This document shows positions 1 to 64,000 of a stretch of 64,000 nucleotides of DNA, in pieces; positions within the stretch are counted from its first letter, which is position 1; every line of letters starts with the position of its first letter. The DNA lies in contig NC_014012.1 in NCBI RefSeq assembly GCF_000091325.1, positions 3,061,313 through 3,125,312 of the forward strand, read 5' to 3'. The position numbers were made by a program, and so were the translations under genes. This DNA comes from Shewanella violacea DSS12. Its GTDB lineage: Bacteria; Pseudomonadota; Gammaproteobacteria; Enterobacterales; Shewanellaceae. The notes beneath the pieces are model-generated. The model was given only the letters and a program-made list of their open reading frames with translations. It searched no databases and was not told the DNA's origin.

Positions 1-190
1 CCGCATTACCATTACCAACTTGATCTATGGTGGCAATATTATCAACACTTTCGTCTGTTTGCGTCACTGTGGCTAAGTTGGTATTACCCGCTTGATTCAC
101 TGTCGCTGTGTTATCTGTACTCGCAGCGTTCGCACCAAATGATGCAAATAGTGCAGCCGAAACTAATAGCGCAATTTTAGAATGTTTCAT
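1..190 (-). CDS. Curlin-repeat (CsgA/CsgB-like) secreted protein, N-terminal part, runs off the left edge
   Basis: The reverse strand opens with ATG at 190 and stays open for 63 codons to the window edge. The first 22 or so residues are a Sec signal peptide (MKHSKIALLVSAALFA followed by a small-residue cleavage region). After it come repeats with the curlin pattern Q-x-G-x-x-N-x-A-x-x-x-Q: 'NQAGNTNLATVTQ' and then 'DQVGNGNA'. Curlin-repeat proteins are exported and assemble into extracellular amyloid fibres (curli) in biofilms. The partner genes (csgB, E, F, G) would lie outside the window, so I cannot say whether this is the major or the minor subunit. The family call rests on the repeat spacing and signal peptide; only the N-terminus is visible. 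Confidence 0.8.
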   Translation of the reverse strand, partial: MKHSKIALLVSAALFASFGANAASTDNTATVNQAGNTNLATVTQTDESVDNIATIDQVGNGNA

Positions 191-671
191 TCCCTGTTTT
201 CCTTTTCTATAGCTTAGTTAAAGGCTGACAAAGCGTTATCACAAATTAGCGAACTCACAAGGTCATACCGAGTTGTTAATTTAGAGCCGAAATGCCTCTA
301 AACATGTCCTACTGAAATCAATTATTGGCTCGATGATGAAACTCACTCCATTAGGCAGTAAAACGGACTGGGTTAAATTGTTATCGAGATTAATTGATGA
401 GTATTATGAGGAGTAACTTGGACAACAACATCCACCGCTAGTATTAACAAGACTTAACCAAAGGGATCAATTTGACAGAAAAATATAGACTTTAGGATTA
501 TGACGGATGCAACTTTAGATGTAGGTATTTTGAGGTTTATCTGTCGATTTGGATGTTGTTGAGAATTGAGTTTGAACGGATATAAAAACCCTAAAGTATT
601 TTAAGTCATTGTTTTTTACTTATTACAGCTGATTTAACCAGTTAAGCTTAGATCGGTACAGCCTCTGATTT
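191..671. other. Intergenic region, no gene seen
   Basis: About 480 bp between the curlin gene (reading left) and the 3' end of the kinase gene. It must hold the promoter of the curlin gene, but I could not pick one with confidence. A TTGACA (475-480) lies on the plus strand, where no gene follows, so I give it no weight. No convincing ORF, terminator or RNA gene is visible. Confidence 0.4.
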
Positions 672-2570
672 TTAGCTTAGCAATAAGAGTAACGTACTCA
701 AGCCAAACAATACTGAGACACCTTGCCAGAACCTCACGGGATCCCTCTCTAGTAATGAGCGCCCCACTTCAGGTTTATCCCAATTCACCAGTGGTTGATT
801 AAGTTCATATAACAATTCACTGGTATCAACCTGGCGACTAACGGGGTCGAAGCTTAAGGCCTTCTTTAATGGTGGGTCCATCCACAAGGGAATAAGAGGA
901 TTGAGTTCATAGCTCGGGATATAAACCAGCTTGAGGTAATCTTGTTTGGTGCGACATTGTGCTAATTTTCCTTTAAAGGGCAACTTGCCGGTGAGCATTT
1001 CGAAGGTGATCACCGCCATGGAAAATAGGTCGGCTTTGTTGGTTACCCGATAGCCCAATACACTCTCGGGAGCGGAATAGTCTGCCGTACCTAAGATACT
1101 ATCCCGTTGAAGTGGGGTGGCAATCTCGGCGATTCCCTTGATATGACAAGAGCCAAAATCGATAAGTTTAATCTGGCCCTCATAAGTCAGTAAAATATTA
1201 TCGGGTTTAAGATCTTGGTGTATGGTTTCCTTACGATGAAACGCCCTCACCCCAGACTCTATCTGTTTTAACAGCGGCAAGACCTCCTGCACCGAAGCCT
1301 TAGGATTACGCGTTATCCAGGTACTCAATGACATGCCGTTGAGGTGCTCTGTAACATAGTAAAGCGCACTTTTGGCCCGGTCCCTGTCTAATAACTTGAC
1401 CACATTCGGGCTATTTATCCTGTGGCCTATCCAACTCTCCAGCATAAAACGTTCTATATAGGCCGCGTCATCGAGATAATTAACCGATGGCGTCTTGATG
1501 CAACGCTTGTTGCCATCAGCGTCGGATGCCAGATATACCTGACTGCGCTGACTCTGGTGTAAAATCTGTTCAATCAGATAACCGTCTAACTTCATCCCCT
1601 CTGACAATGGAGGCGGAAACGGTAACTTAGATAGCCTCTGATAGAGGTCGTCGATATTTAACTTAGGCAATGTGTCTATGGACAGAAGCTGACAGCTGAC
1701 ATTATCTAAACTGCCCGCATCGATTGCCTGAGAGCACAATAACCTGCAAAACTCATCGTGATCGATTGCGGCATCTGACTCTGGTTTATACTCTGATTTA
1801 TAATTTGAAGTAGACATAAACTCAGACAGTTTAACAGCCAAGTCTTGATCACAAATAACATCATGAATGCCGTCTGTGGTCAGCAGATAGAGATCGCCCC
1901 GCACTAACTCGAGCTTGCGATAATCCACGTCCAGTTTCACATCTAGACCTAATGCCCGTGCCAGATAGCGCTTGTCTTTGCCAAGTACTGTCACATGGTC
2001 CCGGCTCAGGCGCTCAAGCTTGCCGGCTCTGAATCGATAGGCTCTAGAATCACCAACATGGAGCAGATAAGCACTGCATGACTTAAAAATAAGGGCGGTA
2101 AAGGTACATACATAGCCCCGCTGGGCCTCACGATAATCCTGGCCTAGACCATAGAGCCAACGATTCAGTGCAGTGAGTACCTGAGAGCTAGATTTCTCGA
2201 CGCTCCAGGTATCCGGCGTCGAATAATAATCAGAGATGAAATTACTGATGCTTATGCTGCTGGCTTTCTCTGCCGCTTCTGCGGCGCTCACCCCATCACA
2301 AATTACCGATACAGCCCCCTTAGTTGTCAGCATCAAGCCATCTGGGATACGAATGCCGATAGCATCTTCATTGGTGGATTTAGCACCTTGTGCAGAGCAC
2401 TGACCCGCTCCAATTTCAAGCTCGCCATTCAAAGGTAGATCTCCATTTGAAGCAGGCTCCCTACCTAAGCTCGGCTCCTCACATAAAACAGGCTCAGGTT
2501 TAGAGGTTAAATCATCTTCAACCAGACTCTTACTCAATGACGCTGCGCTCGATGCTGACATAATACCCAT
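672..2570 (-). CDS. Fused PP2C-type phosphatase / Ser-Thr protein kinase with C-terminal membrane anchor
   Basis: 632 residues with two signalling domains. Residues ~52-300 are a PP2C phosphatase with its metal-binding motifs: NED (67-69), CDGV (91-94), GDSRAY (173-178), TTDG (231-234) and DN (289-290). Residues ~330-590 are a eukaryote-like kinase: the probable ATP lysine K359, catalytic loop HQDLKPDN (451-458), DFG (471-473) and activation segment GTADYSAPE (494-502). The glycine-rich loop is degenerate (LHQSQRSQVYLA). A hydrophobic stretch at 614-632 probably anchors the protein. It is the last gene of nirB-nirD-transporter-kinase, 24 nt after the transporter. In Pseudomonas a Ser/Thr kinase gene also sits between nirB and the nitrate transporter, so the link to nitrate assimilation is conserved; the target is unknown. 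An in-frame ATG at 2561 has better spacing to the GAGGGA upstream and may be the true start. Confidence 0.9.
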   Translation of the reverse strand: MGIMSASSAASLSKSLVEDDLTSKPEPVLCEEPSLGREPASNGDLPLNGELEIGAGQCSAQGAKSTNEDAIGIRIPDGLMLTTKGAVSVICDGVSAAEAAEKASSISISNFISDYYSTPDTWSVEKSSSQVLTALNRWLYGLGQDYREAQRGYVCTFTALIFKSCSAYLLHVGDSRAYRFRAGKLERLSRDHVTVLGKDKRYLARALGLDVKLDVDYRKLELVRGDLYLLTTDGIHDVICDQDLAVKLSEFMSTSNYKSEYKPESDAAIDHDEFCRLLCSQAIDAGSLDNVSCQLLSIDTLPKLNIDDLYQRLSKLPFPPPLSEGMKLDGYLIEQILHQSQRSQVYLASDADGNKRCIKTPSVNYLDDAAYIERFMLESWIGHRINSPNVVKLLDRDRAKSALYYVTEHLNGMSLSTWITRNPKASVQEVLPLLKQIESGVRAFHRKETIHQDLKPDNILLTYEGQIKLIDFGSCHIKGIAEIATPLQRDSILGTADYSAPESVLGYRVTNKADLFSMAVITFEMLTGKLPFKGKLAQCRTKQDYLKLVYIPSYELNPLIPLWMDPPLKKALSFDPVSRQVDTSELLYELNQPLVNWDKPEVGRSLLERDPVRFWQGVSVLFGLSTLLLLLS

Positions 2571-2594
2571 TCCCTCTTTATGCTTAGTGCTTAG

Positions 2595-4064
2595 TTAATT
2601 GACACTGATTAAGGTCACTTCACCGTCCTCATTCACTTCGGCGATATGTCCCTTAGGCTCAGTAAGAAATAGCAGACTCACAAGGCCCAGCACAGCACTG
2701 GCTGCAATAACATAGAAGAAGATTTGCGTAGATACCATAGAGTAGACCGTCAGGAAAAATACTGCCCCAACATTGCCATAGGCTCCGGTCATGCCGGCAA
2801 TCTGACCGGTCAATCGGCGCTTAATCAAGGGAACGGCAGCAAAGACAGCCCCTTCACCCCCTTGAACAAAGAAAGAACAAGTCATCACCATGATCACTGC
2901 CAAAGGTAACGCCCAATCTGAGGTGATCTGTGCCATACCAAGGTAACCCAGAGCCAGGCCTGCGGTCAAAATCATCAGGGTTGGCTTACGACCGAATCGA
3001 TCACTTATCCAGCCACCGCCAGGGCGCGAGACCAGATTCATAAAGGCATAAGTGGAGGCCAACATGCCGGCCTGAGTCAGTCCAAGCTCGAAAGTTTCGG
3101 CAAAATACAGGGGCAACATAGACACCACGGCGAGCTCTGAACCAAAGGTCGAGAAATACAGCACATTTAATACCGCAACTTGCTTAAAGGGATAGCGCTC
3201 AAACTCGGGCACCGGACCCGCGAAAATATGCTTGTTCACCTGATAGGTTTGATACAAGTCGACCATTAACACAGCAACCAAGATGCCATAGATACCATAG
3301 ACCTCCATCTGAGTGAACATGCCGACGCCAGCTGGTGATAGCTTCCAGCCGAGTAATGCTAAGGTGGCATACATGGGCAATTTCATCAGAACCAGCAGGG
3401 CTAAATCACCCTTACTTGTCACTTCCAGGGCGCCCGCCTTCTTGGGCTTAAAGTAGGTAGAACCCTTAGGCGTATCGGAAACATTGAAGTAATAAATAAA
3501 GGCGAACACAAAGCTCATCACACCCGTTAATCCTATTGCATATCTCCAGCCATTATCTCCACCAAAAGCGATAGCTATAACGGGCAAGGTAAACGCGGCG
3601 GCTGCCGAGCCAAAATTACCCCAACCACCATAGATCCCTTCGGCCGTTCCCAGCTCTTTGGCCGGAAACCATTCGCTCACCATACGAATACCGATAACAA
3701 ATCCTGCACCGATAAAGCCAAGTAGGAAGCGCGCCAAGGCTAGCTGCTCGAAGGTTTCTCCTAGTGCGAACATGAAACAGGGAAAGCTACACAAGATTAG
3801 CAGCGCCGAATAGGTCAGTCTGGGGCCATATTTATCGGTCACCATGCCTATGATGATCCTCGCGGGGATCGTTAATGCCACATTCAGAATAAGCAGTGTT
3901 TTAATCTGCTCATTGGTTAATCCCAGACTCAGGGCAATGACCCCCATCAGTGGCGCGGCATTAAACCAAACCATAAAACTGACGAAGAAGGCCATCCAGC
4001 TGAGGTGCATTATTTTCATTTTCCCCGAGAAGGAGAAAATATTAAATTTATCAGAACTCATCAT
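2595..4064 (-). CDS. nasA: Nitrate/nitrite MFS transporter (NarK/NasA family)
   Basis: 489-residue major facilitator protein with about 12 membrane segments. It carries the two nitrate-signature motifs of the NNP family, GGWGNFGSAAAAF near residue 145 and GAYGNVGAVFF near residue 430, and the conserved arginine in the helix GFVIGIRMVSEW that contacts nitrate in NarK structures. It imports nitrate and/or nitrite for assimilation. It begins 7 nt after nirD with AAGGCGG just upstream of the double ATG, so it is translated from the nirBD message. Gene names for this family vary (nasA, narK, nrtP). The assimilatory role is inferred from the operon rather than from the protein itself. Confidence 0.93.
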   Translation of the reverse strand: MMSSDKFNIFSFSGKMKIMHLSWMAFFVSFMVWFNAAPLMGVIALSLGLTNEQIKTLLILNVALTIPARIIIGMVTDKYGPRLTYSALLILCSFPCFMFALGETFEQLALARFLLGFIGAGFVIGIRMVSEWFPAKELGTAEGIYGGWGNFGSAAAAFTLPVIAIAFGGDNGWRYAIGLTGVMSFVFAFIYYFNVSDTPKGSTYFKPKKAGALEVTSKGDLALLVLMKLPMYATLALLGWKLSPAGVGMFTQMEVYGIYGILVAVLMVDLYQTYQVNKHIFAGPVPEFERYPFKQVAVLNVLYFSTFGSELAVVSMLPLYFAETFELGLTQAGMLASTYAFMNLVSRPGGGWISDRFGRKPTLMILTAGLALGYLGMAQITSDWALPLAVIMVMTCSFFVQGGEGAVFAAVPLIKRRLTGQIAGMTGAYGNVGAVFFLTVYSMVSTQIFFYVIAASAVLGLVSLLFLTEPKGHIAEVNEDGEVTLISVN

Positions 4065-4071
4065 AACCGCC

Positions 4072-4425
4072 TTATACTAATGAATTATTACCAGAACTGT
4101 CATGGATGCTTTTCACGAGCACCTTGCCGGCTTCGCACTTGATCTGGTAGACCTCGACACTTAAGGACTCATCTTCGATACAAGAGCCATCTCGCAAACT
4201 GTAATGTTGTTTATACAGAGGCGATGCGACAAAAATATCCCCTTCGAGATCACAGATAAGCCCACGGGACAGTAGACTCACGCCGGTGGCTGGGTCGGTA
4301 TTATCCAGAGCAAATAACCCTAGCTCACCTAAGTTAAAAATGGCGATGGCCCTGTCTTCAAACCAAGCCGCAACGCCGCCAAATTCAGGCAAGGCTTTTT
4401 CTTCACAAATATTGACCCAATTCAT
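4072..4425 (-). CDS. nirD: NADH-dependent nitrite reductase small subunit NirD
   Basis: 117 residues, close to the ~108 of enteric NirD. It has the Rieske-like beta fold signature (FALDNTDPATGVSLLSRGL, then a DIFVASPLYKQHYSL block) but none of the Cys/His cluster ligands of true Rieske proteins, as is normal for NirD. It assists NirB in reducing nitrite to ammonium in the cytoplasm. It follows nirB after 27 nt and precedes the transporter by 7 nt, so all are one operon. Confidence 0.93.
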   Translation of the reverse strand: MNWVNICEEKALPEFGGVAAWFEDRAIAIFNLGELGLFALDNTDPATGVSLLSRGLICDLEGDIFVASPLYKQHYSLRDGSCIEDESLSVEVYQIKCEAGKVLVKSIHDSSGNNSLV

Positions 4426-4452
4426 ACTTCTTACTCCTTTAAGCCAATGGCC

Positions 4453-7077
4453 TTACTTAGATAATTCAACTAGCTCGACGTTTGGGGATGCATCACTGGG
4501 CAGATTAGTCACGGCAATCGTGCCTACTGAGCCCGCAGGGAAACGTTGTCCTCGGCTATAGCGATACTGATCTACATTCACTTGGGGCATTTTTTCAGGG
4601 TTAACGAATTCACTAAATCGAGATAAAAACTCAGGATTTTCCAGGCTGGTTCGCCACTCACACTGATAAGTCGAGACGACTTTCTCCATCTGAGTTTCCA
4701 GCTCTGCGGCAACTCCCAGACAATCATCTATGACCACAGATTTAAGATAATCCAAACCTCCCTCTAAAGACTCAAGCCACACGGAAGTGCGTTGCAAGCG
4801 TGCGGCAGTCTTGGCGTAGAAGATCAAAATACGGTCGATATAGGTCACCAAATCTGCTGTCGATAAGTCGGTTGCAAAAAGATCCCCATGACGAGGACGC
4901 ATGCCTCCGTTGCCACCCACGAACAGGTTCCAGCCCTTGTCGCTGGCTATCACACCGATATCTTTACTCTGGGCCTCGGCACATTCTCGGGTACAGCCCG
5001 ATACCGCAAATTTGATCTTATGTGGCGCACGTAGTCCCTTGTAGCGATTCTCTAGGTCTATGGCTAAACTGATTGAATCTTGGACACCATAGCGGCACCA
5101 AGTGCTGCCGACACAGGACTTAACCGTTCTTAAAGACTTGCCATAGGCATGGCCCGTCTCGAATCCCTGTTCAATCAATTCTTGCCATATCATGGGCAAT
5201 TCAGAGAGCTGAGCCCCGAAGAGATCGATGCGTTGTCCACCGGTGATCTTGGTGTAGAGATCGTGGCGCTTAGCAATCTCGCCCAGGGCGATTAACTTGT
5301 CTGGGGTAATTTCGCCGCCGGCGATACGAGGCACCACAGAGTAAGAACCATCTTTCTGAAGATTGCCCAGATAGGCATCATTGGTGTCTTGCAGGTTGGC
5401 ATGTTGAACCTTGAGTACATATTCGTTATCTAAGGTGGCAAATATCGAGGCGGCAACAGGTTTACAGATATCACAACCTAGAGCCACAGCGGCAGCTTCC
5501 CCCTTACCATGAGCCTTAATTAGGGTGGTAAAATCACCTATCTCCTCAACCTGACAAAGATGAAACAGCTCCTGTCTGTCGTATTCAAAATGACAACAGA
5601 TCCCCTTCTCAGTCTCTAAGCCTTGCTCTTCCATGGTCTGAGTGATCACACTCTGAACCAAGGCGCTACAACCACCACAACCTGACGCTGCTTTAGTGCA
5701 GGCCTTCACTTCCGCCAGACTATGGGATCCAGCCTGAACGCTCGCGACTAGGTCTGCCTTAGTCACCTGATGACAGGAACAGATAATCGCGTTATCTTTC
5801 ATCACGATACTGGCGCCTTCTTCGCGCTGTAGCAAGTCGACAGCGGGCCCTTCCAGCTCATCACCGGACAAGTATTGATTCAGCAGCAGATTGTAATCGC
5901 TGGCATCCCCCACCAAAACAGCGCCTTTGAGATAACGGCCTGATTCATCTAACCAGAGCTTCTTATAGGTACCGGCTTGATTATCGGTAAGCTCGACAAA
6001 TTGTGCCTTATCAAACCCACGGCTCTCACCGATTGAAGCAACGTCCACCCCAAGCAACTTAAGCTTAGTGCTCATATCGGCGCCTTCGAACTTCACTAAG
6101 CTCGAAGATGTGTCAGCCTTGTTAGCACCAGCGTTAATATGAGATACCGCCGCCCTCGCCATCTGATAACCCGGCGCCACCAGCCCGAATATTCTCTGCT
6201 GCCAGAGGGCACACTCGCCTATGGCGTAAACATCATCGGCTGATGTTAAACAGAAATCATTTATGACTATGCCGCCACGCTCGCCCACTTCTATACCGCT
6301 TTGCCTGGCTAGACTGTCCTGGGGACGAATACCGGCAGAGAAGACAATCATGTCAGTTTCAAGATAGGTATCATCATTGAAATTCATCCGATGCAGCGCC
6401 GACTCACCGGCGACAATAGCCGTGGTCGCCTTGCTGGTATGCACAGATACACCCAAGTGCTCAATCTTGTGACGCAAAAGGTCACCCGCCTTATCATTGA
6501 GCTGTACTGGCATCAACTGAGATGCAAACTCAACAACATGAGTCTCTAAGCCTAAGGTCAATAAGGCATTGGCGGCTTCTAATCCCAGTAAGCCACCCCC
6601 TATCACCACTCCGGATGTGGATTTCTCGGCGGCTTGCTGTATCTGCTCTAGATCTTCTATGGTGCGATACACCATGCACTGGGGCCTGTCTTTACCCTCG
6701 ATAGGTGGCACAAAAGGGTAAGAACCCGTAGCTAACACGAGTTTGTCATAAAACCAAAAATCGCCATCTTGGGTATGCAGGCATTTATTCTCGGTATCGA
6801 GCCCGGTCACCTCTTTACCCAAGTGTAAGGTCACTCCCTGTTTGGCGTAGATATCGACATTTGCCAGCATTAAACTAGCGGCACTGCCTGTCTCGAAATA
6901 TTTAGACAGCTGCACCCTGTCATAGGCAGCGACTTGTTCACTGCCAAATACCACTATTTGAAAGTGTTCATTGAGTCCTTGATCGCAAAGCTGCTCTATA
7001 AAATGATGGCCAACCATGCCGTTACCCACGACGAGTAACCTAGGCTTACGCTCCAAATCTGTTTTTGCACAACCCAT
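4453..7077 (-). CDS. nirB: NADH-dependent nitrite reductase large subunit NirB
   Basis: 874 residues. The order of domains is: an FAD/NAD(P)H pyridine-nucleotide reductase module (VGNGMVG near 17-23, second Rossmann motif VIGGGLLGLEAA near 160), a BFD-type [2Fe-2S] domain (CSCHQV ... CTKAASGCGGC, ~432-470), and a siroheme/[4Fe-4S] nitrite/sulfite reductase half with the cluster ligands C655, C661, C695 and C699 (C-X5-C and C-X3-C). The enzyme reduces nitrite by six electrons to ammonium using NADH. The ATG at 7077 has GGGGAG five bases upstream. Transcription probably starts near 7207 at a sigma-54 promoter and passes a leader terminator (see those entries). Confidence 0.96.
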   Translation of the reverse strand: MGCAKTDLERKPRLLVVGNGMVGHHFIEQLCDQGLNEHFQIVVFGSEQVAAYDRVQLSKYFETGSAASLMLANVDIYAKQGVTLHLGKEVTGLDTENKCLHTQDGDFWFYDKLVLATGSYPFVPPIEGKDRPQCMVYRTIEDLEQIQQAAEKSTSGVVIGGGLLGLEAANALLTLGLETHVVEFASQLMPVQLNDKAGDLLRHKIEHLGVSVHTSKATTAIVAGESALHRMNFNDDTYLETDMIVFSAGIRPQDSLARQSGIEVGERGGIVINDFCLTSADDVYAIGECALWQQRIFGLVAPGYQMARAAVSHINAGANKADTSSSLVKFEGADMSTKLKLLGVDVASIGESRGFDKAQFVELTDNQAGTYKKLWLDESGRYLKGAVLVGDASDYNLLLNQYLSGDELEGPAVDLLQREEGASIVMKDNAIICSCHQVTKADLVASVQAGSHSLAEVKACTKAASGCGGCSALVQSVITQTMEEQGLETEKGICCHFEYDRQELFHLCQVEEIGDFTTLIKAHGKGEAAAVALGCDICKPVAASIFATLDNEYVLKVQHANLQDTNDAYLGNLQKDGSYSVVPRIAGGEITPDKLIALGEIAKRHDLYTKITGGQRIDLFGAQLSELPMIWQELIEQGFETGHAYGKSLRTVKSCVGSTWCRYGVQDSISLAIDLENRYKGLRAPHKIKFAVSGCTRECAEAQSKDIGVIASDKGWNLFVGGNGGMRPRHGDLFATDLSTADLVTYIDRILIFYAKTAARLQRTSVWLESLEGGLDYLKSVVIDDCLGVAAELETQMEKVVSTYQCEWRTSLENPEFLSRFSEFVNPEKMPQVNVDQYRYSRGQRFPAGSVGTIAVTNLPSDASPNVELVELSK

Positions 7078-7116
7078 AACACACTCCCCATCTCTTTTTT
7101 AACCTGCGGAACTAAC

Positions 7117-7153
7117 AAAAAGGCGCCATGCTCTCAAATGAGAACATGGCGCC
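7117..7153 (-). terminator. Intrinsic terminator in the nirB leader (probable attenuator)
   Basis: On the minus strand 7153-7122 folds into a 14-bp stem (GGCGCCATG, one U-G wobble, then UCUC) closed by a 4-nt AUUU loop. A run of five T follows at 7121-7117. It stands about 40 nt before the nirB start codon and after the proposed promoter, so it would stop transcription before nirB unless prevented. The nasF leader of Klebsiella and the nasA leader of Azotobacter are built the same way and are antiterminated by ANTAR proteins (NasR, NasT). The ANTAR gene here lies directly upstream. I could not draw the paired ANTAR hexaloop hairpins with confidence. Confidence 0.85.
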
Positions 7154-7217
7154 ATTGCCGATTAGATCCGAATTTTTATTTACTTATTGTCTTCTAGCTT
7201 ACTACTTTATTACTTAC

Positions 7218-7233
7218 TGCAGTGATTATGCCA
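7218..7233 (-). promoter_or_regulatory. Sigma-54 promoter of nirB
   Basis: Read on the minus strand the site is TGGCATAATCACTGCA: GG and GC separated by exactly 10 bases, matching TGGCAC-N5-TTGCA at all but two of the conserved positions. A start near 7207 gives a ~130-nt leader containing the terminator at 7153-7117. Confidence 0.72.
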
Positions 7234-7325
7234 ACAAACTATCAGCGCCAAAGTGTTGATAATTAAAGAATTAAATAACTGGCTAGTAAAAGGGGAAATG
7301 AGTGAGCGCACAACCAAGGCGCTTC

Positions 7326-7342
7326 TGCACCATTTTGGGCGG
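7326..7342 (-). promoter_or_regulatory. NtrC-like enhancer site upstream of nirB
   Basis: The minus-strand sequence CCGCCCAAAATGGTGCA matches the classical NtrC site TGCACTAAAATGGTGCA at 12 of 17 positions, with the right half perfect. It lies 93-109 bp upstream of the -24 element, the usual enhancer distance. Confidence 0.55.
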
Positions 7343-7398
7343 AATTGAAATGATGAGAGTTGAAAGGTAACTGTAGATAAATGAAAGCTTAGCTTAAT

Positions 7399-8040
7399 TT
7401 AGTTTAGGGGTAATTGTTGAACCAGCTGCTCAACAGAGATCCCGCTGTCCATCGCCTGTTTTTGCAAGAGTTTATGGGCTTGAGATTCACTCAATCCGTT
7501 TTGTTGAAGTCTTGCCTTCACCTTGGCCAGTAATTTTTGTGCCTCCAATGATGATTCTAATTGGAGGATCTTCTCTTGCTGCTCATTGGCCAGGCTGAAC
7601 CTTAGTTTTGCCAGTTCTATGACCTGCTCTAGTCTAGCGGGATCAAACTCACCGGGTACGAATGTCACCCTGCCACATTCTAGTAATCTGGTCAGATCCT
7701 CAGCCTGCCAACACTTGGCATTCACCACCAGCGGAATGGGAGAGAATTGCATCAGGCGTAACAAGACGCCTAGATCCACATTGGATAATTCTGAGCAAAA
7801 ATACAGCAGCAGATCACCATCAAGCCTAAGATGTATTCGTTCAATATCTCGTAAAAGACTCAATGAGATCACTTGCCCAGAAATAGCCGCTAAGGTTTTT
7901 TCAATGCTTTCTGCTGGTCCACTCGAGGGAGTCGAGGATAACGAACCCGTATTTGATGATGAGATAAGCTCTTTATTGGAAGCCCTAGTGTCCTTGAACT
8001 CCATGGCAGAAAATGAATTAAAACAGGTATAAATAGTCAT
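7399..8040 (-). CDS. nasT: ANTAR-domain transcription antiterminator, NasT-like
   Basis: 213 residues from the ATG at 8040. That start overlaps the upstream stop as ATGA and has GGAGG five bases before it; a longer frame to 8094 is less likely. The last ~55 residues are an ANTAR domain (LEAQKLLAKVKARLQ, then LSESQAHKLLQKQAMDSGIS), an RNA-binding antiterminator fold, preceded by a coiled-coil linker. The N-terminal ~130 residues look like a degenerate receiver: I cannot find a convincing phospho-acceptor aspartate in a beta-3 context. ANTAR proteins of this kind antiterminate nitrate-assimilation leaders, and a terminator stands in front of nirB next door. The usual nitrate-sensing partner NasS is not in the window. 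Confidence 0.85.
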   Translation of the reverse strand: MTIYTCFNSFSAMEFKDTRASNKELISSSNTGSLSSTPSSGPAESIEKTLAAISGQVISLSLLRDIERIHLRLDGDLLLYFCSELSNVDLGVLLRLMQFSPIPLVVNAKCWQAEDLTRLLECGRVTFVPGEFDPARLEQVIELAKLRFSLANEQQEKILQLESSLEAQKLLAKVKARLQQNGLSESQAHKLLQKQAMDSGISVEQLVQQLPLN

Positions 8041-9230
8041 CTCATCCTCCATGCCTGAATGGCTAACGATTGAGCTTGTGAAACGGATTGACACTTACCT
8101 TGCAGTAGGTAAATTGCCGACAATGTACTGATAACGCTCGCCTCGGCAATTTGTCCTAGCTTAGATGATGCTGATGACGAAAATGCTGAATGACTCTCAT
8201 GGCGAGTGTCACTGGCCTCACCATGGTGCCAAATCTGACTCAATACCAAGCAAGCTTGCTGGGGTGAAAGTGCAAGCTCTGATGACAAGGTATTCATGCC
8301 AACAAAACCTTCGAGCCGAGTAGGAAGATAGATAACTTGGCTGGTATCCCCTGTTGCTATGGTCAACTCGGTGGATATCCTAGGATTAATTTCAGTTTCT
8401 CCCTGAACCCCTTTAAAAATACCGACTCGCCCTTTGAGTGCAAACGCTTGCTCGGCAGGATTTACAGCCGTGCTATCCATACTGTGATCCAACTTATTAT
8501 CGAAATGATTATCAAAATTACGATGCAAGTTGTCATTATAAGGATCATCCGGCAGGCGAGCATCTAAACACGCACAGGCCATTAGCTTAGCGACCTTGCC
8601 ATGCATCTTATCCAAACCTGGGTGAAAATAACTGCGCAGGCTAATAGGGGCATTGGCAGGATTTGTGCAGCGAATGGCAATCTGGAACAGACTTCTTAAA
8701 CCTAGCTCTTGATGTAACTCGCGAAATTGCGCAACCAAGGGCGAGAAACTATCGGCATCGACATAACAAATCCCCACTGCATCTAATGCAGCTTTAGCCT
8801 CGTCAGGATTGCTCGCCTTAGGAATATTAAGTCCCTCAACATGAGCCGCTATATGATTTCTATGACTGAGTGATTTAGGATCTCCATGGAGTAACACCCG
8901 CTCACCTTGACTGGCTAACACTTTTGCAGCGAGTAATAGCCAGGGCAATAATTCACGTTTTCCGGCATAACAGGGCCAGTCGATGCTCACATCGAGATTA
9001 GACCACTGGGCACTCATGGTTGATTTAATTCCTAAAGCTGCTCCGGCAACTTCCTCACAGGTTTCTCCCCTCACCCGCATCAACATTAACGCCGCAGCGA
9101 GCTGCACCTTAGTGCCAATGCCGTCAGAGAATCCTCTAATAAGAAAATGCGCCTCACTGAGCGTCAATGAACGGGAACCTTTTGCACCTCGCCCTAATGT
9201 TTTTATTAACCCCTGATAGGCTTTCTTCAT
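8037..9230 (-). CDS. Anthranilate phosphoribosyltransferase-like protein of the TrpD2/YbiB type
   Basis: 397 residues, longer than the usual ~320-340. The N-terminal helical domain (LTLSEAHFLIRGFSDG, LAAALMLMRVRGET) and the core (LLPWLLLAAKVLASQGERVL, RSYFHPGLDKMHGKVAKLM) match the glycosyltransferase family 3 fold shared with TrpD. Members called TrpD2/YbiB bind nucleic acid and are not tryptophan enzymes. Around residues 228-255 there is an extra Asn/Asp/His-rich segment (YNDNLHRNFDNHFDNKLDH). It is translationally coupled to the ANTAR gene. No tryptophan genes are nearby, so a regulatory role in nitrate assimilation is the more likely reading, but it is an inference. Its own 5' end is repeated upstream (see repeat). 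Confidence 0.75.
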   Translation of the reverse strand: MKKAYQGLIKTLGRGAKGSRSLTLSEAHFLIRGFSDGIGTKVQLAAALMLMRVRGETCEEVAGAALGIKSTMSAQWSNLDVSIDWPCYAGKRELLPWLLLAAKVLASQGERVLLHGDPKSLSHRNHIAAHVEGLNIPKASNPDEAKAALDAVGICYVDADSFSPLVAQFRELHQELGLRSLFQIAIRCTNPANAPISLRSYFHPGLDKMHGKVAKLMACACLDARLPDDPYNDNLHRNFDNHFDNKLDHSMDSTAVNPAEQAFALKGRVGIFKGVQGETEINPRISTELTIATGDTSQVIYLPTRLEGFVGMNTLSSELALSPQQACLVLSQIWHHGEASDTRHESHSAFSSSASSKLGQIAEASVISTLSAIYLLQGKCQSVSQAQSLAIQAWRMR

Positions 9231-9490
9231 TGAGTCTACAGCCTCTTATTATTTCAATTTAAAACAAAGACATAAATGAATGACAACCTTTATCACCACA
9301 ATCAAACTAATGTTTTTATTAACCCCTGATAGGCTTTCTTCATTGAGTCTACAGCCTCTTATTATTTCAACTTAAAACAAAGACATAAATGAATGATAAC
9401 CTTTATCACCACAATCAAACTAATGTTTTTATTAACCCCTGATAGGCTTTCTTCATTGAGTCTACAGCCTCTTATTATTTTAAGTTAAAA
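9195..9490. repeat. 113-bp tandem repeat made of the start of the TrpD2-like gene plus its upstream region, ~2.6 copies
   Basis: Units begin at 9195, 9308 and 9421. Each holds the first 12 codons of the TrpD2-like gene, its ATG and ~75 bp upstream. Copies one and two are nearly identical; the third diverges after about 9490. In copies two and three the ATG (9343 and 9456) is followed by 12 authentic codons and then GTT TGA, giving two 13-residue mini-ORFs (9302-9343 and 9415-9456, minus strand) in front of the real gene. The repeat fills most of the gap between cobA and this gene. Confidence 0.92.
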
Positions 9491-9566
9491 CAAACATATA
9501 GATAAAGAGATTAATGAACATATCCTCTTTAACCACAATAAAACGAGTGGTTTCATTGCTGAGAAC

Positions 9567-10478
9567 CTAAGCTGATTCACTCATCTCTTTATCTCTGGAA
9601 ATCACACCATGATTACTGTACTCGACTTGATTGATTAGCTCCCCAAGCTCTTGTCCCACAGAAACCACTTCACCCACTATCATCAGAGTAGGACCCGACA
9701 CTTGAAGCTGACTGGCCACTTCGGCCATGGTGCCTAAGGTCGCAAAACTTAATTTCTGCTCGACTCTGGCCCCACTACTGATAAACACCATAGGCAGTTT
9801 GATGCTTGCCCCAGCGGTTAACAAACCATGTGCGATATGCGCCGCCTGCTCTTTTCCCATATAAAATACTAGGGTCGACTGGGCCGTTAGCAGAGCCTGC
9901 CAGCCTACACCTGTGCGGGATGAATCATCGATAACGGTTCCTGTCACTAAGGTCACAGACCTTGCGACTCCTCTGTGAGTCAGAGGGATCCCAGCACTGG
10001 CGGCGCAGCCTAATGCCGCAGTGACACCAGGGACAAATTGACTGGCAATACCATGCTTAGCCAGATAGATGGCCTCTTCACATCCACGGCCAAATACATT
10101 GGGATCGCCGCCTTTTAATCGCACCACCTTGAGGCCGCGCTTCGCACACGCCACCAGCAAGTGGTTGATATCATCTTGCTTGGCACTAGGCATACCACAC
10201 CTCTTACCGGCAAAGTGCATCTCACACTCGTTCGATGCAAGCTCAAGAATATCTGCACTGACCAAACTGTCATAGATCAAAGCATCCGCAGAGGAGATAA
10301 GCCGGGCGGCTTTAAGCGTCAGTAGCTCAACATCACCGCAACCCGCACCAACGATAGCCACCCTAACTGAGCCAGTATTCCCCTTTAGATCTGGCATTGA
10401 GCTCGACCTAGAGTCAGAGTTAGCGTTAATACTTGAGTGTATGACGTCTTTCAATTCAACAATATCGGCACTCTTCAT
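9567..10478 (-). CDS. cobA: Uroporphyrinogen-III C-methyltransferase (SUMT)
   Basis: 303 residues of the class III methyltransferase fold. Motifs: the N-terminal loop VGAGCGDVELLTLKA, the phosphate/SAM motif RLKGGDPNVFGRG, PGVTAALGCAASAG and PLTHRGVARSVTLVTG. It makes precorrin-2 from uroporphyrinogen III, the first step to siroheme, the cofactor of NirB. It lacks the CysG dehydrogenase/chelatase half, so those steps must be encoded elsewhere. GGAGCG precedes the ATG. A ~50-residue N-terminal stretch before the domain is poorly conserved-looking. It has its own sigma-54 promoter and may be cotranscribed with the trpD2-like and ANTAR genes. Confidence 0.93.
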   Translation of the reverse strand: MKSADIVELKDVIHSSINANSDSRSSSMPDLKGNTGSVRVAIVGAGCGDVELLTLKAARLISSADALIYDSLVSADILELASNECEMHFAGKRCGMPSAKQDDINHLLVACAKRGLKVVRLKGGDPNVFGRGCEEAIYLAKHGIASQFVPGVTAALGCAASAGIPLTHRGVARSVTLVTGTVIDDSSRTGVGWQALLTAQSTLVFYMGKEQAAHIAHGLLTAGASIKLPMVFISSGARVEQKLSFATLGTMAEVASQLQVSGPTLMIVGEVVSVGQELGELINQVEYSNHGVISRDKEMSESA

Positions 10479-10529
10479 CTCTTCGCTCCCACTTTTTTAT
10501 TAGCTTTCCTTATCGATAGTTAAATTGAT

Positions 10530-10545
10530 TGCAACCCACACGCCA
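10530..10545 (-). promoter_or_regulatory. Sigma-54 promoter of cobA
   Basis: The minus-strand site TGGCGTGTGGGTTGCA has GG-N10-GC spacing and a perfect TTGCA -12 block. It lies about 50-65 bp before the cobA ATG. Confidence 0.7.
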
Positions 10546-10628
10546 AGAATTAACATACTGATATTTAACAACTATTAAACCAACCTCACTTAAACCCAGT
10601 GGATATGAACTGCGAACGTGCAAACATT

Positions 10629-10645
10629 TGCACCAAAATAGGACA
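10629..10645. promoter_or_regulatory. NtrC-like enhancer site upstream of cobA
   Basis: TGCACCAAAATAGGACA matches TGCACTAAAATGGTGCA at 13 of 17 positions and lies 84-100 bp upstream of the -24 element. It overlaps a second inverted repeat, GTGCAAA-CA-TTTGCAC (10618-10633), with 7-bp perfect arms. Confidence 0.55.
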
Positions 10646-10818
10646 ATTGAGACAGGAGGGAAATTCTAGAGAGATATCAGAAGTATCAGAGCACATTTAG
10701 CTGATAACATTTAGCTCAGGAGCGGGGAATGTGCAATTGATGCATGGAACATCAAGGACCCATGGATTTCTTTATACGTGAGTGCATAACTCTTTATTAT
10801 AAGAAGTCCAGACATAGA

Positions 10819-10916
10819 GCAGGCTTTAATCCATCCATGGAAGCCTGCATAAGTGTTCCCGACACAACGAAAACTTTTAACCATCCCTGGAAAATTTTCA
10901 TAAGTGTTCCCGACAC
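10819..10916. repeat. Two copies of a 47-48 bp structured repeat with covarying stems
   Basis: Copy A (10819-10865) and copy B (10869-10916) share the loop core CCATCC(A/C)TGG and the tail CATAAGTGTTCCCGACAC. The flanking stems differ in sequence but both pair: GCAGGCTT with AAGCCTGC in A, and GAAAAcTTTT with AAAATTTTC (one bulge) in B. The tail itself can form GTGT-TCCCG-ACAC. The rest of the 10479-10968 gap holds the cobA promoter and the htpX terminator; no gene is convincing there. Confidence 0.8.
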
Positions 10917-10943
10917 AAAAACGGGAGCCTAGGCTCCCGTTTG
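10917..10943 (-). terminator. Terminator of htpX
   Basis: A palindromic stem, ACGGGAGCCT/AGGCTCCCGT (10921-10940), is followed on the minus strand by TTTT (10920-10917). It sits 26 nt after the htpX stop codon. T-rich flanks on both sides could let it act in both directions. Confidence 0.85.
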
Positions 10944-10968
10944 GTTCGTAATGATTACTAACTAGTGA

Positions 10969-11829
10969 CTAGCTAGCACGTAGAGCCGCGATACGCTTCT
11001 CTAATGGAGGATGACTCATCATCAGCTCAGACATAGACTTCTTGCCATTGATACCCAGTGCTGACATCTGTGCCGGCATGGCGCCAGTTGCTGGGCCATT
11101 ACGTAAACGCTCCAGTGCAGCAATCATCTTATCTTTGCCTGCCAGCTTAGCGGCGCCTTCATCGGCCTTAAATTCACGGATACGTGAGAAGTAGGCGACT
11201 ATCATAGAGGCAAGAATACCAAACAGCATATCCAGGACAAAAACCACGCCCATATAGGCGAACATGCCCAGACCTTCACCCTCTTCATCATTACTGGAAA
11301 TGAAGTTATTGATGATGCCAGCCACCACACGTGCAGCGAAGATAACGAAGGTATTCACCACACCTTGAATCAAGGTCAGAGTCACCATGTCGCCGTTTGC
11401 CACATGGCTTACTTCATGGGCCAGTACACCCTCTATCTCATCCTTGTTCATGCCATAGAGGAGGCCACTACTGACGGCAACAAGCGCATTGTCTTTGCTT
11501 GGGCCGGTAGCGAAAGCATTGAATTCTGGTGATTGATAGATAGCGACTTCGGGCATCTTAATACCCGCTTTATCCGCCTGACGAGCGACAGTCTCGACTA
11601 ACCACCTCTCAGTGTCGTCTCTTGGGGTCGTGATAACTTCACAACCCATAGTCTTTTTAGCCATCCATTTAGAGATAGCCAAACTGATGAAGGCGCCGCC
11701 GAAGCCGAAGATCGCGGCAAACACCAGTAAGCCCCCCATGGTCGAAGTGTTAACACCCAATAGTGACATCACTATTGAGGCCACCAGTAAAATTGCCATA
11801 TTAGTCGCAATCAATAAAAAAATACGCAT
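10969..11829 (-). CDS. htpX: Membrane zinc metalloprotease HtpX
   Basis: 286 residues from the ATG at 11829 ([10 protein letters not shown]), preceded by CAGGAG; the frame stays open to 11883 but HtpX family length and the RBS support the later start. Two N-terminal membrane segments are followed by the zinc-protease motif HEVSH with the downstream glutamate ligand in [10 protein letters not shown], then two further membrane segments and a C-terminal [13 protein letters not shown] typical of the family. It degrades misfolded inner-membrane proteins together with FtsH and is usually envelope-stress inducible. It is a single gene with its own terminator. Confidence 0.96.
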
Positions 11830-12194
11830 TGAATAATCTCCTGTAGGGTACCCGAGTACCTGATTTTGCGTTCCTAAAGACATAATATGTCCAAATGAAT
11901 AGAATTCAAGGGGACAAAAGTAATAAAATGTATGACTGAGTGAATAAAAAACAATTCTGGCTCAAAAATACTCCGCAAAAATTAAGCAATGCAGTCTAGA
12001 AGCCTTACATTAAGCCAATATTAAAATCTGAGTCTTAGTCCCAGTAGCAGTGCTGCAACCCCATTAATATTTATTAACATAGTTTATAAGTTCGACAAAA
12101 GAGAAGATAACAACATCATCTCCTATACTAAACGGAACCCCTCGAGTTAATATTCGTTTCAAGTTTCGGATTTGTTGGTAAGGAGTTGTCATCA
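11830..12194. other. Divergent intergenic region, no gene seen
   Basis: 365 AT-rich bases between htpX and the divergent binding-protein gene. It must contain both promoters. I see no clear operator, hairpin or small ORF apart from the AAGGAG at 12180-12185 that serves the next gene. Confidence 0.4.
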
Positions 12195-13235
12195 ATGGTC
12201 ATATGTTTCAGCCAAGTTTCATTTTCCAACCCTAGATGGAATGCCTCAATAATCTCCCGACTCCTGTCACTGTGTATCCTAATTTTATCACTGCTTTCTC
12301 TGTTGCAATCGAATATCGTCCTAGCTGAAACTCAGGCCCAACCAGTCGAATTTATTCATTTTCTTATTCCAGGCGGTGAAGGCGGAGGCTGGGATACAAC
12401 AGCAAGAGAAGCTGGCAAGGCTCTGCTAGCCTCCAGACTGGTACATAGAGTCTATTTCGACAATTTCATCGGTGCCGGTGGCGGCCGAGCTCTGATGGCC
12501 TTGGTCAATCATCCTGAGAAGCATCTAAATACCTGGATGATCCAATCCACTCCCCTGATATTGCGCCACCTGACCGGCACGATTCCATATAGCTTTCGGG
12601 ATATCATTCCTATCGGTACCTTGATAGCCGAATATCAGGCAATCGTGGTGCCAATGAACTCCAGATTTCACACCATACATGACCTCATCAGTGCCATAGC
12701 CGACTCCCCGGTGCGCAATCCAATTTTAGGTGGTTCATCACTTGGTAGCCTAGATCACATCACCTTAGCGTTAATTGCTCAGGCAGGTGATTTACCTATC
12801 AGCAAGCTACGTTATGTGCCAACGGATGGTGGTGGTGATGCTATAAAAAAATTGAATCAGGGACTCGGTGTAGCTTTGGTGAGTGGCATAGGTGAAGTCA
12901 CTCAAGCCTACCGCAACCAAGAGATCCGCATATTGGGGGTCACCAGCAAGAAGAGGCTAGTGACTCTGCCAAAGGTGAAAACCTTGTCAGAGCAAGGACT
13001 GAATGTGCAATTTGCTAACTGGAGAGGCTTCTTTGTCTCCTCTCAACTGTCAGCTGAAAAAGTTCAAAGCTACAAACAGCTATTATCAGAACTCAATCTC
13101 AGCCAGGAGTGGGCCACAGCTAGAAAGACCCATCAATGGCAACAGCTTTTTCTACAGGATGACGACCTCATCGATTTCCTCAACCAGCAAGAACTTATGA
13201 TGAAGAAGGCACTTTCAGACTTAGAGATAGAATAA
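12195..13235 (+). CDS. TctC-family periplasmic binding protein, orphan
   Basis: 346 residues from the ATG at 12195, which has AAGGAG 9 bases upstream; a TTG at 12186 is too close to that RBS. A Sec signal peptide with a long hydrophobic core ends near VLAETQA. The mature start has the Bug/TctC ligand-loop signature (LIPGGEGGGWDTTAREAG) and later GGSSLGSLDHI and YVPTDGGGDA. Such proteins bind tricarboxylates or other carboxylates for tripartite TctABC transporters. No tctA or tctB is adjacent, so the partner must lie elsewhere, or it serves as a sensor component. The ligand cannot be read from the sequence. Confidence 0.85.
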   Translation: MVICFSQVSFSNPRWNASIISRLLSLCILILSLLSLLQSNIVLAETQAQPVEFIHFLIPGGEGGGWDTTAREAGKALLASRLVHRVYFDNFIGAGGGRALMALVNHPEKHLNTWMIQSTPLILRHLTGTIPYSFRDIIPIGTLIAEYQAIVVPMNSRFHTIHDLISAIADSPVRNPILGGSSLGSLDHITLALIAQAGDLPISKLRYVPTDGGGDAIKKLNQGLGVALVSGIGEVTQAYRNQEIRILGVTSKKRLVTLPKVKTLSEQGLNVQFANWRGFFVSSQLSAEKVQSYKQLLSELNLSQEWATARKTHQWQQLFLQDDDLIDFLNQQELMMKKALSDLEIE

Positions 13236-13313
13236 CTAAGAGCAACTAAGAGCAACTAAGAGCAACTAAGAGCAACTAAGAGCAACTAAGAGAAACTAAG
13301 AGAAACTAAGAGT
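13234..13313. repeat. 10-bp tandem repeat, 8 copies
   Basis: The unit AACTAAGAGC is repeated without gaps, starting at the stop codon of the tctC-like gene; the last three copies vary at one position (AACTAAGAGA/T). It is a minisatellite in a convergent intergenic gap. Confidence 0.95.
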
Positions 13314-13319
13314 ATTCAC

Positions 13320-13352
13320 AATAACCCTATCATCGCCGTAAGATGGGTTATT
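13320..13352. terminator. Hairpin between the convergent tctC-like gene and bioD
   Basis: AATAACCC pairs with GGGTTATT, extended by ATC/GAT past one bulged T, around a ~10-nt loop. No strong T-run follows on either strand, so it is a weak or factor-assisted terminator candidate. Confidence 0.5.
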
Positions 13353-13391
13353 CAAAAGCAAAAATAGCTTAGATTAAGCAGTCCAAGAAAC

Positions 13392-14096
13392 TTAAATAGT
13401 CGATGGAACCAAAGTCGCCAGACTAAGATGCTCAGCAGCAGCTTTAGCAGTAACCTCACTGAGATAAGGCACCACGCCTAAACAAGGGGATGGCATGAGT
13501 TGAAACAGGCTAGCTAGGTTCTCATCCAGGCAGCTGGTCTGTGGCTCCACAATATTTGCGACCCAACCTGCAACGGTTAAGCCATCGGCTATGATAGCTT
13601 CATGTGTGAGCACTGCATGATTTAAGCAGCCTAGTTTCACCCCCACGACTAAAATCACTGGCATATCTAAGGCTTGAACAAGCTCAGAGAGAAAGTGGCC
13701 TCCCCCTAAAGGCAGACGCCAGCCCCCCGCCCCTTCGATAAGACAGACATCATTATGATTCAGCTCAGCTGCCGCTAGACTTAGTTGTATTTTGGCCAGT
13801 AATGCCCCTGGACTGATGTCCACTCCAACCTGTGACGCTGCAATATGCGGCGCAATGCCAGGCAAGAAAGAGATAGGATTAACCAGATCATAATCCAACT
13901 TAATGCTGGACTCTTCTATGAGTGCTAAGGCATCACTGTTTCTCAAGCCTATTTCTGTCTGCTCACAACCTGAGGCGACAGGTTTAAGCCCTAAGGTACG
14001 CTCATAAGCTTGGTTTTGGCTCATTTTATACAAGAGCGCCGAAGTGACTAAGGTCTTACCACTATCTGTGTCTGTTCCTGTGACGAAGTACTTCAT
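13392..14096 (-). CDS. bioD: Dethiobiotin synthetase
   Basis: 234 residues. The N-terminus carries the P-loop FVTGTDTDSGKT, and VEGAGGWRLPL gives the second conserved block of BioD. It carboxylates 7,8-diaminopelargonate to dethiobiotin with ATP. The start overlaps the bioC stop as ATGA, so the pair is translationally coupled, and it is the last gene of bioBFCD. Confidence 0.96.
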   Translation of the reverse strand: MKYFVTGTDTDSGKTLVTSALLYKMSQNQAYERTLGLKPVASGCEQTEIGLRNSDALALIEESSIKLDYDLVNPISFLPGIAPHIAASQVGVDISPGALLAKIQLSLAAAELNHNDVCLIEGAGGWRLPLGGGHFLSELVQALDMPVILVVGVKLGCLNHAVLTHEAIIADGLTVAGWVANIVEPQTSCLDENLASLFQLMPSPCLGVVPYLSEVTAKAAAEHLSLATLVPSTI

Positions 14097-14887
14097 TGGT
14101 TACTCAACCTTTTTGCTGAAATAAGGGCTATCTGGTAAGTCAGAGGAAGTCCTTGGGCTGTGCGACTAAGCTCGGCAGCAGCCAATAACTTTGTCCAATC
14201 GCCTCGACCACGGATCCCTTGGCTTGGCTTGTCCTTAGCGCTGTCATTATCATCGCCATTGCCATGAATAGAGGCACCGACGCCTTTAATGGAATAGAGT
14301 AAGGATTTCAAATCGGCAAAGTAGACGCTAATAGCCCTCGTCTCAAACGAGATTATCTGCCACTTGTCTCTATCGAAGTGACTTAGAATCTCCTCCATGG
14401 ACCTAAATGCATTCACCCTAAAGCCTAATTCTGTAAGCTCAGGTAAGCTATCTTGGGCAACTAGCGCCAAATGATACTCACCCTCGGCTTTTAGCACCCG
14501 AGCCGTCTCATTGAAACTGGTGGAAAGGCTGCCGCACCACTGCAGGGCTAGATTAGAATAGGCGCTGTCAATGGAGTTTTCAGGCAGAGGAATGGATTCA
14601 GCATTGGCACAAACTGTCTGGTAGGTGGGAAAATCTAGCTTAACCTGCTCGAGCATGCCTTGGGCGATATCTAATGCTATCACCTGCTTAACCGAGGAGA
14701 ACTGACTGAAATCAGTCCCCGGACCTGCACCTATATCCAGCAGAACTCCGCTTGGGTTCATTGTGTCGAAAATCTGCATGCTGGAGAGTTTCTGTACTCT
14801 GTCGTGCTCATGGTAATGCTTTGCCGCTGCGGAAAATCGCTGAGCAACGGTTTTATCATTAATGCTTTGTGCTACCCTTTTATTCAC
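14093..14887 (-). CDS. bioC: Malonyl-ACP O-methyltransferase
   Basis: 264 residues, class I SAM methyltransferase with the motif LLDIGAGPGTDF and the downstream ALQWCGSLSTSFNE region typical of BioC. It methylates malonyl-ACP so that the fatty-acid enzymes can build the pimelate moiety. The start is GTG at 14887 with AAGGAG 9 bases upstream. A linker near residues 215-230 (GNGDDNDSAKDKPSQG) is longer and more polar than usual. No bioH is in the operon, so the pimeloyl-ACP esterase is encoded elsewhere. Confidence 0.93.
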   Translation of the reverse strand: MNKRVAQSINDKTVAQRFSAAAKHYHEHDRVQKLSSMQIFDTMNPSGVLLDIGAGPGTDFSQFSSVKQVIALDIAQGMLEQVKLDFPTYQTVCANAESIPLPENSIDSAYSNLALQWCGSLSTSFNETARVLKAEGEYHLALVAQDSLPELTELGFRVNAFRSMEEILSHFDRDKWQIISFETRAISVYFADLKSLLYSIKGVGASIHGNGDDNDSAKDKPSQGIRGRGDWTKLLAAAELSRTAQGLPLTYQIALISAKRLSNQ

Positions 14888-14963
14888 TACTTCGGGCTCC
14901 TTCGTTTTACTTTTTACAGGCTATCGGCACCATATTTAATACCGACTGTTCTCACTTTTGAAA

Positions 14964-16253
14964 TTAGGCTAAGCTATTGGTTAATCCAACCACTAATCTA
15001 TTTATGTCATCACGAGTATGCATAGCTGTGATAGTCATTCGCAGTCGCGCAGAGCCTTTAGGCACTGTTGGAGGACGAATAGCCCCGACCCAGAGTCCTA
15101 ACTGCTTAAGTTTGTCGGCAACGAGTAAGGTGGTATCAACATCACCCAGCAACAAGGGCTGAATTGCAGTGTATGAATCGGCCAACTTGATATCTGCCAG
15201 CTCACATTGCTGCCTAAAATAGCCTATATTATCGGCCAATGTTTGAGCCAGAGACTTGTCTGTATCAATGAGATCCACTGCGGCTAAAGCAACACAGGCA
15301 TTCACCGGCGAAATAGCGGTGGAATAGATATATTCTCTGGCATTGGAGACCAGAAAATCGATCACCTGCTGACTGGCTAAGATGGCAGCGCCTTGACAGC
15401 CTAAAGCCTTACCAAAGGTGACCACCTGTATATCGGCAATCTTGGCATCGACTAATGGCGGCGTCTGCACCCCAAAACCGTGAGCATCATCGACAATGAG
15501 GCAGACATTATTCTGCTTACAAAGGGCAGACAATGATGAGAGCGGTGCGATATCACCGTCCATGCTAAAAATACTTTCGGTGACCAAGGCGCTGGGCACT
15601 TGCTGGTTCATAATGCGCTCGGCGCTGGTAATATCATTATGTAGGAAACGCTTTAACTGAGTCTGACTGTCTCTTAGCCCATCGATAACAGAGGCGTGCA
15701 TCAGCTTATCAGCCATCACCATATCCCTTGAATCGAACAGGGTCTTCATCAATGCCGTATTCGCACTGAAACCCGAGCAAAATAATAAAGCCGCCTCGTG
15801 GCCAGTGATCTGGCAGAGTCTCTGCTCCAATGCCAGATGCGCCTCACTATAACCTGTGACCAAAGGTGAGGAACCACTGCCTACACCGTAACGTTTAGCC
15901 CCAAGGCACATGGCATCAATTAGCTTAGGTGAACGAGATAAGCCAAGATAGTCGTTGCTGCTAAAATTGAGGTAATGCTTACCCTCTAAGGTGAAGGATA
16001 ATGCCCCAGGCGCTTCAATATTAGTTGCCTCAATATTAGTTACTTCAATATTAGTTGCTTCAATATTAGTTGCTTCAATATTAGTTGCTTCAATATTAGC
16101 TGCTTCAATATTAGTTGCTTCGATATTAGTTGCTTCAATATTAGGCGCCTGAGATAAGCGTGCAGATATAGCATGCCTGCGACGCAGCAAGCCTTGGCTA
16201 GCTAGCTGAGCCTGAGTCTTATCTATCTTATCCAGCAAAGAGGAAGTACTCAT
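14964..16253 (-). CDS. bioF: 8-amino-7-oxononanoate synthase with a nine-unit NIEAT repeat insertion
   Basis: 429 residues, about 45 more than usual. The PLP lysine lies in TFGKALG, and DDAHGFGV and the glycine-rich SSNDYLGLSRS block are typical of BioF. It condenses pimeloyl-ACP and alanine to KAPA. Between the N-terminal helix and the conserved FTLEGKHYLNFSSNDY, residues ~36-80 are nine imperfect NIEAT pentapeptides encoded by a 15-bp minisatellite. The reading frame is intact, and the insertion is at a surface-exposed N-terminal junction, so the enzyme is probably still active. It lies 43 nt after bioB. Confidence 0.95.
   Translation of the reverse strand: MSTSSLLDKIDKTQAQLASQGLLRRRHAISARLSQAPNIEATNIEATNIEAANIEATNIEATNIEATNIEVTNIEATNIEAPGALSFTLEGKHYLNFSSNDYLGLSRSPKLIDAMCLGAKRYGVGSGSSPLVTGYSEAHLALEQRLCQITGHEAALLFCSGFSANTALMKTLFDSRDMVMADKLMHASVIDGLRDSQTQLKRFLHNDITSAERIMNQQVPSALVTESIFSMDGDIAPLSSLSALCKQNNVCLIVDDAHGFGVQTPPLVDAKIADIQVVTFGKALGCQGAAILASQQVIDFLVSNAREYIYSTAISPVNACVALAAVDLIDTDKSLAQTLADNIGYFRQQCELADIKLADSYTAIQPLLLGDVDTTLLVADKLKQLGLWVGAIRPPTVPKGSARLRMTITAMHTRDDINRLVVGLTNSLA
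16012..16149. repeat. 15-bp in-frame minisatellite inside bioF, 9 units
   Basis: Units read TTAGTTGCTTCAATA on the plus strand (NIEAT repeated on the coding strand), with single changes giving A or V or P in place of T or A. A 15-bp unit keeps the frame, so unit number can vary without breaking bioF. Confidence 0.95.
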
Positions 16254-16296
16254 AGCCCTTGCTCACTTGCGAGCGGATTTAGAACTCTCATCTAAT

Positions 16297-17361
16297 TTAC
16301 AAGGCTGCAGCATCATAGAAGGCAGAGCTCTGTTTATCCATGATGGCGTTCGCCTTAGCCGTTGCCTTGGCTATCACGGCCTTATCATCTTCTACCGTGG
16401 CATATTTACCTTGCTCCGGATGTAGACCCAGGCGTTTAAACAGTGTCATATCATCATTCTCTTCTGGGTTATTAGTGGTCAATAACTTACAACCATAGAA
16501 GATAGAATTAGCTCCAGCGAAGAAACACATGGCCTGCATCTCATCAGACATTTTCTCACGACCCGCCGACAGACGAACTCTTGAGTAAGGCATTAAAATC
16601 CGTGCCACTGCAATCGTACGCACAAATACTAAGGGGTCGAGGTCATCGATATTCTCGAACGGAGTACCAGCGACCTTGACCAACATATTAATAGGCACAG
16701 AATCGGGATGCTGCTCCATGTTCGCCAATTGCTGTAATAAACCGGCACGATCACTCGCCTGTTCGCCCATACCAACGATGCCACCAGAGCAAACCTTCAT
16801 GCCAGCGGCGCGAACATTAGACAAGGTATCGAGTCTGTCCTGATAGGTTCGTGTGGTGATGATATCGCCATAGTACTCGGGAGAGGTGTCTAAGTTATGG
16901 TTATAGTAGTCCAGTCCCGCCTCAGCCAGCTCTCCGGCTTGCTCAGGAGAAAGCATGCCTAAGGTCATGCAGGTCTCCATACCCATATCTTTGACTTCGC
17001 TGACCATATCTTTTAAATAAGGCATGTCTCTTGGGTGTGGATTACGCCAGGCGGCGCCCATACAGAAGCGCGAAGCTCCAGCGGCTTTAGCGCTACGAGC
17101 CTCAGTCAATACCTTATCAATTTCGATTAATCGCTCTTTCTCCAGACCCGTGTCGTAGCGGGCACTCTGGGGGCAATATTTGCAATCTTCGGGACAAGCG
17201 CCGGTTTTAATCGACAATAATCGGCTGATCTGCACTTCGTTTGGATCGAATACCTGACGATGTAATGAATGGGCCTTAAACAGGAGGTCATTCATAGGCA
17301 AATCAAAAAGTTCTGTTATTTCATCACGTTGCCAATCATAGCGCAGCTGTATATCCGACAT
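16297..17361 (-). CDS. bioB: Biotin synthase
   Basis: 354 residues, radical-SAM enzyme with the cluster motif C56-X3-C60-X2-C63 ([14 protein letters not shown]) and the later conserved [12 protein letters not shown] and RLSAGRE, whose arginine binds the [2Fe-2S] cluster. It inserts sulfur into dethiobiotin. It is the first gene of bioBFCD, transcribed away from bioA, with a BirA-type operator over its promoter. Confidence 0.98.
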
Positions 17362-17406
17362 TTAACTTACCCTTTTTGCTCAATATAATTTGTTTTTATC
17401 TTGCCT

Positions 17407-17434
17407 AGGATACCTGCAGGTCTTAATCTGTCAA
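17407..17434 (-). promoter_or_regulatory. Sigma-70-type promoter of bioB
   Basis: On the minus strand TTGACA (17434-17429) is a perfect -35, followed after 16 bases by TATCCT (17412-17407, 4 of 6). The -35 lies inside the left half of the BirA operator. Confidence 0.6.
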
Positions 17435-17460
17435 CGCCAACCAGTCAAATAGGTTTACTA
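17428..17460. promoter_or_regulatory. BirA-type biotin operator between bioB and bioA
   Basis: CTGTCAACG - 15 bases - GGTTTACTA matches the BirA consensus TTGTAAACC-N15/16-GGTTTACAA (left arm 6/9, right arm 8/9). It overlaps the bioB -35 and ends 11 bp before the bioA ATG, so biotinyl-AMP-bound BirA could block both directions. Confidence 0.7.
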
Positions 17461-17471
17461 ACGGTTAATAT

Positions 17472-18872
17472 ATGAACAAAAACAATTCCAATATCAGTCC
17501 TAGTATCTCAACAGCGACTCTTTCAACAGCAGAGCCTTCAAGCTCCAGCATAGATTTTGAATTTGATAAACAGCATATCTGGCATCCCTATACCTCAATG
17601 AACAATGCCCTGCCTGCATTCGGTGTGGTATCGGCAAAAGAGTGCCTACTCACCTTAGATGATGGTCGCCAGCTTATCGATGGCACCAGCTCCTGGTGGG
17701 CCTGTGTTCATGGGTACAGCCATCCGGCAATCGTCGATGCTATGCAGAGTCAACTTGGAAAACTCAGCCATGTGATGTTTGGCGGTATCACTCATCAACC
17801 TGCCATCGAACTCTCGAAAAAATTGGTCGCCATGACCAGTGATAACCTGACTAAGGTGTTTCTGGCAGACTCAGGCTCTATTGCCGTCGAAGTGGCGCTT
17901 AAGATGGCACTGCAATATTGGCAAGGCAGAAATCAGCCTAACAAACAGCGCATCCTCACGGTAAAATGCGGCTATCACGGCGATACCTTCGCCGCCATGA
18001 GCATATGTGATCCCGAAGGCGGCATGCACACCATGTTCGGTGACTCAGTCACCCAACACGAATTTGTCAGCGCACCACAGGCATGTTTTGGTGCCTGTTT
18101 TAATCCCAGCGAACTGGGCGAGATGCGAGCCAAACTTGAGGCCATGCAAGGTGAAATTGCCGCCGTGATCATAGAGCCTATACTGCAAGGCGCTGGCGGT
18201 ATGCGCTTCTACCACCCGGATTATCTACTCGGCCTGCGTCAACTTTGTGATGAATTTAAGGTGCTACTGATACTCGATGAGATAGCCACGGGCTTTGGCC
18301 GCACCGGCAAGATGTTCGCCTATGAGCATGCCGCATCTAATGGACAAACCGTTGAGGCCGATATCTTATGTTTAGGCAAGGCGCTCACCGGCGGCTATAT
18401 ATCACTGGCTGTTACTATGTGCAGTGATGAAGTCGCACAAGGGATCAGCGACTCCCCTGCCGGCGTCTTTATGCATGGTCCTACCTTTATGGGTAACCCA
18501 TTAGCTTGCTCGGCCGCCTGTGCCAGCTTAGATCTGCTTGCAAATGGTGAATGGCAAGGACAAATCGCCAGTATAGAAGCTCAATTAAGTACTGAACTGG
18601 CAGAAGCTATCGATTATCCCCAGGTAAAAGATGTGCGAGTACTGGGCGCCATCGGGGTGATTGAGATGAAATCGACTGTCAATACAGCTCAGCTACAGCA
18701 AGAGTTTGTCGACCTTGGCGTGTGGATCCGCCCCTTCTCCAACCTTATCTACATCATGCCCCCCTACGTGATCACACCCGAGCAGCTGACTAAACTGACC
18801 TCGGCAATGAAAATCGTCGCCAGCAAGCTGGTGGAAAGCGTTGAAGTGAGCGGTTTTATCAGCCATGGCTAA
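17472..18872 (+). CDS. bioA: Adenosylmethionine-8-amino-7-oxononanoate aminotransferase
   Basis: 466 residues, class III PLP aminotransferase. HIWHPYTSM near residue 36 and DGTSSWWACVHGYSHP are BioA-specific; the PLP lysine lies in CLGKALTGGY. It converts KAPA to DAPA using SAM as amino donor. The first ~28 residues are Ser/Thr/Asn-rich and not part of the fold. It is transcribed divergently from bioB. Confidence 0.97.
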   Translation: MNKNNSNISPSISTATLSTAEPSSSSIDFEFDKQHIWHPYTSMNNALPAFGVVSAKECLLTLDDGRQLIDGTSSWWACVHGYSHPAIVDAMQSQLGKLSHVMFGGITHQPAIELSKKLVAMTSDNLTKVFLADSGSIAVEVALKMALQYWQGRNQPNKQRILTVKCGYHGDTFAAMSICDPEGGMHTMFGDSVTQHEFVSAPQACFGACFNPSELGEMRAKLEAMQGEIAAVIIEPILQGAGGMRFYHPDYLLGLRQLCDEFKVLLILDEIATGFGRTGKMFAYEHAASNGQTVEADILCLGKALTGGYISLAVTMCSDEVAQGISDSPAGVFMHGPTFMGNPLACSAACASLDLLANGEWQGQIASIEAQLSTELAEAIDYPQVKDVRVLGAIGVIEMKSTVNTAQLQQEFVDLGVWIRPFSNLIYIMPPYVITPEQLTKLTSAMKIVASKLVESVEVSGFISHG

Positions 18873-18893
18873 AGATTCATCTTAGACACCAAT

Positions 18894-18983
18894 ATGTTTT
18901 TTGTGGCCTGTAATAGCACCACTGTGGATACCTTAGATGATATAGGGCCATCTAATATTAGTGGTGATTGGTTTGATGATTAA
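18894..18983 (+). other. Possible 29-codon micro-ORF in frame after bioA
   Basis: An ATG at 18894 opens a frame ending TAA at 18983 with an acidic tail (NISGDWFDD). The frame is continuous with bioA's, separated only by the bioA stop and seven sense codons. No RBS is evident and I recognise no family. It may be chance or a relic of a longer C-terminus. The rest of the 18873-19187 gap holds the hairpin listed next. Confidence 0.2.
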
Positions 18984-19028
18984 ATCCGTAGGTCTAAAAA
19001 ATTCAACAGAGATAAAAATATAAATACT

Positions 19029-19080
19029 CAATTAAGCACTTAGGTGCAGGCTTTATTGCCTGCACCTAAGTGCTTAATTG
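19029..19080. terminator. Perfect 23-bp hairpin between convergent bioA and the nitrate reductase cluster
   Basis: Positions 19029-19051 and 19058-19080 are exact reverse complements (core GCACTTAGGTGCAGGC) around a 6-nt TTTATT loop. There is no T-run after it, but it lies in a convergent gap, 157 bp after bioA and ~110 bp after the gene on the other strand. A bidirectional transcription barrier is the simplest reading. Confidence 0.6.
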
Positions 19081-19187
19081 TGCTTCTGTATCTGCTCTAA
19101 CATTAGACTTAAACTTAGAAAACAAGATAACACTAGACCTAAGCTCACCTATATAAGTTTGCTAGCTAGGTACAGGCTAGCCTGCCG

Positions 19188-19625
19188 TTAGCCTACCTTA
19201 GGTTGCTCCGTTCTGGGTTTCCATTCCCACCACTGCATCTGCTCGTCACCTTGTTGGTCTGACTGCTTGTCCGATACAGGCTTATAAGCCTCTCCCTCTG
19301 CAGGTTCTTGCTTATAAGATCGGGTCTGATAAATATCCCAGGTGATCAGGTAGTTTGGGTCGGTCACAGTGACTCCATCAACACTGGTGTGAAACTTTCC
19401 CTTGGGAGCAGTAAACCAACATGACAAATCTGTGGGGATGAGGAACTGCTTACTTCCTTGACTCGAACTCTCCTTTTCGAACAGGGCTATGCCTATGCCT
19501 TTTTCTGCATCGCAGGAGCTTACCTTTCCCGCTAATAGAGACTGCTTGAGCATCTCCCCTTCGGCGGAAAAGTAAGTCAGTCCAATCAAGCAGGTCTTCT
19601 CTATGGTCGTTTCCAATGTCAGCAT
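19188..19625 (-). CDS. Unknown protein downstream of the nitrate reductase subunits
   Basis: 145 residues from the ATG at 19625, which has GAGGTG four bases upstream. A longer frame from a TTG at 19700 only adds a low-complexity Lys/Asn/Asp stretch and has a badly spaced RBS. I recognise no domain. It has two cysteines near the start (KTCLIG, SSCDAEKG), a predicted beta-rich middle (FLIPTDLSCWFTAPKGKFH) and a polar, Gln/Glu-rich C-terminus ending in WWEWKPRTEQ; no signal peptide or membrane segment. It follows the membrane subunit by 97 nt on the same strand, so an accessory role for the reductase is possible but unproven. Confidence 0.65.
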   Translation of the reverse strand: MLTLETTIEKTCLIGLTYFSAEGEMLKQSLLAGKVSSCDAEKGIGIALFEKESSSQGSKQFLIPTDLSCWFTAPKGKFHTSVDGVTVTDPNYLITWDIYQTRSYKQEPAEGEAYKPVSDKQSDQQGDEQMQWWEWKPRTEQPKVG

Positions 19626-19722
19626 ACTCACCTCATCTCGTTTGTGCTTATTATTCTTATCATGCTTGTCTTTATTGTTCTGGCTCTTGTTACTGCGCAA
19701 CTCCCAACACTTGTTATCTAGC

Positions 19723-21804
19723 TTAATGGGCTAGCGGCGCCACACCACAGGCCGGATTATCCGCCAAACCTATGTCTCTGGCATGTTGCTCGAATCCCTT
19801 GTTCTTCCAGAAGAAGGCGCCGGGCATAGTAGTGGGGATCACCAGATTATAAAACAGAGCCCGACCTATGACGGCACTGATACAATTAATCAGGGCGATA
19901 ACTGACCAGGCAACAAATGCCCACAGGTTAACGCCTACTGACTCTGAGGCTAGCCCTTGGGTGTTGAACAAGCCAAGTTCTCCCAGGGCCAGTAATGTCA
20001 GGCTGGCAAAGATATTCAAGGTTAACATCAGGTTACGTAGCTTGTAAGTCTTGCCAAAGGTAGTGCACTGAATATAGTGCGCCGCGCCGCCCTCATTCTC
20101 ACTGGCATTGAGATCCCGGTTGTGACCTATCAAACCTATGGCTTCGAGCACCACACCGAATAGCCACACACCTCCCAGTAGCTGTAAGGCGGGTAAGAGT
20201 GGTAGTGACAACACGGCGAGTGTGCTCAATACCATCACGCCGCTCACCATGGCTCCCAAGGACACGCTGTTACCCACAAAGCTGGTCAGTGTCTGCCAAT
20301 GATTCCAGAACGGACGCGCCTTGATCTGATAACACTGGTTCATGTAATACAGACCCGCGGCGCCAGCGATAGCGGCAAAAACGCCCGCCCCCAGCGTTAG
20401 GTTAACCAAGGGCAAGGCATTAGTAAGCACTGATAGTTCGATGTCAAAACCAGATACCAAGAGTTCATTAATCCAGGTATTCGTGGCTAGCAGACTCACA
20501 GCCATCAGACCGAGTCCGGCGCTGAACAAGGCCAGGCCTAATCCTTCACGGCTCATGGGTGAATAACGCAAGTTGTTAAACCCACGATAGAAACGAAAAG
20601 GTTTACCCAGATGAGTAACACTCATAAACAGGCCAAAAGAGGTCATCGATAGCGATGTGACCACCAGCACTAACATCATGTCTGAGGCCATAAATAGCTC
20701 AAACAGTTCGACCCCAGCCAAGGCCGCAAAGAAGGGGACCATAAAGGTACCCAAGGCAGCCTGAGCAAACAGGGTGAACAGCACCAAGGGATTCTCCCGA
20801 CTGTTGAGTTTGGCCAGGTTCCAGTGTTGCTTCTTGCCCACTTTTTGATCTATCACAGGCTTATATTGGCCATCTTCACCCTTGTGGTATTTAACCGGCA
20901 TGGAGTCGGTTCGCGTCATCTCCTCCGGCATAGACTTGGTCTGCTGGAAACGTATGTTGGGCCGGGTGATTTCCGGTGATGGGAAGCCAGGAATGCTGGT
21001 CTTACATTGCTCACGGCTCTCCGGCGTATTCTCGATCACACCAAAATCCAGTGCATTACCCACACAGGCTGAGACGCACGCAGGCTTGAGGCCCACTTCT
21101 AACCTATCGACACACATGTTGCACTTAGACACTCTTCCCTTAACTGGATCCAACTGAGGCGCATTGTAGGGACAAACCCAGGTGCAGTAGCCACAGCCGA
21201 AACAGGTTTCAGGGTCCTGCAACACGGCGCCATATTCAGCATGTTTAGTATAAGCTCGGGTCGGACAGCCCTTGAGACAGACGGGATCGTCACAGTGGTT
21301 ACAGGCCATGGAGATGTTCATCCGCTTATAATCCGGATATGAGCCCCCCTCCACATAGCCAACCGAGCGAAATGCCAGATGAGCCGGGGTGTCGTTCTTC
21401 TCGGCGCAGGCCGACTCGCAGGCATGACAACCGATACAGTTATCTGCGGTAAAGAAGAAACCATGCTGCTTGTTACGATCTGGATTCGTGCCCACTGCCG
21501 GATTGTCGTTGATAAACATGGAGCGGCCCACAGGATTATCGGTCAACTCCACCAAGTCGATACGCTTGCCGTAGCGGTTCTCTATCTCGCTATCTGTCTT
21601 AGGCAGATAGGCGTAGGCCTGTTCCTCGGTGCGTACTTCCCAATGATCCGAGCGCCCCAGCTGCTCTTCGCCTCTCTTAGGTAAAACGTTCGCTTTGGTC
21701 ACCTTTATGCTTGAGCCGGTCTCTGGGGTAAATAGCCCTACCCCAGCCTTGTCACTGTCACTGCCACTGTGCAATCTGCTACCTTGAGTTATCTGTGATG
21801 TCAT
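19723..21804 (-). CDS. Fused DmsB-like four-cluster ferredoxin and DmsC-like membrane anchor
   Basis: 693 residues that look like two usual subunits joined. Residues ~110-290 hold sixteen cysteines in four groups (CIGCHACESAC; CNHCDDPVCLKGC; CFGCGYCTWVC; CNMC...CVSAC), typical of DmsB/NrfC four [4Fe-4S] proteins. Residues ~345-680 have about eight membrane segments with the DmsC feature THLGKPFRFYRGF. About 110 residues precede the first cluster. There is no Tat or Sec signal, so the iron-sulfur part should face the cytoplasm. It probably carries electrons from the quinol pool to the molybdoenzyme encoded 57 nt upstream on the same strand. Whether it serves assimilation or respiration cannot be read directly. 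Confidence 0.88.
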   Translation of the reverse strand: MTSQITQGSRLHSGSDSDKAGVGLFTPETGSSIKVTKANVLPKRGEEQLGRSDHWEVRTEEQAYAYLPKTDSEIENRYGKRIDLVELTDNPVGRSMFINDNPAVGTNPDRNKQHGFFFTADNCIGCHACESACAEKNDTPAHLAFRSVGYVEGGSYPDYKRMNISMACNHCDDPVCLKGCPTRAYTKHAEYGAVLQDPETCFGCGYCTWVCPYNAPQLDPVKGRVSKCNMCVDRLEVGLKPACVSACVGNALDFGVIENTPESREQCKTSIPGFPSPEITRPNIRFQQTKSMPEEMTRTDSMPVKYHKGEDGQYKPVIDQKVGKKQHWNLAKLNSRENPLVLFTLFAQAALGTFMVPFFAALAGVELFELFMASDMMLVLVVTSLSMTSFGLFMSVTHLGKPFRFYRGFNNLRYSPMSREGLGLALFSAGLGLMAVSLLATNTWINELLVSGFDIELSVLTNALPLVNLTLGAGVFAAIAGAAGLYYMNQCYQIKARPFWNHWQTLTSFVGNSVSLGAMVSGVMVLSTLAVLSLPLLPALQLLGGVWLFGVVLEAIGLIGHNRDLNASENEGGAAHYIQCTTFGKTYKLRNLMLTLNIFASLTLLALGELGLFNTQGLASESVGVNLWAFVAWSVIALINCISAVIGRALFYNLVIPTTMPGAFFWKNKGFEQHARDIGLADNPACGVAPLAH

Positions 21805-21861
21805 TATCTCGTCCCCAGCCTTGAACCTCAGGCTTCAAATTCGCAAAATTATTCCCTAACC

Positions 21862-24066
21862 CTAAAACGCACGACGCTTGACATTGATCCGCGCCGCTTC
21901 ATCTTGATCGATCGGCTCTATTCGCGTGCTGCACTGCTTAAATGCTGGCTGACGTGAATAGGGATCGAGTAAGCCTAAGGTGAGACGGTTGACACAATCG
22001 TGGTAATGAAACGGGATAAACACCATGTTACGGGGCACCCTATGGGTTAACTGCACCATCACCACGGCATCGCCGCGACGACTCGTGAGGCGAACATAGC
22101 TCTGGTGTTCGACCCCAAGCTCTTTAGCCGCATCTGGGTTCATCTCCATGTACGCCGTTGGGCTGAACTTGTTGCAGTTACCTATCTTGCCCGTACGGGT
22201 ACGGGTATGAAAATGCTCCACCACCCTGCCGCTATTAAGCCAGAAGGGATACTCGTCACAGGGCTGCTCGTTGTTGTTATAAAAATTAATGGGCAGCAGA
22301 TTTGCCTTACCTGACTGAGTCGGAAACAGGCCATCGCTGTAGAGTCTGGCTGTGCCTTTGAGACCTTCATCTTGTTCTCTAAATGGCCACTGAATGCCTC
22401 GGGCTGCCTCGATTTTCTCATAGGTCATACCCGAAATATCTAAGTGACGCGGCCCCCCATGGGACAACTTGCCCTTAGACAGGTATTTCATCTCTTCGAA
22501 CGCCCCTTCCGGTGTCTCGGGAAAATGGATCATCTGGCCGTTATCGAAACGCTTGGCCAGCTGATTAAAGATCCAAAAATCTGGCTTAGAATTCTTAAAG
22601 GGAGGCAAGACATTACAGATCAGGTTGACCCTGCGCTCAGTGTTAGTGTGGGTACCCTCTTTTTCGGCCCAGACCGATGCCGGCAGATACACATGAGAAT
22701 ACTGGTTAGTCTCGACGTCACTATAGACGTCTTGGATAACCAGAAAGTCCAGCTTCTCCAGCGCCTTACGGATACGCGCCGTGTTGGGCATTGAGGTCAT
22801 GGGATTAGTGGCCACGATCCACAGGCCTTTTATCTCTCCAGTCTCGATGGCTGGAAAAATATCGGTCTCGGCCAGACCGCGTTTCTTGGGAAAGAACTCA
22901 GGATCTATGCCCCAAAAATCGGCTATCTCGTTTCTGTCGGCTTCATTTTCCAGATAACGATATCCGGGTAAGCCCGAGCAAGATGACCACTCTCGGGTGC
23001 CCATGGCATTACACTGACCGGTTATCGATAAGCTGGTGCCACCAGGCTTACCTATATTGCCGGTTATCATATTCAGGTTATTGATGTTGGCGACACCATC
23101 TGAGCCGTGGGTAGATTGGTTTATCCCCATGGTCCAGATGCTCATGGCCGTCGGTGCCTTAGCATAAATTCTCGCCACATTACGTATGGTATCTTCGTCT
23201 ATGCCGCAAATGTGTTGGGCTTGCTTAGGATCATAGTCCTGCACCAGTGCTTTAACCGCCTCGAAGCCTTGGGTATGGGCGTCGATATAGGCCTGATCTT
23301 GCAGCCCTTCATTGATGATCACATGCAGCATGGCGTTGATCAGTACACAATCTGTGCCTGGGGTGATAGGTAGATGGATATCGGCAAATTGCGCCAACAT
23401 GGTCACTCGAGGATCCACCACAATCAAAGGAAAATGACGCTTCTCCAGCGCCTCTTTCAGACGCCAATAGATGATTGGATGCTGCTCGGGAAGGTTGGAG
23501 CCAAAAGCCATCAGACAGTGGGTATGCTCGAAGTCATCGTAACAGCCCGGCGGACCATCGGCGCCGAAGGAGCGCTTATAGCCGCTGACCGCGGATGCCA
23601 TGCACAAGGTGGTGTTACCATCATAGTTATTAGTGCCTATCACGCCCCGGGCAAGTTTGCCTAAGGTGTAGAACTCTTCGGTTAACAGCTGGCCCGAAGA
23701 GACGATGGCAAAAGAATCACGGCCATACTTGGCTTGAATTTCTTTGATTTTATCGGCCGTGGTATCCAGGGCATGATCCCAGGAGGTAGGCTTAAAGTCT
23801 TCGAAATGCTTGTCTCTTATAAGAGGCTCGGTTCCCCTGCCCGGACTCTCGAACAACTCGTGCTCTAAGATCCCCTTGATGCAGAGTTTTCCCCGATTCA
23901 CATCGGCGCCAGCATGGCCACGGGTGGTAACAATCTTGTTCTGCTCGTTTAAGCCTATTTCGATGGAGCAACCCGTAGAGCAGTAGTTACAGGTGGTGTA
24001 CTTCCACTGTGCAACTTTCTTGCTGGGTATCACGATAGGCTTTCTTTTTTTACGACCAAACAGCAT
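21862..24066 (-). CDS. Molybdopterin nitrate reductase, assimilatory (NasC/NarB-like) catalytic subunit
   Basis: 734 residues. An N-terminal [4Fe-4S] motif C26-X2-C29-X3-C33-X28-C62 and the NapA/NasA-type motif TTLCMASAVSGYKR, whose C155 is the likely molybdenum ligand, place it in the Nap/Nas group of bis-MGD enzymes. Later blocks (MGINQSTHG, GNIGKPGGTSLSITGQCNAMG, NSGRVVEHFHTRTRTG) agree. There is no Tat twin-arginine signal, so it should be cytoplasmic, as assimilatory reductases are. It lacks the C-terminal BFD [2Fe-2S] domain of enteric NasA. The partner is a DmsBC-like fusion rather than a flavoprotein. Formate dehydrogenase is the main alternative but would usually have Sec/Cys-H context. 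It has its own sigma-54 promoter. Confidence 0.85.
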   Translation of the reverse strand: MLFGRKKRKPIVIPSKKVAQWKYTTCNYCSTGCSIEIGLNEQNKIVTTRGHAGADVNRGKLCIKGILEHELFESPGRGTEPLIRDKHFEDFKPTSWDHALDTTADKIKEIQAKYGRDSFAIVSSGQLLTEEFYTLGKLARGVIGTNNYDGNTTLCMASAVSGYKRSFGADGPPGCYDDFEHTHCLMAFGSNLPEQHPIIYWRLKEALEKRHFPLIVVDPRVTMLAQFADIHLPITPGTDCVLINAMLHVIINEGLQDQAYIDAHTQGFEAVKALVQDYDPKQAQHICGIDEDTIRNVARIYAKAPTAMSIWTMGINQSTHGSDGVANINNLNMITGNIGKPGGTSLSITGQCNAMGTREWSSCSGLPGYRYLENEADRNEIADFWGIDPEFFPKKRGLAETDIFPAIETGEIKGLWIVATNPMTSMPNTARIRKALEKLDFLVIQDVYSDVETNQYSHVYLPASVWAEKEGTHTNTERRVNLICNVLPPFKNSKPDFWIFNQLAKRFDNGQMIHFPETPEGAFEEMKYLSKGKLSHGGPRHLDISGMTYEKIEAARGIQWPFREQDEGLKGTARLYSDGLFPTQSGKANLLPINFYNNNEQPCDEYPFWLNSGRVVEHFHTRTRTGKIGNCNKFSPTAYMEMNPDAAKELGVEHQSYVRLTSRRGDAVVMVQLTHRVPRNMVFIPFHYHDCVNRLTLGLLDPYSRQPAFKQCSTRIEPIDQDEAARINVKRRAF

Positions 24067-24132
24067 AAAATTCGCCCCACATTCAATAGATTCTATTTTT
24101 AGTTAAGCTTTATCTAAGCTTTACTAGAGTAA

Positions 24133-24148
24133 TGCACTAGCCGTGCCA
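24133..24148 (-). promoter_or_regulatory. Sigma-54 promoter of the nitrate reductase operon
   Basis: The minus-strand site TGGCACGGCTAGTGCA differs from TGGCACG-N4-TTGCA at one conserved position and has exact GG-N10-GC spacing. It lies ~67-82 bp before the reductase ATG. Confidence 0.8.
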
Positions 24149-24219
24149 TAGATTTTAATCATATTAAACAGTAGGTTATTAACACCCTCGATTTGTGACA
24201 TGCTCAAGATCAGTGCTTT

Positions 24220-24236
24220 CGCTTTAAAGTGGTGCA
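24220..24236. promoter_or_regulatory. NtrC-like enhancer site upstream of the nitrate reductase operon
   Basis: CGCTTTAAAGTGGTGCA matches TGCACTAAAATGGTGCA at 13 of 17 positions with a perfect right half, 72-88 bp upstream of the -24 element. Confidence 0.55.
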
Positions 24237-24342
24237 CTTCTGGTTTTAAAATAAATTAAAATAGTTAACCCCTTTTCACTTTCAGGTCGTTTATAAGGGA
24301 GATCTGAAACAGAAACAGCCATTTTTTATCTTTGGAGATTTT

Positions 24343-24933
24343 ATGAATTCATCGACACTTAGCACCACTAAGAAAGCATTGACCATCACATTTTCAGCAG
24401 CAAGTATCTTAGCCGTGTCACTATTATCTTTTAATGCATCGGCCACCACCCCGGGGCATCCTAGTGGACATAACCAAAATATAATCACATCTCAAGCCTT
24501 CTCTTCATCAAATTACCAAGCCCAAGAAGCGACCAAGATGTTTCCGGCACCAGAAGCTGGCATGGTGCAACATATACTCACTCTGCCTAAGCTAGATGAT
24601 GAGTCGAATTACATGGTCGAAATACTGATAGGCCAAACTCAGATGGTGGACTGTAATGGCACAAGCTTGTCCGGCGACTTGAAGCAAGAGTCGGTTAAAG
24701 GTTGGGGATATAGCTATTATCAAGTTGATTCGATCACGCAAGGGCCAACGACCATGATGGCGTGTTTTAAGCAAGCCAAAAAAGAGGCATTCGTGTCAAT
24801 AAGAGCCGATCTGAAAATCAAGTATGACAGTCGTCTGGCTAAGGTGTTTTACCTACCAAAAGGCAGTGAATTAAGATACAGGATCTGGACTGTTGAGAGT
24901 CAGTTCAACACCTCTAAGCTAATGAGTGAATAA
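24343..24933 (+). CDS. eco: Ecotin, periplasmic serine-protease inhibitor
   Basis: 196 residues, a little longer than E. coli ecotin (162). A Sec signal peptide ends near NASATT. The mature part has the ecotin blocks [26 protein letters not shown] and the reactive loop TTMMACF with the P1 methionine, two conserved cysteines (in VDCNG and MMACF), and YRIWTVES at the end. It inhibits trypsin-, chymotrypsin- and elastase-like proteases as a dimer. A GGAG lies before the ATG. It is a single gene, divergent from the nitrate reductase operon. Confidence 0.94.
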
Positions 24934-24941
24934 TTACAAAT

Positions 24942-24973
24942 AGGTAAATGCCAGCTAAAACTGGCATTTACCT
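24942..24973 (+). terminator. Terminator of the ecotin gene
   Basis: A perfect 13-bp stem (AGGTAAATGCCAG with its complement) around CTAAAA, 9 nt after the stop codon. Only a short T-rich tail follows. Confidence 0.7.
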
Positions 24974-25151
24974 TTCACATATTCTTGCCACCTTTCTCTT
25001 GGCACCTTTCTCTTGGAGAAGAGTTATTTAAATTCATTAGTCCAGGTCTGATAACTTGCTCATTTATTCCCAATGCTGAGAATAATATGTTATTGAAATC
25101 CAGTGTTCGACCATACTATAGACACAGATAGCAACGAACAGAGCCGCAGCT

Positions 25152-25556
25152 ATGAACAAACAAATTAAGCTGAAATTCGATGCTTATCCTGCCGACGTAG
25201 CACAAATTTTAATGGGATTAAGGCGAACCATCTTGGAGTTAGCAGCTGAGATAGAGGATGGAAAGGTCGAAGAAGCGTTAAAGTGGGGAGAACCTAGCTA
25301 TATTGTCAAACATGGCAGTACCATACGGTTCGACTGGAAAGCGGCAAGCCCCAAGCAGTACCGTATCTATTTCAATTGTAAAACCTGCTTAATTGAGACC
25401 TTCAAAGCACTCTACGGCAATACCTTCACCTACGAAGGCAATCGAGCCATGGTATTTTCAACATCAGATATCATACCCATGACACAGCTCAAACATTGCC
25501 TCTCATTGGCACTGAAATACCACTCAATTAAACATCTGCCCCTATTGGGTGCCTGA
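25152..25556 (+). CDS. DUF1801 domain protein
   Basis: 134 residues matching the DUF1801 (YdhG-like) pattern: an N-terminal helix pair (LMGLRRTILELAAEI), EALKWGEPSYIV, then a beta sheet with RIYFNCKTCLIETF. The family is small, cytoplasmic and without known function; some members resemble iron-binding frataxin-like folds. It stands alone between ecotin and the Ni-SOD group. Confidence 0.8.
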   Translation: MNKQIKLKFDAYPADVAQILMGLRRTILELAAEIEDGKVEEALKWGEPSYIVKHGSTIRFDWKAASPKQYRIYFNCKTCLIETFKALYGNTFTYEGNRAMVFSTSDIIPMTQLKHCLSLALKYHSIKHLPLLGA

Positions 25557-25721
25557 CAGGAGCAAGCTAAACTCTTTTATCCCTCCCCCTCATATCACTA
25601 TGTAACAAATGTAAATATTAGACTTATCCATTATAACGACCTTTACAAATCCCTTTCCATAAGCATAATGAGATTGATTCTTATTTGCGTTAAGGGTTTT
25701 GGATATTGAAGGAGTAAGGGG

Positions 25722-26126
25722 ATGGATACATGGCGACAACTGATTTATGAAGCAAACCAAGCTTTTCAGGCTGGCAATTGGCAAGATGCTGAGCATCAAT
25801 ATTTGGTAGCAGTGTCGAGGATTAATTACCTCTATAGCGAACATGCCAACGATGAGCAGATCATGATGGCCTGGTTGGCCAGTTATCATAACTTGTCGGA
25901 GCTCTACGGTAGGCAGGGAAAAGCCGAAGCTCAACTCAGCAATATTATGATCCCTTACCATCAATTAAAAAATCGACTTATCACCCAAGCAGATAATGAA
26001 CCCATCTATGTTGCAATCCTCCACGGATTGAAACTCAGTTGCAAAGAGTTATACCTGTATCAGAAGAAACTATTACAAGAGTCGAAATGTATCGATATGA
26101 ATGCTTTGGCTCCGGTCATTCACTAA
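25722..26126 (+). CDS. Small helical (TPR-like) protein at the head of the Ni-SOD operon
   Basis: 134 residues, nearly all predicted helix, with a TPR-like first pair (YEANQAFQAGNWQDAEHQYLVAV, then LASYHNLSELYGRQGKAEAQL). No signal peptide. GGAGTAAGGGG before the ATG is a strong RBS. It starts a same-strand group with the His-rich membrane protein (49 nt later), sodN and sodX. I do not recognise a named family with certainty; a chaperone or scaffold role for SOD maturation is a guess from position. Confidence 0.75.
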   Translation: MDTWRQLIYEANQAFQAGNWQDAEHQYLVAVSRINYLYSEHANDEQIMMAWLASYHNLSELYGRQGKAEAQLSNIMIPYHQLKNRLITQADNEPIYVAILHGLKLSCKELYLYQKKLLQESKCIDMNALAPVIH

Positions 26127-26175
26127 TTGTGACCATGCCTCAAACCATCCACTAAATAGATAAGGTCTAGTATCC

Positions 26176-26382
26176 ATGAAGCAAAAACTTACAGCAGCAC
26201 TCACCTTAGTATCTAGTCTGCTTATCGCCCCAGCGGCCTTAGCACATGCAGGACATGATCATGCTCATTGGTCGTCGTCTATGATTCACTTGCTGTGGAT
26301 TTTGCCTGCCGTAGCAGCCCTAGGACTCGCCATCACCATGTACCGTCGCAAGAAATCCGCAACTCAATCAGACAGTAAATAA
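26176..26382 (+). CDS. His-rich small membrane protein next to sodN
   Basis: 68 residues: a Sec signal peptide ending ALA, a short His-rich mature head (HAGHDHAHW), one membrane helix (LLWILPAVAALGLAITMY) and a basic cytoplasmic tail (RRKKS). It ends 9 nt before sodN. The cluster of four histidines and an aspartate facing the periplasm could bind nickel or another metal. This is an inference; no family is named. Confidence 0.75.
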   Translation: MKQKLTAALTLVSSLLIAPAALAHAGHDHAHWSSSMIHLLWILPAVAALGLAITMYRRKKSATQSDSK

Positions 26383-26391
26383 GGGGCGAAC

Positions 26392-26892
26392 ATGTTTTAT
26401 AACTTATTGAATAAAATCGACAATAAAGCCCCTTTTAAGCGAGCCTCGGCCCACTGCGATATTCCATGCAAGATTTACGACCCCATCACGGCTCAGCTGG
26501 CAGTATTGACCATGATCCGCATGGTCGACTTACTCGAAGAGCTCAATGCTAAACCGTCTCTGACGGCCAATGAACAAGCCCAATTCGGCCGTTTAGTGGC
26601 CGAAAAGGAAGTCCATGGCCACAAGGTAAAAGATGAGATCACTGTGATCTGGGGCGACTACATCAAGCAACCTCAGTTAGATCAATTTCCAGAGATCCAT
26701 GAGCTAAGTCACAGCATCATGCTGGCGGCATCCAAAGCCAAGCAGCATATAGATCGTGATGCGACCCTGCTACTGCTGGACAAGGTCAATCGCTTCGCTG
26801 AGATATTCTGGGAAACCAAAGGAATTAAGACTTATCAGGCCACCTGCCCTTATCCACCTGCACAGACCTTGATTTACCCACAATTAACATAG
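26392..26892 (+). CDS. sodN: Nickel-dependent superoxide dismutase precursor
   Basis: 166 residues. The nickel hook HCDIPCKIYDP begins at H21, so a 20-residue leader must be removed to expose His1, Cys2 and Cys6, the nickel ligands. The rest is the four-helix bundle of NiSOD (HGHKVKDEITVIWGDY, LDKVNRFAEIFWETKGI); the mature length of ~146 is longer than the ~117 of Streptomyces. It converts superoxide to oxygen and peroxide. The maturation protease gene follows after 30 nt. No export signal is obvious in the leader. Confidence 0.95.
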   Translation: MFYNLLNKIDNKAPFKRASAHCDIPCKIYDPITAQLAVLTMIRMVDLLEELNAKPSLTANEQAQFGRLVAEKEVHGHKVKDEITVIWGDYIKQPQLDQFPEIHELSHSIMLAASKAKQHIDRDATLLLLDKVNRFAEIFWETKGIKTYQATCPYPPAQTLIYPQLT

Positions 26893-26922
26893 CTAAATAC
26901 ATTGTTAGCTTAAGGATCGCTC

Positions 26923-27216
26923 ATGTTTGGGATCAATCTATACCGTGTTGCCGGAGCCAGTATGCAGCCACGTATTCCTGCCGGCAGCTTCGTTCTCTGC
27001 ATGAGCGCCTTTCATCGTACGCGTTTAAAGGTAGGCGAAATATACCTTTTCGATCACCCCAGACTCGGTGAACTGATCAAGACTCTGGTAAAAATAGACA
27101 GCGCGGGTAACCTCTGGTTCAAAGGCGAAAATAATACCAGTATATCCAGTCAAGGGATGGGGCCCATAAGGAGTGGCCGAGTCATAGGTAAGGTCACACT
27201 TATCATCTCGGCCTGA
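26923..27216 (+). CDS. sodX: Nickel-type superoxide dismutase maturation protease SodX
   Basis: 97 residues of the S26 signal-peptidase family, with the Ser nucleophile in GASMQPRIPAG and the catalytic Lys in ELIKTLVKI. It lacks the membrane anchor of ordinary signal peptidases, as SodX does. It is expected to cut the SodN leader before His21 and so allow nickel loading. Its place directly after sodN supports this. Confidence 0.92.
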   Translation: MFGINLYRVAGASMQPRIPAGSFVLCMSAFHRTRLKVGEIYLFDHPRLGELIKTLVKIDSAGNLWFKGENNTSISSQGMGPIRSGRVIGKVTLIISA

Positions 27217-27339
27217 GATGACAACTCACAGCCTAGCCATTAACCCGCTGGGATTTGTCATTCAAAGATACTGGCAAGTTAAAAACCTCATCTAGAATCA
27301 TCAATTGTCACCTAAGATGCAATTTGTTAACGTTAAGCC

Positions 27340-27552
27340 ATGACAGCATTTCATATCAGCAGAATACACACCTCCAAAGGTATTTTCAGGCTGAGCGGCC
27401 ACGAGGCTCAGACACTGGAGATATCTGCTATCGAATTCATGGGCACAGATGGCTGGGTGGCATTAAACTTGAACGATGAAAACTCCCGCCAATTAATCAT
27501 CAGTCTAGAGCAGGAATTTTTAATCCATTTACGGTCGCAACATACCGACTAA
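27340..27552 (+). CDS. Small unknown protein
   Basis: 70 residues from ATG, predicted mixed alpha/beta, no membrane segment or signal. No strong RBS. I recognise no family. It follows sodX by 123 nt on the same strand; a different frame in the same place (27255-27479) is less protein-like. Treat as probable but unproven. Confidence 0.5.
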   Translation: MTAFHISRIHTSKGIFRLSGHEAQTLEISAIEFMGTDGWVALNLNDENSRQLIISLEQEFLIHLRSQHTD

Positions 27553-27657
27553 TATTGACTACAATAATAGCGCTAGAGCGTAAAACTAGAATATAAAACT
27601 AGAGTATAGAACTGACAAAGAAAGCTAACAGAAAGAAGAAATAAGGATGGCTAAGAT

Positions 27658-28173
27658 TTGACTAAAGGCGAATTCGCCCCAGAATACACCAAGAAAGAGA
27701 AGCTAAGCTTGCTACTCATGCATATCGCTTGGGCGTTACCTCTGCTTTTTGTCACCCAACACTATTTCTTACCTTGGTTTAGCGTCTATATTACCCAGGC
27801 ACATTGTTATCAATATGCGGGCTGGGCTGGCAATGAACTCGTGTTTTACGGACTGTTTGTCGGCCTGCCAGTTTCACTCGTTTGCATCATTTTACTCATT
27901 GAAGGCCCGAGAACGCTTCAAATCATACTCTCACCTAACGGATCTGCGCAAAATCCCCTTCCCAATGAAAAGGTCTTTAAACCCACCCGCTACATGTATG
28001 GCGCAAAAGCAAAAATTAAGCCTACAATCTTACTCATATTGTTGATGTTAATTTTGGCTATGTCCATTCGAGGCATTTTCTGGGCCCAGGACATTATCGC
28101 GATGACAAGCACAGACATAACCAGCACCTGCCCCCCATGTAAACTATCTCTAACAACCCAAATTAGTCGCTAA
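27658..28173 (+). CDS. Unknown inner-membrane protein
   Basis: 171 residues from a TTG start with AAGGA nine bases upstream; the ATG at 27647 closes after four codons. Three membrane helices: ~18-40, ~58-82 and ~122-142. A cysteine in THCYQYAG-like context lies between the first two, and CPPCK near the C-terminus is a CXXC. No family recognised. The CXXC on the side after the third helix could be a redox or metal site. Confidence 0.65.
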   Translation: MTKGEFAPEYTKKEKLSLLLMHIAWALPLLFVTQHYFLPWFSVYITQAHCYQYAGWAGNELVFYGLFVGLPVSLVCIILLIEGPRTLQIILSPNGSAQNPLPNEKVFKPTRYMYGAKAKIKPTILLILLMLILAMSIRGIFWAQDIIAMTSTDITSTCPPCKLSLTTQISR

Positions 28174-28189
28174 TTCAGCCCTATAAAAA

Positions 28190-28681
28190 TTAAAACGCTT
28201 CGAACTGTTTGGCCATTCTCTGTATCTGGGCTAACGGTACATTATGATTATTGCGCTTGGCGCACAGGACCTGATGTTCTGGGTCTTGAGGGTCACCAAT
28301 TAACACCATGCGAACCTGATAGCCCAAGGCCTTCGCCGCGGCTTCATAAGCCATGAATTCCCAAGTAGCCATATTCGTATTATCACAAATAACTAAAGGC
28401 TGAGATACAGACAGTGCATGAATAAACCCGCTTAGGTTGCGTTGATGATACTCGGACAAGCGTTTAGCTTCGAACCTGTACTCATCTCCCACATAGAACA
28501 AAGTATCCGTCGAAAAGTATCCCTTGCCCCGAATGTTCATGGCGACTTCGAGTGTTTGACTACCAATGAATTCATCGACCCAACGAGACTTACCACTGCC
28601 GGGAAGACCGCGCATAATTATCGCTAACCTATCCAGTCTTGGTGTCTGTTTAGCTTGAAGATTATTCAAGTTATCCTCCAT
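28190..28681 (-). CDS. P-loop ATP-binding protein, polynucleotide-kinase-like
   Basis: 163 residues with a clear Walker A, IIMRGLPGSGKSRW, and VICDNTNMATWEF as a Walker B-like strand. This pattern is found in AAA-type small kinases related to the 5'-polynucleotide kinase/zeta-like group. The substrate is not readable. GGAG lies 8 bases before the ATG. It follows cobB by 33 nt on the same strand and is probably cotranscribed. Confidence 0.8.
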   Translation of the reverse strand: MEDNLNNLQAKQTPRLDRLAIIMRGLPGSGKSRWVDEFIGSQTLEVAMNIRGKGYFSTDTLFYVGDEYRFEAKRLSEYHQRNLSGFIHALSVSQPLVICDNTNMATWEFMAYEAAAKALGYQVRMVLIGDPQDPEHQVLCAKRNNHNVPLAQIQRMAKQFEAF

Positions 28682-28714
28682 GTACCATACTCCAATACCT
28701 TATGTGCCATAGCA

Positions 28715-29443
28715 TCACTGACTATCATTATTGATAATTGCGCCGGATAAGATCCGCTCAACCATCTTTGGCAATATTTCACTGGCCTTTCCTTGTAAGT
28801 GAAATTGAAATTGGCTATGACGATCAGCCTCGACCAGATTAACCTCAACGGTTTGAGCGCCATGATGATTGGCTATATCCACAAAACCAGCGGCCGGATA
28901 AACGGTACCAGAAGTGCCAATGGCAATAAACAGATCACAAGTGTCTAATGCATCTTGAATACGGTCCAGGCCTATGGGGATCTCACCGAACCAGACTACA
29001 TCAGGCCTGAGTCTCTGGGCCGGGATACAGCAGGTACATGTGTGTTCGGGTCCAAATGGGTCTTTAAGCAAAAAGGTTTGGCCGGAGCGCGGGCAACGTC
29101 CTTTCGATAACTCACCATGCATATGTAATAAACGACGTGATCCCGCCCGTTCATGCAGATCATCAATATTTTGAGTCACTAACAAGAAGTCACCATCAAA
29201 CTCTCTCTCGAGGCGCGCCAAGGCATCATGTCCAGCATTCGCCTCCACATCTCCGCTGTGGAGCTGACTCCAACGAGTATTATAGAATCCCTCCACGAGT
29301 TCAGGATCTCGTGCATAACCTTCCGGCGTCGCAACATCTTGGATCTTATGTGCTTCCCATAAACCATCCTGATCTCTGAAGGTTTTTATTCCTGATTCTG
29401 CTGAAATTCCAGCACCTGTTAAAATCACTATCTGGCGATACAT
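28715..29443 (-). CDS. cobB: NAD-dependent protein deacylase (sirtuin)
   Basis: 242 residues from the ATG at 29443 (MYRQIVILTGAG), with AAGGGAC upstream; the longer frame to 29557 has no RBS support. Motifs: GAGISAESGIKTFR, FYNTRW (the Tyr-x-x-Arg pair of class III deacylases that accept succinyl-lysine), TQNIDDLHERAG, LHMHGEL with the catalytic His, and zinc-type cysteines (GRCPRSG, CTCC). It removes acetyl/succinyl groups from lysines, for example on acetyl-CoA synthetase. Confidence 0.95.
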   Translation of the reverse strand: MYRQIVILTGAGISAESGIKTFRDQDGLWEAHKIQDVATPEGYARDPELVEGFYNTRWSQLHSGDVEANAGHDALARLEREFDGDFLLVTQNIDDLHERAGSRRLLHMHGELSKGRCPRSGQTFLLKDPFGPEHTCTCCIPAQRLRPDVVWFGEIPIGLDRIQDALDTCDLFIAIGTSGTVYPAAGFVDIANHHGAQTVEVNLVEADRHSQFQFHLQGKASEILPKMVERILSGAIINNDSQ

Positions 29444-29668
29444 CTTAGTCCCTTCCATACTCTGCTTGTTCTTATTGAATATAACCTGATAATCCTGACG
29501 AGAATATCTAATACACAATATTATGAAATTAGTAGTAATACGATAATAACAATACAAAAAGTAAGCTCAATACGCATACTTTTTCTCTGATTTTAAGCCA
29601 TTTATTGCATATATTTTTATAAAGCTAAGATAAAGACCTTCAGAGGTTTAAGTTTTTAAATTTACCTC

Positions 29669-29689
29669 TATAATGGATATTAGTATCCA
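29669..29689 (+). promoter_or_regulatory. fur promoter -10 with an inverted repeat
   Basis: A perfect TATAAT (29669-29674) runs into TGGATA-TTAG-TATCCA (29674-29689), a 6-bp inverted repeat. The place, right at the probable transcription start, fits autoregulation, but it is only loosely like a Fur box. No good -35 is seen. Confidence 0.4.
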
Positions 29690-29738
29690 CTATTGAACCG
29701 ATCGTTAAGCTGATGGTTCTGCAATCAAGAGATTAGTA

Positions 29739-30170
29739 ATGACAGATGGAAATCAAGCGCTAAAAAAAGCGGGTTTGAAAGTCACTTTACCACGAGTCAA
29801 GATCCTAGAACTGATGCAAGGACCCGAAAACCAACACATCAGTGCAGAAAATCTGTATAAAAGATTACTCGAAATAGGTGAAGAGATCGGTTTAGCCACA
29901 GTGTATCGTGTACTCAACCAATTCGATGATGCTGGTATAGTCACACGTCACCACTTCGAAAGCGGTAAAGCTGTATTCGAATTAGCGACTAAGCATCACC
30001 ACGATCATCTTGTTTGCCTATCTTGTAACAAGGTCATCGAGTTTTCTGATGATTTGATCGAGACTCGACAAGATGCGATTGCCAAGAAGCACAACATAAA
30101 ACTCACCAACCACAGCCTATACCTTTATGGTGTCTGTCTTAATGATGAGTGTGACCATAACGACGCTTAA
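29739..30170 (+). CDS. fur: Ferric uptake regulator
   Basis: 143 residues, usual Fur length. The N-terminal winged helix (GLKVTLPRVKILELM, GLATVYRVLNQFDDAGIV) is followed by the metal-binding core HHHDHLVCLSCNKVIEF with its first CXXC and the second cysteine pair in GVCLNDECDH. It represses iron-uptake genes when loaded with Fe2+. Single gene with its own promoter and terminator. Confidence 0.97.
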   Translation: MTDGNQALKKAGLKVTLPRVKILELMQGPENQHISAENLYKRLLEIGEEIGLATVYRVLNQFDDAGIVTRHHFESGKAVFELATKHHHDHLVCLSCNKVIEFSDDLIETRQDAIAKKHNIKLTNHSLYLYGVCLNDECDHNDA

Positions 30171-30195
30171 TTCTTTTAAGTTTCGTCCTAAAAAT

Positions 30196-30220
30196 AACCA
30201 GCCCTCGAGCTGGTTTTTTT
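30196..30220 (+). terminator. Terminator of fur
   Basis: AACCAGC (30196-30202) pairs with GCTGGTT (30209-30215), loop CCTCGA, then T's to 30220. Confidence 0.93.
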
Positions 30221-30236
30221 GTGCCTAGCACTTTAA

Positions 30237-30740
30237 TTATACGAGATGCTTGTGAAAAATATTCACCTTGTGCCCCATGAAACTATCTCTATTTCTTTGT
30301 TCCATCCCCAGCTTTATAGCCAGATTTTCCGACCCTTTATTACCCAATAATATGATTGCTATGGCTTCATGGACGTCAAAGTCTGGAAACGTCTCCAGTG
30401 CAGACTTGCCCGCTTCAGAGCCATAACCTTGGCCCCAATAGTCAGGAAGATAACGGTAGCCCAACTCGACTTCCTCAAACTCGGTAATATACTTAGGCCC
30501 ACAAAATCCAATCACTTTTTTATCTGCTTTATGCTCTACAGCCCAACGGCCGTAGCCAAACTCTTCATAACTGACGAGAATGACATCTGAAAATATTTTC
30601 TCGGCTTGATCGATTGAAGTCATAGGTGCGCCGGGAATGTAAGTCAATATCTCAGGTATGCTATTAAGCAGAAATAGGCTTTGAATATCCTTGGTTTCAA
30701 AGTGGCGTAAAATTAATCTTTCCGTTTCAGCAATGATCAT
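30237..30740 (-). CDS. GNAT N-acetyltransferase, RimJ/RimL-like
   Basis: 167 residues: TERLILRHFETKDIQSLFLL at the start and the acetyl-CoA loop YWGQGYGSEAGKSAL are typical of RimJ/RimL-type ribosomal-protein or small-molecule acetyltransferases. The substrate is unknown. AAGGGA precedes the ATG. It is convergent with fur. Confidence 0.85.
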   Translation of the reverse strand: MIIAETERLILRHFETKDIQSLFLLNSIPEILTYIPGAPMTSIDQAEKIFSDVILVSYEEFGYGRWAVEHKADKKVIGFCGPKYITEFEEVELGYRYLPDYWGQGYGSEAGKSALETFPDFDVHEAIAIILLGNKGSENLAIKLGMEQRNRDSFMGHKVNIFHKHLV

Positions 30741-30907
30741 ATAATCCCTTTAAATAGTGCCTATGTTTGAACCTGTGTACCAAAATTAAATTTGATGCGG
30801 CTAATCTAATTAAGTACCAATTTATATACCTGTTCGTTTTTTATCAATATAATCCCATAATAAAGTATAGAATTTGCTCGATTAAACATCATTCGCAAGG
30901 AAGTAGT

Positions 30908-32548
30908 ATGACAATAATGCAATTGGTATATTGGCTCATTGCCAGTTTAGGTAACCTGTTAGCCCTCTACTTGTTTAATACAAGCAGTCCCCTCTCCATA
31001 TTACTGACAGTATTCACAGTCTGTTACACGGTGATCGGATTTTATGATCTCAAGTTTAGCTCCCACAACTTAAACAGACTCTATCCTGTAGTTGCCTATC
31101 TTCGCTATTTCCTCGAATCCTATCGAATCGAGATCCAGCAATATTTCATCGCCAATGACACAGAGGAGCGCCCCTTTAATCGAGAGCAGAGGTCCTTGGT
31201 ATACCAGAGAGCCAAGAATGTCCGTGACACTATCGCCTTCGGAACCCAGCAAGATCTACTGCAAGAAAACTATCTTAGCCTGTGGCATTCACTGTCACCC
31301 AAGAAAATAAGCCATAAGGTGAAGCGCATTAGATTCGGCGGACCCAACTGTACTCAACCCTATGATGCATCTTATTTGAACATATCGGCCATGAGTTTTG
31401 GCTCTCTCAGCGCTAATGCTATCGAAGCCTTAAATCTCGGGGCCAAGCAAGCAGCTTGCTTTCACAACACGGGAGAAGGCGGCGCAAGCCCCTACCACCT
31501 TAAACACGGCGGCGACATTGTTTGGCAAATAGGGTCAGGATTATTCGGTTGTCGTGATGATGAGGGTAATTTTGACCCAAACTCTTTCGAAGCCATGGCC
31601 AAACGCCCGCAAATAAAGATGATTGAGATAAAGCTAAGTCAAGGCGCAAAACCTGGCCACGGCGGCGTACTGCCAAAGGCTAAAATCACCGAAGAAATTG
31701 CTGCTATTCGCCATATTCCCATGGACAGAGACTGCGTATCCCCGGCGGTTAACCCGGAATGCACGACTCCCATAGCCTTACTGAATTTTGTTGCGCGTTT
31801 AAGGAAGCTCAGTGGCGGTAAGCCCATAGGTTTTAAACTTTGCATCGGTAATCCCGCCGAATTTCTCGGGATCTGCAAAGCCATGATTGAAACAGGAATA
31901 ACGCCAGACTTCATCACGGTTGATGGCGCCGAAGGTGGCACAGGTGCCGCACCGGTTGAGTTCACTAACCGACTCGGTATGGTGTGTCTCGAGGCCGTCT
32001 ATTTTGTTCACAACGCCTTAATCGGTGTAGGCTTAAGAGATAAAATTCGCATCATTGCCTCGGGTAAAACTGCATCGAGTTTCGATCTGCTCACCAAAAT
32101 TGCCCTAGGTGCCGATACAGTTAATGCCGCACGCACCATGATGTTGGCTCTGGGTTGTATTCAGTCCCGCCACTGTAACACCAACTTGTGTCCCACAGGC
32201 GTCGCCACTCAAGATCCTGCCAGAGCTAAGGCTATCAATGTGCAGCAGAAAAGTTTGAGGGTTAAAAACTTCCATCACAATACCCTAGAAAGTTTTTATG
32301 AGCTCGTTGGTAGTATGGGTTTAGATGATCCCGCTAAACTGCTTCCACAGATGATCAAACGTCGTTCCCCCTACGGCTTACTCATGTCTATGGGTAGCTT
32401 AATAAAACCCGTAGCGTCGAATGCACTGATTGAAAACGGTCAGCTTGATGATGCCTGGCAGATCTGGTGGGATACCAGCCGAGCCGAGCAATTCTATGCC
32501 GAAGATGTGTTCTTTCTCAAGCCCCCCGAGTTCAGGCATCTGGCATAA
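30908..32548 (+). CDS. FMN-binding glutamate synthase family protein (GltB central-domain-like)
   Basis: 546 residues from the ATG at 30908, with AAGGAAG six bases upstream; the frame extends to 30767 without an RBS. One or two N-terminal membrane helices (LVYWLIASLGNLLALYLF) precede the FMN/Fe-S domain of glutamate synthase: NISAMSFGSLSANAIEAL, FHNTGEGGASPYH, DGAEGGTGAAP and the cluster motif CNTNLCPTGVATQ. It lacks the amidotransferase and C-terminal GXGXG domains of full GltB. The true reaction of this stand-alone family is not established. Confidence 0.88.
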   Translation: MTIMQLVYWLIASLGNLLALYLFNTSSPLSILLTVFTVCYTVIGFYDLKFSSHNLNRLYPVVAYLRYFLESYRIEIQQYFIANDTEERPFNREQRSLVYQRAKNVRDTIAFGTQQDLLQENYLSLWHSLSPKKISHKVKRIRFGGPNCTQPYDASYLNISAMSFGSLSANAIEALNLGAKQAACFHNTGEGGASPYHLKHGGDIVWQIGSGLFGCRDDEGNFDPNSFEAMAKRPQIKMIEIKLSQGAKPGHGGVLPKAKITEEIAAIRHIPMDRDCVSPAVNPECTTPIALLNFVARLRKLSGGKPIGFKLCIGNPAEFLGICKAMIETGITPDFITVDGAEGGTGAAPVEFTNRLGMVCLEAVYFVHNALIGVGLRDKIRIIASGKTASSFDLLTKIALGADTVNAARTMMLALGCIQSRHCNTNLCPTGVATQDPARAKAINVQQKSLRVKNFHHNTLESFYELVGSMGLDDPAKLLPQMIKRRSPYGLLMSMGSLIKPVASNALIENGQLDDAWQIWWDTSRAEQFYAEDVFFLKPPEFRHLA

Positions 32549-32560
32549 GCATCGAGAAAC

Positions 32561-32594
32561 GAGAAACTAATAACTAATAACTAAGTAGTTTCTC
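32561..32594. terminator. Hairpin between the convergent gltS-like and AEC genes
   Basis: GAGAAACTA (32561-32569) pairs with TAGTTTCTC (32586-32594) around a loop containing two TAATAAC-like repeats. It touches the AEC stop codon. No T-run. Confidence 0.45.
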
Positions 32595-33521
32595 CTATAG
32601 CAAGAACCACAGCCAGAAACCGAAACTAAACACAGATAGCACAGTTGATAATACAACTGTGCTGGCCAATACTGATTGCTGCACCTTGAGCTGAGTGGCG
32701 ATGAGATAGGCATTAACACCTAAAGGAGATGCGCTGAGCAGCACCACTAACGCCAAGCTATCCCCTACCATGCCTAAGCCATAATGCCCGAAAAAATAAA
32801 CCAGAGCCGGCAGCACCAGTAATTTAATAACGCACGCCAAAGCCGAAAACTTCCAATCTTGACTGATGCTATAAAAACTCAAATTAGCCCCCAGCACAAA
32901 CAAGGCGCAGGCGAGGGCCGGTTGTGCCAGCAGGCTAAGTCCGGACATCAGCTCATCAGGCAAGTTAAATCCCAGGGCATTAATGAGTATCCCCATAGAG
33001 ATGCTCATCACCACAGGGTTAAATAGAATTGAGCGAGTGAAACTTGGCCATGAAAAACCTTGCCCAGCCCCTTTAGAAGCGATTAAGAAGGTCAGAGCAA
33101 ACAAGAGCGCACTGTGAAAGGTGATGATGACAAAGACATTACCCATCATGGACTCACCCAGTGCCCCTATGATGATCGGCAGACCCACTAGAATAGTGTT
33201 GGAATAACTACAGCCTAAGGCGTACACAGCACTATGAGCCTGAACCTTATCATTACCGCGACGAAAGAGTTTACACGCCAGAAAACCTATCCCATACACA
33301 GCAAGAACAGGCAGATAAAATGCCATCAGCTCGGTAATATTCAGACTCTGCTCTAAGGGCGCTTTATACATATTCAGGAACAAGAAGGCGGGAATGCTGA
33401 TGTTAAAGGCGAACTTTCCAATACCAGCAATATGCTCACGGCTTAAGTATTTGATATGAGTCAGCAAGTAGCCAAGGCCGACCATGAAAATTAGTGGAAA
33501 AATAATAGAAACGATAAACAT
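32595..33521 (-). CDS. AEC-family (auxin efflux carrier-like) transporter
   Basis: 308 residues, ten membrane helices in the two five-helix halves of the AEC fold, with GKFAFNISIPAFLFL and GCSYSNTILVGLPI as family motifs. Bacterial members export malate, malonate or other small organic acids; the substrate here is unknown. The start codon and the first dozen codons are repeated several times upstream (see repeat). Confidence 0.9.
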   Translation of the reverse strand: MFIVSIIFPLIFMVGLGYLLTHIKYLSREHIAGIGKFAFNISIPAFLFLNMYKAPLEQSLNITELMAFYLPVLAVYGIGFLACKLFRRGNDKVQAHSAVYALGCSYSNTILVGLPIIIGALGESMMGNVFVIITFHSALLFALTFLIASKGAGQGFSWPSFTRSILFNPVVMSISMGILINALGFNLPDELMSGLSLLAQPALACALFVLGANLSFYSISQDWKFSALACVIKLLVLPALVYFFGHYGLGMVGDSLALVVLLSASPLGVNAYLIATQLKVQQSVLASTVVLSTVLSVFSFGFWLWFLL

Positions 33522-34190
33522 AATTAACTCAAAGCTTCCTGAAAATGAAAAGTATCTATACCTGAGGCGAACTTATCTATGACTCCAGCTATAAGCTCAC
33601 GGCTTAAGCATCTGATATGAGTCAGCAACTAGCCCTGACCACTATGAAGATTAGCGGGAAAATAATAGAAACGATAAACATAATTAACTCAAAGCTTCCT
33701 GAAAATGAAAAGTATCTATACCTGAAGCGAACTTATCTATGACTCCAGCTATAAGCTCACGGCTTAAGCATTTGATATGAGTCAGCAACTAGCCCAGACC
33801 ACTATGAAGATTAGCGGGAAAATAATAGAAACGATAAACATAATTAACTCAAAGCTTCCTGAAAATGAAAAGTATCTATACCTGAGGCGAACTTATCTAT
33901 GACTCCAGATATAAGTTCAAGACTTAAGTGTTTGATATTATTCAGCAACTAGCCCAGACCACTATGAAGATTAGCGGGAAAATAATAGAAACGATAAACA
34001 TAATTAACTCAAAGCTTCCTGAAAATGAAAAGTATCTATACCTGAGGCGAACTTATCTATGACTCCAGCTATAAGTTCAAGACTTAAGTATTTGATGTGA
34101 GTCAGCAACTAGTCCAAACCGACCATGAAAATTAGCGGGAAAATAATAGAAACGATAAACATGGTTAACTCAAAGAAGCTCAGAAAATTA
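33434..34190. repeat. ~160-bp tandem repeat, five copies, built from the AEC gene start and its upstream region
   Basis: The AEC ATG at 33521 recurs at 33681, 33841, 34001 and 34162 (period 160-161). Each unit holds ~85 bp of the gene's 5' end and ~75 bp upstream, including AGGAAG and AT-rich promoter-like sequence. In copies two to four a small indel after codon 12 shifts the frame, so the ATG opens an ORF of about 19 codons. The most distant copy keeps the gene-like GACCATG and opens 17 codons. Copies two to four resemble one another more than the gene, which suggests repeated duplication of an already changed unit. It fills the gap between this gene and sucD. Confidence 0.95.
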
Positions 34191-34215
34191 AACGTTGTTT
34201 GTTGAATTACAAATA

Positions 34216-34242
34216 ACAAAAAAGGCGCCAGAGGCGCCTTTT
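34216..34242 (-). terminator. Terminator of the sdh-suc operon after sucD
   Basis: AAGGCGCC (34222-34229) pairs with GGCGCCTT (34233-34240) around AGA. On the minus strand a run of six T follows. Confidence 0.92.
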
Positions 34243-34259
34243 AAAACTGGAATGGCTAA

Positions 34260-35132
34260 TTACCAACCAGTTCTAGTACGTAGTGCTTTACCGATATCGG
34301 CAAGTGAACGAACTGTAGTTACGCCTGCAGCTTCAAGAGCGGCAAACTTATCTTCAGCAGTACCTTTACCACCAGCGATGATTGCGCCAGCATGACCCAT
34401 ACGCTTGCCTTCAGGTGCAGTAACACCGGCAATGTATGAAACAACAGGTTTAGTCACGTGAGCCTTAATGTACTCAGCTGCTTCTTCTTCAGCAGTACCA
34501 CCAATTTCACCAATCATAACAATCGCTTCGGTCTGTGGATCGTTCTGGAATAACTCAAGAACGTCGATGAAGTTAGTACCAGGAATTGGATCGCCACCGA
34601 TACCAACACAAGTAGACTGACCGAAACCTTCATCGGTAGTCTGCTTAACCGCTTCATAAGTCAGAGTACCTGAACGAGAAACGATACCGACTTTACCCGG
34701 CTTGTGGATGTGACCAGGCATGATACCAATCTTACACTCACCAGGAGTGATAACACCTGGACAGTTAGGACCGATCATACGCACGCCAGTCTCTTCAAGC
34801 TTAACTTTAACCTGAAGCATATCCAGAGTCGGGATGCCTTCGGTAATACAAACGATAAGCTCAATGCCACCGTCGATAGCTTCAAGAATGGCATCTTTAC
34901 AGAAAGGAGCTGGTACATAGATAACTGATGCTGTTGCGCCAGTTTGAGCTACTGCTTCTTTAACTGTGTTAAATACTGGCAGACCAAGATGAACTTTACC
35001 GCCTTTTCCTGGTGAAACACCACCAACCATCTGAGTACCGTAATCGATAGCTTGCTCAGAGTGGAATGTACCTTGACCGCCGGTAAAGCCCTGACAGATA
35101 ACTTTAGTATCTTTATTGATTAAGACAGACAT
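34260..35132 (-). CDS. sucD: Succinyl-CoA synthetase alpha subunit
   Basis: 290 residues: [20 protein letters not shown] at the start (CoA-binding fold), [19 protein letters not shown], and the phospho-histidine in [15 protein letters not shown]. It makes ATP/GTP from succinyl-CoA with SucC. The ATG overlaps the sucC stop (TAATG). Confidence 0.98.
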
Positions 35133-36298
35133 TATTTGCCCTCCGCAGCTTTAACAACTTGCTGAGCCGCGTCTGTAAGACTCGTGGCAGCGATGATATC
35201 GAGATCTGAACCAGCCAAAACTTCACGGCCAAGCTCTGCGTTAGTACCTTCAAGACGAACAACAACAGGAACGGTTACACCGACCTCTTTAACCGCACCG
35301 ATAATACCTTCAGCTATCATGTCACAACGCACGATACCACCGAAGATGTTAACCAATACTGCTTTAACGTTATCGTCAGATAGGATGATCTTGAACGCTT
35401 CAGCAACGCGCTCTTTAGTCGCTCCGCCGCCAACATCAAGGAAGTTAGCTGGATTGCCGCCGTGTAGGTTAACTATATCCATAGTTCCCATAGCAAGACC
35501 CGCGCCGTTAACCATACAGCCGACGTTTCCGTCTAGTGCTACATAGTTAAGCTCGAACTTAGCAGCATGTGCTTCACGAGCATCATCTTGTGATGGATCG
35601 TGCATGTCACGGATTTTAGGCTGACGGTACAAAGCGTTACCATCGATGCCAATTTTACCGTCGAGACAGTGAATGTTGCCTTCGGTGGTAATAACTAGCG
35701 GGTTAATCTCTAGAAGTGCGAAATCATGGTCTTCGAACATCTTAGCTAAGCCCATGAAGACTTTAGTGAACTGCTTCATCTGAGTCGGGTTTAGACCCAA
35801 CTTGAAGCCAAGATCACGTGCCTGGAATGGCTGAGGACCTGTCAATGGATCTATGATGGCCTTGTGGATCAACTCAGGCGTATTTTCAGCCACAGTCTCA
35901 ATATCCACACCACCTTCGGTAGAAGCCATGAATACCACACGACGTGAAGCACGATCGACAACGGCACCTAGGTACAATTCGTTGGCGATATCGGTGCAGC
36001 TTTCTACTAAAATTTTAGCTACTGGCTGACCCTTCGCATCTGTCTGGTAAGTCACCAGATTTTTACCTAACCAATGTTCGGCAAACGCTCTGATCTCGTC
36101 TTTAGAACCAGTAACTTTAACGCCACCCGCTTTACCACGGCCGCCTGCGTGTACTTGACACTTAACAACCCACATATCACCGCCAATATGGCCAGCAGCT
36201 TCTACAGCTTCTTGAGCTGTATCACATGCAAAACCTTCTGACACTGGTAAACCATATTCGGCAAAAAGAGCTTTTGCCTGATACTCATGCAAATTCAT
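35132..36298 (-). CDS. sucC: Succinyl-CoA synthetase beta subunit
   Basis: 388 residues, ATP-grasp enzyme beginning [19 protein letters not shown], with the nucleotide-binding [16 protein letters not shown] and [16 protein letters not shown]. It lies 111 nt after sucB, a gap long enough to hold an internal promoter or processing site, and is coupled to sucD. Confidence 0.98.
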
Positions 36299-36409
36299 GA
36301 TGATCTATCCATATACTTCAAATCAAATTTAACTGGCTCTTTAGGGCCAGTACGAGGGTAATACCAATCGCGCCCTAGGACGTGACTGGTATGGTGTCAC
36401 TGCAACTTT

Positions 36410-37600
36410 TTATAAATCTAACAGTAGACGAGTTGGATCTTCGAGGAAGTCCTTAATGGCAACCAAGAAGCCAACTGACTCACGACCATCGATAATACGG
36501 TGGTCGTAAGAAAGTGCTAGGTACATCATGGGTAGGATTTCAACCTGACCATTGACTGCCATTGGACGATCCTTGATGGCATGCATGCCCAAGATCGCGC
36601 TCTGTGGCAGGTTCAAAATTGGTGTAGACATCAATGAACCGAACACACCACCGTTAGTGATGGTGAAGTTACCACCCGTCATATCTTCAACGGTTAGTTT
36701 GCCGTCACGGCCCTTGATCGCCAATGCACGTACATTACGCTCGATATCGGCAAGGCTCATGGTGTCGGTATCACGCAATATCGGCGTAACCAGACCACGA
36801 GGAGTAGAAACCGCAATACTGATATCGAAATAATTGTGATAAACGATGTCATCGCCATCGATAGAGGCATTAACTTCAGGGAAGCGCTTCAGTGCTTCGG
36901 TCACGGCCTTGATGTAGAAAGACATGAAACCTAGACGCACGCCATGACGCTTCTCGAAGACTTCCTGATACTGCTTACGGATATCTTTAATAGGCTGCAT
37001 GTTGACTTCGTTAAACGTAGTCAGCATAGCGGTAGAGTTTTTAGCTTCCAGAAGACGTCTAGCAATCGTCTTGCGTAGGCGTGACATAGGCACACGCTTC
37101 TCGCTTCGTTCAGCCAGAGGCGCTACGGCAGCAGGAGCACTGGCCACTGGAGCCGGTGTCGCTTTTGCACTTTTAACGAAGGCTTCAACATCTTCCTTAG
37201 TGATACGTCCGCCAACGCCTGTGCCTTTAAGTTTAGTGGCATCCAGGTTATGTTCGGCGATAAGACGACGAACCGATGGGCTTAGTGCATCATTTGACTC
37301 ATCTGTCGCTTCAGGCGTTACGGCTTCAGCTTCGGCCTTAGTCACTTCCTGACCGGCAACTACACCAGCGATAAACTTGGCAATAACGGCTTCACCCAAA
37401 ACAGTGTCGCCCTCTTCAGCCAAAAACTCAGCGATTGAACCATCTTCAGGTGCAACCACTTCGAGTACAACTTTATCAGTCTCGATATCGACGAGGTTCT
37501 GATCTCGAGTGACTTGTTCGCCAGCTTTCACATGCCAAGTGGCAATGGTCGCATCGGCAACAGATTCTGGCAGTACGGGTACCTTAATTTCGATACTCAT
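36410..37600 (-). CDS. sucB: 2-oxoglutarate dehydrogenase E2, dihydrolipoyl succinyltransferase
   Basis: 396 residues: lipoyl domain with the lipoylated Lys in [10 protein letters not shown] (~43), an Ala/Val/Pro-rich linker, the peripheral-subunit-binding domain ([19 protein letters not shown], ~105-140) and the catalytic core ending in [15 protein letters not shown]. It transfers succinyl from lipoate to CoA. It follows sucA after 31 nt. E3 (lpd) is not in the window. Confidence 0.98.
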
Positions 37601-37631
37601 TATGAGCTATCCTTTTTATAATTGTCTGTTA

Positions 37632-40454
37632 CTACAGTTTTAATGCTGTCTTGATCAAAGAGTCTTGCTGCTGAGCATGCAATGTAGGATAACCACATGC
37701 AGGTGCAGCTGATGCTTCACGACCGGCATAGGTTAACTCTGCACCAGCTGGGATTGCTCCCCAGAAATGATGCTGACTACAGTACCAGGCGCCCTGGTTT
37801 TGCGGCTCTTCCTGACACCAGACAAAATCTTTGACATGCTGGTATTGCGCTAATGTCTCTAACATCTCTTCACGAGGGAACGGATAAAGCTGCTCCACAC
37901 GGATAAGGGCGACATTAGTAATATTCTCTTTACGACGTCTCTCTAGTAGTTCGAAATAAACCTTACCACTACAGAAGACCACGCGATCTACCTTGTTGCT
38001 ATCTAGGCTGTCCATCTCAGGGATAACATTCTGGAATGTACCCTGTGCCAGCTCTTCCATGGTAGAAACAGCTAAGGGATGACGCAGCAAAGATTTAGGA
38101 GACATCACGATCAAAGGACGACGCATAGGACGTACAACCTGACGTCTGAGCATATGATAAACCTGAGCCGGTGTCGATGGTACGCAGACCTGCATATTGT
38201 GGTTGGCACATAATTGCAGGAAACGCTCCAGACGAGCACTGGAATGTTCAGGTCCTTGTCCTTCATAACCGTGTGGCAGCAACATAGTCAGACCACACAA
38301 ACGGCCCCACTTCTGCTCACCAGACGAGAGGAACTGATCGATAACCACTTGGGCACAGTTGGCAAAATCACCAAATTGAGCTTCCCATAGGGTCAATCCA
38401 CCCGGCTCCGCCGTGGCGTAACCGTATTCGAACGCCAGTACAGAGGCTTCTGATAAAACAGAATCGGTTAGATCAATCGGGCCTTGATCATCAGATATGT
38501 TACGTAACGGCATATAAGCCGATGCATCATTTTGATTGTGCAGTACTGCATGGCGATGGAAGAAGGTTCCACGACCCGAGTCCTGACCTGTGATACGGAT
38601 ACGTTTCTTGTCTTCGAGAATCGACGCGTAAGCCAAAGTCTCGGCGAAGCCCCAATCGAGCAACTTCTCACCTTTTGCCATCAGGGTGCGATCTTTATAG
38701 ATCTTAGCCACTCGAGATTGCAACTTGTGAGATTCAGGCACGTAACTGATCTTATTAGCAAGGTTCTGAATACGATCCATCGACATCTGAGCCGGATACT
38801 CTTCATCCCACTCTCTGTTGATGTAAGGTGACCAGTCGACAGAATGCAGTGTCATAGGACGCCATTCATCCACCACGCAATCACCGTGATCTAAGGCATC
38901 GCGATAATCGTTGATCATCCCAGTGACTTCATCGGCGGCCAAGGTATTCTCGGCAATCAGCTTATCGGCATAAATCTTACGCGGCGTAGGATGCTTCTTG
39001 ATCTTGGCATACATCAGCGGCTGAGTCGCACTCGGCTCATCGGCTTCGTTATGACCATGACGGCGATAACACACCAGATCGATAACTACATCACGCTTAA
39101 ATTCGTTACGATAGTCGACAGCTAACTGAGAGATGAAGACCACAGCCTCTGGATCATCGGCATTAACGTGGAAAATCGGCGCCTGTACCATCTTAGCAAT
39201 ATCGGTACAATATTCAGTTGAGCGTATATCGTCTTGATTCGAGGTGGTGAAACCTACCTGATTATTAATCACCAGACGTATGCTACCACCGACCTTGAAG
39301 CCGCGAGTCTGAGACATGTTGAATGTCTCTTGAACTATGCCCTGACCCGTAATCGCCGAATCACCATGAATGGTAATAGGCAAGACTTCTAGGCCATCAT
39401 CACAACCACGTCGATCTAGACGTGCACGTACCGAGCCCATAACAACTGGGTTAACGATCTCTAGGTGTGATGGGTTAAACGCAAGGGCTAGATGAACATT
39501 GCCACCAGGCGTCTTAAAATCGGAGGAGAAACCTTGGTGATACTTAACATCACCCGAACCGTTCAGTGCATCGCTATGCTTACCGGCGAATTCATCAAAC
39601 AACTCTGCAGGTTTCTTACCTAAGATATTAACCAGTAAGTTCAGACGACCGCGGTGAGCCATGCCCACGACGACCTCTTTGGTGCCGGCTTCGCCCGCGC
39701 GATAGATGATCTCGCGCATCATAGGAACTAGAGCATCGCCACCTTCGAGAGAGAAACGTTTTGCCCCTGGGAATTTGGCCCCTAAGTATTTCTCCATACC
39801 TTCTGCGGCGTTCAGGCCTCGAAGAATACGGGTCTTAGCGGTTTTGTCGTAATTAGCTCTACCTAAAGAAGGTTCTAACCTCTGCTGAATCCAGCGCTTC
39901 TCGTCAGTATCTATCATGTGCATGTATTCGGCACCGATAGAACCACAATATGTGGTCTTCAATGCGCTAATAAGATCCACCAGCTTCATGGTTTCGCCAC
40001 CATGAGCAAATGAACCTGTATTGAATTCACGCTGCATATCTTCGCTTGTTAAGCCATGGAAGGCTGGGTCAAGTTCAGAAACCTTGTCACGCTTCCACAG
40101 TTCCAGAGGGTCGAGATTTGCATTCTGGTGGCCACGGAATCGATGAGCATTGATCATCTGCAAGACTTTAACTTGCTTAGCGTCAACTTCAGGATCTGTC
40201 ACACGGGCCGAACCCTTATGACTTCCTTCGAGCGCTAAACTACGAAAATAATCACGTACTTTAGAGTGGGCAGCTTCGGGTACATCAGCCGATGCGCCAT
40301 TGGCATGAGGGAGGTTATCAAACACCACTTGCCAGTCTTCGGAAACAGACTGAGGGTCTTCTTGATAGGCTTCATACATCTCTTCTACATAGGTCGAATT
40401 AGCACCGTTAAGGTGTGATGATTCGAGCCAGGCTTTCATGATGCCTTGGTGCAT
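37632..40454 (-). CDS. sucA: 2-oxoglutarate dehydrogenase E1
   Basis: 940 residues from the ATG at 40454 (MHQGIMKAWLESSHL), with AAAGGAA upstream; a start five codons earlier at 40469 is possible but lacks an RBS. The ThDP/Mg region (HGDSAITGQGIVQET, NNQVGFTTS), VGMAHRGRLNLL and CYRRHGHNEADEPSATQP are typical. It decarboxylates 2-oxoglutarate and passes succinyl to E2. Confidence 0.98.
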   Translation of the reverse strand: MHQGIMKAWLESSHLNGANSTYVEEMYEAYQEDPQSVSEDWQVVFDNLPHANGASADVPEAAHSKVRDYFRSLALEGSHKGSARVTDPEVDAKQVKVLQMINAHRFRGHQNANLDPLELWKRDKVSELDPAFHGLTSEDMQREFNTGSFAHGGETMKLVDLISALKTTYCGSIGAEYMHMIDTDEKRWIQQRLEPSLGRANYDKTAKTRILRGLNAAEGMEKYLGAKFPGAKRFSLEGGDALVPMMREIIYRAGEAGTKEVVVGMAHRGRLNLLVNILGKKPAELFDEFAGKHSDALNGSGDVKYHQGFSSDFKTPGGNVHLALAFNPSHLEIVNPVVMGSVRARLDRRGCDDGLEVLPITIHGDSAITGQGIVQETFNMSQTRGFKVGGSIRLVINNQVGFTTSNQDDIRSTEYCTDIAKMVQAPIFHVNADDPEAVVFISQLAVDYRNEFKRDVVIDLVCYRRHGHNEADEPSATQPLMYAKIKKHPTPRKIYADKLIAENTLAADEVTGMINDYRDALDHGDCVVDEWRPMTLHSVDWSPYINREWDEEYPAQMSMDRIQNLANKISYVPESHKLQSRVAKIYKDRTLMAKGEKLLDWGFAETLAYASILEDKKRIRITGQDSGRGTFFHRHAVLHNQNDASAYMPLRNISDDQGPIDLTDSVLSEASVLAFEYGYATAEPGGLTLWEAQFGDFANCAQVVIDQFLSSGEQKWGRLCGLTMLLPHGYEGQGPEHSSARLERFLQLCANHNMQVCVPSTPAQVYHMLRRQVVRPMRRPLIVMSPKSLLRHPLAVSTMEELAQGTFQNVIPEMDSLDSNKVDRVVFCSGKVYFELLERRRKENITNVALIRVEQLYPFPREEMLETLAQYQHVKDFVWCQEEPQNQGAWYCSQHHFWGAIPAGAELTYAGREASAAPACGYPTLHAQQQDSLIKTALKL

Positions 40455-40615
40455 TTCTATTCCTTTCAAACTTTATACACGTTTTTAGCCGAAGTTTTTA
40501 GATGCACCCTTCGTCGAAGATACAAGTGTAGAGTGACGAGAGGTACACAGTTCTTGCCGCCCTAGAAATTCTAATGTTCCAGATTTCACGGCATTTTGTA
40601 GTTCCGTTACACAAA

Positions 40616-40643
40616 GAGCCACTTTTCCACAGAGAAGTGGCTC
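40616..40643 (-). terminator. Hairpin between sdhB and sucA
   Basis: GAGCCACTT (40616-40624) pairs with AAGTGGCTC (40635-40643) around 10 nt; a short TTTGTGT tail follows on the minus strand. It begins 45 nt after sdhB in a ~230-nt gap, and could partially terminate or protect the sdh message before suc. Confidence 0.55.
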
Positions 40644-40687
40644 AATTCGAGCTATCTAATTATTACTATTAGCTCTTTGTCCTGCAT

Positions 40688-41395
40688 TTACACTGCTCTC
40701 TTCAGCAACATGGACTTAATGTGTCCAATTGCCTTAGTCGGATTGAGTCCCTTAGGACATACATCCACGCAGTTCATGATGCCATGGCAGCGGAATACGC
40801 TGTAGGCGTCATCGAGCTCCGATAAACGCTCTTCGGTTGCTGTGTCACGGCTATCGATTAGGAAGCGATAGGCATGTAACAAGCCGCTTGGACCGATGAA
40901 CTTATCAGGGTTCCACCAAAAAGATGGACAAGCGGTAGAACAACAAGCACACATAATACACTCATATAAACCATCTAAGTGTTCACGTTCCTCAGGTGAT
41001 TGCAGATGTTCACGCGCAGGCGTTTTCTCATCGTTAATCAGATAGGGCTTGATCTTCTCATACTGAGTGTAGAACTGAGACAGGTCTACAATTATGTCAC
41101 GAACAACTGGCATTCCAGGCAGTGGTCTAATCTCGATTTTCTTACCCTTGAAGGTAGAAACTGGCGTGATACAGGCCAGACCGTTCTTGCCATTCATGTT
41201 TAGGCCATCTGAGCCACAAACACCTTCACGACATGAACGACGAAATGCCAAAGTAGGATCTTGCTCTTTCAACAATATCAGTGCATCAAGGACCATCATA
41301 TCGGTACCTTCAGCAACGTCTAATGTGTAATCCTTCATATACGGCTTAGCGTCTACATCGGGATTATAGCGATAAACTGCGATATTCAAATTCAT
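40688..41395 (-). CDS. sdhB: Succinate dehydrogenase iron-sulfur subunit
   Basis: 235 residues with the three cluster motifs in order: [2Fe-2S] in SCREGVCGSDGLNMNG, [4Fe-4S] in CIMCACCSTACP and [3Fe-4S] in CHGIMNCVDVCPKGLNP. It links the SdhA flavin to quinone in SdhCD. It follows sdhA by 12 nt. Confidence 0.98.
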   Translation of the reverse strand: MNLNIAVYRYNPDVDAKPYMKDYTLDVAEGTDMMVLDALILLKEQDPTLAFRRSCREGVCGSDGLNMNGKNGLACITPVSTFKGKKIEIRPLPGMPVVRDIIVDLSQFYTQYEKIKPYLINDEKTPAREHLQSPEEREHLDGLYECIMCACCSTACPSFWWNPDKFIGPSGLLHAYRFLIDSRDTATEERLSELDDAYSVFRCHGIMNCVDVCPKGLNPTKAIGHIKSMLLKRAV

Positions 41396-41407
41396 CTCTG
41401 TATCTCC

Positions 41408-43174
41408 TTAGTAGGTACGCTTGATCGGTGGGAAGGCTGCACGAAGCTTAGGCTCCATGTTAACCGCACGACGATCCATTGTTTCAGTAACTGGGTCAAA
41501 CAGGCTGTGACACAACCAGTTCTCATCATCACGATCGAGGAAATCTTCACGTGAATGCGCACCACGGCTCTCAGTACGGAAGTTAGCAGCATAAGCCGTC
41601 GCAATAGCTGTCGCCATCAAGTTATCCAGCTCTAAACATTCAATACGCTGGGTATTGAACTCTTTCGAATTATCCGAAAGCTTAGCATTGGCCAGACGTT
41701 CACGAATTTGCTTCAACTCTGCCAGACCTTCGGCCATAGAGTCACCACGGCGGAATACGGAGAAGTTAAGCTGCATACAAAGCTGTAAGTCTTTACGGAT
41801 CTGTACCGGGTCTTCACCGTCTTTGTTGCTTTCCCAGCGATTTAGACGTGCTAGAGACGCATCGATGTCGGCATCAGTCGCATCTTTAGGATTAGGAGTC
41901 TCATCCAGGGCTTTACCCAGATGCTGACCCGCTGCACGACCAAATACTACTAAATCCAGTAATGAGTTACCACCTAAACGGTTAGCGCCGTGTACCGATA
42001 CACAGGCAATCTCACCGACGGCAAATAAACCTATTACATCACTCTCTGAACCATCTTCACTCTTACGAATGACTTGGCCACTCACTTTAGCAGGCAGACC
42101 ACCCATCATGTAATGACACGTTGGTAGTACAGGGATAGGACCATCGGCCGGATCGATATGGGCAAACGTACGAGATAACTCGCACACACCAGGAAGACGC
42201 GCTTCCAGTGTCTCTTTGCCTAAGTGATCCAGCTTGAGTAGCAAGTGCGGACCTAAAGGACCGTCCAGACCACGACCTTCACGAATCTCGGTCATCATAG
42301 AACGTGCAACCACGTCACGTGATGCCAAATCTTTCGCGTTAGGCGCATAACGTTCCATGAAACGTTCGCCGTCTTTGTTCAGTAGATATCCGCCTTCACC
42401 ACGACAACCTTCGGTCACCAGTACACCGGCTCCCGCGATTCCCGTTGGATGGAACTGCCACATCTCCATATCTTGCATCTGCACGCCAGCACGCATTGCC
42501 ATGCCGACACCGTCGCCAGTATTAATATGCGCGTTAGTAGTCGATGCATAGATGCGACCGGCGCCGCCTGTAGCGAGTACGGTAGCCTTGGCCTTGAAAT
42601 AAACGATTTCACCACTTTCGATATCGATAGCGGTACAACCGACAATCACGCCGTCTTCGTTCTTCACTAAATCCAGTGCATACCACTCGGAGAATACTTG
42701 TGTTTTATGCTTAACATTTTGCTGGTAAAGACAATGTAGCAGCGCATGACCAGTACGGTCGGCTGCAGCTGCAGTACGAGCCGCTTGCTCACCACCGAAG
42801 TTTCTTGACTGACCACCGAACGGACGCTGGTATATCTTGCCGTTCTCGAAACGAGAGAAAGGCAGACCCATATGCTCCAGCTCGATTACCGCCTCGGGAC
42901 CAGTTTTACACATGAATTCGATCGCTTCTTGGTCACCGATAAAATCGGAACCTTTAACCGTATCGTACATGTGCTGTTCCCAATGATCTTCATGGGCATT
43001 ACCTAAGGCTACTGTGATGCCACCTTGGGCCGAAACCGTATGAGAACGAGTCGGAAACACTTTAGATAAAAGCGCACAGCTCTTACCTTCTTTAGAAATC
43101 TGTAATGCTGCTCGCATACCTGCGCCACCGGCACCGATCACGACCACATCAAATTCGCGTACTGGAATACTCAC
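41408..43174 (-). CDS. sdhA: Succinate dehydrogenase flavoprotein subunit
   Basis: 588 residues: FAD motif [14 protein letters not shown], the flavinylated His in [21 protein letters not shown] and [18 protein letters not shown]. It oxidises succinate to fumarate on the inner face of the membrane. It directly abuts sdhD. Confidence 0.98.
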
Positions 43175-43522
43175 TTAAACACCCCACACAATTAAAATGC
43201 CTGCAGCCAAATAAGAGAAGGCTGCTACGACAACAACAAACTGAAGTAAACCACGAAGCATTAACGGCTTAACGTAATCTGTTAGCACCTGCCAGACACC
43301 GATCCAAGCGTGGATCAGAATCGCGACTAAAGCGAGCAGTGTGAATACTTTCATCGGCAGAGCGCTGAACAAGCCATGCCATGCGTCGTAGGTTAGTGGA
43401 GAGCTAAGGGCAATAAATCCAACCACAAAAATAGTGTATAGGGCTAAAATGATTGCGCTTGCGCGTATTAGAATAAAATCATGAACACCACTGCGTCCAA
43501 GACTCGCTGCATTAGTTACCAT
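43175..43522 (-). CDS. sdhD: Succinate dehydrogenase membrane anchor
   Basis: 115 residues from the ATG at 43522, which overlaps the sdhC stop by 7 nt; the frame runs on to 43612 but that part lies inside sdhC. Three membrane helices; [16 protein letters not shown] carries the haem-ligand His and the quinone-site Tyr. Cytochrome b556 partner of SdhC. Confidence 0.95.
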
Positions 43523-43890
43523 ACCCAAACCCCTACTATGATAGAAAACGCAAATGACAGTGCAAATGCGGCTTTTGCCGAAGCGATACCAGCTGGCAAC
43601 TCTTCCCAACAACCGGCGTCCATTATCAGATGACGTATGCCAACGATAAGGTGATAACCCAGTGCGGTAAGAATTCCCCAGATGACAAACTTAACCAGCA
43701 AGTTATCAAAAAGAGATTGTACGCCGGCGAAACTCTCTGGTGATGCTAAAGATTCACTCAGCAACCAGATGAGAATGCCAACAGCAAATAGCATGATGAC
43801 ACCGGATACACGGTGGAGGATAGACGCGATCGCTGTTGCAGGAAAGCGTATGGTCTGCAGATCTAGATGGACAGGTCTTTGCTTTTTCAC
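43516..43890 (-). CDS. sdhC: Succinate dehydrogenase cytochrome b556 subunit
   Basis: 124 residues, three membrane helices. [13 protein letters not shown] has the Ser and Arg of the quinone site and [12 protein letters not shown] the haem-ligand His. First gene of the sdhCDAB-sucABCD run, divergent from gltA. Confidence 0.97.
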
Positions 43891-44311
43891 GTTCTGCTCA
43901 CTCTGCTCAATTGAGCTATATTTTTGTTATACGAAGCGCTTTTGCTCAAACATTAAACTGTGAATAAAACCACACTAAGATGTCATTACAAAAGAAAAGT
44001 TTAAACAGACGTTTAACGCTTTTATCAAGTTACTAATGAAGTGCTCTCTAAATGGCAATGTCTGTCGCTCTTCTGAGCTGAAGCAAGTATACGCGCGGCA
44101 AATGTCAAATACAAACATCACATTATGCAAATATTGTTTTTTTGGTAAAAAATCTGCCAAGTACCTGTTCTCCTATGGGGTTTAGGCACAATAAGGCCTT
44201 GGTCAACGAAATTAAAACGCTTATTTAAATTGAAATGTGATCTAGATTCACTGTAAGGTACAGGCGTTTGATAAGCCGCACTCACATAAGAATGAAGTAA
44301 GGAGAACGGGT
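43891..44311. promoter_or_regulatory. Divergent sdhC / gltA control region with a CRP-like half site
   Basis: About 420 AT-rich bases holding both promoters. AAATGTGATCTAGAT (44233-44247) is identical to the left part of the CRP consensus, but the right arm TCACT is displaced by one base (spacing 7, not 6). It lies 60 bp before the gltA start. CRP or ArcA control of this region is usual in relatives; this site alone does not prove it. No small gene is convincing. Confidence 0.4.
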
Positions 44312-45604
44312 ATGGCTAAAAATATAGCCAAGTTGGAACTTCCAGGGAATGAATCAATCGATCTGCCAATAAAAAAAGGCACGGCAGGATTCGATGTCAT
44401 CGACATCAGTAAATTAGGTAGTAAGGGTTACTTTACATTCGATCCAGGATTTCTCGCGACAGCCTCCTGCGAATCTGCGATTACCTATATCGATGGCGCA
44501 CAAGGGATACTGCTTCACCGCGGATACCCTATTGGTGAACTTGCCGTAAATTCAGATTATTTAGATCTGTGTTATTTGCTGCTGTACGGAGAGCTTCCAA
44601 CAAAAATTCAGTATGAACAGTTTGTTCATACTGTTAAAAACCACACCATGGTTAACGAGCAATTAGTCGCCTTCTTTAGAGGTTTCAGACGTGATGCTCA
44701 CCCAATGGCAATGTTATGTGGTGTTACAGGTGCACTTTCTGCATTTTACCAAGATTCACTAGATGTTAACGATGAGCGTCACCGCGAAATTGCCGCCTTC
44801 CGTCTAGTATCTAAGATGCCGACAATTGCCGCCATGTGTTACAAGTACTCGATCGGCCAGCCATTCGTGTATCCACGTAATGACTTGAGCTACGCGGGTA
44901 ACTTCCTCAGCATGATGTTTGCTGTGCCATGTGAAGAATACAAGGTTAATCCGATTGTTGAACAAGCCATGGATCGCATCTTTATTCTGCATGCGGATCA
45001 TGAGCAAAACGCGTCGACATCGACAGTACGTCTGGCAGGTTCTTCAGGTGCTAACCCATTTGCATGTATTGCAGCGGGTATTGCATCACTTTGGGGCCCC
45101 GCTCACGGCGGCGCTAACGAAGCGTGTTTGAACATGCTCGAAGAGATTGGCACTGTGGATCGTATCCCAGAGTTCATCGCTCGTGCTAAAGACAAGGAAG
45201 ATCCTTTCCGCCTGATGGGCTTCGGACATCGCGTGTATAAGAACTTCGACCCTCGCGCTAAAGTCATGCGTGAAACTTGTCATGAAGTTCTTAAAGAACT
45301 TAATGTTAACGACCCACTGCTCGATGTTGCCATGGAACTCGAACGTATTGCCCTTGAAGATGATTATTTCGTCTCTAAGAAGCTATATCCAAACGTCGAT
45401 TTTTACTCAGGCATCATCATGAAGGCTATCGGTATTCCGACTAGCATGTTCACTGTACTGTTCGCCCTTGCGCGTACAGTTGGTTGGATTGCTCATTGGA
45501 AAGAGATGTTGGATCAACCTGGTCATAAGATCAGTCGTCCACGTCAATTATATACCGGCGCACCTGAGCGCTCTTTTGTCTCACAAGACAAACGTGAATC
45601 TTAA
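44312..45604 (+). CDS. gltA: Citrate synthase (type II, hexameric)
   Basis: 430 residues. Conserved [36 protein letters not shown] with a catalytic His, and [17 protein letters not shown] with the second. AAGGAG stands before the ATG. It condenses acetyl-CoA and oxaloacetate. Its last ~40 codons and terminator are duplicated just downstream. Confidence 0.98.
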
Positions 45605-45646
45605 CGTCTCTATGACCTAGGACTTAAAACCTAGGAAATAAGAACT

Positions 45647-45675
45647 AAAAAAGGCACTCATCGAGTGCCTTTTTT
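45647..45675. terminator. Terminator of gltA, first copy
   Basis: GGCACT (45653-45658) pairs with AGTGCC (45664-45669), with A's before and six T's after, so it can work in both directions. Confidence 0.93.
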
Positions 45676-45732
45676 ATTACCCGCTCCCACCATGTTCACC
45701 CTGTTATGGTTCACCCTTTCACTTACACTTGA

Positions 45733-45853
45733 TTGGATTGCTCATTGGAAAGAGATGTTGGATCAACCTGGTCATAAGATCAGTCGTCCACGTCAATTAT
45801 ATACCGGCGCACCTGAGCGCTCTTTTGTCTCACAAGACAAACGTGAATCTTAA
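45733..45853 (+). pseudogene. Duplicated gltA C-terminal fragment
   Basis: The frame encodes [16 protein letters not shown] through the authentic C-terminus SQDKRES and stop, identical in sequence to the end of gltA. It lacks the rest of the enzyme. It can be read as the tail of a 62-codon frame opening at 45665, whose first 22 codons are unrelated. Not expected to be functional. Confidence 0.9.
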
Positions 45854-45895
45854 CGTCTCTATGACCTAGAACTTAAAACCTAGGAAATAAGAACT

Positions 45896-45924
45896 AAAAA
45901 AGGCACTCATCGAGTGCCTTTTTT
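45896..45924. terminator. Terminator, second (duplicated) copy, between gltA fragment and the lipoprotein gene
   Basis: Same stem as the first copy (GGCACT 45902-45907, AGTGCC 45913-45918) with A's and T's on the two sides. It can serve the minus-strand lipoprotein gene that ends at 45928. Confidence 0.9.
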
Positions 45925-45927
45925 CTT

Positions 45928-46821
45928 TTAATTTGGCAAGATTCTATCGACTTCAATACAGCTGTCGAAGTCTCGCAAATCACATCCCTTGTTGTACCAT
46001 TTGGCTTCACTATCACCTTCAGACATCTGGCCAGCCCTACGACATCCTGAGAGATCACCGAATTCACACGCACGTCCATAATAGAGTATAGCGCCGACGG
46101 TATCCTTGAAACGCTCCACAGCTTTCCATGCAAATTGATAACAAGCAGAAGCGTCATCATTCATGCAGCAATCCTGATACTGGCTAACCAAGTGCCTAGG
46201 GTATTTAGCTTCATCAAGGGCACACACTTGAGTGATCTTGGCAGGTTTTGTGGGGGCATTCATCACTAGGAAGCTTTGACTGACTATCTCAGTGCCCTTT
46301 TCGAGTACTGATAATGTCCATTTACCTGAAACTAGCTCAGATTCTGATTCAAAATTCCAAATAACATAGTTAGGTCTGCCAAAATAGACAACATCTTGCC
46401 AGCTCGATTCGGTCGTCACAGTCCCATCAGAGGCTTTCATTGCAGGGTGTTTGACTATAACAGTGACAGGCAATTGTCTAGGCATATCAAGCTGTATCTT
46501 TCCTGCTAGCTTAGTCTTTTTGATCATATTCACCGCAACTGAAGCGGTATAAGTGTAACCAAATCCGCTACCCAATTTGGGTGCAATAGGAAAGCTTGGA
46601 GTGATATCGAACCCAACAAGGGTGCCATTGTTTTTTATTGGAGTAGCCTGGCCCTTAGCATCGATTTTGGCATTGATTCCAACGCTATGCTCGATGGACG
46701 ATTCAGTCACATCCTCAGTAGATGCAGACTCATTGGGGATATTGGTACACGCTGGTAAACTTAACAGACAGATAACTGAACATATTTGTGCAAACTTCAT
46801 ACTATTCATTACTTTAGACAT
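45928..46821 (-). CDS. Unknown lipoprotein with DUF3859-like and Cys-rich C-terminal regions
   Basis: 297 residues. A lipoprotein signal ends at LPAC (Cys at ~25, counted from the first ATG); starts at 46809 and 46800 are equally possible, the latter giving a neat MKFAQICSVICLLSLPAC leader. Residues ~45-195 are a beta domain (GKWTLSVLEKGTEIVSQSF) of a type seen as DUF3859. The last ~90 residues are Cys-rich and helical (CCMNDDASACYQFAW, ACEFGDLSGCRRAG, KGCDLRDFDSC), like Sel1/Cys-rich helical repeats. Outer-membrane anchoring is likely; the function is unknown. Confidence 0.8.
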   Translation of the reverse strand: MSKVMNSMKFAQICSVICLLSLPACTNIPNESASTEDVTESSIEHSVGINAKIDAKGQATPIKNNGTLVGFDITPSFPIAPKLGSGFGYTYTASVAVNMIKKTKLAGKIQLDMPRQLPVTVIVKHPAMKASDGTVTTESSWQDVVYFGRPNYVIWNFESESELVSGKWTLSVLEKGTEIVSQSFLVMNAPTKPAKITQVCALDEAKYPRHLVSQYQDCCMNDDASACYQFAWKAVERFKDTVGAILYYGRACEFGDLSGCRRAGQMSEGDSEAKWYNKGCDLRDFDSCIEVDRILPN

Positions 46822-46918
46822 TTAAAAGCAGGCATAATACTGAACTAAATGTGCACAAACAAGATACTTTACCATTACAAATTACAACAAGGAGACGGAG
46901 ATCACATCAAGCATATAA

Positions 46919-47404
46919 CTATTCTAGTACACAGATTTTTTCCATGATGAAGTTGGTTAGGTGTTGATCTTTAACGGTTACTAATTGTTCTACAAGGACA
47001 ATAAAACCAAAATGTTCGAAGAAGGGTCTTGCCGTGATGCTGACATGGGAATAAAGACGTGTGATCCCATTAGCTTGGCCTTCGTGAATCAAGGCTTGCA
47101 TTAATGCTTTACCTATACCTTGGCCCTGATGATCAAGATGACAGAAAAAATGGTCAATATAGCCATCACTCTGCAAGTCGGCGAAACCTAGCAGCTTGCC
47201 ATCTGATTCGGCAATGAAAGGGTTCATGGCTAGTATACGTTCAGGCCAGGTATCTGGCATAATTTGTGTTGGTGCCCAAGCGGATACTTGGCTTTGAGTG
47301 TAATCTCTGATATTAATTTTGTGAATGGTATCGTATTTGATCTTCCACAGGACGACTGAATCATTAGATTGTTCAGCGTGATTAAATTTACGAATCTGTA
47401 TCAT
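46919..47404 (-). CDS. GNAT N-acetyltransferase
   Basis: 161 residues. The acetyl-CoA loop is HQGQGIGKALMQALI, followed by LYSHVSITARPFFEHFGF, a block of the YafP/ElaA-like group. Substrate unknown. AGGGC stands before the ATG. Single gene in a group of minus-strand genes. Confidence 0.85.
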   Translation of the reverse strand: MIQIRKFNHAEQSNDSVVLWKIKYDTIHKINIRDYTQSQVSAWAPTQIMPDTWPERILAMNPFIAESDGKLLGFADLQSDGYIDHFFCHLDHQGQGIGKALMQALIHEGQANGITRLYSHVSITARPFFEHFGFIVLVEQLVTVKDQHLTNFIMEKICVLE

Positions 47405-47479
47405 GCCAGCCCTATACGGTTATTGTATGCCTAATGAACGCAATATAATAACCGAAAGGACTCACATTAGCAGGAAGAG

Positions 47480-47827
47480 TTAGTCCGCTAACCAATCATC
47501 TATTGCTTTGCGCTTACGCTGCTTAATATCACGACGTATCTCATCGCGAGGGTCCAGTTTATCTTTTGCCCTACTTATCTTTCTAGATGCATTGCTCTCC
47601 ATTCTATCCAGTTTCTTATTGACATAAGTACCATCGGCTAGATCCCGAGCATTGTCTGAGGCTCTATTGACCTTATTCTTAGTCTGATTGTATTCGCGCT
47701 TATACTTATACTTGTTATCTTTGATGTCTCGATTCATGCGTACTGCATCTTTCAATAAGTTTTGCGCATGCAAATTTGGTGAGAATACAAACACTGACAT
47801 CAAGGCCATAACGACTAATTTTTTCAT
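47480..47827 (-). CDS. Small basic secreted protein of unknown function
   Basis: 115 residues with a Sec signal peptide (MKKLVVMALMSVFVFSP...LHAQ). The mature part is highly charged, Lys/Arg/Asp-rich and probably helical (KYKYKREYNQTKNKVNR, DEIRRDIKQRKRKAIDDWL). GGAAG precedes the ATG. No family recognised; a periplasmic coiled structural protein is a guess. Confidence 0.75.
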   Translation of the reverse strand: MKKLVVMALMSVFVFSPNLHAQNLLKDAVRMNRDIKDNKYKYKREYNQTKNKVNRASDNARDLADGTYVNKKLDRMESNASRKISRAKDKLDPRDEIRRDIKQRKRKAIDDWLAD

Positions 47828-48151
47828 AAATAATGACTTCCATAAGATTTATCTAGGGATTATCCCCCTCCATCTCCTGTAAATGAACACTAGTTGATGC
47901 ATTTAGGTTATTAACAAAACGAATGAACTGAGTAAATGCAATTAGTCTTACTAGGAAAACCACTAAACAGCTTGCATGCAGACGCGATACATTTTGTATC
48001 AAATGAGGTTTGAATTGTTACATATATAAGCGTTAAATCCCTTTAGTCAAAAACATCAATTTTTAAACCTTTTCGCTACACTAGCTTCGGATAATTTAAC
48101 AACCGCTAATAATAAAACAGTAAGGCCCTGTATTTATTAAACTTAATTTAT

Positions 48152-48168
48152 TGGCATGGCTTGTGCTT
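48152..48168 (+). promoter_or_regulatory. Sigma-54 promoter of the RND efflux operon
   Basis: TGGCATGGCTTGTGCTT has GG-N10-GC spacing (48153-48154 and 48165-48166) and matches the extended consensus at all but two positions. Transcription would start near 48178, ~30 nt before the adaptor ATG. The rest of the 47828-48208 gap is AT-rich and holds no gene I can see; an activator site was not identified. Confidence 0.65.
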
Positions 48169-48208
48169 AGTTAGTGGTAATTGGAATAAGTAACTTAGGT
48201 ATTTTTAC

Positions 48209-49336
48209 ATGGACTTTTTAAATACACCCACTGACATTCAAGTAACTCACTCTCACAAAACAGGGATTAAGACTCACCCACTCAAAGGTTTCAAATTTGC
48301 ACTGCCTCTACTTCTGGTATCTGTACTCTCGGCTTGTGGCGGTGAGGAACCTATAAAAGAAGAGGAGAAATATGCAGTCCCGGTAGAAACTACCACTGTG
48401 ATTCAGGGGGATGTGTCTTCTTTCTACAGCACAACAGCCACACTGGAAGCCCCAGAAGAAGCCAAGGTGGTCACTCGTATCGCAGGCTTAATTGAAATCA
48501 TCAAGGTGGAAGAGGGTGACAGAGTCACTAAGGGTCAACTGCTGGCGGTGATCGATGCTAAGAGACAGAGATATGATCTGGCCCGCTCACAGGCCGAAGT
48601 GCAAATAATCGAGCAGGAACTCAACCGTCTAAAGAAGATGGGCAATAGGCAGTTTATCAGCGCTGACTCTATGGCTAAGCTTGAATACAACCTGCAGGCC
48701 GCTACTGCTAAGCGCGACCTAGCGAGTCTTCAGGTCGAAGAGAGCATGGTTCGCTCCCCTATCGACGGTGTTGTCGCCACTCGCTTCGTTAAAAAAGGCA
48801 ATATGGCAAAAGAGTTTGACGAGCTGTTTTACATAGTGAATCAAGACGAGCTCCACGGTATCGTCCATCTGCCGGAGCAGCAACTTCAGAGTTTACGTCT
48901 GGGTCAGGATGCACAAGTGTTCGCCAATAAACATTCCCAAAATACGGTTCATGCCAAAGTATTACGCATCAGTCCCATTGTCGATGCCAAGAGTGGCACC
49001 TTCAAAGTTACCCTATCTGTACCCAATGACGATGGGAAGCTCAAAGCCGGCATGTTTACCCGAGTAGAGCTCAGGTATGACACTCACAATAATGTGATCA
49101 CAGTTCCCTATAACGCTGTGGTCAATCAAGATAATCAATTTTCACTTTATGTCATCGACGGAACCAATGTTAATCGCCGTGAAGTCTCTCTGGGTTATCG
49201 TGAAGCCGACACCGTAGAGATCATCTCCGGCATCAAACCTGGTGAGCAGATAGTGATCCGCGGTCAGCACAATTTAAAAGATCAGTCCCTTGTAGAAGTG
49301 ATCACTGCATTAGATCTTGCCTCAGTCGAGAAGTAA
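48209..49336 (+). CDS. RND efflux periplasmic adaptor (membrane-fusion) lipoprotein
   Basis: 375 residues. A lipobox LSAC places the lipidated Cys at 43, after an unusually long ~27-residue N-region, so the true start could be later although no ATG offers it. The barrel-sandwich (VVTRIAGLIEIIKVEEGDRV...GQLLAVID), coiled-coil hairpin and beta-barrel domain (LKAGMFTRVELRYD) are those of HlyD/AcrA-type adaptors. It links two inner-membrane pumps encoded next to an outer-membrane channel encoded elsewhere. Confidence 0.93.
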   Translation: MDFLNTPTDIQVTHSHKTGIKTHPLKGFKFALPLLLVSVLSACGGEEPIKEEEKYAVPVETTTVIQGDVSSFYSTTATLEAPEEAKVVTRIAGLIEIIKVEEGDRVTKGQLLAVIDAKRQRYDLARSQAEVQIIEQELNRLKKMGNRQFISADSMAKLEYNLQAATAKRDLASLQVEESMVRSPIDGVVATRFVKKGNMAKEFDELFYIVNQDELHGIVHLPEQQLQSLRLGQDAQVFANKHSQNTVHAKVLRISPIVDAKSGTFKVTLSVPNDDGKLKAGMFTRVELRYDTHNNVITVPYNAVVNQDNQFSLYVIDGTNVNRREVSLGYREADTVEIISGIKPGEQIVIRGQHNLKDQSLVEVITALDLASVEK

Positions 49337-49349
49337 AGGAAGCCGAACT

Positions 49350-52300
49350 ATGTCTATAATAACAACATCGGTAAGACGCCCAGTCACAGTATGGATGTTC
49401 ATGTTGGCAGTCGTCCTGTTCGGCATGGTGGGTTTCTCACGCTTAGCAGTCAAACTTCTGCCTGACTTGAGCTACCCTACTATCACAATACGAACTCTGT
49501 ATGTGGGCGCGGCGCCAGTCGAAATAGAGCAGCTAGTCTCTAAACCCATCGAAGAAGCGGCGGGTATCGTAAAAGGCTTAAGAAAAATCAGTTCGATATC
49601 ACGCTCAGGTATGTCAGATGTGGTACTTGAGTTCGAATGGGGCACAGACATGGACATGGCCAGTCTGGATGTCCGGGAAAAACTGGACACCATCATCTTG
49701 CCTCTCGATGTGAAGAAGCCATTACTGCTTAGATTTAATCCAAACCTTGATCCTATCGTCCGCCTCGCCTTATCGGTTCCCGATGCCAGCGATAACGAAC
49801 TCAAGCAGATGCGCACTTACGCCGAAGAGGAATTAAAACGCCAACTCGAATCCTTAACCGGTGTAGCAGCAGTTAGACTCTCAGGCGGTCTCCAGCAAGA
49901 AGTGCACATACTACTCAATCAAGAAAAGCTCACTCAGCTCAATCTTAACGCCGATAAAATACGTAAGCGTATCGCCGAAGAAAATATTAACCTGTCTGCC
50001 GGTAAAGTGGTCCAGGGAGATAAAGAGTACTTGGTGCGCACCCTTAATCAGTTCAATTCTCTGGAAGAGCTGGGTCAGATCATAGTGTATCGCGACGCTC
50101 AGACCTTAGTCAGACTGTTCGAGGTTGCCGAAGTGGTCGACGCTCATAAGGAACGTAACGATATCACCCGCATTGGCGATCAGGAATCTATCGAGCTGGC
50201 TATCTATAAGGAAGGCGACGCTAATACCGTTGCTGTAGCCAGGAAAGTCAACGCTGCGATTAAGCAGCTAAATGATAATCAGGTCAAATCTGAGTTAACC
50301 GTTATCTATGATCAATCTGAGTTTATTGAGAGTGCAGTAAGTGAAGTCACATCTTCCGCACTGATAGGCAGCTTGCTTTCTATGTTGGTCATCTATCTAT
50401 TTTTAAAAGATATAATTCCCACCTTGATCATCTCTATCTCGATTCCTTTCTCGGTAATCGCCACATTTAATATGATGTATTTTGCCGATATTAGCTTAAA
50501 CATCATGTCACTGGGAGGAATCGCACTGGCTGTGGGATTGCTGGTCGACAACGCTATTGTGGTACTCGAAAACATAGATCGCTGCCGCTCCCTTGGCATG
50601 AGTAAGCTCGAAGCCGCTGTGACCGGTACTAAAGAAGTCTCTGGGGCAATATTTGCTTCAACCCTAACCACACTCGCCGTCTTTGTTCCTTTGGTCTTCG
50701 TCGATGGTGTTGCCGGAGCCCTGTTTTCAGATCAAGCTTTGACTGTTACCTTCGCCCTGTTAGCTTCACTGCTCGTGGCACTCACCACCATTCCCATGTT
50801 AGCGTCTCGTGAAGGCATAAAGTCTCTGCCTCCACTACTGGCGAAAGAGAAGAAGCTAGCACCTGAGACTAAAATAGGTAAGTTGAAACACTACAGCGCC
50901 ACGGTTTTCTCTTTCCCGTTTATCGTCTTGTTCAGTTACTTACCCAGTGCCCTATTAACCTTAGCACTTATGTTCGGCCGCCTGCTGTCTTGGTTCACCG
51001 GACTGTTTATGCGCCCACTAAGCCAAGGATTCAACTGGTGTTACCATAAACTTGAAGCTATCTATCATCTCCTGCTCGCCTTGGCGCTTAGATTCAGAGT
51101 CATGACTCTGTCTATCGCCATCCTGATCACCTTAGGCGCGGCCTCCTTAGTGCCTAAATTGGGCATGGAGCTTATTCCACCAATGAATCAAGGTGAATTC
51201 TATGTCGAAATCCTCCTTCCCCCAGGAACCGAGGTATCAGAAACAGACAAGATACTGCGTCGACTCGCCCTGTCGATAAAAGGCAGAGAAGATGTTAAAC
51301 ATGCCTATAGCCAGGCGGGAAGTGGTGGCTTAATGACATCAGATACTTCTCGTGGCGGTGAAAATTGGGGGCGCTTACAGGTAGTACTAACAGATCCAGA
51401 TGCCTTCGATGCAGTGGCATCTGTGCTACGTACCACATCCATGCGTATTCCTGAATTGGAAGCTCAAATACAACACCCAGAGCTCTTTAGTTTCAAGACT
51501 CCACTGGAAATTGAGCTGATTGGTTATGATCTAACTCAATTGAAGCAAACGGCTAATGACTTAGTCGACGCCTTGTCAGAGTCAGACCGCTTTGCAGATC
51601 TCAAATCCAGCTTAAGAGATGGCCAACCTGAAATCAGTATTCGCTTCGATCATCAGCGCTTGGCGGCATTGGGGATGGACGCACCTACCGTGGCGAATCG
51701 TATCGCTCAGCGAATTGGTGGTACCGTTGCCAGCCAATATACGGTGAGAGATCGTAAAGTCGATATTCTGGTCAGAAGTGAGCTAGATGAGCGCGACCAG
51801 ATAAGCGATATTGGCGCCATGATCATCAACCCGGATAGCAGTCACCCCATAGCACTCAGCGCTGTTGCCGATGTGACACTCAAATTGGGCCCCTCGGCAA
51901 TCAATCGTATCAGTCAGCAAAGAGTCGCCATCGTCTCGGCAAACTTAGCCTATGGCGATCTCAACGAAGCCGTATTGGAAGCGAGAAACATCTTAGCCAA
52001 GCAGACACTACCGACTTCGATTCAAGCCAGATTTGGTGGTCAGAATGAGGAGATGGAACACTCATTCCAGTCACTGCAGATAGCTTTAGTGTTAGCCATA
52101 TTCTTAGTCTATCTGGTCATGGCCAGCCAGTTTGAGTCTCTGCTTCACCCTCTACTAATTCTGATTGCCGTGCCTATGGCGGTCGGTGGCAGTGTATTGG
52201 GATTATTTATCACCGGCACTCATTTGAGTGTAGTGGTGTTCATCGGACTCATCATGTTGGCCGGCATAGTGGTTAACAATGCCATCGTACTGGTGGATCG

Positions 52301-52619
52301 CATTAATCAGCTACGTCAAGAGGGTAAAGAGAAGATGGCGGCCATATCAGAAGCTGCCAAGTCTCGTTTACGTCCCATTATAATGACCACAATGACCACG
52401 GCCTTAGGCCTGTCTCCCATGGCCTTCGGCCTAGGCGATGGCTCAGAGGTCCGCGCACCTATGGCAATTACGGTAATATTTGGTCTTATCTTATCGACCC
52501 TACTCACCTTAGTGGTGATACCTGTGCTCTATGCCCTATTCGATCGCAAACAATATGCATCGGCTGAGACCAAAGATATTCAAGCAACACAGCTCGTAAA
52601 TGAAGGAGGTCAGGGATGA
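49350..52619 (+). CDS. RND efflux permease, first of two
   Basis: 1089 residues from the ATG at 49350 with AAGGAAG eight bases upstream; the frame from 49317 overlaps the adaptor end and is not needed. Twelve membrane helices in two repeats and two large periplasmic loops; GLLVDNAIVVLENIDRCR holds the proton-relay aspartate. About 60 extra residues in the middle (~485-560) make it longer than AcrB. It overlaps the second pump by ATGA. Confidence 0.95.
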   Translation: MSIITTSVRRPVTVWMFMLAVVLFGMVGFSRLAVKLLPDLSYPTITIRTLYVGAAPVEIEQLVSKPIEEAAGIVKGLRKISSISRSGMSDVVLEFEWGTDMDMASLDVREKLDTIILPLDVKKPLLLRFNPNLDPIVRLALSVPDASDNELKQMRTYAEEELKRQLESLTGVAAVRLSGGLQQEVHILLNQEKLTQLNLNADKIRKRIAEENINLSAGKVVQGDKEYLVRTLNQFNSLEELGQIIVYRDAQTLVRLFEVAEVVDAHKERNDITRIGDQESIELAIYKEGDANTVAVARKVNAAIKQLNDNQVKSELTVIYDQSEFIESAVSEVTSSALIGSLLSMLVIYLFLKDIIPTLIISISIPFSVIATFNMMYFADISLNIMSLGGIALAVGLLVDNAIVVLENIDRCRSLGMSKLEAAVTGTKEVSGAIFASTLTTLAVFVPLVFVDGVAGALFSDQALTVTFALLASLLVALTTIPMLASREGIKSLPPLLAKEKKLAPETKIGKLKHYSATVFSFPFIVLFSYLPSALLTLALMFGRLLSWFTGLFMRPLSQGFNWCYHKLEAIYHLLLALALRFRVMTLSIAILITLGAASLVPKLGMELIPPMNQGEFYVEILLPPGTEVSETDKILRRLALSIKGREDVKHAYSQAGSGGLMTSDTSRGGENWGRLQVVLTDPDAFDAVASVLRTTSMRIPELEAQIQHPELFSFKTPLEIELIGYDLTQLKQTANDLVDALSESDRFADLKSSLRDGQPEISIRFDHQRLAALGMDAPTVANRIAQRIGGTVASQYTVRDRKVDILVRSELDERDQISDIGAMIINPDSSHPIALSAVADVTLKLGPSAINRISQQRVAIVSANLAYGDLNEAVLEARNILAKQTLPTSIQARFGGQNEEMEHSFQSLQIALVLAIFLVYLVMASQFESLLHPLLILIAVPMAVGGSVLGLFITGTHLSVVVFIGLIMLAGIVVNNAIVLVDRINQLRQEGKEKMAAISEAAKSRLRPIIMTTMTTALGLSPMAFGLGDGSEVRAPMAITVIFGLILSTLLTLVVIPVLYALFDRKQYASAETKDIQATQLVNEGGQG

Positions 52620-55600
52620 ACCTCACCCAATTAGCCATTTCAAGGCCAGTAACCACCAGCATGTTTTTCGTCGCCATTCTATTGTTCGGTTTGGCTTCGA
52701 GTCGCTTGCTGCCTCTGGAGATGTTTCCAGGCATAGATATGCCTCAAGTAAACATAGAGGTACCTTATAAGGGCTCGACTCCAGCCGAAGTCGAGCGTGA
52801 TATCACCCGTATTTTGGAGGAGTCATTAGCCACCATGAGTGGAATTGAAGAGATGAGATCCAACTCTTCACAAAATGGCGCCGAGATTGAGCTGAGGATG
52901 AAGTGGGGAGCGAACGTCGCCACTAAAAGCTTAGAGGCCAGAGAAAAAATTGATGCCGTGAGACACCTGCTACCAAAAGATGTTGAACGTGTGTTTATTA
53001 GGCAGTTCTCAACCGCAGATATGCCTGTGCTTAATTTAAGAATCTCCAGTGATCGAGAGCTATCTGGCGCATTTGACCTACTGGATAAACAGCTAAAACG
53101 TCCGTTAGAGCGAGTCGAAGGTGTGTCTCAGGTGACGCTATACGGCGTCGAACAGAAACAGATTGAGATCAGGATCAATGCCGATAAGTTGTCGGCCAGT
53201 GGGATCTCTATCCCCTATCTCCAACAACGTCTGCAACAAGAGAACTTTATCGTCAGCGCGGGGATCTTGAGAGCCAACTCGCGAGTCTATCAGGTCTCTC
53301 CTAAGGGAGAATTTAGAAACCTTGATGATATCAACGCCGTAGTAATTAAGCCTGGTATCACACTTGGCGATATCGCCACTATCAGCTTCTCGCTTCCCGA
53401 GCGTTTAGATGGCAGACACTTAGATAAAAACTACGCGGTAGGCTTAGACGTTTTCAAGGAGTCTGGCGCTAATCTGGTTGACGTGTCGGCGAGAGTGATG
53501 AAGGTCATCGAGGCCGCCAAACAAGATGAGCAGTTTGACGGCATCAAGTTGTTCGTCATGGAAGATCAGGCCTATGGGGTCACATCCTCACTGAACGACC
53601 TCTTGACCGCTGGTCTCATCGGTGGCCTGCTGTCTTTTGCTGTCCTGTATCTGTTTCTGAGAAACCTGAAGATGACTTTAGTGGTGGTAACTTCGGTGCC
53701 CATCTCTATCTGCATGACATTGGCCGCCATGTATCTGTTAGGTTATAGCCTCAACATTCTGTCCATGATGGGCTTGTTACTCGCCGTCGGCATGCTTATT
53801 GATAATGCCGTAGTAGTCACCGAGAGTGTGTTACAGGAGAAACAAGCTAAGGGCTCAAGCTCCAGCAAAGAATCTAATTCCGCGGTACTGACAGGGGTGA
53901 ACAAGGTGTCACTGGCGGTCCTTGCCGGTACGCTCACTACTGCCATTGTATTTTTGCCCAATATCTTCGGGGTAAAAGTTCAATTGACCATCTTCCTTGA
54001 GCATGTGGCCATCGCTATCTGCATCTCGCTGGCAGCTTCACTACTGGTAGCAAAAACCTTACTGCCACTTATGCTCAGTAAGATGAACATAGAGGTCGAA
54101 ACTAAGGAGAAAGAGAGCAAACTCCAAACCTACTATCACAGGAGCTTGGATTGGATCTTAACCAGGCCACGTACCTCAGGTGTGATATCTCTCATTATTT
54201 TGGCATCCACCGCCCTGCCCTTAAGCATGGTCAATCAAGATCAGTCCGATGGCGAGGGCAACAATAAACTCTACATCAACTATCAGGTTGAAGGTCGACA
54301 TAATCTCGACGTCACCGAGGCGATGATCAATAAGATGGAGACCTATCTCTATGCCAATAAAGATAAATTCCATATCGACTCTGTCTATAGCTACTACTCT
54401 CCCGACCGCGGCCAATCGACCCTGATCCTGAAACAAGATACCCAAGTCGACATGAAGGATCTAAAGAAAATCATACGTGAAGGCTTCCCTAAGTTTTCCA
54501 TCGCCAAGCCACAGTTTGGTTGGGGCGGCGGTAACAACGGCTTAAGAGTCACCCTGACCGGGCGTTCCACCGGTGAGCTTATCGAGATAAGTAACCGAGT
54601 TATCCCGCTTCTGTCTGAGATTGAAGGCTTAACGGATGTGAGATCAGAACTCAGTGGTGCCCAGCAGGAGGTGGTGATCCAGATTGACAGGCAAATGGCC
54701 GCCAGACTCGATCTCAAGCTTAACGAAATAGCTTCCAGTATATCTATGGCCTTAAGAGGCAGCCAACTTAGATCTTTTCGTCATGACCCTAATGGCGAGT
54801 TGCGTATCCAGATGTCCTTCGAGCAAGAATGGCGCTTGTCTTTGGAGAGATTAAAACAGCTACCTGTGATCAGAATCGATAATCGGGTGTATACCTTAGA
54901 TAGCTTAGCGAGTATCACCATCTCGCCAAGATTCGATACCATTCGCCACTATGATAGACAGACGGCCTTGTCTATTGGCGCGAACTTAGATGATCTCACC
55001 ACAGAAGAGGCACAGAAAAAGATCACTCAAGTGATGGAAACCGTGAGTTTCCCTGCAGGATATGGCTATTCACTCAGAGGAGGCTTCGAGAAACAAGATG
55101 AAGATCAGGCTGTGATGGCGACTAACATGTTGCTGGCCTTGGCCATGATTTACATAGTCATGGCGGCGCTGTTCGAATCTTTACTGCTACCGACAGCTAT
55201 CATCACCTCGATCCTGTTTTCCATCACAGGCGTATTCTGGGGCTTACTATTTACCGGCACGCCCATGGGCGTCATGGTCATGATAGGCATATTGATCTTA
55301 ATGGGAATCGTGGTTAACAATGGCATAGTGCTTGTGGATCAGATAAACCAGAAAGAGCCTGCACTCGACAAGCTATCGGGAGAAATCAGTCAGGTGTGTA
55401 TTTCGCGCCTTCGCCCTGTGCTTATGACAGTGGGCACTACGGTACTCGGTTTACTGCCCCTAGCACTGGGTGATACTCAACTCGGTGGCGGCGGGCCATC
55501 ATATTCACCCATGGCCATTGCTATCATAAGCGGCTTAACATTTTCTACCGTCACCAGTCTTTATCTGGTGCCATTGTGTTATCAGGCGTTATATCGAATG

Positions 55601-55672
55601 CGCTATAATGCAGCCGTACGCTTAGGTCGTGCCAACAGTATCACCAGAAAACTCATGCCATGGGCTTACTAA
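52616..55672 (+). CDS. RND efflux permease, second of two
   Basis: 1018 residues, with the same layout as its neighbour but clearly a different sequence; helix-4 motif AVGMLIDNAVVVTE. Its ATG overlaps the upstream stop (ATGA), so the two pumps are coupled. Pairs of this kind can form mixed trimers, as MdtB and MdtC do, sharing one adaptor. No tolC-like gene is in the operon, so substrate and channel are open. Confidence 0.95.
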   Translation: MNLTQLAISRPVTTSMFFVAILLFGLASSRLLPLEMFPGIDMPQVNIEVPYKGSTPAEVERDITRILEESLATMSGIEEMRSNSSQNGAEIELRMKWGANVATKSLEAREKIDAVRHLLPKDVERVFIRQFSTADMPVLNLRISSDRELSGAFDLLDKQLKRPLERVEGVSQVTLYGVEQKQIEIRINADKLSASGISIPYLQQRLQQENFIVSAGILRANSRVYQVSPKGEFRNLDDINAVVIKPGITLGDIATISFSLPERLDGRHLDKNYAVGLDVFKESGANLVDVSARVMKVIEAAKQDEQFDGIKLFVMEDQAYGVTSSLNDLLTAGLIGGLLSFAVLYLFLRNLKMTLVVVTSVPISICMTLAAMYLLGYSLNILSMMGLLLAVGMLIDNAVVVTESVLQEKQAKGSSSSKESNSAVLTGVNKVSLAVLAGTLTTAIVFLPNIFGVKVQLTIFLEHVAIAICISLAASLLVAKTLLPLMLSKMNIEVETKEKESKLQTYYHRSLDWILTRPRTSGVISLIILASTALPLSMVNQDQSDGEGNNKLYINYQVEGRHNLDVTEAMINKMETYLYANKDKFHIDSVYSYYSPDRGQSTLILKQDTQVDMKDLKKIIREGFPKFSIAKPQFGWGGGNNGLRVTLTGRSTGELIEISNRVIPLLSEIEGLTDVRSELSGAQQEVVIQIDRQMAARLDLKLNEIASSISMALRGSQLRSFRHDPNGELRIQMSFEQEWRLSLERLKQLPVIRIDNRVYTLDSLASITISPRFDTIRHYDRQTALSIGANLDDLTTEEAQKKITQVMETVSFPAGYGYSLRGGFEKQDEDQAVMATNMLLALAMIYIVMAALFESLLLPTAIITSILFSITGVFWGLLFTGTPMGVMVMIGILILMGIVVNNGIVLVDQINQKEPALDKLSGEISQVCISRLRPVLMTVGTTVLGLLPLALGDTQLGGGGPSYSPMAIAIISGLTFSTVTSLYLVPLCYQALYRMRYNAAVRLGRANSITRKLMPWAY

Positions 55673-55778
55673 GCTGAATATGCATAACGTAAGTGGCTGC
55701 TATTAGCAGCCCTATACCATCCGGTGCACTCTAAGCTGCATATGCATAAATACAACAGGGGCTGCTATTTGCGGTCCT
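55670..55778. repeat. 62-bp direct repeat at the 3' end of the RND operon
   Basis: The stop region TAAGCTGAATATGCATAA and the following hairpin GGCTGC-TATTA-GCAGCC (55695-55711, probably the terminator) recur 62 bp further on as TAAGCTGCATATGCATAA and a degraded GGCTGC...GCGGTCC. The second copy is diverged. Confidence 0.8.
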
Positions 55779-55994
55779 TGCTTATATCGCAAGCTTGCTC
55801 ACTCAAATATGTCTTGAGCCTAATCTAAAGTTTGATTCACGCCATGTATGGAAATTACACCATATGTATAGAGGGAGATAGGATAGCTTTTAATGAGTAC
55901 AGGCAGATTTTGCAAGAATACTGGGCGCAGTTAAGCCCTGTTCCTTCTGCTGTAAAGCTGATATATAAAACAGCAACAAAATGCTAGATGTGAA

Positions 55995-56057
55995 AAGTAA
56001 GAAGTAAGAAGTAAGAAGTAAGAAGTAAGAAGTAAGAAGTAAGAAGTAAGAAGTAAG
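55995..56057. repeat. 7-bp tandem repeat, 9 copies
   Basis: AAGTAAG is repeated nine times without change in a convergent gap. The rest of the gap (55779-56127) has no gene that I can see. Confidence 0.95.
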
Positions 56058-56127
56058 CCAGCATGGCATTCAACATAATCAGAGATAAACCATGCGAATG
56101 ACATTAGCCCCTAACACTAGCTGAAGC

Positions 56128-56850
56128 TTAAGATACCTTCCTGAAGTGTCTAAAAAGCCAGAACATGGGACGCAAATCTTTGCCACCAATATCTTTAAAT
56201 AGTCGCAAGCCCCGATAGATCCACTGCCAGGACGCTAACCATTGTTTTGCATCTAACCAGATAGCTTCGCCACCCGCATCACGATAGGCTTGGATAGTTG
56301 GGGATATCATCTTGTGATCAGGTCCAAGATATCGATACAGACTATGAATATACACGAGTAGATCTCGTCTCTGCTGATAGGTAATATCTTTACTGTTTTG
56401 ACTGGCTTCAAAATCGATAAAATAAACTTGGCCTTGTGTCCAGCATATGTCTCTCAATGCCGGACGACCGTGAGCGAGTCCTAACTTATGTAGCTTAGCT
56501 AGCGCCTTGGCACTGTCGATTAAGATCTCAATCTTTTCTGACTCACTTAACCCGGTGTCATTCATCAAGCCATTTATCGTAGGTCCGACATCTGCGACAA
56601 CGAAATATTCTGCTGATGAACACATAAGCTTAGGAACCTGTGCGCCTTTACTGGCGAGCATGGCTAATGTTTCAACTTCAATCTGCAATGCCTTTGCAGG
56701 ATTCTGCTTGAGAAATCGCATTGCACCTGTCAGTTTTTCTGCTTGTTTAAGCCAATAAAATTGACCCTGATACTCAAATTTAAGAACTCTTGTCCCTTGG
56801 TTATCATCCAATAGTTTCCCAACGACAGCTTCAAAAGTTTGTTCAGGCAC
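56128..56850 (-). CDS. Kinase-fold protein (RIO / LPS-kinase-like)
   Basis: 241 residues from a GTG at 56850, with GGAG 8 bases upstream; the frame extends to 56979 through a hydrophobic stretch with no RBS. The catalytic loop LGLAHGRPALRDICW and metal-binding FIDFEAS, plus an N-terminal FYWLKQAEKL lysine, resemble small-molecule or lipopolysaccharide (Kdo/heptose) kinases. Position beside lpxK and msbA suggests an envelope role, but a terminator separates it from them. Confidence 0.75.
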   Translation of the reverse strand: MPEQTFEAVVGKLLDDNQGTRVLKFEYQGQFYWLKQAEKLTGAMRFLKQNPAKALQIEVETLAMLASKGAQVPKLMCSSAEYFVVADVGPTINGLMNDTGLSESEKIEILIDSAKALAKLHKLGLAHGRPALRDICWTQGQVYFIDFEASQNSKDITYQQRRDLLVYIHSLYRYLGPDHKMISPTIQAYRDAGGEAIWLDAKQWLASWQWIYRGLRLFKDIGGKDLRPMFWLFRHFRKVS

Positions 56851-56979
56851 GCGGTAGCTCCAAAAAAGTGACTGCTGATTATGTATATATGGGTTAATTA
56901 AAGCAATGTGAATTAGCAAAATGAAGTGTAACAGCTCAACCAAACGACATATCGAGCACATTTTGTATGAATAAAACAT

Positions 56980-57004
56980 AAAAAAACGCCCCTTATAGGA
57001 GCGT
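56980..57004 (-). terminator. Terminator after the Trm112-like gene
   Basis: On the minus strand ACGCTCC pairs with GGGGCGT (one T-G wobble) around TATAA, followed by seven T's (56986-56980). Confidence 0.88.
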
Positions 57005-57037
57005 CAATAGTCTTTCTACACAGATTTAAGCTTAAAT

Positions 57038-57217
57038 CTAAGCTTGGTCCTGCCAAGGCTCAGCCTTATTTTCAAGCAGTACTGGGATACCATCATTAAT
57101 GGCATAAGCCAGACGGTCAGCCTTACAGATCAATTGCTGCTTGGTTTTATCGTAATCCAGCTTTCCTTTACAGACCGGGCAAGCAACTATTTCTAATAAT
57201 TTTTTGTCAAACGCCAT
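57038..57217 (-). CDS. Trm112-family small zinc-binding protein (YcaR-like)
   Basis: 59 residues: [20 protein letters not shown] ... [19 protein letters not shown]. It has the CXXC and following Cys of the Trm112 fold, as YcaR does. The family stabilises methyltransferases; here the target is unknown. The ATG overlaps the end of lpxK by 11 nt, which matches the msbA-lpxK-ycaR order in relatives. It is shorter than most size cut-offs and easily missed. Confidence 0.92.
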
Positions 57218-58229
57218 TAGATCTTCCTTCTTTCTTTTTCATGGAGCCATGAACCTTGTCCATGAGTTCCGATTCAAATTTTGTGGGTAGCTTGGCATCA
57301 ACCGTAAGATACCACCAGTTATCTTTCGCAAAGTCCCGACACTTAACCGCATCTTTTTCTGTCATCAATATAGGGTCTTCACCCGCCACCTGAAGCAGAG
57401 CATCTAGGGTGAACTTTTGATGGTCTTCAAAACTATGGGTCTTAATGACTGCCTGCCCTTGTTCATCTAAGGTGTTGAAGAAACGTTGGGGGTTACCAAT
57501 TCCTGCGATAGCAACCACAGGAGTCATCTCAAATGTATCCTTGCAAGATGGCGATACAGGGAAGATGCCTTGAGGCTTGAGTTCCATCTGAAACTCGTCA
57601 TCCCTAGCTTGGCCATTGACTAAGATGAAGTCAACGGACTTAGCCCGCCAGCCTCCCTCTCGCAGGGGGCCAGCTGGTAACAAGATGCCGTTACCTAATC
57701 TTCGCTCCCCATCGAGAATGAGTAATTCAATGTCACGCTCGAGCCGGTAGTGCTGCAAACCGTCATCGCTGATGATCACATCGACATCGGTATCGGCAAT
57801 CAAGACCTCAGCCGCCTTCACTCTATCGGCTCCTATCACCATAGGCACACCCGTTCTGGCGACTATCATGGCAGGTTCGTCCCCAACTTCCGCTGCAGAC
57901 ATATTTGCACCGACTCGCTTTACACCTTCGAACTTTACCCCGTAACCACGACTGATCACGCCAGGTTTTAAGCCATTTTTTCGTAGCAAGTCGATAAGAA
58001 ATATAACCGTGGGTGTCTTACCACTGCCCCCCACTGTGATATTGCCGACAATGATCACCGGCACAGCTAGGCTATAGCTCTGTTTCAAGCCTGACTTAAA
58101 CAGGTATCGCCTGATAAGACTCACCAAGAAAAACAGTAAGCTCAATGGCGATAAAAGATACTTAAACAGTTTAAATACCGGATGAGTATCCTTGTCTGGG
58201 TACCAAATTTTATTGACGAACGCTTGCAT
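57207..58229 (-). CDS. lpxK: Tetraacyldisaccharide 4'-kinase
   Basis: 340 residues: N-terminal membrane helix ([19 protein letters not shown]), P-loop [18 protein letters not shown], and [19 protein letters not shown]. It phosphorylates the 4'-position of lipid A. It follows msbA by 3 nt. Confidence 0.97.
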
Positions 58230-58232
58230 GGC

Positions 58233-60056
58233 TTAACTGCTAAACTGCATTTTGTACAAGTTAGCATACACGCCATCTTGAGCTAGCAGAGACTGATGAT
58301 CACCCCGCTCTACGACTTCACCTTGATCTATTACTAAGATTTGATCAGCAGATTCAATCGTCGACAGTCTATGGGCAATCACTATAGAGGTACGGTTATG
58401 ACGCAAGTTATCCAATCCTAGTTGAATGGCTTTCTCAGACTCAGTATCTAACGCCGACGTTGCCTCATCGAGTATAAGCACCGGAGAGTTACGCAAGATA
58501 GCCCGAGCAATGGCAATTCTTTGTCTCTGACCACCAGAAAGTAACACACCATTCTCGCCCACTTGAGTATCTAGGCCTTCAGGCAGTAACTCGATAAACT
58601 CCATGGCATGTGCCAAGGTCGCCGCCTCAACAATTTGCTCTTGAGTCGCTTCACCTGGGTATGCATAGGCAATGTTATTGCCTATGCTATCGTTAAACAG
58701 GGTCACCTGTTGTGAAACGAGTGCAACTTGACTGCGAAGATTTTTGAGACCGTAATCATCTATGTTGACACCATCGAGCTCGATACTTCCCGCTTCGAGA
58801 CCGGTATAAAAGCGTGTGATAAGACTCGCTATGGTCGACTTACCCGAACCTGATCGCCCAACTAAGGCTATGGTCTGTCCCTGCTTAACTGAAAAATCAA
58901 TTTTATTCAGTGCAAGCCTCTCTTGATTTGGATAGCGAAAACTCACCTGATTAAAGCTAAGTTCACCTTTAACACGATCAACCTTATAGGTACCATTATC
59001 GACTTCGGGTTTAGTATCTAAAAGTTCAAATACCGTAGTACAGGCAGCAATACCTCGTTGAAACTCGGCATTAACACGAGTCAGACTCTTAATTGGCTGT
59101 AGCATGGCCAGCATGGCACCAAGAATGGTGGCAAATGTTCCCGCTGTTAACTCCTCTTGCATACCCTCGAAGCTCGCAGCATACAAAACGAAGGCCAGCG
59201 CGAAAGAACCTATCACCATAACCAGAGGTTGACTGATAGATTGCGCCAGAGCCAGTTTCATATTTTGATAGCGGTTTTGTTCATTAACCACAGCGAAACG
59301 CGCAGATTCGGTTTCCTGGCCGCCAAATGCCAGCACATTTTTATGACCTTTGATCATCTGTTCGGTAGCAGCAGTTACACCGCCCATGGCAGCCTGTATT
59401 CGTTTAGATACCTTGCGAAAACGTTTACTGACGATGGAGATGATCAAGCCTATAATTGGGCCGATGACAAAAATACACAGAGAGAGCTTCCAAGAATAGA
59501 AGAACATGATAGCAAGCATGCCGACCACAGTAATACTGTCTCTGATTATGCTGATCAGTGCACTACCCGTCGCACGGGCTATCTGCTCGGTATCATAGGT
59601 AACCCTAGAAATAAGATTGCCTGAGTTTTCCCTGTCTATATAGCTCACAGGAAGAGTCAAGTAATGCTCGAACACGTCTTGACGCAAATCCATGATAAGG
59701 CGTGCACTCATGAAAGAGATACAATAGGTAGACAAGAAATTAGCCAAGCCACGCAGGCTAAAGAGTACAATGACAACGATAGGTGCCATCATAAGTACAT
59801 TGTTCGATGCGCCAAAGCCTTCACTCGTGCCAAGGTCAATATTGGCAACACCTGGCGATGATGAAGTGACCTGACTGACTTGACCACCGAAGCCACCATC
59901 GATAAAGGGTTTAATCACGGCAATGAAGGTGGCATCGACCGCGGCATACAGGCACAAGCCAAGAACAGCAAAGCCAAACACAACTTTTAATGGTTTGATG
60001 TAACCCATAAGGCGCTTAAATACGGTCCAGACTTCTTGATTTGAAGAGTTTGTCAT
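58233..60056 (-). CDS. msbA: Lipid A export ATP-binding/permease protein
   Basis: 607 residues, a full half-transporter: six membrane helices, then an ABC domain with Walker A GRSGSGKST, Q-loop, signature LSGGQRQRIAIARA and Walker B VLILDEATSALD. It flips lipid A-core across the inner membrane. An insertion of ~28 residues between helix 1 and 2 (GGFGGQVSQVTSSSPGVAN) is periplasmic. Confidence 0.97.
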   Translation of the reverse strand: MTNSSNQEVWTVFKRLMGYIKPLKVVFGFAVLGLCLYAAVDATFIAVIKPFIDGGFGGQVSQVTSSSPGVANIDLGTSEGFGASNNVLMMAPIVVIVLFSLRGLANFLSTYCISFMSARLIMDLRQDVFEHYLTLPVSYIDRENSGNLISRVTYDTEQIARATGSALISIIRDSITVVGMLAIMFFYSWKLSLCIFVIGPIIGLIISIVSKRFRKVSKRIQAAMGGVTAATEQMIKGHKNVLAFGGQETESARFAVVNEQNRYQNMKLALAQSISQPLVMVIGSFALAFVLYAASFEGMQEELTAGTFATILGAMLAMLQPIKSLTRVNAEFQRGIAACTTVFELLDTKPEVDNGTYKVDRVKGELSFNQVSFRYPNQERLALNKIDFSVKQGQTIALVGRSGSGKSTIASLITRFYTGLEAGSIELDGVNIDDYGLKNLRSQVALVSQQVTLFNDSIGNNIAYAYPGEATQEQIVEAATLAHAMEFIELLPEGLDTQVGENGVLLSGGQRQRIAIARAILRNSPVLILDEATSALDTESEKAIQLGLDNLRHNRTSIVIAHRLSTIESADQILVIDQGEVVERGDHQSLLAQDGVYANLYKMQFSS

Positions 60057-60088
60057 TAACGAGTCTATTCTAATTCAAAAAAAGCATT

Positions 60089-62392
60089 CTACTCTGTATT
60101 GCTAATCTCACCAAACCTAAACAAGCTGTTGTACCAAAAAGGCGCCAGATCTGCGCGGTAAGTGCTTATACGCCGTTCACCATGGCGAAAAAGCACACTC
60201 ACCTGACCCTCATTCCCGGTCACTAACACCTGCGCGCCCATGAACTGATAACGCTCTACGACGTCTTGCTTTGGAAAACCATAACGATTATTAAAACCAG
60301 CCGGAAATAGCACCAGCTGAGGAGAGACCCGATTGATAAAGGCGGTAGTAGAAGATGTGCGGCTACCATGATGAGGAGCCACTAACACTTCGCTCTGCAA
60401 GGTTTGTGAGCTAGCTAAGAGCAATACTTCTCCTTCTTCCTCTATGTCCCCCGATAACATCAACTGATGTTCATCATCACTCACTCTCAAGACGCAAGAG
60501 CCATTATTGCCATCTTCAGGGGTATTAGGCGCCAATATTTCTAGCTTGAGCCCTTGCCATAGTAAGGACTTAGGTCTGCAATCTAGTTGTGAATATTTAG
60601 CGATATCGCTAATGACACTGGCATCAGGGAAGCTATCAATCAATAACTGAGCGCCTCCAGCATGATCGTTGTCGCTATGGCTAAGTACCAGATAATCGAC
60701 AGAGTCTAGGCCTCTGTATCTAAGAAACGGGAGAATAACCCTCTCGGCATAACTAAAATTAGCGCCATAGGCAGCACCTGTGTCATATATCAGTGCCTTA
60801 CCTGACTTTTCAATCACAGCACTGAGCCCCTGTCCCACATCGAGTAAATGAAGTCGCCACTCACTCTGCCTAGGAGCAATCAAGCCAAACAGCACATTGA
60901 GCCCTAGGGGCATGAATAAGATTAAGGAGACCAGTCGCCATCTTGGGTGTGAAACTCGGCATAGCAGAATCAGCCCCAATATAGAGAAACTCAGGCAAGC
61001 GATAGTCTGACCCGAAACGCTCATCCATGCACCGGGCAAAGATTCAATCATGCTAAACCCTATGCTCATTGGCACTAAACTCATATCGACTAAAGCAAAT
61101 ATCTGCGGGAAATCCATTGAAAAAACCTGCCCCAAAGCCCATATCGAGAAGCACAGAAATGAAACTGGGATAACAATCAGACTAAACCAAGGCACTAAGA
61201 CAAGGTTGAACAGCAAGCCATAGACAGAAATCCCCCCGAAGAGTAATGCCTGTAACAGACCGAGTCCCAGGCTCAAACGCCATTGTACGGACCAGAACAG
61301 CTTGAGTTTATGCTTCACATTCAGCCTAGCCCCACTCGCTTCCTCTTGATGTGGTACAAACTTTGTCCATTGAGATAGCGTAAGAAAAATAATCCCCAGG
61401 GCAGAGAAGGACAACCAGAAACCGGCACTCATGCAAGTTAAAGGGTCCAAGACTAATATAATAAACAGCGCATAAAGCAGACGTTCCCAGGAAGAGGAGA
61501 AACGTTTCATCAACCCCATAGTAAGCAAGAGGAGTAACATGATCAGGGCGCGTTGTGTCGGCAGGGAAAATCCCGCGAGATAAGCATAAAAAATAGCGCA
61601 GAATGCGGAAAGTAATCCTGCAATCAATATGTTTTTCCGGCTTAAGCTTGGCTTAAATCGAGCCAGTAAATACAAAGATAGGAAAAATACCCAAGTGGTC
61701 ACCACTGAAAGATGCAGCCCTGAGATGGCAATTAAATGCCCTGAACCTGAAACCCTTAATGATCGCCACCTCTGGCTATCTATCAAGCTCTTATCCCCAA
61801 GCAAGATAGCTAACATCAAGTCTCCATGAGCAAAATGCGCCAACTCAGGTTTCAGCTCATTGATAATCCTGCTTCTAAGAGATACGGCCTCAGTCAATTT
61901 AATTCCTGACTTCACACTCCCTTTCATCACTATGTGTCGACTCAGCATACTTCTTTGCTGATTGTAGCCTCCTTGATTTAATACACCTGTGATAGGTTTT
62001 GGCTTTACCAGAAACTCCCATTGCTCTCCAATCGCCAATTTAGGGGCTTGCTTCCAACTCAGCCTTAACACTTTTGATAAAAAAAATGCATTTAATAAAT
62101 TCGATTGGCGAATATCCATACTAACCCAGTCGCCGTTTGAACCAAGTAATGATATGATTTCGCCCCTCACGATGATGTTTTGTACTGAGTTCGGTGGTTG
62201 TTCAAGCAATATGAGTTGAACAAAAAGTGAAATCCAGCCAACGGCCAGTAATGCTCCGGCAATAACCAGAGTTCTTTTCAGCAGAATTAGACCAACCACG
62301 ACTGAGGCTATGTATACTGAAGTTGACGGTAACATGGGCCACAAGAGACTGGATAAAATGGTGATGCTGAAGCCAAACATGAATCGATTCAT
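60089..62392 (-). CDS. comEC: DNA internalisation competence protein ComEC/Rec2
   Basis: 767 residues from the ATG at 62392; the frame extends to 62458 without RBS support and would overlap the divergent gene. N-terminal DUF4131-like segment, a competence domain with many helices (GSGHLIAISGLHLSVV), and a C-terminal metallo-beta-lactamase domain (SHSDNDHAGGA, SGDIEEEGE, APHHGSRTSS). It forms the inner-membrane channel for single-stranded DNA in natural transformation. It follows msbA-lpxK on the same strand, 32 nt before msbA, as in many gammaproteobacteria. Confidence 0.95.
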   Translation of the reverse strand: MNRFMFGFSITILSSLLWPMLPSTSVYIASVVVGLILLKRTLVIAGALLAVGWISLFVQLILLEQPPNSVQNIIVRGEIISLLGSNGDWVSMDIRQSNLLNAFFLSKVLRLSWKQAPKLAIGEQWEFLVKPKPITGVLNQGGYNQQRSMLSRHIVMKGSVKSGIKLTEAVSLRSRIINELKPELAHFAHGDLMLAILLGDKSLIDSQRWRSLRVSGSGHLIAISGLHLSVVTTWVFFLSLYLLARFKPSLSRKNILIAGLLSAFCAIFYAYLAGFSLPTQRALIMLLLLLTMGLMKRFSSSWERLLYALFIILVLDPLTCMSAGFWLSFSALGIIFLTLSQWTKFVPHQEEASGARLNVKHKLKLFWSVQWRLSLGLGLLQALLFGGISVYGLLFNLVLVPWFSLIVIPVSFLCFSIWALGQVFSMDFPQIFALVDMSLVPMSIGFSMIESLPGAWMSVSGQTIACLSFSILGLILLCRVSHPRWRLVSLILFMPLGLNVLFGLIAPRQSEWRLHLLDVGQGLSAVIEKSGKALIYDTGAAYGANFSYAERVILPFLRYRGLDSVDYLVLSHSDNDHAGGAQLLIDSFPDASVISDIAKYSQLDCRPKSLLWQGLKLEILAPNTPEDGNNGSCVLRVSDDEHQLMLSGDIEEEGEVLLLASSQTLQSEVLVAPHHGSRTSSTTAFINRVSPQLVLFPAGFNNRYGFPKQDVVERYQFMGAQVLVTGNEGQVSVLFRHGERRISTYRADLAPFWYNSLFRFGEISNTE

Positions 62393-62423
62393 AGTGAATA
62401 AGTTAAGACAGTAATTGCAATTT

Positions 62424-62930
62424 ATGCCAAAAAAATTCATCGAAAAGTTTATGCCCAAACCCGAGACTCTGCGTAATCACAAACATTTGCAGATGTTCGG
62501 CAAGCTATTACATAAAGAGAATCTATGGGCGCTCAATCGTCGCTCAGCCCCTGCGGCTTTTGCCATAGGCCTCTTTGTTGCCTGGATCCCTATGCCATTT
62601 CAAATGGTACTGGCAGCGGCGTTAGCTATTGTTTTCAACTGTAATTTACCTATAGCTGTCGCTCTGGTGTGGATAACCAATCCTGTCACCATGCCCTTCA
62701 TGTTCTATGTAGCCTACCTGTTGGGAGCTAAGATCCTCAGCCACCCACCCCAAGAGTTTGCATTCGAGGCAACTTGGCGCTGGGTTGAAGCCTCAGTGTC
62801 AACCATAGGTCCCCCCTTCATATTAGGTTGTTTTGTGTTAGGGACTACGTTTGCCTTAACCGGTTATTTCCTAGTCAAGACACTGTGGAGATATTCCATC
62901 TTACTCAAGTGGAAAAACAGAAACAGCTAA
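62424..62930 (+). CDS. DUF2062 membrane protein
   Basis: 168 residues from the ATG at 62424. The DUF2062 pattern is clear: RRSAPAAFAIGLFVAWIPMPFQMVLAA, then WITNPVTMPFMFYVAYLLGA, and a last helix LGCFVLGTTFALTGYF. Three to four membrane helices. Function unknown. Divergent from comEC; start codons are ~30 bp apart. Confidence 0.9.
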   Translation: MPKKFIEKFMPKPETLRNHKHLQMFGKLLHKENLWALNRRSAPAAFAIGLFVAWIPMPFQMVLAAALAIVFNCNLPIAVALVWITNPVTMPFMFYVAYLLGAKILSHPPQEFAFEATWRWVEASVSTIGPPFILGCFVLGTTFALTGYFLVKTLWRYSILLKWKNRNS

Positions 62931-63640
62931 CGAGTTTGACGTGAGGTATTGGGTGAGCAAGAGAGGATTTACATCTATTAGCCTAAGATGCGGACGTGAT
63001 CGAATAACCTAATTAGAAGCAGCTTTAGTCATGGATATTTGGCCATAAACGTTAATTGCTCCAGCATTCAAAATGTCAGTTTTCAGCCCATGACACGCGC
63101 TTATGGGCAGAAAGCGGCGCCATCTCGGTTTCATCGATTCAAGCCTTGGTTCCTATATATTAAAACCACAGATTTATACCATTAATATTTTACCGATAGG
63201 TATTACACCATCAAAAATTGGCTTGGTGCAGATGACATCTAGGTAACCTCAATTGTCGACAATAACTTATTCGTGTCCAAACACCTTGTACAGGCACGCA
63301 TCTTCGAAGCTTAGAAGCTCTATCACCAGAGATAAAAATCCATCGCTAGTACACATCAAGTTAGGTGGAAAATGTTAGATGAGAAATAGAGTGCTGAAGG
63401 TGTGCTGTTTGATCTAAGTGAGCGCCATAGTCTCAAATACAAATACAGATACAGTTCAATCATCTGTCATCATTGAACTGGGCTAACTGAAAGAGCTTTC
63501 CCCATAGTCATTAATCGGTGCTAATACTATTAGCGCCGTGGAAGGATAACTCGCGGGGCTTATTCACCGCCCCACGAGCATGATTCAGGCTGAGTCTTAC
63601 TCGTCTTATCTTTTAGACAGGATTCATAGACAGGGCTTAT
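62931..63640. other. Long intergenic region, no gene seen
   Basis: About 700 bp with no convincing ORF, RBS or RNA gene. A hairpin CAGTTCAAT/ATTGAACTG (63452-63480) stands alone, and a degraded copy of the lolC/E gene end lies at 63555-63603 (see repeat). The rest may be decayed sequence. Confidence 0.5.
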
Positions 63641-63681
63641 TTATCGTCCCGCTAAGGCCTTTGCAGGCTGAGTCTTACTCG
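63555..63681. repeat. Degraded ~50-bp direct repeat of the lolC/E-like gene's 3' end
   Basis: The gene end (63633-63681, with CAGGCTGAGTCTTACTCG coding SKTQP) is repeated ~77 bp downstream of the gene (63555-63603) with several changes and an indel. Read in the gene's direction the copy still encodes SKTQP, then diverges. Confidence 0.7.
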
Positions 63682-64000
63682 CCTTCCAGGCAGGATAGAT
63701 AGTTGCCAGCAGGCTCATGATGAAGGCAAGCATTAGCACAATAAACACATCAGAGAAGTTCAGCTGTGACGGCAGGAAATCGATAAAATAGACATCGGCA
63801 GACAGTAATTTTATCCCTAAGATGTTCTCTATACCTTTGGCTATACGACTCAAATTCTCAGCAATGATAATCCCAGATACGCCGCCTAATAAACAACCTA
63901 AGACACCGTTAAGGGCACCCTGGACGATAAATATCATCATTATAGAAGCTCGCTTCATGCCCATGGTCAATATATCGCTATTTCTGACTGCTTATCGCGA
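63641..64000 (-). CDS. C-terminal part of a LolC/LolE-type ABC permease, runs off the right edge
   Basis: The frame is open from the window edge to the TAA at 63641, and the segment SEIAILTMGMKRASIMMIF upstream of the first internal ATG is the FtsX/LolE block, so the ATG is not the start. Three membrane helices follow (VQGALNGVLGCLLGGVSGI, FSDVFIVLMLAFIMSLLAT), ending YPAWKASKTQPAKALAGR as in LolC/E. These permeases release lipoproteins from the inner membrane with LolD. Which of LolC or LolE it is cannot be told. Confidence 0.85.

Follow-up and report, generated by a model that had tools for sequence, protein, structure and literature searches.

Three operons of the window (the whole 64,000-nucleotide stretch of Shewanella violacea DSS12 DNA that was analysed), namely nirBD–transporter–kinase, cobA–ybiB–nasT and a putative nitrate reductase operon, very probably form one nitrogen-limitation regulon, a reading that includes an NtrC/IHF mechanism, inheritance of a nasA promoter by cobA and a NasT step at nirB. 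In each operon, phosphorylated NtrC would, when nitrogen is limiting, bind 69–109 bp upstream of the −24 box; IHF would bend the DNA between the NtrC site and the box, and NtrC would contact the sigma54-RNA polymerase and open it. Sites, conservation, promoter spacing, terminator and gene content were obtained by computation; from these we infer NtrC and IHF occupancy and a response to nitrogen.

All genes of the three operons for which a strand is given lie on the minus strand, and operon extents and transcription starts were predicted. nirB (4453..7077, minus strand) is followed by a nirD-like ORF (4072–4425, minus) and an MFS transporter (2595–4064, minus), whose probable roles as nirD and nitrate transporter were assigned from position and sequence, and by a PP2C-kinase (672–2570, minus). 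cobA (uroporphyrinogen-III C-methyltransferase; 9567..10478, minus) precedes a YbiB/TrpD2-like, anthranilate phosphoribosyltransferase-related gene (8037..9230, minus) and a gene for a NasT-like ANTAR protein (7399..8094, minus; PF03861, E 9.7e-9, the only PF03861 match of the genome). The third operon consists of a nitrate-reductase-like molybdopterin reductase (21862..24066, minus), a fused DmsBC-like subunit (19723–21804) and a 170-aa protein (19188–19700); nitrate-reductase models matched the first of these below their cut-offs, its homologues are named nitrate reductase, and the operon is regarded as a putative nitrate reductase operon.

The sigma54 −24/−12 boxes and upstream NtrC-like sites claimed by the first-pass annotation were all found by direct reading on the minus strand at the coordinates it gave, and each box fits GG-N10-GC in a TGGCA/TGC-like context. 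nirB: box 7218..7233 (TGGCATAATCACTGCA); NtrC-like sites 7326..7342 (CCGCCCAAAATGGTGCA, one perfect half-site), 109 bp upstream of the box, and 7307..7323 (AGCGCCTTGGTTGTGCG), 90 bp upstream. cobA: box 10530..10545 (TGGCGTGTGGGTTGCA); NtrC-like site 10629..10645 (TGTCCTATTTTGGTGCA), 100 bp upstream, and a second, weaker one at 10606..10622 (TGCACGTTCGCAGTTCA), 77 bp upstream. Reductase operon: box 24133..24148 (TGGCACGGCTAGTGCA); NtrC-like site 24220..24236 (TGCACCACTTTAAAGCG, one perfect half-site), 88 bp upstream, and a second, weaker one at 24201..24217 (AGCACTGATCTTGAGCA), 69 bp upstream. The description of these sites as near-consensus was overstated for nirB and half right for the reductase operon; that of one architecture repeated three times holds for the box with its upstream sites and fails for the spacing (109/90, 100/77 and 88/69 bp). 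A crude scan of the three upstream regions on the minus strand gave no match to a sigma70-like consensus, and an Rfam scan of the window gave nothing above gathering.

An IHF-like site was located between the NtrC-like sites and the box of all three promoters, at a fixed position. The IHF consensus is WATCARNNNNTTR; it is matched perfectly at nirB (7249..7261, minus, TATCAACACTTTG, 28 bp upstream of the box) and at cobA (10551..10563, minus, TATCAGTATGTTA, 18 bp upstream), and with 1 mismatch by the inverted site of the reductase operon (24166..24178, plus, AAACAGTAGGTTA). The distances were kept exactly in relatives, 28 bp in 15/15 nirB loci and 18 bp in 14/14 cobA loci, and conservation of the IHF-like core was 0.75–0.81 vs 0.35–0.37 for its N4 (14/15 nirB, 12/14 cobA and 13/14 reductase promoters). 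Distances of about 60 and 82 bp from NtrC-like to IHF-like site are common to several promoters, and that from IHF-like site to box differs between promoters by about one helical turn. An ihfA-type gene is present in the genome.

For scoring, an NtrC matrix was trained on glnA sites (29/30 glnA loci with usable box and sites, 60 distinct sites), and 563 upstream regions sampled from the own genome, of which 24% was covered, served as background. Joint sigma54 + NtrC scores were 22.7 (nirB), 27.5 (cobA) and 31.1 (reductase), the top background region reaching 19.6; the own glnA promoter scored 41.4, but its sites belong to the training set and it cannot count as an independent control. Across both strands of the window, no joint match other than the three promoters exceeded 18 with a sigma part of 10 or more. 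Column-permuted NtrC matrices equalled the observed site score in 1/300 (nirB), 0/300 (cobA) and 0/300 (reductase) cases. With a sigma54 matrix built solely from glnA boxes, 0/563 (reductase), 3/563 (cobA) and 7/563 (nirB) background regions scored as high; the rank of the latter two shifts with the choice of sigma54 matrix. The glnK/glnB loci were taken as extra controls: one (L091) showed an NtrC-like site of 15.6 with a poor box of 7.0, the other nothing.

Conservation was scanned over 900 bp upstream and 60 bp inside each gene against a matched background of 547 regions (best 18.9), 16 regions near stretch ends being left out. This range cleared the problems of 450-bp upstream scans, which for L046 and L051 had picked spurious boxes inside the nirB terminator and for L054 had overlooked the box of nasA. 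Before counting, three loci were dropped: L013 cobA, where the contig ends inside ybiB; L038, where it ends near the reductase start; and L039, a second reductase copy in G090 (76% identical, no box of at least 12 in 450 bp). A NasT scan of genome contigs gave 3 loci; L009 and L010 were treated as G058 and G074 and entered the counts a single time, the 37-locus leader count given below excepted, and L008, treated as G027 (L013), was omitted from the scans. Box and site together exceeded the matched-background best throughout the close-relative set, in which the own genome is counted (15/15 nirB, 14/14 cobA and 14/14 reductase loci), and, in other Shewanella, in 20/20 nirB and 20/20 nasA loci; L017 cobA, at 19.4, lies under the 19.6 of the first background scan. 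TGGCA at −24 and GC at −12 were kept at all 15 close-relative nirB loci (own included). In the seven closest loci the NtrC-like sites of nirB scored weakly (best 8.0–10.0); the 109-bp site is near-palindromic in L017–L019, the 90-bp site is weak in L017–L019 and L021–L024, and among relatives the pairs often have a weak second site or none. At the level of sequence this conservation settles the reality of the predicted box-and-site pairs, the relatives being non-independent samples.

That the matches arose by chance, common GG-N10-GC boxes and half-palindromes having been picked at their best, is an explanation of negligible probability. It draws on the pattern TGGC-N8-TGCA, which has 181 matches in the genome (35 when read backwards) and was rejected as uninformative when used as a lone promoter test, and on the nirB NtrC-like site, which alone is not rare (147 of 16,860 71-bp windows hold an equal of the best one). 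Against it, none of the 563 background regions equalled any of the three joint scores; none of 2000 dinucleotide shuffles equalled any promoter, the margin being small for nirB (shuffle maximum 21.1); and the genus-wide conservation already contradicts chance. It is also improbable that the sigma54-dependent promoters are driven by an enhancer-binding protein other than NtrC, with a signal other than nitrogen status. In favour of such a protein, the ntrC model has 59 matches in the genome, only one of them above the family cut-off, many to receiver domains only, but 11 others spanning the central (AAA+) region; and in the closest relatives of the window the nirB site departs widely from the NtrC consensus. 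Against it, the sites score with a glnA-only matrix that permuted matrices hardly equal, glnA promoters have the same layout and the genes belong to nitrate assimilation. A shade less probable still is pressure, acting via NtrC, as the main signal in place of nitrogen supply, the three operons being pressure-induced along with glnA. In the introduction of PMC10662104, S. violacea glnA was reported to be pressure-induced through sigma54 and NtrBC, with NtrC raised; against pressure, the same kind of promoter is found in 34 other Shewanella genomes and the gene content fits nitrogen supply, and a pressure effect would add to NtrC control and not exclude it. Since glnA was reported to respond to pressure through NtrC, a pressure response is predicted for nitrate assimilation in S. 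violacea as well.

The preferred reading, a single nitrogen regulon under NtrC, had been proposed before for the window. It is upheld by the joint scores, the genus-wide conservation, the single RpoN match of the genome and the one NtrC above the family cut-off, encoded downstream of glnA past a histidine-kinase-like ORF and two others; its confinement to the window is not, the glnA architecture being of the same kind. The motif claim made by eye thus becomes a genus-wide, testable nitrogen regulon. Like glnA-type NtrC/sigma54 promoters, those of the window have a −24/−12 box, NtrC-type sites about 70–120 bp upstream and an IHF-like site between, an arrangement of the kind also seen at the own glnA promoter; unlike them, they have lower-scoring sites, three different spacings and, at the reductase operon, an inverted IHF-like site. 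NtrC/sigma54 control of nas genes is already known, and Shewanella is a new member: nas genes are NtrC-dependent in Pseudomonas stutzeri, and for those of alpha- and betaproteobacteria NtrC sites were predicted (PMC8443478, PMC5343134). As far as the available text of these papers goes, gltBD is named for Shewanella and nas genes are not; it is the Shewanella nas genes that are concerned here.

A second control layer at nirB, absent from the earlier reading, was found in its leader. An intrinsic terminator (7122..7153, minus) is overlapped at its 5' base by an ANTAR-type P2 hexaloop, GGC-AATGGC-GCC (7148..7159, minus), that follows the A1/G4 rule given in the accessible part of PMC3369931; the core GGCAA-N-GGCGC is present in 37/37 nirB loci (35 genomes), and among the three operons only nirB has such a leader. 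At nirB alone, the terminator would also have to be overridden, most likely by NasT. No strict ANTAR P1 hairpin (A1/G4 hexaloop) was found upstream of P2 in the window; P1 candidates occur in 4/37 nirB loci, at differing positions. The ANTAR protein, the leader terminator and the hexaloop at its 5' base resemble the NasS-NasT and NasR antitermination systems, as far as described in the accessible parts of PMC3795266 and PMC3369931; unlike NasS-NasT, the window lacks a NasS beside nasT and a strict P1 hairpin, and the YbiB/TrpD2-like gene adjoins nasT instead, directly upstream. A NasS-family gene adjoins nasT in 0/35 genomes, and PF13379 matches anywhere in the genome are lacking in 9/35, a count that would overlook a NasS diverged beyond the reach of the model. 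The one PF13379 match of the own genome lies far from nasT; its locus was rejected as NasS (signal-like N terminus, adjoining sensor kinase), and the strong sigma54 box near it (L110) faces away from the gene and has no NtrC-like site. A protein database search for NasT gave 14 proteins, the named ones from Shewanella; the scan of genome contigs had given L008, L009 and L010. It is conceivable, if rather doubtful, that Shewanella NasT acts without NasS and is held and released instead by the YbiB/TrpD2-like protein encoded upstream, NtrC/sigma54/IHF setting when the circuit is on. NasT without NasS is the least ordinary part of the system and prompts one to ask by what means such genomes sense nitrate.

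In other Shewanella clusters the sigma54/NtrC promoter stands before nasA (20/20) and never before cobA (0/20). The two best site positions of these nasA promoters are 77–79 and 100–102 bp in 14/20, and the cobA sites of the window, at 77 and 100 bp, have this layout; the cobA promoter therefore appears to be the former nasA-operon promoter, kept after loss of nasA. Overall promoter identity was rejected as proof of this homology: the ungapped identity of cobA to nasA of other Shewanella (0.358) barely exceeds that to close-relative nirB (0.351) or reductase (0.348), so that the homology is argued from the order and spacing of the motifs and from synteny. An ancestral nasA would have been lost, in the direction that we infer, with its promoter staying in place before cobA, and its role would have been taken over by another reductase operon, whose own sigma54/NtrC promoter lies about 13.6 kb away. 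This is a likely case of a promoter that outlives its gene, the following gene of the operon having kept it.

The sigma54 boxes (GG-N10-GC) and upstream NtrC-like sites of nirB (box 7218–7233, site 7326–7342), cobA (10530–10545, 10629–10645) and the molybdopterin reductase (24133–24148, 24220–24236), all on the minus strand 5' of their genes, agree with the sequence (G000:C1:3061313–3125312 of the single-contig genome of 4,962,103 bp). The NtrC matrix derives from glnA promoters alone (60 distinct sites; 29 of 30 glnA loci carried an adequate sigma54 box and NtrC-type sites, mostly ca. 80, 102 and 119 bp upstream of it), and the sigma54 matrix of the main scan from general consensus frequencies. 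The background comprised 563 upstream regions, each with no less than 100 bp of free DNA, drawn from sixty 20-kb stretches of the genome; in each, a box and a site located 60–130 bp 5' of it were scored together. Joint scores: nirB, 22.7; cobA, 27.5; reductase, 31.1; all three lie above the best background region (19.6); own glnA, whose sites belong to the training set of the matrix, 41.4. Elsewhere in the window, nothing scoring above 18 had a sigma part of 10 or more. The score of each promoter was attained by 0 of 2000 shuffles; column-permuted NtrC matrices gave 1/300 (nirB), 0/300 (cobA) and 0/300 (reductase). With a sigma54 matrix from glnA boxes alone, nirB was equalled by 7/563 regions, cobA by 3/563 and the reductase by 0/563; sites matching the best one of nirB occurred in 147 of 16,860 windows of 71 bp. 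The single nitrogen regulon proposed in the first-pass annotation is right in substance.

These promoters are a further case of an already known kind, NtrC/sigma54-controlled nas genes: regulation of nas genes by NtrC has been described in P. stutzeri (PMC8443478) and is predicted in alpha- and betaproteobacteria by a paper that names gltBD in its passage on Shewanellaceae (PMC5343134); NtrC is listed as a nitrogen-assimilation regulator in a Shewanella regulon study (PMC3223726), and S. violacea glnA is reported to be pressure-induced via sigma54/NtrBC (PMC10662104). Among the open-access records listed, titles and abstract openings contained no report of these Shewanella promoters; supplementary tables may name nas genes.

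Of 117 Shewanella genomes, 49 have a NasT relative and 15 this reductase; nas regions were compared for all 14 other reductase-bearing genomes and for 20 of the other 34 that have NasT, together with the reductase upstream regions, by a scan reaching 900 bp upstream. S. benthica is among the close relatives that were named. In the reductase-bearing close-relative set (own genome included), the joint score exceeded 19.6 at nirB in 15/15, at cobA in 13/14 (exception: locus L017, 19.4; cobA of L013, cut off, was left out of the count) and at the reductase in 14/14. The background maximum under the same 900-bp scan was 18.9 (n = 547 regions), so that all 14 cobA promoters lie above background. Best-scoring positions upstream of the box were fixed: 90/109 or 91/110 bp for nirB (15/15), 69/88 bp for the reductase (12/14; the remaining two 1–2 bp longer) and 77/100 or 78/101 bp for cobA (9/14), the other five cobA promoters having 76–77/119–120 bp, displaced by some two helical turns. 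Many second positions score low (nirB 90/91: −0.2 to 3.4 in 7/15); the weak nirB site of the window was read as real because its counterpart at 109 bp in L017–L019 is a near-perfect palindrome.

The IHF consensus is WATCARNNNNTTR. Within the close relatives a match with at most one mismatch (chance per position 0.0019) was located exactly 18 bp 5' of the cobA box in 14/14 and exactly 28 bp 5' of the nirB box in 15/15; it was perfect in 10/14 and 10/15, respectively (background: 10 of 1008 windows of 62 bp). Such matches also stood at 18–19 bp before nasA of the other Shewanella (14/20), at 28–29 or 39–40 bp before their nirB (12/20) and at 19 bp in glnA promoters (25/30). The reductase has an inverted one-mismatch site at 30–31 bp in 13/14; one-mismatch sites occur anywhere in 62 bp in 167 of 1008 background windows, and therefore its fixed position alone counts. 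Core columns were conserved at 0.75–0.81 and the N4 stretch at 0.35–0.37, similar to spacer, a pattern equalled at 0 of 94 slid positions in each promoter. This fixed position is an addition to the regulon as first described. When every pairing was tallied, start-to-start distances from NtrC site to IHF site of ca. 59–62 and 81–84 bp were found in cobA, nirB, nasA and glnA promoters, further distances being present (glnA also 100–101); between IHF site and box the distance is near 18, 28 or 39. The spacing suggests a rigid enhancer–IHF unit, set one helical turn closer to or further from the box; the reductase (88 minus 30) departs from this scheme, as do the five cobA promoters that carry the two-turn insertion. 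The genome has an ihfA-type gene that scores above the model cut-off.

The gene order in the 20 other clusters is nasA-type reductase, cobA, ybiB, nasT, nirB, with htpX seen 5' of the nasA-type reductase in 9/20, where the stretch extends far enough. Joint scores above 19.6 were obtained there for nirB and nasA in 20/20 each, and no sigma54/NtrC-like promoter was found before cobA in any of the 20 (900-bp scan). The two best nasA positions are 77–79 and 100–102 bp in 14/20, L054 being a 15th once its box was located, and 89–90/112–113 bp in L047 and L053; cobA of the window's group has the first of these layouts. No nasA relative was found at the corresponding place in that group, the one place covered. 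The simplest reading is that the ancestral nasA was lost, its promoter being retained in front of cobA, and that a different reductase, sited elsewhere, would have assumed its role. Because overall cobA–nasA promoter identity is low (0.358; other promoter sets 0.351, 0.348 and 0.327), homology was argued from motif order, spacing and synteny. A probably inherited promoter at cobA is likewise new relative to the first-pass annotation.

The reductase operon (19188–24066) encodes a catalytic subunit, a fused DmsB–DmsC-like electron-transfer/anchor protein and a 170-aa protein (no match in Pfam or NCBIfam). The catalytic subunit resembles assimilatory nitrate reductases and formate dehydrogenase alpha, every match being below model cut-offs, and is 30–34% identical to the nasA type. 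Among the best 120 of a capped candidate list, homologues at 85–88% identity were named from Thalassotalea, Thalassomonas, Pseudoalteromonas and Colwellia, which would fit transfer. A second reductase copy (L039, G090:C46), 76% identical, has no good sigma54 box within the 450 bp covered by the scan.

A strong terminator, a putative second layer of control, was located in the nirB leader; the window's cobA and reductase leaders showed none such. The 5' base of the nirB terminator kept GGCAA-N-GGCGC in 37/37 loci (35 genomes), stem and loop being variable. GGC-AAWGGC-GCC gives a hexaloop with A1 and G4, as in the ANTAR rule, which also calls for a second hairpin (PMC3369931); the latter was absent in strict form from all 37 loci, and any candidate was found in 4/37, none of them in the window.

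NasT (7399–8094), the sole PF03861 match of the genome, is flanked by nirB and a YbiB/TrpD2-like gene (8037–9230; anthranilate phosphoribosyltransferase relative, all NCBIfam matches below cut-off) that adjoins nasT in 35/35 Shewanella genomes (the G027 contig holds its end alone). PF13379, the family to which NasS belongs, is matched once in the genome, by a protein that has a signal-like N terminus and is encoded next to a sensor kinase, at a distance from nasT; in NasT-bearing Shewanella the family was matched in 26/35 genomes and absent in 9/35, beside nasT in 0/35 (by coordinates; on other contigs in drafts). A search of 274 genomes of the class gave NasT relatives, AmiR-type proteins perhaps among them, in 64 genomes outside the genus, with loci obtained for 29. 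A relative of a confirmed PF13379 protein lay beside them in 20/29 (tblastn, query locus itself counted), a YbiB relative in 0/29 at E 1e-5; of 75 flanking frames 58 were scanned and 16 matched PF13379. Since this neighbour is common outside the genus, the missing NasS in Shewanella appears lineage-specific. YbiB might conceivably take its place. A NasS-less NasT, too, goes beyond the original account; among the open-access records listed, titles and abstract openings held no report of it in Shewanella. NasT of the window's group has Val or Ile near the ANTAR C-terminus (other Shewanella mostly Ala or Ser), and at an earlier position Val replaces Ala in 14/17 rows; in our own reading these would be conserved ANTAR alanines.

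Minor observations: a PP2C phosphatase–Ser/Thr kinase fusion (672–2570) lies 3' of a transporter gene, with a relative in the fetched stretches of 19/20 nas clusters from other Shewanella (L049 partial; none in the L050 stretch). Strong sigma54-like boxes without NtrC-like site were seen 5' of 48209 (TGGCATGGCTTGTGCT), before an RND-efflux-like operon, and, near-perfect, at 6097–6112 of the fetched own-genome locus L006 (G000:C1:1526096–1526111; TGGCACGGCTCATGCA), before a 713-aa secreted-looking protein divergent from the PF13379 protein/sensor-kinase locus. Close to the N terminus of a BioF-like protein (14964–16253; named from sequence) is a run of tandem pentapeptides of NIEAT type.
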